A stretch of DNA of 34,077 nt from a virus. Location of the stretch: positions 1 through 34,077 of IMG/VR virus record IMGVR_UViG_3300044675_006624, one strand, 5' to 3'. Of this stretch, positions 1-34,077 are shown in pieces (position 1 is the stretch's first letter; every line of letters begins with the position of its first letter). A model generated the notes under the pieces. It saw nothing but the letters and a program-made list of their open reading frames with translations, did no database searches and was not told the origin of the DNA. Position numbers and translations under genes: made by a program.

Positions 1-2
1 GA

Positions 3-80
3 CTTGTTGGTGGTAAAGTGTCTGGCATGTCATCTGGTATGACACTATCAAAAGAAGATCTTAAATCTCTTGTAGATTAG
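3..80 (+). CDS. C-terminal end of an unidentified protein (partial)
   Basis: An open frame enters from the left edge and ends at TAG 78-80, giving the last 25 residues, which finish ...LSKEDLKSLVD. The piece is too short to assign a family. Its stop overlaps the 3' end of the convergent - strand zinc-ribbon gene by about 20 bases. The frame is supported by the absence of stops and by the Gly/Ser-rich then charged tail. It could be the end of a virion protein, but that is a guess from position only. Confidence 0.5.
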   Translation, partial: LVGGKVSGMSSGMTLSKEDLKSLVD

Positions 81-249
81 AGACAAAAGTTTCATGACAC
101 CCATAGCAGTATAGCTTGGGAGAGTCTGGATAGACAGAGCGTCCACCTAGAGCGATACCCTCAGTTTTTGCCATGTCAATCATAGCTGGGCTAGGATAGC
201 CATAAAGAATATTAACTAACTCATGCTGGCATTCTGGGCAATTATTCAT
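61..249 (-). CDS. Small zinc-ribbon protein, 62 aa
   Basis: The protein has two CxxC knuckles, CPEC near residues 4-7 and CYGC near 48-51, spaced as in a treble-clef or rubredoxin-like zinc ribbon, so it very probably binds one zinc ion. Nothing indicates an enzyme; such proteins usually contact nucleic acid or protein partners. The ATG at 249 has no Shine-Dalgarno sequence. Instead an extended -10 (TGC-TATAAT, 264-256) ends six bases before it, which predicts a leaderless mRNA. It stands as a single gene that overlaps the end of the + strand gene at 80. Specific function unknown. Confidence 0.75.
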   Translation of the reverse strand: MNNCPECQHELVNILYGYPSPAMIDMAKTEGIALGGRSVYPDSPKLYCYGCHETFVSNLQEI

Positions 250-255
250 ACATAA

Positions 256-264
256 ATTATAGCA
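256..264 (-). promoter_or_regulatory. Extended -10 promoter for a leaderless zinc-ribbon gene
   Basis: TGC-TATAAT ends six bases before the ATG at 249, with no good -35 and no ribosome-binding site. The expected transcription start falls on or next to the start codon. Confidence 0.6.
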
Positions 265-849
265 TTATTGACTGAAGTTAATTTCATATTTAGGATTAGC
301 TGTTATCCACATAGGAATTGAATATCTAGCGTTTAAGATTTTGTCCACATGATGTTCATACTCTTCTCCCTGAGATGGGAACACAATTGCCTCAAAGGCT
401 GCTGGTGTGTAAGAGTATCCTAAGCTATCAAACTTTATTGTTCCATCATTTTCGTTAGAGTTAAGATATAAAACAAAGCTATATTTAAAATGACCATTGT
501 CGTTTGGCCCTGCGTCAAGATGCCTATTTACAATTGCACCAGGAAACTGCTTTGCTAAATGAAAAGAAGTAACGTATAGCTCCTCTGGATCATCATAAGC
601 AAGCTTTATTCGCTCAACAACATCCTTAAATAGAATACGTAGTTCTTCGTGTATGTCAGGTATTTTTTCAAGAGTTGGGTTTGAGTCTGTCCAAACCTCA
701 TCAACTCCGAATCTCCACACACACCTATTGGGGTTTCCCATTTCAGAATAAGTGCTAAAATTATTAATGTTGAGGTCAATATAGTTGATATAAAAATCTG
801 CTTCTCGTGGTGTAATAATGTTTGGAAGTATTTTAATGTTTTTACTCAT
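265..849 (-). CDS. Fe(II)/2-oxoglutarate dioxygenase, prolyl-4-hydroxylase-like, 194 aa
   Basis: A double-stranded beta-helix oxygenase of the P4H type. The sequence shows the HxD pair (H110, D112 in NRHLDAG), a YLN strand (128-130), a distal His (H166 or H167) and the 2-oxoglutarate-binding Arg (R175 in NARYSIP). The family hydroxylates peptidyl proline or related substrates using O2, Fe(II) and 2-oxoglutarate. I chose ATG 849, preceded at some distance by AGAAAGG, over an in-frame TTG at 861. Transcription comes from the palindromic promoter shared with the GT8-like gene at 966, which hints at joint expression of a hydroxylase and a glycosyltransferase. The substrate is unknown. Confidence 0.85.
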   Translation of the reverse strand: MSKNIKILPNIITPREADFYINYIDLNINNFSTYSEMGNPNRCVWRFGVDEVWTDSNPTLEKIPDIHEELRILFKDVVERIKLAYDDPEELYVTSFHLAKQFPGAIVNRHLDAGPNDNGHFKYSFVLYLNSNENDGTIKFDSLGYSYTPAAFEAIVFPSQGEEYEHHVDKILNARYSIPMWITANPKYEINFSQ

Positions 850-854
850 AACGC

Positions 855-889
855 TTGACAACCTTTCTGCTTTTGATATAATTATATCA
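855..889. promoter_or_regulatory. Divergent promoter built on a 16-bp palindrome
   Basis: TGATATAATTATATCA (874-889) is a perfect palindrome and gives an extended -10 (TGA-TATAAT) on both strands. On + the -35 TTGACA (855-860) is 16 bases upstream of TATAAT 877-882. On - the -35 is weaker (TTCCCA-like). It drives the glycosyltransferase at 966 rightward and the dioxygenase ending at 265 leftward. Confidence 0.7.
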
Positions 890-891
890 GT

Positions 892-940
892 AAGTTGCCT
901 TTATGGGAAGGTGGAATTGGTGGTCCTGTAAAGGCAACTT
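892..940 (+). promoter_or_regulatory. Leader hairpin with 12-bp perfect stem
   Basis: AAGTTGCCTTTA (892-903) pairs exactly with TAAAGGCAACTT (929-940) across a 25-base G-rich loop. From the + promoter the transcript would begin near 889, so the hairpin occupies the 5' leader just ahead of the AGAGGG ribosome-binding site and ATG 966. There is no T-tract, so a simple terminator is unlikely. It may be a translational or stability element. Confidence 0.55.
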
Positions 941-965
941 GCTATTTAATCAGAGGGTATTGTAA

Positions 966-1790
966 ATGTCAAATTACTGCATAGTCTATAGCATCCATTC
1001 AGACAATACAGATATAAATAATCTATTACAGTGGAGAGAGCTGCTTTTTTCTTTAAAGACATTAAGATCTGTAAACAAAGAGGTAAGCGTCAAGGTATAT
1101 GTATCACCACCAGATCGTGTTAACAACATAACTATGTTTCCAGACATGACAAATCTAGAGATTATTCCAATTCAAAACCCCAACAATAACTATTCTATTC
1201 TGGGAAAAGAAGTTGCAATGTGGCTTGAAATGAAATATAATGCTGCATTTCATACACTTAGCACATCTTCTTATGACAAAGTTTTAATGATAGATCCAGA
1301 TACTATTTACTACAAGAATCCAAATAGTCTTATTGAGAAATACCAACAGGATGCTTTTTATTCTGCCCCAGATGACAATCAAGAGCTATTTAACTATCTA
1401 AAGACAGACAAAAGATATATGAACGATGGCGTTGTTATCGTTCCAAGGTGGTCCCTTGAGATTAAAGATGAACTATTGCTCGCTAGAAATAGCTTTACTA
1501 ATGATATAGTAAATAATAATAAAGACACTTTTAACGATGAGGATATTTTTTGGAGGAATAGCGTTGGTTGGGCATCACCTCAGTATGGCATTTATGAATA
1601 TTTATTAAATGCTAATAGACCAGTAAACTATTTTGATTCTAAAGATGTGGCTAATTTATCAGACTGGAATTCAGAACTACCCCCAATTATTTTGCACTAC
1701 TGGCATGTTGGATATCAAGATCACCTACCTAAAGAGTATTGGCCAGACATTGATGACACGCATATGACAAAGATTCACGAAAAAGTTTGA
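966..1790 (+). CDS. GT8-like glycosyltransferase, 274 aa
   Basis: GT-A fold enzyme expected to transfer a sugar from a nucleotide-sugar donor, with the metal bound through DPD (residues 110-112, in VLMIDPDTIYY). Conserved features include an N-terminal CIVYSIHSD strand, MNDGVV near 152 and a C-terminal HYWH segment. It is clearly paralogous to the - strand gene at 15680-16486, which shares IVYS, SPP, DxDT, MNDG and a late HY motif. The leader has a strong hairpin and an AGAGGG ribosome-binding site. A promoter and three tRNA genes follow directly. Acceptor unknown; a GT8-type assignment rests on motif style and is moderate. Confidence 0.75.
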   Translation: MSNYCIVYSIHSDNTDINNLLQWRELLFSLKTLRSVNKEVSVKVYVSPPDRVNNITMFPDMTNLEIIPIQNPNNNYSILGKEVAMWLEMKYNAAFHTLSTSSYDKVLMIDPDTIYYKNPNSLIEKYQQDAFYSAPDDNQELFNYLKTDKRYMNDGVVIVPRWSLEIKDELLLARNSFTNDIVNNNKDTFNDEDIFWRNSVGWASPQYGIYEYLLNANRPVNYFDSKDVANLSDWNSELPPIILHYWHVGYQDHLPKEYWPDIDDTHMTKIHEKV

Positions 1791-1815
1791 CAATTAAGTA
1801 GCTATAATATATAAT
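1787..1815 (+). promoter_or_regulatory. Promoter of the tRNA cluster
   Basis: TTGACA (1787-1792), a 17-base spacer and TATAAT (1810-1815) form a perfect consensus sigma-A/70 promoter. The -35 overlaps the stop codon of the glycosyltransferase gene, and the tRNA-Asn starts 12 bases downstream of the -10. Confidence 0.85.
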
Positions 1816-1827
1816 TAAAACACAAAA

Positions 1828-1899
1828 TGACCATTAGCTCAACGGCAGAGCAGAGAGCTGTTAACTCTAAGGTTCCTGGTTCGAATCCAGGATGGTCAG
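1828..1899 (+). tRNA. tRNA-Asn (GTT)
   Basis: Cloverleaf: seven-pair acceptor stem TGACCAT/ATGGTCA, D stem GCTC/GAGC, anticodon loop CTGTTAA (anticodon GTT, Asn), T arm CCTGG-TTCGAAT-CCAGG, and discriminator G as usual for tRNA-Asn. No CCA is encoded. The anticodon stem has one mismatch at its outer end. First of three tandem tRNAs. Confidence 0.93.
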
Positions 1900-1952
1900 C
1901 TAATGGTGTGGTCCATACCACTCTCACGGGTAGGAGATAAAAATGGACACTA

Positions 1953-2026
1953 GGTTCTGTAGCTCAGTTGGTTAGAGCACTACCCTGTCACGGTAGGGGT
2001 CGCCAGTTCAAGTCTGGTCAGAATCG
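1953..2026 (+). tRNA. tRNA-Asp (GTC)
   Basis: Acceptor GGTTCTG pairs with CAGAATC (one G-T pair). The anticodon arm CTACC-CTGTCAC-GGTAG gives anticodon GTC (Asp), the T loop is TTCAAGT, and the discriminator is G. About 53 bases separate it from tRNA-Asn, with a small hairpin GTGGT/ACCAC between. Confidence 0.93.
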
Positions 2027-2030
2027 CATT

Positions 2031-2103
2031 GCCTCTATAGCTCATCTGGTAGAGCGACGCACTTGTAATGCGTAGGTGACGGGTTCAAGTCCTGTTGGAG
2101 GCT
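2031..2103 (+). tRNA. tRNA-Thr (TGT)
   Basis: Acceptor GCCTCTA/TGGAGGC, anticodon arm ACGCA-CTTGTAA-TGCGT giving anticodon TGT (Thr), T loop TTCAAGT. It begins four bases after tRNA-Asp, so the two are probably processed from one transcript. Confidence 0.93.
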
Positions 2104-2106
2104 CTA

Positions 2107-2115
2107 TGGTATAAT
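2107..2115 (+). promoter_or_regulatory. Extended -10 promoter for the oxygenase pair
   Basis: TGG-TATAAT lies just after tRNA-Thr. It shows that the in-frame ATG at 2114 is inside the promoter and cannot be the start of the next gene, whose ATG at 2144 is correctly placed. Confidence 0.55.
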
Positions 2116-2143
2116 GTTATTAACATATAGATTGGCTAATATT

Positions 2144-2698
2144 ATGAAACTATCTGTGCATCACGATAACATATATGAATTTTCTGATTTTTTGTCTGTT
2201 GATGAATTAAAAAGCTTAAGAGACATGATCGATGGTTTTCCTGCAGACCAAGAATCCTGGACAAGATTAGATTCTCCACCATTTTGGATTGGCAAAGTAT
2301 ATGTATATGGAAACAATGAGCCATTAATATCGATTGAGCAAAAACTAGAATCTCTTTTTAATACCTGTAGTGAAACAGTTTTTAATTCTATTATTGATTT
2401 TCAAAGAACTTTGCCAACTGATGAACCAATGGAAATGCATAGAGATATTATTGGTCACTCAGACTTAAAATATGGTCTTGTTCTTTATCTAAACGATGAC
2501 TATCTTGGTGGAGAAATATCCTACCCAGACTATAGCCTAGACATAAAGCCCACTGCTGGAATGGTAGTTGTTCACGAAGCGAACGTCTTACACGGAGTAT
2601 TACCAATTCATGGGGGAAGTCCAAGATACATTTTAACTAATTTTGTAAGATGTCCCCACGATCATGGTCAATGTGAATTAAAAATAAAAACTATTTAG
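2144..2698 (+). CDS. Fe(II)/2-oxoglutarate dioxygenase, prolyl-4-hydroxylase-like, 184 aa
   Basis: A complete P4H-type catalytic core: HRD (H99, D101), the YLN strand, YLGGEISYP (120-128, the classic GGE-FP signature), distal H150 in NVLHGV and R161 for 2-oxoglutarate. The family hydroxylates protein prolines and related side chains. Start 2144 is preferred because an upstream in-frame ATG at 2114 lies in the -10 box. The ribosome-binding site is weak. It is followed after ten bases by a TauD-like oxygenase, then by two virion-like genes in the same direction, which makes those products candidate substrates. A conserved Cys/His-rich tail (CPHDHGQC) follows the fold. Confidence 0.88.
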   Translation: MKLSVHHDNIYEFSDFLSVDELKSLRDMIDGFPADQESWTRLDSPPFWIGKVYVYGNNEPLISIEQKLESLFNTCSETVFNSIIDFQRTLPTDEPMEMHRDIIGHSDLKYGLVLYLNDDYLGGEISYPDYSLDIKPTAGMVVVHEANVLHGVLPIHGGSPRYILTNFVRCPHDHGQCELKIKTI

Positions 2699-2708
2699 AG
2701 AGAGATTT

Positions 2709-3536
2709 ATGCCATATACACAGTCAATGGAATATCCAGGTATTCAAGAAGTAAAAGCAAACTTAGATTTTTATAAAGAAAAGTTTATAAATGATACCAT
2801 TTTAGTATTTAGAAATGCTCACCTATCTTTTGAAGAACACGAAGAGCTTCAGCGAGTTATGGGTGATGTTTTTGGATGGTACCCAAACACCACTGCTGGC
2901 AAGATTAGCAGATACATTGAAGATCACGAAAAAAATAAAGACAGAACAGAAACAAATAAAGACGAAGTGGTCTTGGGATGGCATGTCGAACATCCGTACT
3001 ACGACAATCCAATTGTTGCAGGATTATGGAACATGCTTACTTTTAATATTGAAAAGGGTCATGGTAATACCTTGTTTATGGACACAGCTAGGGTATATGA
3101 AATGCTTTCAGAAAGCGATAAAGAATTTTTAGAAAAATGTGTAGTCAACTCTTATTCGTATGGATATATGGATCGCATGTTTACTACAAAAGCAATCAAG
3201 CCTCACTGGTTAACTAAAGAACCACTTATTAGATTTAGCTTAGATAACATTAGAGAAGGATGGCATGACCTACATTCTTTCGATGGCAGAAAGCCAACCA
3301 GCGAAGAGTCTGAAAGATATCTAAAAGTTGCAACCTGGATTGTTGATGAAATAAATAATAATGAAGACTTAAGGATTATCCACGAGTGGCAAGAAGGAGA
3401 CGTTATTATTCCAGACCTTCACAAACTAGCTCATGCTGTTATGGGTGGCTTTAGCCCAAAGAATAGAAGGTTTACTGGGCTATGGTCTTATGAAAAAGAT
3501 ACAAGTGTGTATCCAGAAGTTTATGTTGAAAACTAA
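2709..3536 (+). CDS. TauD/clavaminate-synthase-like Fe(II)/2OG oxygenase, 275 aa
   Basis: A TauD/TfdA-fold oxygenase. The metal pair is HxE rather than HxD (H92, E94 in GWHVEHPY), as known for clavaminate synthase, AsnO and VioC-type amino-acid hydroxylases. The GNTLFMDT strand (119-126), the GDVIIPD turn with distal His near H242, and the late NRRFTG Arg complete the site. By family knowledge it could hydroxylate an amino-acid side chain, perhaps on a peptide. The start has AGAGAGA six bases upstream. It is co-transcribed with the P4H-like gene in front. Confidence 0.85.
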   Translation: MPYTQSMEYPGIQEVKANLDFYKEKFINDTILVFRNAHLSFEEHEELQRVMGDVFGWYPNTTAGKISRYIEDHEKNKDRTETNKDEVVLGWHVEHPYYDNPIVAGLWNMLTFNIEKGHGNTLFMDTARVYEMLSESDKEFLEKCVVNSYSYGYMDRMFTTKAIKPHWLTKEPLIRFSLDNIREGWHDLHSFDGRKPTSEESERYLKVATWIVDEINNNEDLRIIHEWQEGDVIIPDLHKLAHAVMGGFSPKNRRFTGLWSYEKDTSVYPEVYVEN

Positions 3537-3545
3537 TGGTATACT
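3537..3545 (+). promoter_or_regulatory. Extended -10 promoter for a leaderless virion-like gene
   Basis: TGG-TATACT ends six bases before ATG 3552 and no Shine-Dalgarno is present, so the mRNA should start at or beside the ATG. Confidence 0.6.
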
Positions 3546-3551
3546 ATATAC

Positions 3552-3833
3552 ATGGCTGAACACGCATTAATTACTCTATCTAATACTACTGCTCTTAGAT
3601 TGACACCGCTTGGAACACATTCTGGAATGGACTTTACCTTGCAAAATGTAAACGCTTCTGGTTACATTTATATTGGTGGCGAAGGGGTTACTTCAGAAAA
3701 TTATGGATTTAGGATTCTTCCTAATCACTCTATCTCTTTTGAGCTACCACCAAAAGATGCTTTGTTTGCTATCTCTTCTGTAGATGCAATGAAGCTTGCA
3801 AAGATTACCATGGGGCTAGAGGCTCAAGACTAA
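3552..3833 (+). CDS. Small beta-rich protein, probable virion component, 93 aa
   Basis: No enzyme motifs. The protein alternates short strands with Gly/Asn turns (DFTLQNVNASGYIYIGGEGV), a pattern seen in small phage head-decoration or tail proteins. It sits as a leaderless gene between dioxygenases and a second beta-rich gene, which it overlaps by one base (TAATG). The structural role is inferred from composition and position. It lacks a signal peptide and membrane segments. Confidence 0.55.
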   Translation: MAEHALITLSNTTALRLTPLGTHSGMDFTLQNVNASGYIYIGGEGVTSENYGFRILPNHSISFELPPKDALFAISSVDAMKLAKITMGLEAQD

Positions 3834-4279
3834 TGGCTAGGTTTACCCATCCAGCATTTGGCAACACTGATGGTTTAACAACCGAAATTAAAACATATTC
3901 ACCAGTATGGTCTGGTACAGGTTTAGCATTTACTGGAACCCCTGCAACTGGATCATATGTTAAGATTGGTAATCTTATTCAATTGCAAATTGATGTTACT
4001 TTTACAAACGTTAGTAACTTTGGAACTGGTCAATATTCTTTAACGCTACCCTTCCCATCTAAATTTCACACAGATGTTTATGGTGGTTCCGTTCATGACG
4101 TAGTTAACCAGGGAATTGATCATTACAGTCTTAAAGGACATCTAAGTCCAGGTAGCACAACCTTTACTCTGTGGGATATGGCAAGTGCATCTAAGGATGA
4201 ACCATTTGACCATAACTCACCATTTGTACTAAGCACAGCAGATAAGTTTCATATGTCCTTTACATACATCTGTGAATAG
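3833..4279 (+). CDS. Beta-rich tail-fibre/receptor-binding-like protein, 148 aa
   Basis: The N-terminal half carries the pattern YSPVWSGTGLAFTGTPATG followed by YVKIGNLIQLQIDVTF and YSLTLPF, a beta-sandwich module often found at the C-terminal ends of phage tail and fibre proteins. Here it stands alone. Start ATG 3833 overlaps the previous stop, so the two are translationally coupled. The protein is Thr/Ser/Gly-rich and would be a reasonable target for the neighbouring hydroxylases and glycosyltransferases, but that is inference. Exact virion role unknown. Confidence 0.6.
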   Translation: MARFTHPAFGNTDGLTTEIKTYSPVWSGTGLAFTGTPATGSYVKIGNLIQLQIDVTFTNVSNFGTGQYSLTLPFPSKFHTDVYGGSVHDVVNQGIDHYSLKGHLSPGSTTFTLWDMASASKDEPFDHNSPFVLSTADKFHMSFTYICE

Positions 4280-4287
4280 TGTATAAT
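4259..4287 (+). promoter_or_regulatory. Promoter for tRNA-Glu and the exonuclease-nrdH pair
   Basis: TTTACA (4259-4264), 17-base spacer, TATAAT (4282-4287). It lies across the end of the virion-like gene and nine bases before tRNA-Glu. Confidence 0.75.
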
Positions 4288-4295
4288 ATTTAAAT

Positions 4296-4368
4296 GGTCC
4301 GTTAGGGTAGCGGTCATCCCACCTGCCTTTCATGCAGGGAATCACCAGTTCGAATCTGGTACGGACTG
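4296..4368 (+). tRNA. tRNA-Glu (TTC)
   Basis: Acceptor GGTCCGT/ACGGACT (terminal G-T pair), anticodon arm CCTGC-CTTTCAT-GCAGG giving anticodon TTC (Glu), T arm ACCAG-TTCGAAT-CTGGT, discriminator G. No encoded CCA. It precedes the exonuclease gene on the same transcript. Confidence 0.92.
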
Positions 4369-4387
4369 CTTTACAGAAAGAAGTAAC

Positions 4388-4957
4388 ATGATTACATACA
4401 TTGGCCTAGATGGCGAGATGTCTAGTGCAGACATTTCTACTGGCGGAAAGCTAATTCAAATTGGAATGGCAAAGATTGTAGATGGCAAAATGACATCTAT
4501 TGCCAGCATGCTAAATCCAGGCGGAATGGAATGGTCTGAAGAAGCTGAGGCAGTGCACGAGTTTACTCAAGACTATATTGAAAAGTTTGGGCTAGACCCA
4601 TCCGTTGTTGATCAAGACCTTGCTAATTGGGTGGGTAAAGGATTAGAGCGTGGAAACACCATTGCGGTTGGATTTAACGTTGGATCTTTTGATATGCCAT
4701 TTGTAAAGCAATCACTGCCAATTTTATTTAGTAAGTTTTCCAGACGCACTGTTGATCTAAACGCACTAATCTTTTCCTTATCTGATACTGACAAAGAATT
4801 TCAAAGGATTAAGGCTAACGCAAAGCGATATGCTGAGCAGCAGATGAATAACATGTTTGATGGATTTAAAAACAGGCAACACGATGCAGAATATGATTCC
4901 GTAATGGCATTGTATTGTTTTGAATACATTCGTAGTCTTATGAAAAAGGAGAAGTAA
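4388..4957 (+). CDS. DnaQ-like DEDDh 3'-5' exonuclease, 189 aa
   Basis: RNase H-fold exonuclease with all expected acidic motifs: Exo I DGE (residues 8-10), Exo II GFNVGSFDMPF with the catalytic Asp near residue 102, and Exo III H...D in RQHDAEYDSVMAL (about 162-168). It removes nucleotides from 3' ends and may proofread or process DNA or RNA. There is no polymerase domain. It begins after an AGAAAG ribosome-binding site and ends by overlapping the nrdH start (TAATG), so the pair is coupled. Confidence 0.85.
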   Translation: MITYIGLDGEMSSADISTGGKLIQIGMAKIVDGKMTSIASMLNPGGMEWSEEAEAVHEFTQDYIEKFGLDPSVVDQDLANWVGKGLERGNTIAVGFNVGSFDMPFVKQSLPILFSKFSRRTVDLNALIFSLSDTDKEFQRIKANAKRYAEQQMNNMFDGFKNRQHDAEYDSVMALYCFEYIRSLMKKEK

Positions 4958-5178
4958 TGACAACAGTATACACAAAGCCGTCATGCGTTCAGTGTGACAT
5001 GACAAAGAGGTACATGGATAAGCTTGGTATTGAGTATGATACCGTTGACATTACTGAAGATACAGAAGCCTTCGATATGATTGTTGGTCTTGGCTTTAAG
5101 TCAGCACCAGTAGTTATATCAGATGCTGGTAGCTGGGCAGGTTTTCAGCCTGAAAAGATCAACCTTTTGGCTGCTTGA
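4957..5178 (+). CDS. nrdH: NrdH-type glutaredoxin, 73 aa
   Basis: A thioredoxin-fold redoxin with CVQC active site (residues 10-13), a SAPVV cis-Pro loop and the C-terminal WAGFQPEKI that matches the W-SGF-P signature of NrdH proteins. It supplies electrons to class Ib ribonucleotide reductase. It overlaps the exonuclease stop by one base. It lies about 24 kb from nrdIEF at 29190-32663, so the usual nrdHIEF operon is split. The promoter of groES begins inside its last codon. Confidence 0.88.
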   Translation: MTTVYTKPSCVQCDMTKRYMDKLGIEYDTVDITEDTEAFDMIVGLGFKSAPVVISDAGSWAGFQPEKINLLAA

Positions 5179-5203
5179 CTTTTCTTTACTAAATTAGTAT
5201 AAT
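5175..5203 (+). promoter_or_regulatory. Promoter of the groES operon
   Basis: TTGACT (5175-5180), a 17-base spacer and TATAAT (5198-5203). A GAGGGAG ribosome-binding site and GTG start follow 25 bases later. Confidence 0.8.
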
Positions 5204-5228
5204 AAATATATAACAGAGGGAGAACTTA

Positions 5229-5522
5229 GTGATTAAACCACTAGAAGATAAGGTTGTCGTAAAACCTATCATTGAAACAGAAAAGACTAGCTCTGCTGGT
5301 CTAATTATTGCAGCACTTGAAAAGGAACGTCCTACTGAGGCAATCGTTGTTGCTGTTGGTCCAGGTACCGTTTTTGGAAACGGAGACAAGATGACCATTG
5401 ACCTTAAAGTTGGAGACAAGATTGTTTATTCTAAGTATCAGGGTACAGAGATTACGGTAGATGGTGAGGATCTTTTGATTCTTGCATACCGTGACATTTT
5501 TGCAGTCTTGGAGGATCAGTAA
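5229..5522 (+). CDS. groES: GroES-like co-chaperonin (cpn10), 97 aa
   Basis: Full-length cpn10: the N-terminal IKPLEDKVVVKPI strand, a mobile loop (about residues 17-35), the VAVGPG turn and the VGDKIVYSKYQGTEI strand, close to the normal 95-100 residues. It should form a heptameric cap on the host GroEL and help fold phage proteins, probably the capsid. No groEL is present. Start is GTG 5229 behind GAGGGAG. The mobile loop (EKTSSAGLIIAALEKE) resembles host cpn10s. The next gene overlaps at TAATG. Confidence 0.92.
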   Translation: MIKPLEDKVVVKPIIETEKTSSAGLIIAALEKERPTEAIVVAVGPGTVFGNGDKMTIDLKVGDKIVYSKYQGTEITVDGEDLLILAYRDIFAVLEDQ

Positions 5523-5710
5523 TGTCTATACCAGATATTGATTGGTCTCTTGAATACCAGCGTGGATACGATGATGCACTAACAAAGATGATTAATAAGT
5601 TTCAGCAAGAGTACAACGAGACTGCTGCTCAAGATCCACACTTTGCCTTTTATTCAAGATATGTTGTTGACACTCTACAAAAAGAGCTTGGTCCAAAGAT
5701 AGAGGATTAG
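5522..5710 (+). CDS. Hypothetical protein, 62 aa
   Basis: A mostly helical, acidic small protein with several aromatic residues and no recognised motif or membrane segment. The ATG overlaps the groES stop (TAATG), so expression is tied to groES. Function unknown. Confidence 0.65.
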   Translation: MSIPDIDWSLEYQRGYDDALTKMINKFQQEYNETAAQDPHFAFYSRYVVDTLQKELGPKIED

Positions 5711-5712
5711 TG

Positions 5713-5859
5713 ATGGAACAAACATGGATTGACATCTTGTCTGACCCTCATCACATTCTTGCTGACTTTATAATGAACGTTGGCTTTGAAATAGCTTTTG
5801 CCTGGCTTACATATTTGATCATTATTAAGATTATTTATAATCGACAAAGGAAAAAATAA
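5713..5859 (+). CDS. Single-span small membrane protein, 48 aa
   Basis: Residues 23-42 form a hydrophobic helix (aromatic and Ile-rich), followed by a basic tail (YNRQRKK) that predicts a cytoplasmic C-terminus. The ATG lies two bases after the previous stop in the groES operon. This could be a small envelope or lysis-accessory protein, but no family is recognised. Confidence 0.6.
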   Translation: MEQTWIDILSDPHHILADFIMNVGFEIAFAWLTYLIIIKIIYNRQRKK

Positions 5860-5861
5860 GC

Positions 5862-6017
5862 TTGAAGGATTTTGAAGCTGAGCTAGCAAGCGTTAGTAAA
5901 AAACTTGATCAAATTGAAGCTGAAATTGTAATGAATCAAGAAGCTGTAGAATCTATAGAAATCAGACTTCGCTTGCTTAAAACAGAGCTAGACTTTGAAT
6001 CTGATAAAATGGTATAA
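5862..6017 (+). CDS. Coiled-coil small protein, 51 aa, TTG start
   Basis: The frame begins with TTG 5862 behind AAAGGA and ends with the TAA that overlaps the next -10 box. It encodes an almost entirely helical heptad-rich chain (VSKKLDQIEAEI, LRLLKTELDFES), so a dimeric or trimeric coiled coil is likely. It is last in the groES operon. Function unknown; support is the ribosome-binding site, tight spacing and heptad pattern. Confidence 0.5.
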   Translation: MKDFEAELASVSKKLDQIEAEIVMNQEAVESIEIRLRLLKTELDFESDKMV

Positions 6018-6018
6018 T
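6010..6018 (+). promoter_or_regulatory. Extended -10 promoter for the JmjC/cupin-like cluster
   Basis: TGG-TATAAT with a possible TAGACT -35 eighteen bases upstream. The downstream gene has an AGAAAGAG ribosome-binding site, so this transcript carries a leader. Confidence 0.6.
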
Positions 6019-6043
6019 ATATAGGCAAACAGAAAGAGTTGGT

Positions 6044-6622
6044 ATGAACTTAAAAGACTTGGCACTGAAACCAACAGCCACGTATATTCAAGGGTACGCA
6101 ACAGAATACCCAGATAAATGGGATTATTTTATTAATTTTGTTGACTACTGCAATAAAGTAGATTGGGTACAGCAAGACGAAGCAGAGCGTAAACGATTTA
6201 TTGAGAGTGGCAGATTACGTAAAGGCTTGTTGCAAATTTGGGGTTACTTTACAATGTTTGCAGAAACTCCATCAGAATACCCAGACATTATGGTCAACAT
6301 AGACAGTCTAAGCAATAAAATTGAATCTGAATATGGAGAAAAACCTAGGTCTTCTTTTGCAATTGTTAACTTTAGCAATGCTGAGAATGTAACAAATAGG
6401 CACAATGACCTAACCCATAACTTCTATGTACAATGTATTGGCTCAGTTATTTGGAAAATTTATGAATCAGTTGGCTCTACAGAGTACAAAGAGTATGAAT
6501 TAAATCCTGGGGATGCAATTTTTGTTCCAGCTGGAGTTTCTCATGAGGTAGTAGCCTTACAACCACGTGCTGCAATTACTGTGGCATTTAATGGGTTAGA
6601 TGAAAAGGTTGCAGGAGAATAA
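6044..6622 (+). CDS. JmjC/cupin-like Fe(II) oxygenase, 192 aa
   Basis: A cupin-type beta-helix resembling JmjC/Cupin_8 hydroxylases: metal pair H120-x-D122 (RHND), then NPGDAIFVPAGVSHEVV with distal H167. Such enzymes hydroxylate side chains of proteins. It is paralogous to the gene at 7126, with catalytic residues at identical positions (120, 122, and 167 versus 168). The next gene starts in its stop codon (TAATG). Substrate unknown; JmjC-like is a fold-level call. Confidence 0.72.
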   Translation: MNLKDLALKPTATYIQGYATEYPDKWDYFINFVDYCNKVDWVQQDEAERKRFIESGRLRKGLLQIWGYFTMFAETPSEYPDIMVNIDSLSNKIESEYGEKPRSSFAIVNFSNAENVTNRHNDLTHNFYVQCIGSVIWKIYESVGSTEYKEYELNPGDAIFVPAGVSHEVVALQPRAAITVAFNGLDEKVAGE

Positions 6623-7113
6623 TGTATCCATTAATTTTAGAATACGATAATGCAATTGATCAAGAAGATCTAGATACTATGCTTGATATAGCTAAGTCAT
6701 CTACTAGCTTAGATTCATCAACTACAGATAACATCGAAGAAATTGGTCAATTTTGGCTAGGTAACAGACTCATGATTACTGAAACAGCTTTACCATCATG
6801 GCATGAAAAAATTGTAAGCTTGAGATCAGAGATTGATTTCTTTAATATTACAGAACCAAGAAAAATTCAAAAGCTTAATAATGGCAATTTTTTGGGGCCA
6901 CTAATTGACATGGAAAACGTTGAGTTAATTAGACATGGTGCAATTCTTTTTTTGAATGAGCCTTATGATTCTGAAATATATTTTCCAAGAATTAATTATA
7001 AAGTAAAAGCAAAAGCTAACAGGCTTGTGGTTTATGGCGGAGATCAAGAATATGTTATTCGTGGACCAGAAGGCAAAGACTGTTTGTATTTTTCAACCGT
7101 GTTTATGAGCTAG
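6622..7113 (+). CDS. Degenerate P4H-like protein lacking the metal triad, 163 aa
   Basis: The C-terminal half aligns by eye with the P4H-like enzyme at 2144: AILFLNEPYDSEIYFP matches its YLN...GGEISYP block, and LVVYGGDQEYVIRGPEG matches its VVVHEANVLHG block. In that alignment the first His is Leu94 (only D96 of HxD remains), the distal His is Tyr144, and the 2OG Arg is not conserved. It is therefore likely catalytically dead, perhaps a partner or scaffold of the flanking JmjC/cupin-like enzymes. It overlaps the preceding stop by one base. Confidence 0.6.
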   Translation: MYPLILEYDNAIDQEDLDTMLDIAKSSTSLDSSTTDNIEEIGQFWLGNRLMITETALPSWHEKIVSLRSEIDFFNITEPRKIQKLNNGNFLGPLIDMENVELIRHGAILFLNEPYDSEIYFPRINYKVKAKANRLVVYGGDQEYVIRGPEGKDCLYFSTVFMS

Positions 7114-7125
7114 AAAGAGGATAGA

Positions 7126-7683
7126 ATGTTTACTACTGAAGAAATAAAAGATGCAATTGCAAACCCTAAATTAGTTATTAAAAAGAAACTTTTTTTAAAT
7201 ACTCCTAGTTGGGAAAGCTTTATTGGCCATCTTAATCATGAGTTTTACAATGATACATACCCACCAATGACTGATGATGAGCCATACAATCCAGATGATA
7301 CCGTTATTAATGGAGTAAACATTCGTGAGCATTTTTACTTAATGAATGCTGCAGCTGATAATCCAAAGTTTTTTCCTCAGTTTTTTGACGTACAGGATGA
7401 ACTAAACAAAGTAATGGAAACAAAATACTTTGGATCTTTTACCTTAATTAATTTTGTAGGTGGCGAGCGAGCAATAAATGTTCACTGTGATCCAAGGCAC
7501 TCGTTTTATTGGCAAACTCATGGCACATCAATATGGCAAGTTTTTTCAGAAAATGATCTTGAAAATCCACTAGAAGAGCATGAGATAGCTCAAGGTGATA
7601 TGATCTTTGTTCCACACGGCATATACCATAGCGTTGTTGCCCCAGAGCCAAGAACGGCTATTTCATTTATGTATGAGATGTAG
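7126..7683 (+). CDS. JmjC/cupin-like Fe(II) oxygenase, 185 aa
   Basis: Paralogue of the 6044 gene with the same beta-helix core: H120-C-D122 (NVHCDPRH), then AQGDMIFVPHGIYHSVV with distal H168 and a closing RTAIS strand. A protein hydroxylase role follows from the family, not from a recognised substrate. AGAGGA precedes the ATG. It ends eight bases from the convergent GT60-like gene. The three-gene block 6044-7683 looks like one operon. Confidence 0.72.
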   Translation: MFTTEEIKDAIANPKLVIKKKLFLNTPSWESFIGHLNHEFYNDTYPPMTDDEPYNPDDTVINGVNIREHFYLMNAAADNPKFFPQFFDVQDELNKVMETKYFGSFTLINFVGGERAINVHCDPRHSFYWQTHGTSIWQVFSENDLENPLEEHEIAQGDMIFVPHGIYHSVVAPEPRTAISFMYEM

Positions 7684-7690
7684 TAAAAAA

Positions 7691-8656
7691 CTATTCAAAT
7701 ACTGGAATTTCACTAAGATCATATTCTTCTCTTGGAATAACAAATTTTTTAAACCACTCAAGATGAGCATCGTAAATTTTTTGATCAAATACCCCATCTT
7801 CAATTCCTTCAAAAAAGTCATCTAAAAATTTATAAGAGACATCTACAAAACCGTCTAGCTTATCAGCAAACATTTTTTTATATTTTTTATATTTGGGGTT
7901 GTCCTGTTCCATAAAAAATGAAAATCTTCTATTTTGAAATACACCCATGTAGTCATGAAACACAAAATCTTGTGGGGGAACAACTATTTTGATGTTATCA
8001 GCATACAACTTGATTGACATGTATGGTTCTTCGCCATTATATAAAATTTTGGGACTATACTTATATTTATAAAAAATTTCAGAGTCTCCAAAAGCAAAGC
8101 CGCCGCAAAAATAATTTTTTATTTCTCCAAACTCATCACCTTTATAGGGCCATGGTCTGCCAGCATATCTGCTGGGAGAATCCTTTTCTTTATCTTGAAG
8201 AATTTGCATTGACGTTGGTATTTTGGTGATGTTCAAAAAATATTTTTTGTCTCTGCAATCATAGTTGTTTGGATACACTGAATAAATAAGCTTTCCAAAG
8301 TGTGACTTTGATAGCTCATATTTTTTTATAATTTCTGTATCCCAGCTATCTATAAATCTTGTGTGACTGTCTACTTGAAGATAATATTTGTGGACTTTTG
8401 GCAGCAAATGTTTTTGGGTTTGAAATCTTGCATGCCCCACGCCTTTAGCTTGATCCAGATAAACATACTCATATTTTAATTTAGTGCCAAACTTATTTGT
8501 AATCTTTAAAACTTTGTCTCTAAGGCATTTCTCATCTTGAAGAAAAACTGAAATAGTTATATTTTCTGGATGATCCGCCTTTTCGCAAAGATCTTTAATT
8601 GTGGGCAAAAACTCAGTATCAGCTAGTGATGAGATAGAAACAAATATAGTATTCAT
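7691..8656 (-). CDS. GT60-like (Skp1 GlcNAc-transferase family) glycosyltransferase, 321 aa
   Basis: The N-terminus TIFVSISSLADTEFLPT, the KGVGHARFQTQ segment (71-81) and the QVDSHTRF box with D96-S97-H98 are hallmarks of the GlcNAc-transferase family that includes the Skp1 hydroxyproline GlcNAc-transferase (GT60), where DxH replaces the usual DxD. It should add GlcNAc or a related sugar to a protein or glycan. The mRNA is predicted leaderless: TGG-TATAAT ends six bases before ATG 8656. A paralogue lies at 12303-13214. The C-terminal 70 residues are family-specific and unassigned. Confidence 0.8.
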   Translation of the reverse strand: MNTIFVSISSLADTEFLPTIKDLCEKADHPENITISVFLQDEKCLRDKVLKITNKFGTKLKYEYVYLDQAKGVGHARFQTQKHLLPKVHKYYLQVDSHTRFIDSWDTEIIKKYELSKSHFGKLIYSVYPNNYDCRDKKYFLNITKIPTSMQILQDKEKDSPSRYAGRPWPYKGDEFGEIKNYFCGGFAFGDSEIFYKYKYSPKILYNGEEPYMSIKLYADNIKIVVPPQDFVFHDYMGVFQNRRFSFFMEQDNPKYKKYKKMFADKLDGFVDVSYKFLDDFFEGIEDGVFDQKIYDAHLEWFKKFVIPREEYDLSEIPVFE

Positions 8657-8662
8657 TAATTA

Positions 8663-8701
8663 ATTATACCATTGACTAGGCAATACCCCATAGAATATGA
8701 T
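8663..8701. promoter_or_regulatory. Divergent promoter pair between GT60-like gene and glycosyltransferase operon
   Basis: On - an extended -10 (TGG-TATAAT, 8671-8663) abuts the leaderless start at 8656. On + TTGACT (8672-8677), an 18-base spacer and TATGAT (8696-8701) precede an AGAAAGAG ribosome-binding site and ATG 8731. Confidence 0.65.
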
Positions 8702-8730
8702 AAAATAGAGTAATATACAGAAAGAGATCA

Positions 8731-9675
8731 ATGGCCAATATAGCTTTTTTAGGAAATTTTAGATTTGACTTTAGTTCAGAAACTCATCACGTAAAAAGCC
8801 TAGAGTCTTTGGGACATAGTGTGGTAAAGCTGCAAGAAAATAGAGTGAGTAGCCAAGACGTCTATCATGTAGCTTCTAAAAGCGATTTGTTTATCTGGGT
8901 TCACACGCATGGCTGGAAGACACCTGGAAATTTTCCAATGGAAAAGGTTTTAGAAAAACTAAGGGCTAGGGGAATCCCAAGCATGACATATCATCTGGAC
9001 CTATGGCTTGGCTTAGAAAGACAAAAAGATTTAGACTCTGATCCAATCTATAAGCACATTGATCATTTCTTTACGGTAGATAGCAAAATGGCAGATTGGT
9101 TTAACGAAAACACAAATGTAAAAGGTCACTATATGCCTGCAGGAGTGTTTGGTGAAGAGGCATACTACAAGCCCATAACAAAGAGACTTGATTTAGCTTT
9201 TGTTGGCAGCAAAGGATATCACCCTGAGTGGCCATATAGACCGCAACTGATTGATTGGTTATCAGAAAACTATGGGCAAAGATTTAGACACTATGGCAAT
9301 GGTGGAGTTAAAGCAATTAGGGGTGATGAGTTAAACACGCTATATGGAACTACAAAAATAGTTGTTGGAGATACGTTATGCCCAAACTTTAACTACCCAA
9401 GCTATTGGTCAGATAGGGTTTATGAAACCTTGGGCCGTGGAGGATTTATTATTCATCCATATATTCAGGGAATGGAAAAAGAATTTACAGATAAAGAACA
9501 TTTAGTATTTTACGAATACAATAACTTTGACCAGCTAAAAGAATTAATTGACTACTACTTAGAGCATGACGAAGAACGTGAAAAAATTAGGTTAGCTGGT
9601 CATAATCTAGTTAAGAATAACTATACATATACGCATAGGTGGCAAAGTATCCTTAAGGAGCTTGGCGTTGAGTGA
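8731..9675 (+). CDS. GT-B glycosyltransferase, CgeB-like, 314 aa
   Basis: Two Rossmann-like halves: an N-terminal domain beginning IAFLGNFRFDFSSETHHVKSLESLGH and a C-terminal Glyco_trans_1_2/CgeB-type domain with KRLDLAFVGSKGYHP, SDRVYETLGRGGFIIHP and the helical tail ending in the HRW segment. It should transfer a sugar from a nucleotide-sugar. First gene of a four-glycosyltransferase operon with overlapping frames (8731-12316). It has a good AGAAAGAG ribosome-binding site. Acceptor unknown. Confidence 0.82.
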   Translation: MANIAFLGNFRFDFSSETHHVKSLESLGHSVVKLQENRVSSQDVYHVASKSDLFIWVHTHGWKTPGNFPMEKVLEKLRARGIPSMTYHLDLWLGLERQKDLDSDPIYKHIDHFFTVDSKMADWFNENTNVKGHYMPAGVFGEEAYYKPITKRLDLAFVGSKGYHPEWPYRPQLIDWLSENYGQRFRHYGNGGVKAIRGDELNTLYGTTKIVVGDTLCPNFNYPSYWSDRVYETLGRGGFIIHPYIQGMEKEFTDKEHLVFYEYNNFDQLKELIDYYLEHDEEREKIRLAGHNLVKNNYTYTHRWQSILKELGVE

Positions 9676-10525
9676 TATAAAAGCATACTTGTTTAGTATA
9701 GGAAACAGAGCATTTGCTAGTCATAAAGATGACTTTGGTTTTGTGAGGCAAGCCTTTGTCAGAAATAAAATTGAGGTTATTGAGACTTTGTCCTTGCCAG
9801 AGGTTGATAAAGCATTTGTAGTTTTGTCTGGATCTGACTTGACTGGATTAGAAGAATTTGTGTCTGAAAGGCTACAGGTTATAAAAAAAATAGTTTTGTT
9901 TATTACTTCAGACGAGTGCGGAACTTTTAATGTTGACAAAATAAAGCATCCTGATATTAAAATTTGGAAGCAATATCCATATCCAAAACACAAAAAATAC
10001 TTTAAGATGCCTTTAGGTGCTCCCATAATGCTTGAAAAAAACATGCCAGAGTATAGTCAAAAAGATATTGATTTATTTTTTGCTGGCCAAATTACTCATC
10101 AAAGAAGGCAAGAGCTTGGTGCTGTAATGGATTCTTTAAATACAGAACACTATTTGCCCACTACTGGATTTATGCAAGGCAGTCCTTCTAAAGATTACTA
10201 TGCAAAAGTTGCTAAAGCAAAAGTAGTCCCTGCACCTGCAGGCTCAGCTACAATAGATTCATTTAGATTTTATGAAGCCCTAGAGCTATTGGCTATGCCA
10301 ATTGGAGATACAAAAAATTCTTCTGGAGAAGACTTTGATTATTGGGACTATGTGTTTCAACAAAGCGTTCCATTTCCTAAAACAAATGATTGGAACTCTT
10401 TACCATCTATGGTTGATCAAATATCATCTGAGTACCCTGCAAATATGCACAAGGTTGTTGCCTGGTGGATTAAGTACAAGAGAGATTTCTGCAATAAAAT
10501 TATGGAGCAAATAAATGAACATTAA
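9668..10525 (+). CDS. Exostosin/GT-B-like glycosyltransferase, 285 aa, TTG start
   Basis: The C-terminal half has the pattern DLFFAGQITHQRR, then SKDYYAKVAKAKVVPAPAG and DSFRFYEALELLAMPI, typical of exostosin-like and related GT-B donor-binding domains. The N-terminal half is a poorly conserved Rossmann domain. I start it at TTG 9668, seven bases after AAGGAG (9655-9660), rather than at TTG 9662, which is too close. It overlaps the preceding gene by eight bases and the next by eleven. Confidence 0.7.
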   Translation: MSDIKAYLFSIGNRAFASHKDDFGFVRQAFVRNKIEVIETLSLPEVDKAFVVLSGSDLTGLEEFVSERLQVIKKIVLFITSDECGTFNVDKIKHPDIKIWKQYPYPKHKKYFKMPLGAPIMLEKNMPEYSQKDIDLFFAGQITHQRRQELGAVMDSLNTEHYLPTTGFMQGSPSKDYYAKVAKAKVVPAPAGSATIDSFRFYEALELLAMPIGDTKNSSGEDFDYWDYVFQQSVPFPKTNDWNSLPSMVDQISSEYPANMHKVVAWWIKYKRDFCNKIMEQINEH

Positions 10526-11276
10526 TGATATTACAATTGTTATGCCAACATCAGTACTACCAAGTCACCCAGATACTGGAATTCTTGATGAGGTAATTAG
10601 AAGCATTAGGCAATACTTTCCAGACAATGAGATTATTTTGCAAGTTGATGGGCTTCGAGAAGAACAGTCCCATCGCAAAGATCAATACGATGAGTATAAG
10701 AACAGGGTACTTTGGAAGTGTTTGCACGAATATAAAAATGTGCTGCCAATAATGTTTGATGAGCATTCTCATCAGTCTACTATGATGCAACAAAGTCTTC
10801 ACCTAATTACTACCCCATTAATGTTTTATATTGAAAGTGACATAGCTTTGAGAGATAATCTTGATATTGATTGGCAAAAAGCTTTGGATATGCTTGACTC
10901 AAAAACAGCATACACTATAAGATTTTACACATTTGAGACACAGGTTGTGCCAGCCCATGAACCACTCATGATGGATAGAGACGGAGACTTTGTTCAGACC
11001 TTCCAGTGGAGTCAACAACCACATATTACATATGTATCTTACTACAGAAATATGGTGTTGCCAAACACTAACTACAAATCTTTTATTGAAGATACCTTTT
11101 ATGGTAAAGTCTTTGCTGATTGCTACGAAACCAAAGAGGCATGGGATAGTCATAGGCTGTGGCTTTATAATCCACTAAACAAAGATGATATTAGGATTGT
11201 TAATAATCTTGATGGAAGAAAGAATCTAAGAAAGTTTACCTCTGACGATGAAGCCTGGGGATTAACTGAGGCATGA
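10515..11276 (+). CDS. GT2-like GT-A glycosyltransferase, 253 aa
   Basis: An N-terminal ITIVMPTSVLPSHPDTGILDEVIRSI strand-helix and the PLMFYIESDIAL box (ExD near residues 114-116) indicate a GT-A nucleotide-sugar transferase. A GAGCAA ribosome-binding region and ATG 10515 overlap the end of the previous gene. The ATGA junction at its end couples it to the next. It belongs to the four-gene glycosyltransferase operon. The specific family is uncertain. Confidence 0.72.
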   Translation: MNINDITIVMPTSVLPSHPDTGILDEVIRSIRQYFPDNEIILQVDGLREEQSHRKDQYDEYKNRVLWKCLHEYKNVLPIMFDEHSHQSTMMQQSLHLITTPLMFYIESDIALRDNLDIDWQKALDMLDSKTAYTIRFYTFETQVVPAHEPLMMDRDGDFVQTFQWSQQPHITYVSYYRNMVLPNTNYKSFIEDTFYGKVFADCYETKEAWDSHRLWLYNPLNKDDIRIVNNLDGRKNLRKFTSDDEAWGLTEA

Positions 11277-12316
11277 GACTAGGAATAATTGCAAGATCTG
11301 ATAAGACTGGCTTGGGCAACCAAACCTATGAGCTTACCAAAATGCTTAACCCCACAAAGGTTTTACTTATTAACTCTACTCACTTTAACCAAAACCAGCA
11401 GTTTCCAGAGCTGTATGAGGGCTACAACGTCATGGAAACTAGCAGGGGATTTGCCACAGATAAAGAGGCTGCGGCCTTCCTAGAGGGCTTAGACGCCGTT
11501 TTAAGCTGTGAAACCTTCTATAGCACAACCTTAATTGATTTAGCTAAAAAGATGGGCATCAAAACGCTGCTACAGTATAACTTTGAATTTTTAGATAACC
11601 TCAAGCATCCAGATTGGCCATTGCCAGACGTCCTAATTTCTCCCAGCTTTTGGAATTTTGACCTTGTATATGATAAGTTTAGCAGTAAGTGTAAGGTTGT
11701 GCATTTGCCACCACCAGTTTCTGAAGAAAGGTTTGCCAAAGCAAGATCAATTAACCAAAATGGTAACTTAAATAAAATACTTCATGTTGCTGGTAAAATT
11801 GCTGATGCAGATAGAAACGGAACTAATACCGTAATGGAAATGTTAAAGTATTCTACTGCAAACTATGAATTAGTTATTAAGGTGCAAAATCCAGAACGCT
11901 TGGAAGATATTTCCAGGGACCCTCGTCTAAGCATAGATACCTCCAACCCAAATAGCAATATGGATCTTTACTCTGGATTTGATGCAATGGTTCTTCCACG
12001 CAGATATGCTGGACTTTGTTTGCCAATGAATGAGGCATTGATGAGTGGGCTTCCTGTATTTATGACAGACGTATCCCCAAACAATTTTATTTTGCCAAAA
12101 GATTGGCTAATAGACTCAAAGCAAATAGGAAAGATTAAGACTAGATCTATATTACCAGTTTATGAGGCAAACCCAAGAAAGCTTGCTGAAGCGGTTGATA
12201 ATTTTATTAATGACAAAAACAAGAGTATAGAAAAAGAAAAAGCTTTTATGCTTGGGCAAGAGCTTTTTTCTGTTGAAGCTTTAAGAGAAAAATATATTAA
12301 TCTTATTTGTGAGTAG
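11273..12316 (+). CDS. GT4-like glycosyltransferase, 347 aa
   Basis: A GT-B enzyme: N-terminal GLGNQTYELTKML nucleotide-binding-style loop, a central linker near 160-175, and the C-terminal MVLPRRYAGLCLPMNEALMSGLPVFM block with the E-x7-E-like donor motif of GT4 enzymes. It closes the + strand operon with an ATGA overlap to the gene before. Its 3' end overlaps the convergent GT60-like gene by 14 bases. Sugar and acceptor unknown. Confidence 0.82.
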   Translation: MRLGIIARSDKTGLGNQTYELTKMLNPTKVLLINSTHFNQNQQFPELYEGYNVMETSRGFATDKEAAAFLEGLDAVLSCETFYSTTLIDLAKKMGIKTLLQYNFEFLDNLKHPDWPLPDVLISPSFWNFDLVYDKFSSKCKVVHLPPPVSEERFAKARSINQNGNLNKILHVAGKIADADRNGTNTVMEMLKYSTANYELVIKVQNPERLEDISRDPRLSIDTSNPNSNMDLYSGFDAMVLPRRYAGLCLPMNEALMSGLPVFMTDVSPNNFILPKDWLIDSKQIGKIKTRSILPVYEANPRKLAEAVDNFINDKNKSIEKEKAFMLGQELFSVEALREKYINLICE

Positions 12317-13214
12317 AGTAAAATTCCTTAAATGAAAATCCTACCATACTTTCATATGCCTCTATTGTGCGATTAGCTCCTAAGCCAAACTGGCCTTGCT
12401 CAATGCCACACAAAATACTCTTTTGTTTTTCATATGAAATTTTTTGTAGCTCACTCCAAGAGATGGGCCTGATGTTATTATCGTTCCAAACCTTTTTAAA
12501 TCCTCCACGATGATAAAAGTGGTAGGCTAATACAATTGACGGAGAATATATATCCCACCCTCTAGTCCAGGCTCTTGCAGCAAAGCAAATCTCTTCTCCA
12601 AAGAAACTTATTTCTGGATCATACGGAACCTCTTTTATAATTTCTCCGTAGGTGAATACAAAGCCAGCTAGTATTGTGTTTGATGGTTCTGGGGTGGTCC
12701 TCTGGGGATCATCAAACTCTACACGCTCTGCTCCCCACTCTTTAGATTTTCTAAGTATTACCTTTTGTTTAGTAGGATGCACCGCCCAGTCTCCAACCTG
12801 CTTAGTATGCAAGACTGTGGTTTTTCCCTCTAGGCTATATGGAGCAGGGAAGGACGAAAGAATTACCTTATTGCTTGTGAGTAACTGGGCATCTTTTAGC
12901 TGTTTAATTGCAAGTCTGTCCCAATTTTCAACAAACCTCATATGAGAATCTATTTGTAAAAAATATGTTTCTTCTTGATATAGAGACATGGCTTTTGATC
13001 TTGCAAATCCAACGCCCCTAGCATCTCTTGGGTGCATTGATATTAGGGAGTATTTAGGTAAGAATGAGAGGTCTGGTCTTTCACGATCCGTACCCTGGTA
13101 AACAATACCAAAATGCAAACGCTCTGGCTTCTCTGCTTTTTCAACCATATCAATTAAGGTTGACTGTAATTCTGGATCCCTATAGCTTGCTACTGAAATA
13201 AAAATAGTTGACAT
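12303..13214 (-). CDS. GT60-like (Skp1 GlcNAc-transferase family) glycosyltransferase, 303 aa
   Basis: The closer of two family members to the canonical form: TIFISVASYRDPELQSTL at the N-terminus, RDARGVGFARS (63-73), FLQIDSHMRF with D89-S90-H91, and AGFVFTYGE plus FFGEEICFAARAWTRGWDIYSP later. GT60 enzymes cap hydroxyproline on Skp1 in Dictyostelium. The real ATG is 13214, since the in-frame ATG at 13223 overlaps the TATAAT box (13227-13222). Seven bases separate box and ATG, so the mRNA is probably leaderless. A terminator for the upstream holin-like gene ends just ahead. Confidence 0.85.
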   Translation of the reverse strand: MSTIFISVASYRDPELQSTLIDMVEKAEKPERLHFGIVYQGTDRERPDLSFLPKYSLISMHPRDARGVGFARSKAMSLYQEETYFLQIDSHMRFVENWDRLAIKQLKDAQLLTSNKVILSSFPAPYSLEGKTTVLHTKQVGDWAVHPTKQKVILRKSKEWGAERVEFDDPQRTTPEPSNTILAGFVFTYGEIIKEVPYDPEISFFGEEICFAARAWTRGWDIYSPSIVLAYHFYHRGGFKKVWNDNNIRPISWSELQKISYEKQKSILCGIEQGQFGLGANRTIEAYESMVGFSFKEFYSTHK

Positions 13215-13221
13215 ATATACC

Positions 13222-13230
13222 ATTATAGCA
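13222..13230 (-). promoter_or_regulatory. Extended -10 promoter for leaderless GT60-like gene
   Basis: TGC-TATAAT, seven bases before ATG 13214, overlapping the T-tract end of the preceding terminator. No Shine-Dalgarno sequence. Confidence 0.6.
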
Positions 13231-13260
13231 AAACAGGCTACCCCAAAAATGAGGTAGCCC
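13229..13260 (-). terminator. Rho-independent terminator after the holin-like gene
   Basis: The hairpin GGCTACC/GGTAGCC (13259-13236 read on -) has a 10-base loop and is followed by TGTTTTG. It ends the long - strand operon that includes whiB and the holin-like gene. Confidence 0.75.
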
Positions 13261-13274
13261 GTAATGCGTTCTGA

Positions 13275-13559
13275 TTACTTCTTAGCAGTCTTCTTTGCTA
13301 CTGCAGCAGGCTTCTTCTTAACTGGAGCCTTCTTTGGTGTAGCCTTCTTTAATGCTTCCTCAACGTCCTTAGCGTTTGGAGTAATACCAAACGCAGGGTC
13401 ATTAGGATTAATGTAGCGAATTGCTACTGGCAAAATTGCTGCTACTAGTGACCATGCCAGGTCTAGTGGGTCTGTAACGCCAGCCAAGTAAAGGGCTGAT
13501 GCTGCTCCCAAAACGCTACGCCCATATGAGGCAAGCAGTGCTTTTAATGATGCATTCAT
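13275..13559 (-). CDS. Holin-like membrane protein with Lys/Ala-rich tail, 94 aa
   Basis: Two hydrophobic segments (about residues 13-28 and 33-48, the second ending in AIRYINPNDPAFG) and a basic tail made of KK, AK and PKK repeats from residue 70. The arrangement matches small actinophage holin-type proteins, although the long Lys-rich tail also recalls DNA- or wall-binding tails. The AAGGAG site six bases before ATG 13559 fixes the start; upstream in-frame codons lack one. A terminator follows directly. Holin is a reasonable but unproven label. Confidence 0.55.
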   Translation of the reverse strand: MNASLKALLASYGRSVLGAASALYLAGVTDPLDLAWSLVAAILPVAIRYINPNDPAFGITPNAKDVEEALKKATPKKAPVKKKPAAVAKKTAKK

Positions 13560-13575
13560 TTTTTTCTCCTTATTT

Positions 13576-13749
13576 TTACCACAATGTCCATTTATTTTCA
13601 TTGAGTATTTTACTGTGTAAATCGCATACATCTATGATGCGATCATCAGATGACTCAAATATATCAAGGGCTTCGTTCTCACAATTTGAGATTTCACACA
13701 CCTTGTATAGGTAGTCATCTAATTCTGATATGTCTTTTAGTCCAAGCAT
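13576..13749 (-). CDS. Small Cys/His protein, 57 aa
   Basis: Starts at ATG 13749, one base after the previous stop, with AGAAGAGAA upstream, and ends at TAA 13576-13578. The Cys residues (near 18, 23, 42) and a following DLH suggest a small zinc site in the style of the nearby DUF7455-like protein, with an acidic helical body. It fits tightly in the operon between the coiled-coil membrane protein and the holin-like gene. Function unknown. Confidence 0.6.
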   Translation of the reverse strand: MLGLKDISELDDYLYKVCEISNCENEALDIFESSDDRIIDVCDLHSKILNENKWTLW

Positions 13750-13750
13750 T

Positions 13751-14032
13751 TTATTTCTCTTCTGGTAATAGACTAATTAGTCTGTTATAAGATTCTTTAA
13801 TTTCTGCTTTATTTTTTGATTCAGTTTTGTTTTTAAAATCAAGAACAGATAGCTGAACTTGTTCAATATAACTAAATGCAGCTTCACGTGAATCTTCTAG
13901 AAACTTAGAATATCCTGGCGGCTCTGATTCTGACTTTTCTTTTAGCTCTTTAATCTTAGATTGTAATACCAGGATTTGGTGTAGCAGAATACTACAAACT
14001 ATTAAAGATATGCCAAGAAAAATTTCTATCAT
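13751..14032 (-). CDS. N-anchored coiled-coil membrane protein, 93 aa
   Basis: One hydrophobic helix at residues 4-24 followed by a charged helical domain with heptad character (SKIKELKEKSES; SREAAFSYIEQV). Topology predicts a cytoplasmic or periplasmic coiled coil anchored at the membrane. This could be a spanin- or holin-regulator-like product, but no family is recognised. ATG 14032 overlaps the preceding stop (ATGA). Confidence 0.6.
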   Translation of the reverse strand: MIEIFLGISLIVCSILLHQILVLQSKIKELKEKSESEPPGYSKFLEDSREAAFSYIEQVQLSVLDFKNKTESKNKAEIKESYNRLISLLPEEK

Positions 14033-14262
14033 TTTAAAGCTTTCCTAACTACTAAAACAACAGCACCATTTTCTTCTAGTGCTTTTTTTAATTTGATTAC
14101 ATACTCTAGAGCTGCTCTCTTGTCTTCGTCGAGCAGGCTTGCAAAGTTTTTTTCGTCTAACCTAATAGACAAAAAATACTCATTGTCAATTAACTCAACC
14201 CCAGAGAAACCTTTTGGTGGCTGTACTTGATGAAATGCTCTACGCATTGCGTCTGTGTACAT
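14029..14262 (-). CDS. Conserved small protein of unknown function, 77 aa
   Basis: Alpha/beta protein beginning MYTDAMRRAFHQVQPPKGF, with a SIRLDEKNFASL strand and a Lys-rich helix, ending in VVLVVRKALK. I selected ATG 14262, six bases behind GGAAGGAAG, over two upstream starts. It overlaps the 3' end of the membrane-protein gene by 23 bases. No function can be assigned. Confidence 0.6.
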   Translation of the reverse strand: MYTDAMRRAFHQVQPPKGFSGVELIDNEYFLSIRLDEKNFASLLDEDKRAALEYVIKLKKALEENGAVVLVVRKALK

Positions 14263-14476
14263 TTGCATCTTCCTTCCAGTGTAGGTAGGACCTGATATAT
14301 ACCGCTGCATATGCCACGGCAGAAACTATAAAGCCATACTGATTAGTTATAAGAGCATACGTTACCCAAAGCACTTCGTTAAACAATAGGACAAGCCAAC
14401 CCCAAAGGGTCTTTTTCCCTACAAAGTATATCCCAGATACGCCAATAGCAGCAAGGATCCATGACCATAATTCCAT
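14240..14476 (-). CDS. Three-span membrane protein, PnuC-half-like, 78 aa
   Basis: Three hydrophobic helices (about residues 4-20, 26-42, 47-64) with conserved-looking Trp/Tyr and the ITNQYGFIVSAVAYAAVYIRS segment, resembling a half-size nicotinamide-riboside (PnuC) type or related 3-helix transporter unit. It could dimerise to form a carrier. The transporter idea is only a similarity in pattern. It lies two bases after whiB. Confidence 0.5.
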   Translation of the reverse strand: MELWSWILAAIGVSGIYFVGKKTLWGWLVLLFNEVLWVTYALITNQYGFIVSAVAYAAVYIRSYLHWKEDANVHRRNA

Positions 14477-14478
14477 AA

Positions 14479-14763
14479 TTATTGCTCCGTCGTTAATGCT
14501 TGCCAGGTATTAGCCCAGTCTCGCTTTGTTTTATGTTTATTAAACTCTCTAGATATGTCGCCTTGGTCGAGATAAACTCCACCCCAAACTCCAGTATTCT
14601 TACCAGAAATTCCATTAGCAAAACAAATCCTGCGAACTGGGCAAGACTTGCATATGCTGTCAATCTCTTCTCTAATCTCTGGCTGTTCTTCATAGTTATC
14701 AAAAAAGTCATTAGTCTCCATACCCAAGCAAGCTGAGTCATCTTTCCAAAGATGCGGTTCCAT
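14479..14763 (-). CDS. whiB: WhiB-family Fe-S transcription regulator, 94 aa
   Basis: Four cluster ligands C12, C38, C41 and C47, arranged CX25CX2CX5C, followed by GVWGG (58-62) and a basic tail (KHKTKR). WhiB proteins occur only in actinobacteria and their phages, bind a 4Fe-4S cluster and modify RNA polymerase sigma-factor function. This copy may redirect host transcription or block host WhiB regulators. GTGAGG precedes ATG 14763. Confidence 0.93.
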   Translation of the reverse strand: MEPHLWKDDSACLGMETNDFFDNYEEQPEIREEIDSICKSCPVRRICFANGISGKNTGVWGGVYLDQGDISREFNKHKTKRDWANTWQALTTEQ

Positions 14764-14765
14764 GC

Positions 14766-14975
14766 TTACCTCACGTACTTATTTGGAATGCTCCATCCGT
14801 CTTCGGTGACTGTGAAGGTGTTCTTGTAATACCAAGAACCTTTAACAAAAGCACCACTTGGTTTAGCCCAAGCTCCTGGTGATTTAATTAATTCGACTAC
14901 GTCCCAACCATCCCAAGACAAAGACTTATTGTTAGAAACAATAGTCTCCATTTGCTCTAAGGAATTGATAACCAT
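14766..14975 (-). CDS. Trp-rich small conserved protein, 69 aa
   Basis: A compact alpha/beta protein rich in Trp (SWDGWDVVEL, GAWAKPSGAFVKGSWYYKN, EDGWSIPNKYVR). The last segment reads like a short beta-sheet domain. It is immediately upstream of whiB in the same operon, and AAGGGG precedes its ATG. No function can be assigned. Confidence 0.6.
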   Translation of the reverse strand: MVINSLEQMETIVSNNKSLSWDGWDVVELIKSPGAWAKPSGAFVKGSWYYKNTFTVTEDGWSIPNKYVR

Positions 14976-15001
14976 TTTATTACCCCTTGTTCGTTATTTT
15001 T

Positions 15002-15361
15002 TTAATACGAAAACTTAAACCAGCCATACTCAACTGTTTTAGATTTATCTATGAACTCTGCGATCTTAGATTGACTCTCAGTTGGCTTACTTAAAAAGGC
15101 AAAGTAATTTAACTTTTCAATATTTTGTTGCATCCATGAAGGTGGGACCTTAAAGAAACGTATTTTAATTCCACGTGACTTTAAGCTATTTTCAGTTATG
15201 TTTGAAAACTCAGCAACAAAGTTGTTAACTCTTGCAGGTCCAGCAGAATAGATAAGGATCTCAGTGTCCCCTTCTTTTCTATCAGACATGGCAACTGCCA
15301 TTGCTCTCATAAACACCTGATAACTATCAAATGTCAGACTTCCCTGAACACCAATAATCAT
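15002..15361 (-). CDS. Rossmann-like (SLOG-type?) protein, 119 aa
   Basis: Starts MIIGVQGSLTFDSYQVFMRAM, a beta strand with a GS turn and helix as in SLOG/DprA-like nucleotide-binding folds, and has a second strand ILIYSAGPARVNNF. This suggests binding of a nucleotide-derived ligand, but key motifs are not diagnostic. The start region has only a weak ribosome-binding site (GGTAGAAA). Confidence 0.45.
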   Translation of the reverse strand: MIIGVQGSLTFDSYQVFMRAMAVAMSDRKEGDTEILIYSAGPARVNNFVAEFSNITENSLKSRGIKIRFFKVPPSWMQQNIEKLNYFAFLSKPTESQSKIAEFIDKSKTVEYGWFKFSY

Positions 15362-15365
15362 TTTT

Positions 15366-15686
15366 CTACCGTTCTATTAATGCACCCATTATTGTAATCA
15401 GTTTTTCTAACTCATTTGCGTTTAGGTTTTCAAGCGAAACAGAGGTTTTGTTTTCTGCGTCCCACGTGCCATCTTCATTTAAAGTTGACATGTACATCTT
15501 GTTATCTTCAATCCAGTAAATCTCATCATCTGGAGTTTGGACAAACCTAATACGTTCAAATGAGTCGAAATCCTGTGACTCATCTACAGCTTCGTTGTCT
15601 TGGCCATAGCCTAGCTTCCAAATCTGTTCTCTTAGTATATCAAGCATAAGCCTTCCTGTCAAGAGCCCAAGTAAAAATTTTAACAT
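15366..15686 (-). CDS. N-anchored acidic protein, 106 aa
   Basis: A short hydrophobic N-terminal stretch (MLKFLLGLLTGRLMLDIL) precedes an acidic domain with a beta-hairpin-like DDEIYWIEDNKMYM segment and a C-terminal helix. It starts within the stop region of the upstream glycosyltransferase (seven-base overlap). Not recognised. Confidence 0.55.
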   Translation of the reverse strand: MLKFLLGLLTGRLMLDILREQIWKLGYGQDNEAVDESQDFDSFERIRFVQTPDDEIYWIEDNKMYMSTLNEDGTWDAENKTSVSLENLNANELEKLITIMGALIER

Positions 15687-16486
15687 TTATCTTTTAAATA
15701 TCCTAGGTATTCTGGTGGCACAAAATCTGCATAATTTTGGTTTAGGTAGTGAAAAACTATTACTTTCTTCTTGTCTTCATCTGGCATGTCCCTGTACTCA
15801 TGGATTATTGAAACATCCATTGGATCAAACTCTAAAAAGTGCTTGCCAATGCTTGCTAAATACTCAGAAGTTGCATACTGACAGGATGCGTACTGAACTC
15901 CACTTCTCCATAAGTTTTCATTTGTTTCAAGTTGTGGCCTTAATAGCTCCTGCCACTCTGCCATTTTATCTTCTACCGCAATCAGAAGATCATCCTTATA
16001 GCTTAAGGCGTGCCTAGAAAACAAAGTAATGCCATCGTTCATAGGCTTGGTTGTTAGTGGAAGATAATCAGTAAACTCTTCCCAGCTATCAGATTTAGAA
16101 AAAATTACATCACTATTGCCGTACTTGTCAAAGATAAGTTGCGGATCTCCTTGCCAAACAGTGTCTTGATCCACGTATAAAACGTTGTCATAGTCTCCAG
16201 ACTCTAACAAAGAATAGGCGTTTGGCCATCTATGCTTTCTTCTTTTAGACAGAATATGATCGTCCATTGGCGGATGTTCATCTGCAGTAAACTCAACAAT
16301 CTCAACATTTTTAAGCTGTGTTTTTGCTTTTAAGTAGGCTCCTGGAGGAGAAGAATAAAATCTAACTGGAATAGTTTTGTTATACTTTCTTAAACTATCT
16401 ATAGAGTATTGTATTTGACCCCAGTAGCCGTGATTATTTGGGTCTCCAGACTCAAAATGAAAAGAGTAAACAATTGCGTTTTTCAA
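15680..16486 (-). CDS. GT8-like glycosyltransferase, 268 aa, TTG start
   Basis: Paralogue of the 966 gene: AIVYSFHFE, SSPPGAY, VLYVDQDTVW with D106-Q-D108, PMNDGITLFSR, and HYLNQNYADF near the end. GT-A fold and retaining-type architecture are expected. AGGAAAG lies four bases before TTG 16486. It sits between a head-associated candidate upstream and an acidic membrane-anchored protein, so it may decorate a virion protein encoded nearby. Confidence 0.78.
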   Translation of the reverse strand: MKNAIVYSFHFESGDPNNHGYWGQIQYSIDSLRKYNKTIPVRFYSSPPGAYLKAKTQLKNVEIVEFTADEHPPMDDHILSKRRKHRWPNAYSLLESGDYDNVLYVDQDTVWQGDPQLIFDKYGNSDVIFSKSDSWEEFTDYLPLTTKPMNDGITLFSRHALSYKDDLLIAVEDKMAEWQELLRPQLETNENLWRSGVQYASCQYATSEYLASIGKHFLEFDPMDVSIIHEYRDMPDEDKKKVIVFHYLNQNYADFVPPEYLGYLKDKC

Positions 16487-16495
16487 AAAACTTTC

Positions 16496-17503
16496 CTATT
16501 CTGGGAAAATATGAGTTAGTCGTTGAGTTTGAGTAAAGTCTTTAGCAAAACCTTGAAACAGTGCCTTATCCATTTCACGCTGCACTATTGCACGTGACCA
16601 AGAGAAGCCTGCATCTCCACCCCAAGCATCCCACATGATGCGGCCATTTGAAGGAAACTCTGGTCCAGAAGAAAAACCTTTTCCTTTTTTATCTACTTCG
16701 TGACGAGAAAAGAAAGAATACATACGCTTAACTACACTTAGTGACATTGATCTACCTGCTACGATATCGCTTGCTCTACCCCAGCCAACTGGAGTTCCTG
16801 CACCTGTAGCTTTGCCATCTTCTTTCCACTTCAACGCACGACGTGCTGCTGCTTTCATTCCAGAAGTTGGGGCATAGCTGTCTGCCTTAGACATCTCAAT
16901 CATTTCATCTTCCATGTCTTCTGGCATTGTGTGGCCCTCTAGCGTGTCAAGTTTCTGTGCATCCTGATACATCATTCCAATACTGTATGCTGTTGGTGAC
17001 CAGCTTTCTTCGTCTTGCTCGTATATTCTAACAGACATAGCTGGATTTTCTGGTGGCATTGATTCTAGTGCATACTCAGATCCTGGAGTACCAAGGGTTC
17101 CGCCCTCCCACATTATGTGCTCTACCACTCCATGTGCCATTCCCTCAGTGGTCATGCCCATTACGAAGTTGCCTTCTTCAATTGCACTTTCTGCTTTTTG
17201 CGTAACAATTTTCTTTGCTACTGGAACACAGTTTGGAACCATGCGTCCGTCTTTTTCTTTCATGCCACGCTGTACGTAGCCATCCCAGCAAGGAGCTTGC
17301 TTGTCTACTTGGTCTAGTTCTTCATCTGTTAGGGTAGGCATAGATTTTTCAGCCTCAATATTTCCTTCGCTAACATTTATAGCATAAATTTGATTAGCAG
17401 CTTCTTCAGCTGTAGTGTGGCAACCCATTACGGTTCCATCGTCTTTTACGGCAGGGTAACCCTTGCAACCGTACGATCCCTTTTCTCCAACATGATATGG
17501 CAT
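16496..17503 (-). CDS. Head-associated or scaffold-like phage protein candidate, 335 aa
   Basis: Two modules: an N-terminal Cys-containing CKGYPAVKDDGTVMGCHTTA segment, seen in phage head-associated proteins, and a C-terminal block (about 215-325) with PTSGMKAAARRALKWK, GWGRASDIVAGRSMS and RHEVDKKGKGFS, ending MWDAWGGDAG. A Gly/Met/Glu-rich linker joins them. Structural or maturation roles are inferred from pattern recognition. It is leaderless: TGA-TATAAT ends five bases before ATG 17503. A GT8-like gene follows. Confidence 0.5.
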   Translation of the reverse strand: MPYHVGEKGSYGCKGYPAVKDDGTVMGCHTTAEEAANQIYAINVSEGNIEAEKSMPTLTDEELDQVDKQAPCWDGYVQRGMKEKDGRMVPNCVPVAKKIVTQKAESAIEEGNFVMGMTTEGMAHGVVEHIMWEGGTLGTPGSEYALESMPPENPAMSVRIYEQDEESWSPTAYSIGMMYQDAQKLDTLEGHTMPEDMEDEMIEMSKADSYAPTSGMKAAARRALKWKEDGKATGAGTPVGWGRASDIVAGRSMSLSVVKRMYSFFSRHEVDKKGKGFSSGPEFPSNGRIMWDAWGGDAGFSWSRAIVQREMDKALFQGFAKDFTQTQRLTHIFPE

Positions 17504-17508
17504 ACTAT

Positions 17509-17517
17509 ATTATATCA
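17509..17517 (-). promoter_or_regulatory. Extended -10 promoter for leaderless head-associated gene
   Basis: TGA-TATAAT, five bases before ATG 17503. It lies between that gene and the stop of the 107-aa gene. Confidence 0.55.
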
Positions 17518-17522
17518 CTTTC

Positions 17523-17846
17523 TCAGCCAATGCGAAAGGCACTTACAAGGTTCTGAAACTCAAGCAATTTCTCAATAGATAGCTTAGAAAGCTCGTCATC
17601 ATCCATTGCCTTAGAGGTTAGTCTTATGTTTGGGTTTGCTTTTGACATATCATCAAACTCAAGAAAACCCTTTTCCCAAAAATACATAACCTTTTGGTGT
17701 ACCTGATTGATAAACTTATCATATAAAGCTGGCAAAACATCATGTATTTTGCTAGTAATGTTATACAAGATTTCACCACTATTTTCATGGACACCAGCCA
17801 CTTCGACTGCCCCCATCAAGATTAGGTCTTCAAGAGAATATTCCAT
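17523..17846 (-). CDS. Hypothetical helical protein, 107 aa
   Basis: Begins MEYSLEDLILMGAVEVAGV and consists of several amphipathic helices with a DDDELSKLSIEKLLEFQ segment. It may be a small helix-turn-helix or adaptor domain, but no signature is firm. It is leaderless: a TATAAT box ends six bases before ATG 17846. Function unknown. Confidence 0.6.
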   Translation of the reverse strand: MEYSLEDLILMGAVEVAGVHENSGEILYNITSKIHDVLPALYDKFINQVHQKVMYFWEKGFLEFDDMSKANPNIRLTSKAMDDDELSKLSIEKLLEFQNLVSAFRIG

Positions 17847-17852
17847 AGTTAT

Positions 17853-17858
17853 ATTATA
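17853..17858 (-). promoter_or_regulatory. -10 box for the leaderless 107-aa gene
   Basis: TATAAT, six bases before ATG 17846, without a TGN extension or ribosome-binding site. Confidence 0.5.
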
Positions 17859-17878
17859 CTAGGTTTACTGACTAATTG

Positions 17879-18283
17879 TTAGTAAAGCAACCCACGCTTG
17901 GCTTTTAGCTCTTCAAAGTTTTTGATTTTTGTTTCTCCAAGGTATCCCCAAGCATAACCTTTGTCAATCATTTCTGTATTAACTGATGTAGCGTCTCCGT
18001 CTACAAATAGCCATCCTAAAATTCTGCCATACTTTTCTGAACTGTCAAGCTTTTCTGTTTTAATTACAACATTTTTTGCAGACTTTAGACGATTAGCTAG
18101 GTAAGCTTTTGACTCTAGGCCCAAAGCCTTTTCTGTTTTGTCTGTAGTACGTGATTCTGGAGTATCAATACCAGCCAGCCTAACACGTGAGGCAAACATA
18201 ATGTCAAACCCTAAATCAATAACAACATCAATGGTGTCGCCATCAACTACCTTTGTAACTTCTTTTACATAATATTCGTACAT
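17879..18283 (-). CDS. Staphylococcal-nuclease-like (SNase) nuclease, 134 aa
   Basis: Complete SNase OB-fold with catalytic residues in the classical arrangement: R35 and E43 in RLAGIDTPE, D40, and R87 in YGRILG, plus VVDGDT near residue 14. It should cut DNA and RNA with Ca2+. No signal peptide is visible, so it would act in the cell, perhaps on host DNA. It begins one base after the DUF7455-like gene's end and continues the operon. Confidence 0.9.
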   Translation of the reverse strand: MYEYYVKEVTKVVDGDTIDVVIDLGFDIMFASRVRLAGIDTPESRTTDKTEKALGLESKAYLANRLKSAKNVVIKTEKLDSSEKYGRILGWLFVDGDATSVNTEMIDKGYAWGYLGETKIKNFEELKAKRGLLY

Positions 18284-18526
18284 CTAGCCATCTCCCTTAA
18301 GTCTATTCTCAACAAGACGATCTCTTTCATCAATAATTTCAATCATAAAGCTCATCATCTTTTGATAACCAGTACTACTATTCATTATAGCATCATAGTG
18401 GTGTGAGCAAAACATGAGATCGCCATCAAGACCCTTTATATGAACATAGGCTTGAGACTGGCAGCTATCACAACGATCAAATGCAGTCATTGTCCATTGC
18501 TTTATTTTTTGCTCTTCAATAACCAA
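18284..18526 (-). CDS. DUF7455-type actinobacterial zinc-binding protein, 80 aa
   Basis: Core FDRCDSCQSQAYVHI then LMFCSHHYDAIM matches the actinobacterial DUF7455 pattern (CxxC, AYV, FCxHH), which binds zinc. TTG 18526 behind AGGA is the likely start because an internal ATG lacks a ribosome-binding site. A helical tail follows. Function unknown, but the family is characteristic of actinobacteria and their phages, which supports the host assignment. Confidence 0.75.
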   Translation of the reverse strand: MVIEEQKIKQWTMTAFDRCDSCQSQAYVHIKGLDGDLMFCSHHYDAIMNSSTGYQKMMSFMIEIIDERDRLVENRLKGDG

Positions 18527-18531
18527 AATTC

Positions 18532-18711
18532 CTACTTATCTGTGGAGTAAAATCCACTACCATTAAAAGTAACACTTATACTAGAAGAGTATACTCTAGT
18601 TAGTTCAGAATTGCAAGTTTCACACGAATACCCTGGATCTGACTCAGAAATTCCACGGTGCTTAATAATTTTTATATCACACTTTGAGCAACTATACTCA
18701 TAAGAAGCCAT
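18532..18711 (-). CDS. FmdB-type zinc ribbon protein, 59 aa
   Basis: The MASYEYSCSKC start, CETCNSELTRVYSSSIS block and GSGFYSTDK end are the FmdB/CxxC-CxxC-SSSS family signature, which binds one zinc. GGAG lies six bases before ATG 18711, so the longer frame from 18723 is not used. The gene immediately follows the structured RNA at 18740-18825 and probably shares its transcript. Confidence 0.85.
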   Translation of the reverse strand: MASYEYSCSKCDIKIIKHRGISESDPGYSCETCNSELTRVYSSSISVTFNGSGFYSTDK

Positions 18712-18739
18712 ACATATCTCCACAATCTAAATATAAAAT

Positions 18740-18825
18740 GCCCCCACACAGGCTATTCAGGCACGAAGGCCACGGTCTATACGATAGGTAACTAATCCAC
18801 CCTAAGAGTAGGCCTGTGTGAGGAC
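18740..18825 (-). ncRNA. Structured RNA element (unknown class), 5' of the FmdB-type gene
   Basis: On - the 12-base arms 18823-18812 (CCTCACACAGGC) and 18753-18742 (GCCTGTGTGGGG) close a helix with one T-G pair around a 58-base interior. Inside are GGT/ACC, CTAT/ATAG and GGC/GCC stems, so a multi-branched fold is likely. A TAGACA-17-TATAAT promoter ends a few bases upstream. The element could be a cis-regulatory leader of the zinc-ribbon operon or a separate small RNA processed from it. It matches no class I recognise. Confidence 0.6.
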
Positions 18826-18831
18826 ACTTCT

Positions 18832-18860
18832 ATTATACTATTTAATTGATTTTTTGTCTA
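18832..18860 (-). promoter_or_regulatory. Promoter of the structured RNA
   Basis: TAGACA (18860-18855), 17-base spacer, TATAAT (18837-18832). The -35 overlaps the stop of the endolysin gene. The predicted start lies at the foot of the 12-bp helix. Confidence 0.75.
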
Positions 18861-19610
18861 CAGTCTTCCCCAGGTAATTGGACCAACAATACCGTCAACT
18901 TTTAGTCCATTAGCTGCTTGAAAAGCTCTGACAGCTCTATCAGTTATAGGACCAAACTGACCATCAGCTTTTATTCCAAGCACTGACTGAAGATACTTAA
19001 CGTTTGGACCAGCTGATCCTCGTCTTAACCAAGAAGTGAGTCTTGGCTTTGATGGCTTAGCAGGTGAAGGTGGGGCTGCTGCAGCTACAGTTGTAACCCC
19101 AGATGCTCTTTTATTACATTCAGCAACTATGTAATCAAGCTGAGACATAATAAATGGTCCAGGACAAGCAGTCGCTTTGTACTGTGAGTGCCACGCAACA
19201 AAGAACTCTGATTGTGTAACTGCTGGTTGATTTTTAGCAAAACCCTTGCCTGCTCTAGGTGACTGACTTGCGTGAAATACGATTACATCAATCAATGATT
19301 CTAGTGCAGCTGCAGATACTGGCCAATCTCCACCAACAGATGAGTTATCAATTTCAAATGTTACAGCATTAGGATCTGGAGTTCCTCCTGTTGAATAGGG
19401 TCTACGATCTGGATTTACAATTCCAGTTACAGCTCCACTATTACTAATGTGATAAGTAGGGTGTGAGTTGCGAGTATTAGCGTTAGCTACATAATTTAAC
19501 CCATTAGTCCCTGCAACGTGGTGAATCACTACACCATTAATTGGCTGTCCATTACGGCTACCGCCAAACCCGTTGTCTTGAATGCCTGATACTTTTGGAT
19601 ACCATGTCAT
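18858..19610 (-). CDS. N-acetylmuramoyl-L-alanine amidase endolysin with PG-binding domain, 250 aa
   Basis: Amidase_2 domain (about 1-170) with zinc ligands H30, H141 and C149 and E86 in FEID as the catalytic acid. A linker rich in Ala/Pro (170-190) leads to a C-terminal PG_binding_1 domain (about 193-250; [29 protein letters not shown]). It should cleave the amide between MurNAc and the stem peptide. No signal peptide, so release depends on a holin. AAGGAG precedes ATG 19610. It lies downstream of two M23 peptidases. Confidence 0.92.
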
Positions 19611-19676
19611 TTTTTCTCCTTATTTTACTAGAGTTTGTCTTATTTTACTAAGACTAACAGGTACCGTTCTCGGTTA
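19611..19676 (-). promoter_or_regulatory. Endolysin leader with hairpins and a repeated TAGTAAAATAAG
   Basis: TAGTAAAATAAG occurs twice, the second copy running into the AAGGAG site before the endolysin ATG. The first lies in a 6-bp hairpin (GTCTTA/TAAGAC), and ACCG/CGGT forms another hairpin just upstream. It may affect endolysin translation. Confidence 0.3.
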
Positions 19677-20354
19677 TTATTTTAGTTTAGACCAAGTTAA
19701 AGGTCCAACAATGCCGTCAGCCTTCAAGCCATGCTTATTTTGGAAGGCAACTACGGCGTTGTGAGTCAGTGGACCAAATGGACCAGGTGGGTTTACGCCT
19801 AACTTGTTTTGTAGATAAAGAACATCTGGGCCTGCTGGGGCTCCCTTTTTTAGCTCTTTTCCAGGATAAGGTCTTGATCCATTAGCAGGTTCAGCTGGTG
19901 CCTTGGCAGCTGCAGCAGGTGCAGCACTTGTAGGTGCTCCACGGAAAATTTCATAGTCAATGTTTCCAGCTCCCATCGTTGGCTTGCCACCAACTCGGAA
20001 AGAAAAGTGGAGGTGTGCTCCATATCCGTTTTCTTTTCCAAGACCTGAACCACCAACTAGGCCAATAATCTGGCCCTGCTTTACTACTTGACCTGGCTGT
20101 ACGTCAATTCGTGAAAGGTGAAGGTAGTCAGCGTTATGACCTGAAGGAAAGCTCTGAAATATCATGCGGCCACCAGAGCCAGTAAAGGTTGTGACAATGC
20201 CAGTGATAGTGCCATCGGCAACTGCCTTGATTGGTGTGCCAGTTGGAACTGCGTAGTCTGTTCCTGGGTTTTTAGAGGCAGGTGTTCTAGTTTGGTGCTT
20301 AGTAAAATCGTGAGTAATTGAACCGCCATCTACTGGCCTAATCCATGCTGACAT
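19677..20354 (-). CDS. M23-type peptidase-like protein with PG-binding domain, 225 aa, one zinc ligand replaced
   Basis: LytM/M23 fold with Y-L-H79-L, AHLHF (H114, H116) and D33. The first zinc ligand His of HxxxD is Asn29 (KNPGTDYAVPTGTP). The C-terminal PG_binding_1 domain (about 165-225) resembles that of the endolysin (AFQNKHGLKADGIVGP). If zinc is not bound it could be a non-catalytic wall binder, otherwise a variant endopeptidase. GGAG precedes ATG 20354, with an extended -10 at 20431-20423. Confidence 0.82.
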   Translation of the reverse strand: MSAWIRPVDGGSITHDFTKHQTRTPASKNPGTDYAVPTGTPIKAVADGTITGIVTTFTGSGGRMIFQSFPSGHNADYLHLSRIDVQPGQVVKQGQIIGLVGGSGLGKENGYGAHLHFSFRVGGKPTMGAGNIDYEIFRGAPTSAAPAAAAKAPAEPANGSRPYPGKELKKGAPAGPDVLYLQNKLGVNPPGPFGPLTHNAVVAFQNKHGLKADGIVGPLTWSKLK

Positions 20355-20422
20355 ATTAAATCTCCTAGGTTTTCCATAATTATTTGGAATGTGTGCTGTT
20401 ACCGCCTTTCAGCGTACATTTA

Positions 20423-20431
20423 ATTATATCA
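20423..20431 (-). promoter_or_regulatory. Extended -10 promoter for the M23/PG-binding gene
   Basis: TGA-TATAAT, about 68 bases before ATG 20354. The leader contains a GCTG/CAGC hairpin. Just upstream, TAGACTGAGTCTA (20462-20474) is a palindrome and GTGAA/TTCAC another inverted repeat, either of which might be an operator. Confidence 0.5.
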
Positions 20432-20490
20432 CAATAAGTGAAAAATTCTTCACCTATTTATTAGACTGAGTCTATAAAATATTTGTATAG

Positions 20491-21153
20491 CTACTTAAAA
20501 ATAATAATAAGGTTATTATTATCTTCCCATTCATCCAAATGCCTATTTAAAGACAAGATCATAACATCTGTAAAGGTTTTAGCAAAATATTCACGATAAA
20601 CCTTAAGCTCATCCTGAACAACATCTTCTATAATATAAACTCCACCATCATTTAATCTATCAATAGAATTTTCGTAAAGAGTTATCCCTGCACGTGGCTC
20701 ATGAAGCCCATCATCAATAATTATGTCTGGAAATACATTATGTTTGTCCCAAAAAGCCCTAACAGATTCTGGATTTGTTTGATCCATATAGTCTGTTACT
20801 ATTCTGTCTTCATTGAATAGAATTCTTTTATCGATGTCTGCCCCATAAATATTAGAATTTATAAAGTAATCTTTCCACACCCTTAAAGACGCACCTGGTT
20901 TACCATTTACCCCCATATTAGATTCCATATCTAAATTGTTGGTTCCTAGGCCGCATTCAAAAATAACTAAATTATCATTTTTGCGTGCTGCAAATAAAAG
21001 TGCATAAACTTTAGTGTATGTGTGGGGCATCCAGCAATAAACATCTGTAGAATAATTTTCTGAACCTTTGTCTGATCCATACAAATCGCACAGGCGATTA
21101 AGAATACTTTCTTCTTCTAAATTATTAAACCCAGCATGCCTAAAAGTATTCAT
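20491..21153 (-). CDS. SAM-dependent methyltransferase, TylF/CmcI-like, 220 aa
   Basis: Class I methyltransferase fold: VIFECGLGTNN (motif I, about 68-78), YGADID, PDIIIDDGLHEP with the metal-binding acidic pair, and GGVYIIEDVVQ. This pattern fits TylF/CmcI-type O-methyltransferases that act on sugars or natural products. It would methylate a sugar added by one of the phage glycosyltransferases. It lies between two peptidoglycan-hydrolase genes and begins one base after the M23 gene at 21155 ends. Confidence 0.75.
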   Translation of the reverse strand: MNTFRHAGFNNLEEESILNRLCDLYGSDKGSENYSTDVYCWMPHTYTKVYALLFAARKNDNLVIFECGLGTNNLDMESNMGVNGKPGASLRVWKDYFINSNIYGADIDKRILFNEDRIVTDYMDQTNPESVRAFWDKHNVFPDIIIDDGLHEPRAGITLYENSIDRLNDGGVYIIEDVVQDELKVYREYFAKTFTDVMILSLNRHLDEWEDNNNLIIIFK

Positions 21154-21154
21154 T

Positions 21155-21802
21155 TTATTTTTTAGAATTAAACCCTGGTACTGGATTAACTAACTTGGTG
21201 TCTTTACCTGGCTTCTTCTTTGCAGCCAAGTGGCTTACATCAAGGCTTGGAGCTGCTGTAGAAACTACTCCATTATCTGGAGTTGCAACTGGGGCAGAGT
21301 CTCTTAGCTTTTCCCAGGCCATGATTGCCTCAACAAATTCAATTGGGCTTACAAAGCCTTTACCGTTTAAGTCCCAACGGTGAACCTTGCCTTCAACAAT
21401 TTCAAAGTGTAAGTGTCTTCCTGCAGAAGCTCCAGTGTTTCCCATAATTCCAAGAATAGTTCCAGCCTCAACCTTCTGGCCAGTCTTAACCTTTAGCGAT
21501 CCCTCAGCCATGTGTCCATAACGACTTACATACCACTTGCCGTTAATCTTTGAACGAATGTCTACGTAGTATCCTACGCCACCAATTGATCCATCAGGAT
21601 TCTTTAACTTGGATGTTCCAGCATATACTACTGTTCCATCATGCCAAGCTTCGCAGTAAATTTTTTCAGCTGGTCCCCAAAGGTCCGTGCCGTTATGATG
21701 TTTCTTGATTTTTTCGATGGGGTGCACCCTCCATCCAAAAGGACTTGTAATTTTCCAAGCCTTCCCTTTTTTACCGTCAATCGGGTATTGTGTTTTTGCC
21801 AT
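21155..21802 (-). CDS. M23-family metallopeptidase, 215 aa
   Basis: Complete zinc site: H36-NGT-D40, YGH97, and the GRHLHF pair H130, H132. It begins KITSPFGWRVHP, a standard M23 N-terminal pattern, and should cut peptidoglycan cross-bridges. It lacks the PG-binding domain of its neighbours. A Lys-rich linker tail (KKKPGKDTKLV) ends it. It may be virion-associated or a lysis enzyme. AAGGAG precedes ATG 21802. Confidence 0.88.
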   Translation of the reverse strand: MAKTQYPIDGKKGKAWKITSPFGWRVHPIEKIKKHHNGTDLWGPAEKIYCEAWHDGTVVYAGTSKLKNPDGSIGGVGYYVDIRSKINGKWYVSRYGHMAEGSLKVKTGQKVEAGTILGIMGNTGASAGRHLHFEIVEGKVHRWDLNGKGFVSPIEFVEAIMAWEKLRDSAPVATPDNGVVSTAAPSLDVSHLAAKKKPGKDTKLVNPVPGFNSKK

Positions 21803-21822
21803 TTCACTCCTTATATAAGTAA

Positions 21823-21843
21823 CAAAAATCTCTAATATAGAGA
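21823..21843 (-). terminator. AT-rich terminator or attenuator
   Basis: TCTCTA/TAGAGA with a three-base loop, followed on - by TTTTTG. A TGG-TATACT promoter at 21859-21851 reads straight into it, and the M23 ATG at 21802 lies just downstream, so it could attenuate M23 transcription. Confidence 0.5.
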
Positions 21844-21850
21844 CAATCCT

Positions 21851-21859
21851 AGTATACCA
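21851..21859 (-). promoter_or_regulatory. Extended -10 promoter for the M23 peptidase
   Basis: TGG-TATACT, between the stop of the dehydratase gene and the terminator-like hairpin, about 50 bases before ATG 21802. Confidence 0.4.
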
Positions 21860-21863
21860 TTTT

Positions 21864-22799
21864 TCAAATAGTATTGTTTAGATACCAAGACGCTACGTCT
21901 TTGATGCCATTTTCAAAGCTGATCCTTGGCTCCCAGCCAGTAGCTGAAGAAAGAAGCTCATGGTTCATGAGTTGCTTGCTAATTTCTTTAGCGTCTTCAA
22001 AAACAATTTTAGAATTAATTTCTTTGCCAATTGCCTTTTCCATTAGGTTAAATACTTCTATTGTAGAATACCTATTTCCAGAAGAAATGTTAAAAGCTGC
22101 GTGCAAATTCTTTTCTTCTACATGCTCAGCAATTTTAATGTAAGCCTCCGACACATCATCAACATGGATATACTCTCTGATGTCTCTTCCGCCATTTCTG
22201 ATTGTAAATTCTTGATTGGTCAAAAACGCCTTAGCAATTCCTGGAATAAGTCTTTGAGTGTTGTTGTCTCCAGGTCCGTAAATATTACAAGCTCTAGTAA
22301 CAACAACTGGCATGTTGTATGTGTGGCGATAAGATTTAGAAAGAACGTCAGTAGTTACCTTTGATGCATCATAAGGAAACTTTCCATTAAGTGGGCTTGA
22401 CTCAAGATATTCGCTACCCTCTAATTCACCATAGGCCTTGTCTGTAGAAGCAACCACAATAGCTGCTGCCTCAGCATAAAGTCTAGCAGCTTCCAGTATG
22501 TTTAAAGATCCCACAAAGTTAGTGTAAAAACTATCGTATGGATGTGTGACGGACTCATAAGCTTGTGTCTGAGCAGCTAAATGAAAAATATAATCTGGCT
22601 TAGCCTTCTTAATAAAGTAAGAGGTGTCTTCCATGGAGTTTGTATTTCCATAAATTTTATTAATTTTAGAATTAAGATATATATTTGATGGCTCATCACG
22701 AATTAAGCCATAAACAACGAAGCCTCTTTCAGCCATAATGTTTGCTAGTCTGGCACCTAGAAGGCCAGTAATTCCAGTAATTGCTACACGCTTTGTCAT
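21864..22799 (-). CDS. NAD-dependent sugar-nucleotide 4,6-dehydratase/epimerase, 311 aa
   Basis: Extended SDR enzyme: GITGLLG dinucleotide-binding loop (8-14), catalytic STDKAYG and Y-x3-K in PYDASK, TRACNIYGPGD, and REYIHVDDV near the sugar site. The arrangement resembles CDP-glucose or GDP-mannose 4,6-dehydratases. It would supply a deoxy-sugar donor to the phage glycosyltransferases. Its ATG follows an extended -10 at 22834-22826 and a weak GATGGGA ribosome-binding site. Confidence 0.8.
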   Translation of the reverse strand: MTKRVAITGITGLLGARLANIMAERGFVVYGLIRDEPSNIYLNSKINKIYGNTNSMEDTSYFIKKAKPDYIFHLAAQTQAYESVTHPYDSFYTNFVGSLNILEAARLYAEAAAIVVASTDKAYGELEGSEYLESSPLNGKFPYDASKVTTDVLSKSYRHTYNMPVVVTRACNIYGPGDNNTQRLIPGIAKAFLTNQEFTIRNGGRDIREYIHVDDVSEAYIKIAEHVEEKNLHAAFNISSGNRYSTIEVFNLMEKAIGKEINSKIVFEDAKEISKQLMNHELLSSATGWEPRISFENGIKDVASWYLNNTI

Positions 22800-22819
22800 T
22801 TATTTTCCCATCTGTCAGC

Positions 22820-22834
22820 ATTATAATTATAGCA
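22820..22834 (-). promoter_or_regulatory. Promoter of the dehydratase gene
   Basis: TGC-TATAAT (22834-22826) directly followed by a second TATAAT (22825-22820), a tandem -10 for the dehydratase. Confidence 0.55.
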
Positions 22835-22875
22835 GATTGAGTGGGCCTTTTTTCATCATGCCCAGGATGTTTGTT

Positions 22876-23268
22876 TTACTTAACTTCGATTTTCTTTGGC
22901 TTTTTCTCTTCTGGAATGTGCCTATATAGATCAATGAAAAGAATTCCATTAATCATACTTGCACGCTCTACCTCAAAATATTCAGGTAGTGCAAACGAGC
23001 GTGAAAACTTGCGAGCTGCAATACCTTTATAGATATAGTTAGCTCCTTCATCTTCATGACGCTCTGCTTGTAGTCTGAGGACATTGTTTTCTACAGTAAT
23101 GTCCACTTCCTTTTGATTAAATCCAGCCAAGGCAAACTCCATCACAAAGTGATCCTCTGAGATTTTGTTTACATTATAAGGTGGATAGTTTGTTGTTTTA
23201 ACTGGCTGTGCAAATGCCTTCTCAAATTCCTGAGCTAGGCTTGCAAATGGGTCATTAAAAATAACCAT
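22876..23268 (-). CDS. Hsp20/alpha-crystallin small heat-shock protein, 130 aa
   Basis: The alpha-crystallin domain spans about 28-120 and has the MEFALAGFNQKEVDITVENN and ARKFSRSFALP strands. A KKIEV motif at the end fits the groove-binding IxI/V tail. The protein should hold unfolded phage or host proteins. It begins at ATG 23268 behind AAGGAG. With GroES it makes a second phage chaperone. Confidence 0.9.
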   Translation of the reverse strand: MVIFNDPFASLAQEFEKAFAQPVKTTNYPPYNVNKISEDHFVMEFALAGFNQKEVDITVENNVLRLQAERHEDEGANYIYKGIAARKFSRSFALPEYFEVERASMINGILFIDLYRHIPEEKKPKKIEVK

Positions 23269-23324
23269 TTATATCATCTCCTTTTATTAAGCGAGTTAAT
23301 TGCCCCCAAATGGCAGGCATATCT

Positions 23325-23330
23325 ATTATA
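23325..23330 (-). promoter_or_regulatory. -10 box for hsp20
   Basis: TATAAT about 55 bases before ATG 23268, with no strong -35. Confidence 0.4.
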
Positions 23331-23332
23331 CA

Positions 23333-24025
23333 CTATTTAAAGGATTTTTGCACATGGAATATTTTTTTATAGCCACCAAGCTGGTGTTCCCCATTAACCA
23401 TTATTCCAGCACCATCCTGAGCATTTTTAGCATCTTTGTATTCCTGTACAGACATTTCTAAAGATTGCCAAGATTCTCTTTTTATTGGTAAAACCTGAAC
23501 AAGAGGAGTGCCTTTTTTAATTTTAAATATAGTGTTTTCTTTTACAAAAAAAGATAGGTGCCCATCTGAAATAAAATTATCAGTATCTATTAGTCCTGCT
23601 ATTGCATTTACATTTTTAGATCCATTATTTACTGGATTAATAAATAAAGCACTATAGTCCTTTGGAGTTTGAACAGACCACATTGGGTGAATTCTTAGCA
23701 CATGACTATGATGTCCAGATGGTATAGGATATTTGTCGTATTGCTGTAGATCATGTTGACTAAACAATTCCCTATTAAAATCATTATCTGAGGTAACAAC
23801 TAGTCCACCAGGGTTTGTAGAATCTACTGTTATATCTGATTGTGACACTAAAAAATATCCAAAAGACATTGCATCAAAAATTGGCAAGCATCTTTTTATT
23901 GTTGGATTTCCAAAATCGTCATAGCTAGATTGATTTTTATACCATTCAGGCAAAAGCGAAGAGGCTGGAACAGGTGGCAGTAAGTTATCAAACTTTGGGA
24001 AAAAAGTAATTGTTTTATTTATCAT
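23333..24025 (-). CDS. Conserved phage protein of unknown function, 230 aa
   Basis: Starts MINKTITFFPKFDNLLPPVPASSLLPEWYKN, and contains IKRCLPIFDAMSFGYFLV, a HPMWSVQTPKDYSALFINP segment and FKIKKGTPLVQVLPIKRESW. I know this pattern from phage genomes but no function. ATG 24025 overlaps the GT25 stop by 11 bases, so the two are likely translated together and the product may act on the same glycan or substrate. Confidence 0.6.
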   Translation of the reverse strand: MINKTITFFPKFDNLLPPVPASSLLPEWYKNQSSYDDFGNPTIKRCLPIFDAMSFGYFLVSQSDITVDSTNPGGLVVTSDNDFNRELFSQHDLQQYDKYPIPSGHHSHVLRIHPMWSVQTPKDYSALFINPVNNGSKNVNAIAGLIDTDNFISDGHLSFFVKENTIFKIKKGTPLVQVLPIKRESWQSLEMSVQEYKDAKNAQDGAGIMVNGEHQLGGYKKIFHVQKSFK

Positions 24026-24704
24026 AAACGTATGGCCTTCCCTTATCATAAAAAGCCTGCTCTAGCAGAAAAGTGCTATCCCATCTGCAACTTTTATTAA
24101 TAAACATTGGCTGGTTGTAAGCATAAACATAGGCTAACCTTTGGACAGTAGCTAGATACGTATCATGACACGTATTTTGTTCAATTCCCCACTTACAACT
24201 ATTCTCTACAAGAGTTCTAAAAACATTTGTAATGTAAAGAATTGATTGCCCACCACTCATACTAAGGACTCTATATATCTCTAAATTTTCTGAGTAAACA
24301 TCTGGAATTACATTAACGGTAATACCGTTTAGTGTTCTTTCTGGATAAACTGGATACGCATCATTAAAGCCTAAGCCATGTGGCATTGTGCCAAGATATA
24401 CCGCATCAGCATCATCTGGAACATCAAGAATATAGTCAAAAGCTGCAAGCTCAAGATCATCTTCTAAGACTAAGAATGGTCCATCAAATTGCTTAGAAAA
24501 TTCCATGGCTGCAAGATGTGCTTCAGATACACCATTAGCTTTAATTAAGTTTCTATTGGTGCCAGGAATACGATAAATGTTTTCACGTTTAAAACCATAC
24601 TCTTCTATTAGGTCATTAAACAATATATTCATGTCACGATGCCTTTTTTTATCTTCATCCATATTCATATAAAGAATTGGGATTTCTCTTAAATCAATTA
24701 TCAT
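24015..24704 (-). CDS. GT25-like glycosyltransferase, 229 aa
   Basis: The LYMNMDEDKKRHRDM N-terminus, GVSEAHLAAMEFS and PFLVLEDDLEL (E81-D-D83) fit the LPS-type GT25 family, which includes collagen hydroxylysine galactosyltransferases. This is notable because GT25 acts on hydroxylated lysine in animals. The ATG at 24704 follows the HNH stop almost directly, and a longer frame from 24758 would overlap it. Acceptor unknown. Confidence 0.75.
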   Translation of the reverse strand: MIIDLREIPILYMNMDEDKKRHRDMNILFNDLIEEYGFKRENIYRIPGTNRNLIKANGVSEAHLAAMEFSKQFDGPFLVLEDDLELAAFDYILDVPDDADAVYLGTMPHGLGFNDAYPVYPERTLNGITVNVIPDVYSENLEIYRVLSMSGGQSILYITNVFRTLVENSCKWGIEQNTCHDTYLATVQRLAYVYAYNQPMFINKSCRWDSTFLLEQAFYDKGRPYVYDK

Positions 24705-24705
24705 A

Positions 24706-25047
24706 TCAAGATGCCATCTGCTGTCGTTCGTATGTTCTTTCTCTGTGACAATTTGCACAGACTATTTCACATTTTTTTATTTCTTCTTTAATTTTATCAA
24801 TTGTTGTACCTACATGCAATGCCCTGGAAATTCCAAAAGATTTATCCTTTAAGTGATCAAAGTCTAAAACATGTGGAGGATAGCTAATCCTACAGTCAGA
24901 ACAAATAGAGTTTTTTAGTTTATATTCGTAAACCCACTGTTTAGCAGCAGATTTTTGCTGACTCTTTCTTTTGCCAATTGTATCTTTATTTCTTTGATAC
25001 CATTCAGCTTGAGCTTTTTTCTGTTTTCTTTTATCCCTATAAGGCAT
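24706..25047 (-). CDS. HNH endonuclease, 113 aa
   Basis: A basic N-terminus leads to CSDC, LDFDH (about 62-66) and CEIVCANCHR, giving the HNH site with two CxxC zinc knuckles. It cuts DNA and may be a homing endonuclease or a packaging nuclease. It is leaderless: TGG-TATAAT ends six bases before ATG 25047. A single gene with its own promoter between unrelated genes suggests a mobile insertion. Confidence 0.85.
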   Translation of the reverse strand: MPYRDKRKQKKAQAEWYQRNKDTIGKRKSQQKSAAKQWVYEYKLKNSICSDCRISYPPHVLDFDHLKDKSFGISRALHVGTTIDKIKEEIKKCEIVCANCHRERTYERQQMAS

Positions 25048-25053
25048 GGTTCA

Positions 25054-25062
25054 ATTATACCA
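25054..25062 (-). promoter_or_regulatory. Extended -10 promoter for leaderless HNH gene
   Basis: TGG-TATAAT, six bases before ATG 25047. Confidence 0.65.
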
Positions 25063-25081
25063 CGAGATAGAACCCTAAAGA

Positions 25082-25327
25082 TTATAAACTAAAACCGCTA
25101 TTTGATGCTCTCCAAATAGATGGTGAATGATTAGCTTCAACTCCAGCCTTAACGTCTAAATCTTCGTATAGTCTTATAATATGGATACAAGGATCTTCGC
25201 CCTCAAAAAACTGGATATCTTCTTCTTCAGTCATTGGAAGACCATCATGTGGGTAGCAAACTGCTGGGCCACAAAAACCATTAGTTAGCCCTATCTGTAA
25301 CCACTCATCAAAAGTTATTTTTTTCAT
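25082..25327 (-). CDS. Conserved actinophage small protein, 81 aa
   Basis: The pattern FDEWLQIGLTNGFCGPAVC, GLPMTEEEDIQF, DPCIHIIRLYED and EANHSPSIWR is familiar from actinophage genomes, where no function is known. The conserved Cys and His residues may bind a metal. It is leaderless with a recognisable -35 (TTGATT, 17-base spacer). Confidence 0.7.
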   Translation of the reverse strand: MKKITFDEWLQIGLTNGFCGPAVCYPHDGLPMTEEEDIQFFEGEDPCIHIIRLYEDLDVKAGVEANHSPSIWRASNSGFSL

Positions 25328-25333
25328 AATAAA

Positions 25334-25362
25334 ATTATACCTTAACTGCCAAGCAAAATCAA
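25334..25362 (-). promoter_or_regulatory. Promoter for the leaderless 81-aa gene
   Basis: TTGATT (25362-25357), 17-base spacer, TATAAT (25339-25334), then six bases to ATG 25327. It is the clearest case with both promoter elements and no leader. Confidence 0.75.
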
Positions 25363-25369
25363 GACTTGG

Positions 25370-25831
25370 CTACAGTATTTTGAACCCCCCACAATCTCTT
25401 AAAAATTCTAAAAAGAAATAGACATCTCCAGCACTAAAAGAATAATTTTTAATATAAGAAAATGCTTTTCCAGATCCTTCACAATTTACACAAACATCAT
25501 TTGTTTGATGAAAAATACCACGTCTCTTTTTACCTAAACCAAGACATGGTACACATTCCCATTTTGGAATAGAGTTAAGAAAGTCATTATATTTATCTAT
25601 ATAGTTTTGTATATTATCATTTAAAAAATCATTAGACATTTTTTCATACAGCAATTGCGATGTTTCTTTATCTAATGCAGCACCACTGTTAACGTGTCCT
25701 TGCACACCAGCTACAAGGTTTGGATATTCCTGTTCTATAAATTCCCAAAGCGGATGCCAAACCCAAACGCTAAGACGCAAAACTTCTCCGTAACGAGATT
25801 GTGGCTCAAGGCCATGAAGATCCATTGACAT
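25370..25831 (-). CDS. Phage protein with DnaJ-type zinc knuckles, 153 aa
   Basis: Starts MSMDLHGLEPQS, then a Trp-rich VWVWHPLWEFI segment. The C-terminal half has two CxxCxGxG knuckles (CVPCLGLG and CVNCEGSG) as in the DnaJ Cys-rich domain, so it should bind zinc. Function unknown; a protein- or RNA-binding role is inferred. The GT32 gene ends one base upstream. Confidence 0.7.
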   Translation of the reverse strand: MSMDLHGLEPQSRYGEVLRLSVWVWHPLWEFIEQEYPNLVAGVQGHVNSGAALDKETSQLLYEKMSNDFLNDNIQNYIDKYNDFLNSIPKWECVPCLGLGKKRRGIFHQTNDVCVNCEGSGKAFSYIKNYSFSAGDVYFFLEFLRDCGGFKIL

Positions 25832-26533
25832 TTATGTTTTTATCCCAGCACTAGAGTAGCCATTGTTTGTAATTTTAATATCAAAGTTAGACCCTAAATC
25901 CCAATAAAATATTTCATTAAACTTTTTTTCGTCATGATGATCTGACCATCTATTATTTGCAGCAAAGTGCTGAACACCAAAAGCGTTAACTTTAATTTTA
26001 TTGCTTGGCATTTGTTCTTTTATAACACTTGTCCACATAAGTGGTCCTGTCTCAGAAACATCTACGCCCTTATAGTTTTTTAACTTTATAAGACTAAGCA
26101 TTTTATCTATAACAGATTTTAAAACCAAGCTTTTTGGTGCTGCAGCAAAACACCATTGTTCTAATACCTCACCGCCTAGCTCTGGATAGCTATTGGATGT
26201 TACCACTAATTCTTTGTCTAGGTCTACCCATGACTCTATTGGATCTAAGCATACGGTATCAATATCTGCATATAGTCCTCCATGCTCATAAATAACTAGG
26301 TACCTCCAAAAATCTGCTTTTATCTGTCCTTGTGCAATGTTGTTGTATATTTGCAAATACTCATCACCGTAAGTTGATAAAATAAAATCTTGACAATCTT
26401 TGTCTGTGCTATACCTGTATTCCCAAGTTGGATTTTTTTCTTTCCAAGTATCGATTGGACTTTGAATGTATCTTGGTATGCTGTTTAACTCAAAAGAACA
26501 AGTTTGCCAAATTGTTTTTGGAATATTAGTCAT
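25832..26533 (-). CDS. GT32-like (OCH1/capsular) glycosyltransferase, 233 aa
   Basis: The sugar-binding-region DxD family: IPKTIWQT at 4-11, KADFWRYLVIYEHGGLYADID with D90 and D92, and a SETGPLMWT helix. It should transfer a mannose- or galactose-type sugar. The Shine-Dalgarno is weak. It is the tenth glycosyltransferase in the window. Confidence 0.85.
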   Translation of the reverse strand: MTNIPKTIWQTCSFELNSIPRYIQSPIDTWKEKNPTWEYRYSTDKDCQDFILSTYGDEYLQIYNNIAQGQIKADFWRYLVIYEHGGLYADIDTVCLDPIESWVDLDKELVVTSNSYPELGGEVLEQWCFAAAPKSLVLKSVIDKMLSLIKLKNYKGVDVSETGPLMWTSVIKEQMPSNKIKVNAFGVQHFAANNRWSDHHDEKKFNEIFYWDLGSNFDIKITNNGYSSAGIKT

Positions 26534-26548
26534 TGTTAGTTTAACTTT

Positions 26549-27079
26549 CTAAGTATTCAAAACATCAACCGTGCCAGAGCAGGTTGGAGAAAACTTAATT
26601 GCAGTTTTAACTGCAGCTTCTACTCTACTTTCTGGAGAACTTTTAGTTATTGCGGTTGCAGATAAGTGTCCCATAGCAAATGGTGACCCACTACCAATAG
26701 ATATAAATGGCGAAGAGAATTCATTTAGTGACATATCAGAAGCGTTGTGCTCGTATAGCTTGTCTCTAATTCCAATTAACAGTGATAGCTCTGAATCTTT
26801 TGACGTGTCTACCCACCACTCATCGTAAAAGTCTCTAAGGTATCGCATAAATTTAGTATTCATAAAGACATCAAGGTCTTCATCTGGATGTGGCTTTGGA
26901 GGATCAAAAGAATAAATTAATCTTTGCCCATCCATGCTTCCAGCAAAGCCAATTATATATGGACCAGTTGTCTTGACCTTTGGTCTTGAAAGGTGTAAGA
27001 TTGTATCCTCAGTAGAAGCTCCTCGCTCCCCTGCCATATATACCTTGCCATTAGCCTTTAAAGCGGCTATACAGGTCAT
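26549..27079 (-). CDS. Proteasome/HslV-like Ntn hydrolase, 176 aa
   Basis: After Met removal the protein begins T-C-I-A-A-L, the Ntn-hydrolase start. By mature numbering it has T1, E17 in AGERG, K33 and the IGSG loop with S129, so the catalytic Thr and Lys are present and Asp17 is Glu. It lacks a propeptide, like HslV. No HslU- or Mpa-type ATPase is in the window, so it may work alone or with a host ATPase. GGAGGGG precedes ATG 27079; a TTG at 27142 is the -35 and not a start. Confidence 0.85.
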   Translation of the reverse strand: MTCIAALKANGKVYMAGERGASTEDTILHLSRPKVKTTGPYIIGFAGSMDGQRLIYSFDPPKPHPDEDLDVFMNTKFMRYLRDFYDEWWVDTSKDSELSLLIGIRDKLYEHNASDMSLNEFSSPFISIGSGSPFAMGHLSATAITKSSPESRVEAAVKTAIKFSPTCSGTVDVLNT

Positions 27080-27084
27080 AAGAA

Positions 27085-27137
27085 AGTCCCCTCCAGGTTT
27101 TGTGTGTACTATTATTATACACGACCCAGAGGGGACT
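27085..27137. repeat. 13-bp imperfect inverted repeat around the proteasome-like gene promoter
   Basis: AGTCCCCTCCAGG (27085-27097) and CCCAGAGGGGACT (27125-27137) form an inverted pair with perfect 9-base outer arms, with centres 40 bp apart. One arm holds the Shine-Dalgarno, the other abuts the -35. Only one arm is transcribed, so this is a DNA site rather than an RNA hairpin. Confidence 0.55.
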
Positions 27138-27142
27138 GTCAA
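27114..27142 (-). promoter_or_regulatory. Perfect consensus promoter of the proteasome-like gene
   Basis: TTGACA (27142-27137), 17-base spacer, TATAAT (27119-27114). It predicts strong, early-type expression by the host housekeeping polymerase. Confidence 0.9.
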
Positions 27143-27148
27143 TAGGGG

Positions 27149-27415
27149 CTATTTAGAGTTCTTGTCTACCTTAGAAAAGGCTGAGTTAATCTCTTCTAGG
27201 CTTAGCTTGCCGTCATCCAAGAAGGATCTAGCTAGCTTTTCAACTACTGTTGCTACTCCAAGAATACCTGCCATAAACACAGCAGAAATTAGCTCAACGC
27301 CAACGATTGCTCCTGCTCCCAGAACTGCTAGTCCTGATGCAGCAAAAACAGCCACGATTCTTAGTAGTACATTTTTGATGGTTTTCCATCCGCCTACTAC
27401 TGCTTCTTCTTCCAT
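27149..27415 (-). CDS. Two-span membrane protein, holin-like, 88 aa
   Basis: Hydrophobic segments near residues 17-36 and 40-58, then a charged tail with LDDGKLSLEEINSAF, which resembles part of an EF-hand-like helix. The style matches small actinophage membrane proteins often called holins. It follows another two-span protein; the pair may be holin and antiholin. No ribosome-binding site oddities. Confidence 0.55.
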   Translation of the reverse strand: MEEEAVVGGWKTIKNVLLRIVAVFAASGLAVLGAGAIVGVELISAVFMAGILGVATVVEKLARSFLDDGKLSLEEINSAFSKVDKNSK

Positions 27416-27437
27416 TTTAGACTCCTTTCAATTAGTC

Positions 27438-27653
27438 TTATTTGTTTTTCTTACTTACTGTTCTACTTTCTTTTTCCTCTTTTTCATAACGGAAAAATGG
27501 AAATGTGACTACCCAAATTAACAAGGTAGCAATTATGAGGTTGCCTACTAGTTCCCTAGCAGATCCCTCAAGAACTAGCCAAGCGACAACCATTCCAAGC
27601 AATGTCCATGCTTGTTCTACTAGGTCCTTAACTAATGCCTTTAAGAATTTCAT
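27438..27653 (-). CDS. Two-span membrane protein, holin-like, 71 aa
   Basis: Hydrophobic helices near 14-30 and 37-54, with a basic and acidic tail (RYEKEEKESRTVSKKNK). AAGGAG lies eight bases before ATG 27653, inside the end of the Pro/Glu-rich gene. It could be a lysis protein or an envelope partner of the secreted protein upstream. Confidence 0.55.
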   Translation of the reverse strand: MKFLKALVKDLVEQAWTLLGMVVAWLVLEGSARELVGNLIIATLLIWVVTFPFFRYEKEEKESRTVSKKNK

Positions 27654-27654
27654 C

Positions 27655-29076
27655 TTACGGTCTCCTTATACTTGTTGATGACATGGCTGAGATTGTAGAT
27701 ACCCCAACAACTTGGGCAACTACTACTGAAACCACAACCATGTCTTGTGCTGTTTCTCTGACTTGGGGACTCATATCTGCTCCCACATTCCCAAGATTGT
27801 TAAACACTTCTAATGCCAAACCTGCAACGTCTCCCAATAGTGGGATTGCAGCTAGCTCAGTTGGAAGCTCTAAATCGTCTGCCTGAGCAACTATCATTAA
27901 TGCCTCTAAGGCCTCCAGATACTCCTCAGAGCCCTGTTCTGCAGTTTCAAAGACTTCTAGGGCTGCCTCAAATAGCTGGTCTACCTGGGCATCTGATAGC
28001 TCAGCTGGATCAACTGAGTCAAGCTCTTGTAGGCTGATTTCCTCATTGACTTCTGGCTCCTCTTCTGGTAGACTTGGCTCTATTGGTTCTTCAATAGGAG
28101 GTTCAGGTGAAGGTTCTGGTTCAGGTTCTACAATTGGCGTTTCTGGTTGCTCTGGTTCCGTTGGCTCTGGTGATGTCTCTGGTTCTGGCTCTTCAGGCCG
28201 AACAGGTTCTGGTTCTGGCTCTACTGGGTTGGTTGGCGGTACGACAGGTTCAACTGGCACAGGCTCAGAAGGAGTTGGAGTAGGTGTTGGTTCTGGTGTT
28301 GGTTCCACTACTGGGGGCTGTGTTGGGGTTGGTGTTGGCTCAGGTTCTGGAACAACAGGATTGGTTGGCTCAGGAGTTGGCTCAGGACTAGGTCCTGGGG
28401 TAGGTTCAGGCGTAGGCTCTGGAGTAGGCTCTGGAGTGGGTTCTGGAGTAGGTTCTGGAGCAGGGGGAACAACAGGAGCTGGTTCAGGTGGGGTAGTAAT
28501 TGTTTGAATCTCTAGAGGCTGTACTGGACCACCATGAGTATAGCGAACTCCATATCTAGCATTAGCAGGTGCATTTGAGCTTACCTGATATGTTGGGGTC
28601 CAGGTGTAGTTTACTGGATTTACTTCTGCAATCATTCTTATATAGACTGGTTCTCCAGAAGACTGACCCCAAACCATTACTTTCCAGTCAACGCAAATAG
28701 AGGTTGCTGTTGACCCATACTTAACATACAAGTCTTTTCCAAGACCCCAACCTGGATCCCACTGAGCACTTCCGTTATTAGAAAATGCGTGGTAGTCCCA
28801 CGAGCCAATTGATATAGATGGTGTTGCTGGATAATCCCAGAAGGTGTAGTCACCTTGACCAAAAGTAACTGTTCCTTTTGGACTCACATAAACGTTTCCG
28901 TCATAAACCGTACCACCAAATTCTAGTGGTGTATTTAGGTTCATTAAGAATGCTTGATCTCCACCATTAACTTGGTAAGTATCGCACACTGCGGTTTCTG
29001 ATGCTTTAGCAGGATCAGCAAAAAATAATGAGCCGAAACTCAAAAACAAAACAAAAGCAAATCTTAAAGACTTGAT
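27655..29076 (-). CDS. Secreted/anchored Pro-Glu-Thr repeat protein, 473 aa, apparent ATC start
   Basis: The N-terminus is a signal peptide (MKSLRFAFVLFLSFGSLFF, then AKA cleavage) if translation starts at ATC 29076, eight bases after AAGGAG; the first in-frame TTG, at 29049, would truncate its basic n-region. Next is a beta-rich extracellular domain (about 30-180), then a PEPT-repeat region (about 195-350), an acidic helical domain and a C-terminal hydrophobic helix with an RR tail, lacking LPxTG. It could sit on the host surface or in the virion. The many Pro and Thr residues make it a candidate substrate for hydroxylases and glycosyltransferases. Confidence 0.75.
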   Translation of the reverse strand: MKSLRFAFVLFLSFGSLFFADPAKASETAVCDTYQVNGGDQAFLMNLNTPLEFGGTVYDGNVYVSPKGTVTFGQGDYTFWDYPATPSISIGSWDYHAFSNNGSAQWDPGWGLGKDLYVKYGSTATSICVDWKVMVWGQSSGEPVYIRMIAEVNPVNYTWTPTYQVSSNAPANARYGVRYTHGGPVQPLEIQTITTPPEPAPVVPPAPEPTPEPTPEPTPEPTPEPTPGPSPEPTPEPTNPVVPEPEPTPTPTQPPVVEPTPEPTPTPTPSEPVPVEPVVPPTNPVEPEPEPVRPEEPEPETSPEPTEPEQPETPIVEPEPEPSPEPPIEEPIEPSLPEEEPEVNEEISLQELDSVDPAELSDAQVDQLFEAALEVFETAEQGSEEYLEALEALMIVAQADDLELPTELAAIPLLGDVAGLALEVFNNLGNVGADMSPQVRETAQDMVVVSVVVAQVVGVSTISAMSSTSIRRP

Positions 29077-29130
29077 GGGGACATCTCCTTGGGGGGCTAT
29101 GAGATCTAATACTATTATAAATCAATGTTT

Positions 29131-29164
29131 ATAAAAGAAAAAGGCACTAGGTTTACCCAGTGCC
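29131..29164 (-). terminator. Terminator after nrdF
   Basis: Read on -, the hairpin GGCACTGGGTAAACCTAGTGCC is followed by TTTTTCTTTT. A six-pair lower stem, a G-T pair and three more pairs close a two-base loop. It ends the nrdIEF transcript. Confidence 0.88.
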
Positions 29165-29189
29165 CTCACTTCGTAACTATTATACCAGA

Positions 29190-32240
<3,051 letters not shown>

Positions 32241-32257
<17 letters not shown>

Positions 32258-32663
32258 ACAATATCCTCATTCTTTCTCTAACCTTTTCTAGGTCTTCTGG
32301 TGTGCCAAATATTTCTATTCTGGCAATTACTGGTACCCCAGTTTTTCTTGAGATCAAGTCTGCAGCTTTGCAAAAATGTTCTCCAAAATTTGTGTTTCCA
32401 AATCCTACGATTCCACGTAGTTTGTTCCTATTTTCAGGAACGTTTAAAAATCCTCTGACTTGCCTGGGAATGGCTGATCGCTCAGAACCTCCACCATAAG
32501 TTGGTACAAATAGTACATAGTCATTATGAACCACAAGGTTACGACCCCCAGTCCCAGGATCGATAGGAATCCTAGTAGCATTATTAGTTCCATTAGTTAA
32601 TTTCTCCACGAATCTTTTTGTATTACCTGAATAATTTGAGAAATATACTATATCGATAGACAT
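32241..32663 (-). CDS. nrdI: NrdI flavodoxin
   Basis: Flavodoxin-fold NrdI with [10 protein letters not shown] (FMN phosphate loop), VPTYGGG and [11 protein letters not shown]. It provides superoxide or electrons to build the NrdF manganese cofactor. AGAGAGG lies eight bases before ATG 32663. It begins the nrdIEF operon; nrdH is elsewhere, at 4957. Confidence 0.92.
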
Positions 32664-32699
32664 TTATTATACCTCTCTTTTTATTTAGGGGATAGACAA

Positions 32700-32724
32700 G
32701 GGGAGAGACCAGAAGCCTCTCCCC
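32700..32724 (-). terminator. Hairpin between the secreted Ig-like gene and nrdI
   Basis: GGGGAGAG/CTCTCCCC, eight pairs with a nine-base loop. The following - sequence (TTGTCTAT) is only weakly T-rich, so termination may be partial and allow read-through into nrdI, which has no well-placed promoter of its own. Confidence 0.5.
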
Positions 32725-32746
32725 AAGATCTATTTTACCACATGTA

Positions 32747-33643
32747 TTACTTTGCTAGCTTAACCTTCTTGTTTGGGTTAGCCTTATTCCAACGCTTTGC
32801 AAGCTTGTTGTACTGTACCTTAGTAACAGTTGCTGCAGTTAGAGCAGCAATCTGTGCCTGTAGTGCAACAACCTGTCCAGCAAGATCTGCAACAGAGATG
32901 TTTGAAACAACTTCAGTTGCTGGCTTTGCAAGACCTGTTACAGCAGTTGCAGTAATTGTATTAGCAATTACAGTTGTTCCTGCAGTTGCAGGTGCAGTTA
33001 GAGTTGCCTCGTAACGCTTATCAGTTGCATCGTAAGAGAACGCACCAATTGATCCACGAATTACTGTGGATGAAATGCTTGCGTTAGTTACAGCATTACC
33101 GAATACGTCAGTTACAACTGCAGTAACTTCTACAGCAGCACCTAGGTTTGCAACTGTTGGAGCAACTACTGTTAGGTTATATGCAGAACCTGCAGTACCC
33201 TTAACATAGTAAGTTGTTGTGTTGTTGTTTGCAGTTACAGCAACAGTACCAGTTTCGGTAGTAGTAGTGTAAACATAAACATCAGCAGTTGTACCTGTAC
33301 CAGTTGAGATTGTTGCTGTGGACACTCCAGAGTCGACCTTTACAATGGTAGAACCAGAAGTAACAGCTGTGACAATCTTAGCGTTGGTAGCAGTTACAGT
33401 TACATTGCTGCCAGCAGTTACACCAGACAAAGCAATACGCAATGCGTCAGCAGAGCTTACATCGTTGTCTGAAGGAACTGGGAGAGCAATTGCACTTGCA
33501 GAGGAAGTTCCTGCAGAGGCTGGAGCTGATCCAGCAACCGTTAGTGTAGCGGATGATGCATTAGCAGGACCAGCAATAAGCATGGTTCCTACAAGAGCTA
33601 CTGCAGAAGCAATAGCAATTAGTGGCTTCTTTAATGAAGTCAT
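32747..33643 (-). CDS. Secreted Ig-like (Big-type) protein, 298 aa
   Basis: A signal peptide (MTSLKKPLIAIASAVAL with ANA cleavage at about 30) leads to Thr/Ala/Val-rich beta-sandwich regions. One Big-type Ig domain lies near 155-245 (AAVEVTAVVTDVFGNAV). The tail has a coiled-coil stretch (LAGQVVALQAQIAALTA) and a basic end (KLAKRWNKANPNKKVK). The style is that of a bacterial surface protein, so capture from a host is plausible. AAGGAG precedes ATG 33643. It lies between the terminase and nrdI. Confidence 0.8.
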   Translation of the reverse strand: MTSLKKPLIAIASAVALVGTMLIAGPANASSATLTVAGSAPASAGTSSASAIALPVPSDNDVSSADALRIALSGVTAGSNVTVTATNAKIVTAVTSGSTIVKVDSGVSTATISTGTGTTADVYVYTTTTETGTVAVTANNNTTTYYVKGTAGSAYNLTVVAPTVANLGAAVEVTAVVTDVFGNAVTNASISSTVIRGSIGAFSYDATDKRYEATLTAPATAGTTVIANTITATAVTGLAKPATEVVSNISVADLAGQVVALQAQIAALTAATVTKVQYNKLAKRWNKANPNKKVKLAK

Positions 33644-33662
33644 ATTTTTGTATCTCCTTGTT

Positions 33663-34077
33663 TTATATTAGATTGAATCTATCCAAATAGTCTTTGACAT
33701 CTTCAGGAATAGGTTTATATTCTATCACGTTGTCCTGTGGTTTGTCAAGCTGTTTTGGACGATCTTTATATGTATGAATCTCAATCTCTTGATTGAGGTT
33801 TTTTGGAGTATGCGAAATAGCTCCAAAGACTGCACCACACACGGCATCTGCCAAGTCCTTGGAGGACTTTCTTGGGTGGTCAACTCTATTATTCTTAACA
33901 ATCTTGAGTTCTGTTAGTTCTTCAAATAGCAAGTCAATTGCTGGCATAGCCAAACGCTCTTCGTAAATCAACATGGCCATATCTTCGTAGTGCTTCTTTG
34001 CAACTGAAACTGTATCTGTTTTAATGCCTATTTGTTTTAACTCATTCTGAATATCAAACGATTGCCAACGGTCAAAA
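33663..34077 (-). CDS. Terminase large subunit, C-terminal nuclease part (partial)
   Basis: The frame is open to the right window edge, so the 5' end is missing. It has the FDRWQSFDIQNELKQIGIKT strand-helix, YEERLAMPAIDLLFEEL, and DHPRKSSKDLADAVCGAVFG, whose last Asp pair is the third acidic residue set of the RNase H-like terminase nuclease. This cuts concatemers during head filling. The ATG at 33980 is internal. The gene ends 17 bases upstream of the Ig-like gene's ribosome-binding region. Confidence 0.88.
   Translation of the reverse strand, partial: FDRWQSFDIQNELKQIGIKTDTVSVAKKHYEDMAMLIYEERLAMPAIDLLFEELTELKIVKNNRVDHPRKSSKDLADAVCGAVFGAISHTPKNLNQEIEIHTYKDRPKQLDKPQDNVIEYKPIPEDVKDYLDRFNLI

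Follow-up and report, generated by a model that had tools for sequence, protein, structure and literature searches.

Prolyl hydroxylase-like oxygenases and GT60 glycosyltransferases of tailed phages as possible modifiers of proline/threonine-rich tail-fibre stalks

Prolyl 4-hydroxylase (P4H)-like oxygenases are common in phages, where they are usually recorded without a substrate. To our knowledge, the pairing of prolyl hydroxylation with a GT60 glycosyltransferase is known only from protists. The order of events on Skp1 is established in Dictyostelium and Toxoplasma, with prolyl hydroxylation preceding glycosylation by a GT60 enzyme (PMC11570480). Among phages, the glycosyltransferases of mycobacteriophage Maravista have been suggested to decorate virion proteins (PMC11256854), and those of pelagimyophages have been proposed to remodel host surface glycans (PMC7029224). 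The window analysed here is the complete IMG/VR virus record IMGVR_UViG_3300044675_006624 (34,077 bases), which is probably an incomplete phage sequence. Its genes were assigned by a Pfam scan with curated cut-offs and by PHROG matches, and those relevant to protein hydroxylation and glycosylation are the following:

265..861, minus strand: P4H-like 2OG-Fe(II) oxygenase, 198 aa, HxD..H..R intact (PF13640, 32.1 bits, cut-off 27)
966..1790, plus strand: GT-A-like glycosyltransferase, 274 aa (weak PF11051/PF03407, below cut-offs)
2114..2698, plus strand: P4H-like 2OG-Fe(II) oxygenase, 194 aa, HxD..H..R intact (PF13640, 35.1 bits, cut-off 27)
2709..3536, plus strand: TauD/TfdA-type 2OG oxygenase, 275 aa (PF02668, E=1.4e-20)
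3552..3833, plus strand: small conserved protein VIR1, paired with a fibre-like gene (adjoins a VIR2 homologue in relatives)
3833..4279, plus strand: fibre-like protein VIR2 (phrog_13144, E=2e-5, a PHROG without assigned function)
6044..6622, plus strand: JmjC/cupin-like oxygenase, 192 aa (PF08007, 27.1 bits; dN/dS 0.105 against L005)
6622..7113, plus strand: P4H paralogue, 163 aa (found by iterated P4H profile)
7126..7683, plus strand: JmjC/cupin-like oxygenase, 185 aa (PF08007, 33.3 bits; dN/dS 0.08)
7691..8656, minus strand: GT60 glycosyltransferase A, 321 aa (PF11397, E=5e-26, 92.4 bits, cut-off 21)
8731..9675, plus strand: GT4-type glycosyltransferase (PF13524, E=3e-24)
9662..10525, plus strand: RXYLT1-C-like glycosyltransferase (PF24785, 20.4 bits, below cut-off)
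10515..11276, plus strand: glycosyltransferase-like by context only, no Pfam match (co-linear in relatives, within the glycosyltransferase cluster)
11273..12316, plus strand: GT4-like glycosyltransferase (PF00534, 25.7 bits, cut-off 26.4; order kept in relatives)
12303..13223, minus strand: GT60 glycosyltransferase B, 306 aa (PF11397, E=1.8e-59, 202.5 bits, cut-off 21)
15680..16486, minus strand: GT-A-like glycosyltransferase, PF03407/PF01501-like (PF03407, 21.6 bits, cut-off 22)
21864..22799, minus strand: NDP-sugar epimerase-like enzyme (phrog_540, E=5e-64)
25832..26533, minus strand: glycosyltransferase, DXD sugar-binding region (PF04488, E=6e-15)
27655..29049, minus strand: Pro-rich protein, 17% Pro, PEPTP/PTPTP repeats (signal-peptide-like N-terminus)

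The oxygenases named in the initial annotation were all recovered: both P4H-like enzymes score above the PF13640 cut-off with a complete HxD...H...R motif, and they are accompanied by one TauD-type enzyme and two JmjC/cupin-like enzymes above the PF08007 (JmjC_2) cut-off. Its two GT60 genes (PF11397) also stand, but the glycosyltransferase content had been understated, with further candidates at 966-1790, 8731-9675, 9662-10525, 11273-12316, 15680-16486 and 25832-26533. The pairing of P4H with GT60 was not supported inside the window, where the genes lie kilobases apart and do not share an operon. The relative L005, about 92% identical to the window over the best stretch, has its genes in the same order between the tRNAs at 1.8 kb and 15.9 kb. 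Therefore, this arrangement is no assembly accident.

The P4H gene at 2114-2698 heads an apparent operon that continues with the TauD gene (10-bp gap to the P4H, 15-bp gap to the following gene; a divergent allele in L005, dS 1.55) and two fibre-like genes. A VIR1 homologue sits beside a VIR2 homologue in four relatives (G026, G010, G002 and G004), and from the collagen (GXY) stretch at the N-terminus of the VIR2 homologue in G002 we infer a role of VIR2 in the virion. The AF2 model of this P4H (pLDDT 79.7) finds mostly prolyl hydroxylases among its best PDB matches, including an algal prolyl hydroxylase bound to (Ser-Pro)5 (3gze), and the predicted fold resembles that of known prolyl hydroxylases. 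A direct viral scan with its sequence found no relatives. The P4H at 265-861 groups with P4Hs from related phages; both window P4Hs fall outside the tail-module P4H class described below. The P4H paralogue at 6622-7113 lacks the HxD and H ligands in the alignment and is conserved (dN/dS 0.17), and is likely a pseudoenzyme.

GT60a has only 52% identity to its L005 counterpart (dS 2.55), with the adjacent JmjC2 and glycosyltransferase genes at 91-97%, and it is sister in the tree to the GT60 of a tail module (L300; support 99/93). The AF2 model of GT60b (pLDDT 90.3) is best matched in the PDB by polypeptide GalNAc-transferases, at a TMq of about 0.55-0.63 and 11-18% identity; a sequence search of the PDB with GT60b gave no hits.

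What these enzymes might act on is less apparent from the window itself. There is no repeat-stalk tail gene in its 34 kb, possibly because the contig is partial. The exported-looking, Pro-rich product of 27655-29049 is a candidate substrate, judging by its repeats and N-terminus, and its homologues sit beside the ribonucleotide reductase (RNR) gene in relatives. As sole substrate it was rejected, since L116-type relatives retain P4H and their version of this protein is not rich in Pro. Collagen genes occur in many of the P4H-bearing phages; however, their adjacency to P4H is not above chance in the RNR-sampled set, and collagen was kept as a secondary substrate only.

A more specific association emerged from related phages. 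We sampled 80 viral loci by P4H sequence alone and counted dereplicated cases. Against null distributions of 2000 draws, uncorrected for kinship among loci that share ancestry, a Pro-rich tail-type gene lay within three genes upstream of the P4H in 39 of 43 loci (null mean 5.2, maximum 13). For a GT60 (PF11397) within three genes downstream, the count was 17 of 46, with a null mean of 2.2 and a maximum of 9. The upstream tail genes encode extended repeats of the type (TP)n, (AP)n or (FFPF)n. In these phages one locus holds, in order, fibre genes, the repeat tail protein, a Cys protein of ~79 aa and the P4H, then another 2OG-like or radical-SAM gene, the GT60 and sometimes an NDP-sugar epimerase. 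In L262, for example, the P4H occupies 6417-7013 and the GT60 7015-7959. In the cultured Synechococcus phage Sf-FS3, P4H-like genes likewise adjoin the ~79-aa gene and a glycosyltransferase/epimerase cluster. One such repeat protein (L249:5708-7714) matches virion structural (phrog_18179), minor tail (phrog_8780) and tail fibre (phrog_16053) families in its N-terminal part, and a collagen tail fibre is encoded nearby. The module GT60s (n=7) all exceed the PF11397 cut-off, at 75.6-169.3 bits; they are polyphyletic and were thus recruited more than once. In a second arrangement (G020, G017), up to seven P4Hs directly follow a PPFF-repeat fibre gene. The phage G029 combines the glycosyltransferase cluster of the window, including a GT60b orthologue, with a P4H/(TP)n tail module. 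In the literature searched, coverage of which was partial, we found no report of P4H beside Pro-rich tail proteins. A further pairing of a glycosyltransferase with P4H, class A, was set aside because Pfam and the tree place the partner in a GT2/GT60-borderline clade: its first member is below the PF11397 cut-off, GT2 matches more members, and it forms a separate long branch. It was therefore left out of the GT60 counts.

Based on these associations, we give a probability of roughly 0.6 to the reading that the window phage modifies its own proteins, with P4H and GT60 decorating Pro/Thr-rich tail-fibre stalks. P4H-type 2OG oxygenases would hydroxylate prolines in the stalk repeats, and GT60 would add a sugar to the Pro/Thr-rich repeats (HexNAc, if the known activity of the family holds). 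Both modifications would fall on the same stalk, with either hydroxyproline or Thr as acceptor, and the exported Pro-rich surface protein may perhaps be a further target. The probable benefit would be a stiff, protease-resistant and variably decorated stalk. It is possible, if rather doubtful, that a widespread group of aquatic tailed phages makes hydroxyproline/Thr-rich glycoprotein stalks from a dedicated stalk-P4H-GT60 locus, with O-glycosylation of hydroxyproline, in parallel to extensins, mucins and Skp1. Several observations weigh against stalk decoration. In the window, P4H and GT60 are separate, no repeat-stalk tail gene accompanies them and the P4Hs are not of the module class. P4H modules without a detected GT60 account for 23 of the 41 loci with both ends available, and a cyanophage P4H of the same superfamily is located among replication genes. 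As an independent test, cyanophage P4H neighbourhoods were examined and showed no annotated stalk-P4H-GT60 modules.

Food for debate is which residue would receive the sugar. We consider Thr at least as likely an acceptor as hydroxyproline. The two enzymes could work in parallel on the stalk, P4H on prolines and GT60 on threonines, leaving hydroxyproline sugar-free; this is a serious though tentative option. It draws on a second sample, in which modules were chosen by the ~79-aa gene only and not by P4H or GT60 (80 of several hundred anchor loci). Among the loci listed there, modules with poly-Thr stalks held P4H in 0/6 cases versus 24/38 of the others (Fisher p=0.0055) and GT60 in 5/6 versus 8/38 (Fisher p=0.0059), a contrast prompted beforehand by G028, which likewise has GT60 and no P4H. 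These modules keep GT60 without P4H, and GT60 may therefore act on Thr, parallel to P4H. Moreover, among further virus groups whose GT60s are long and which mostly lack P4H, a T/P-rich gene lies directly upstream in 10/47 (null 1.4, maximum 7, likewise uncorrected for kinship), as does a T/P-rich neighbour in 7/80 bacterial GT60 loci. The proximity of the GT60b model to GalNAc-transferases of Thr/Ser in polypeptides points the same way. However, the poly-Thr modules are just six and mutually related, one locus (L335) has a GT60 despite a PPFF stalk nearly without Thr, and the characterised GT60, Skp1 Gnt1, acts on hydroxyproline. A simple threshold for a Pro-rich stalk gave p=0.10 for its association with P4H among the listed loci of the ~79-aa-gene sample.

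Alternatively, the order could be strictly that of Skp1, with P4H forming hydroxyproline and GT60 placing GlcNAc on that very residue, as on Skp1 in the two protists. The initial annotation had raised this pathway as a possibility. The co-occurrence it proposed to look for in related phages was found, and both families lie adjacent, behind the Pro-rich protein, in 14 of the 41 loci with both ends available. The linkage thus stands, mainly outside the window; the strict hydroxylate-then-glycosylate order was not established. P4H is absent from 22/24 GT60-sampled virus records, the two with P4H being G029, from the phage group of the window, and G032. Hydroxyproline is therefore not generally needed by GT60, and the poly-Thr modules speak against strictly sequential action. 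Among the loci listed in the ~79-aa-gene sample, GT60 and P4H show no positive association (5/23 versus 4/15). We regard a strict Skp1-like order as unlikely.

The oxygenases and glycosyltransferases might instead rebuild host surface glycans, blocking superinfection or altering adsorption. The many glycosyltransferases of several families in the window, together with the nucleotide-sugar epimerase, are consistent with this, and it probably holds for part of the other glycosyltransferase genes. As an account of P4H and GT60 it is somewhat improbable, leaving unexplained both their tight placement behind repeat tail proteins and the polypeptide-glycosyltransferase-like fold of GT60b. Still less probable is a role of the P4Hs in hydroxylating host proteins such as EF-Tu, with the GT60s as unrelated cargo. 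The P4H model does also match bacterial P4Hs known to act on EF-Tu (5v7y, 4iw3), and the cyanophage P4H among replication genes would suit such a role, but the module-class P4H is linked to Pro-rich tail genes, and runs of P4Hs trail the PPFF fibre gene. Finally, DNA hypermodification, in which a Tet/JBP-like oxygenase would hydroxylate bases for glycosylation, is very improbable. In its favour, 2114-2698 has a weak Tet_JBP (PF12851) match (17.8 bits, below the cut-off of 34.9). Against it, the fold list of this P4H is headed by prolyl hydroxylases rather than Tet or AlkB, GT60b looks like polypeptide glycosyltransferases, and the module neighbours are tail genes.

If some phages do hydroxylate and glycosylate their stalks, fibre stability and antigenic or receptor variation would be tied to the supply of oxygen and 2OG in the infected cell. 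P4H-GT60 coupling would also gain a bacterial-virus setting, a possible source for the evolution of the pairing. Here, a concrete class of candidate substrate adjoins phage P4H-like oxygenases.

Among known systems, a close likeness is Skp1 modification by PhyA and Gnt1 (GT60), in which a P4H-fold oxygenase and a GT60 act on one protein target; in phages, however, the candidate target is a repeat-rich tail protein and GT60 also occurs without P4H. Algal and plant hydroxyproline-rich glycoproteins, in which P4H acts on Ser-Pro or Pro-rich repeats before O-glycosylation, share the P4H fold (3gze), and the (TP)n/(AP)n stalks are a similar type of substrate; the transferases there are arabinosyl and galactosyl transferases, whereas here a GT60 is found in a bacterial virus. 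In the collagen modification of giant viruses, a viral hydroxylase serves viral repeat fibres, as would be the case here, and the chlorovirus P4H vCPH (5c5t) is a fold match to the window P4H. Mimivirus modifies collagen with a lysyl hydroxylase/glucosyltransferase; collagen fibres share the phage loci, but the P4H of tailed phages is more closely linked to Pro-rich stalks than to collagen genes. Mycobacteriophage glycosyltransferases are similarly thought to act on virion proteins, and we know of no oxygenase step there. Polypeptide GalNAc-transferases (GT27) are the closest solved fold to GT60b, which by sequence is a GT60 (PF11397). The position of P4H and GT60 directly behind the repeat tail gene in related phages suggests that these phages may chemically modify their tail fibres, in a manner similar to the hydroxylation and glycosylation of Pro-rich proteins in plants, algae and amoebae.

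All the enzymes that the initial annotation had assembled into a hydroxylate-then-glycosylate pathway, as on Dictyostelium Skp1, were found in this IMG/VR virus record of 34,077 bases, each scoring as its family. The HxD...H...R motif is complete in the prolyl-4-hydroxylases (P4Hs) at 265-861 and 2114-2698 and absent from a third paralogue (6622-7113) flanked by two JmjC genes; no P4H adjoins a GT60 gene in the window. M23/amidase lysis-type genes and four tRNAs are also present, as are:

14479-14763, WhiB
29190-32257, class Ia RNR

The presence of WhiB suggests an actinobacterial host. P4H 2114-2698, TauD (2709-3536) and two small genes (3552-3833 and 3833-4279) share one direction, with gaps of 10, 15 and -1 bases; the small genes can be read as encoding fibre-type proteins, since the homologue of 3833-4279 in the related record G002 has a collagen-like N-terminus. 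Next to RNR is a protein (27655-29049) that looks exported and is rich in Pro (17%, with PEPTP/PTPTP repeats). Elsewhere lie a GroES-like Cpn10 (PF00166, 5229-5522), a protein that is Hsp20-like by eye (22876-23268) and an exonuclease-like gene with a weak PF00929 match (4388-4957).

Relatives were sampled by RNR, blind to GT60 and P4H, and 26 long ones were searched over their full length. P4H occurs in 16 of the 26, several having many copies (eight in G020). A glycosyltransferase lies immediately upstream of 9 of 64 dereplicated P4Hs (null mean 0.3), but the majority of these glycosyltransferases fall in a GT2/GT60-borderline clade of their own, whose locus also contains M23 peptidases besides genes of the DUF6065-like and carbamoyltransferase types. 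At L176:3433-12543 (record G006) and in its relatives the run is conserved as DUF6065-like, GT2/GT60-borderline glycosyltransferase, P4H, carbamoyltransferase, P4H and M23 peptidases; Xanthomonas phage XacN1 (L010) likewise has a GT60 and then a carbamoyl transferase. Where relatives carry the P4H/carbamoyltransferase run, the window (23333-24758) has a DUF6065 protein beside a 247-aa protein, GT25-like by eye and with no Pfam match.

Several P4Hs of these RNR-sampled relatives follow a Pro-rich repeat protein gene within a tail-fibre cluster. G029, a member of the window's own group, encodes a 277-aa protein, mostly TPTPTP, then a 79-aa Cys protein, then P4H; in G020 a fibre with FFPPFFPFFPP repeats precedes the P4H genes. 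Scanning viral contigs with the tail-module class of P4H only yielded 80 loci of markedly constant gene order. After dereplication at 90% identity, and against random genes from the same loci (nulls uncorrected for shared ancestry), 39/43 had a Pro-rich gene at most three genes upstream of P4H (null mean 5.2, max 13 of 2000), and 17/46 had a GT60 no further than three genes downstream (null mean 2.2, max 9), so that the co-occurrence expected of related phages is indeed seen. All seven module GT60s checked passed the PF11397 cut-off. One repeat protein has matches to minor-tail, virion and tail-fibre PHROGs in its N-terminal portion, with a collagen-type tail fibre encoded close by. The Pro/Thr-repeat tail stalk, absent from the initial annotation, is a candidate substrate.

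Some tail modules have a radical-SAM/SPASM protein beside GT60 (L225:8597-9532, by Pfam match; L197:11199-12203, a candidate from its position and a visually spotted Cys motif), possibly for further peptide modification. Up to seven P4H-like genes stand in near-tandem after an FFPPFF-repeat fibre gene in L180/L181 (G020) and L182/L183 (G017), with DUF6065-like genes interspersed. The cultured Synechococcus phage Sf-FS3 (L384) has eleven PF13640 matches, some adjoining the ~79-aa Cys gene and a sugar/glycosyltransferase cluster.

Which residue GT60 would modify is another matter. In G028 the same tail locus has a TTTTAAP stalk and a GT60 and lacks P4H, which prompted a poly-Thr test, set down before running, on tail loci sampled through the ~79-aa gene alone. 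Among those listed, 44 loci were usable and six had poly-Thr stalks. P4H was found in 0/6 of these versus 24/38 others (Fisher p=0.0055), GT60 in 5/6 versus 8/38 (p=0.0059); in this sample there was no positive P4H-GT60 association, and a test with a simple Pro threshold fell short of significance (p=0.10). In other viruses a T/P-rich protein lies directly upstream of long GT60s in 10/47 (null 1.4, max 7). Seven of 80 bacterial GT60 loci stand directly behind T/P-rich repeat protein genes (L391, L403, L406, L409, L414, L422 and L446; Pseudoduganella, Acidobacteria, Vicinamibacterales), and five have a P4H within 6 kb. The association of GT60 with T/P-rich repeat proteins is therefore broader than its association with P4H, and it might modify Thr, hydroxyproline or both.

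Module GT60s are not monophyletic in the GT60 tree, indicating that different GT60s were recruited to the same place. The window's GT60a (7691-8656, minus strand) groups with module GT60 L300 (support 99/93), and the single genome of G029 holds both the window's glycosyltransferase cluster, with an orthologue of GT60b (12303-13223, minus strand), and the P4H-bearing (TP)n tail module. The window P4Hs are paralogues of other, non-module classes found in the same phage group. The relative L005 has the same gene order through most of the interval 1.8-15.9 kb, where the nucleotide sequences are 77-98% identical (92% in the longest stretch); dN/dS is 0.02-0.2 in all genes tested, the degenerate P4H among them. 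GT60a (52% amino acid identity to L005 7230-8186), TauD and the fibre-like gene 3833-4279 are saturated in synonymous divergence, whereas the other genes are much closer; these three look like exchanged alleles, which would fit surface-related functions.

A phage protein-modification system of P4H and GT60 gains real support, although GT60 generally occurs without P4H: only 2/24 GT60-sampled records (G029 and G032) have one, so GT60 does not in general need it. A strict order of hydroxylation before glycosylation is still conjectural, and so is its operation in the window's own phage. Known enzymes offer a comparison. The AF2 model of GT60b (pLDDT 90.3) lies nearest to polypeptide GalNAc-transferases, and that of P4H 2114-2698 (pLDDT 79.7) to prolyl hydroxylases, namely the B. 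anthracis, P. putida and chlorovirus enzymes, the algal enzyme bound to (Ser-Pro)5, and PHD2; both predicted folds would fit a protein as substrate better than they would DNA or lipid.
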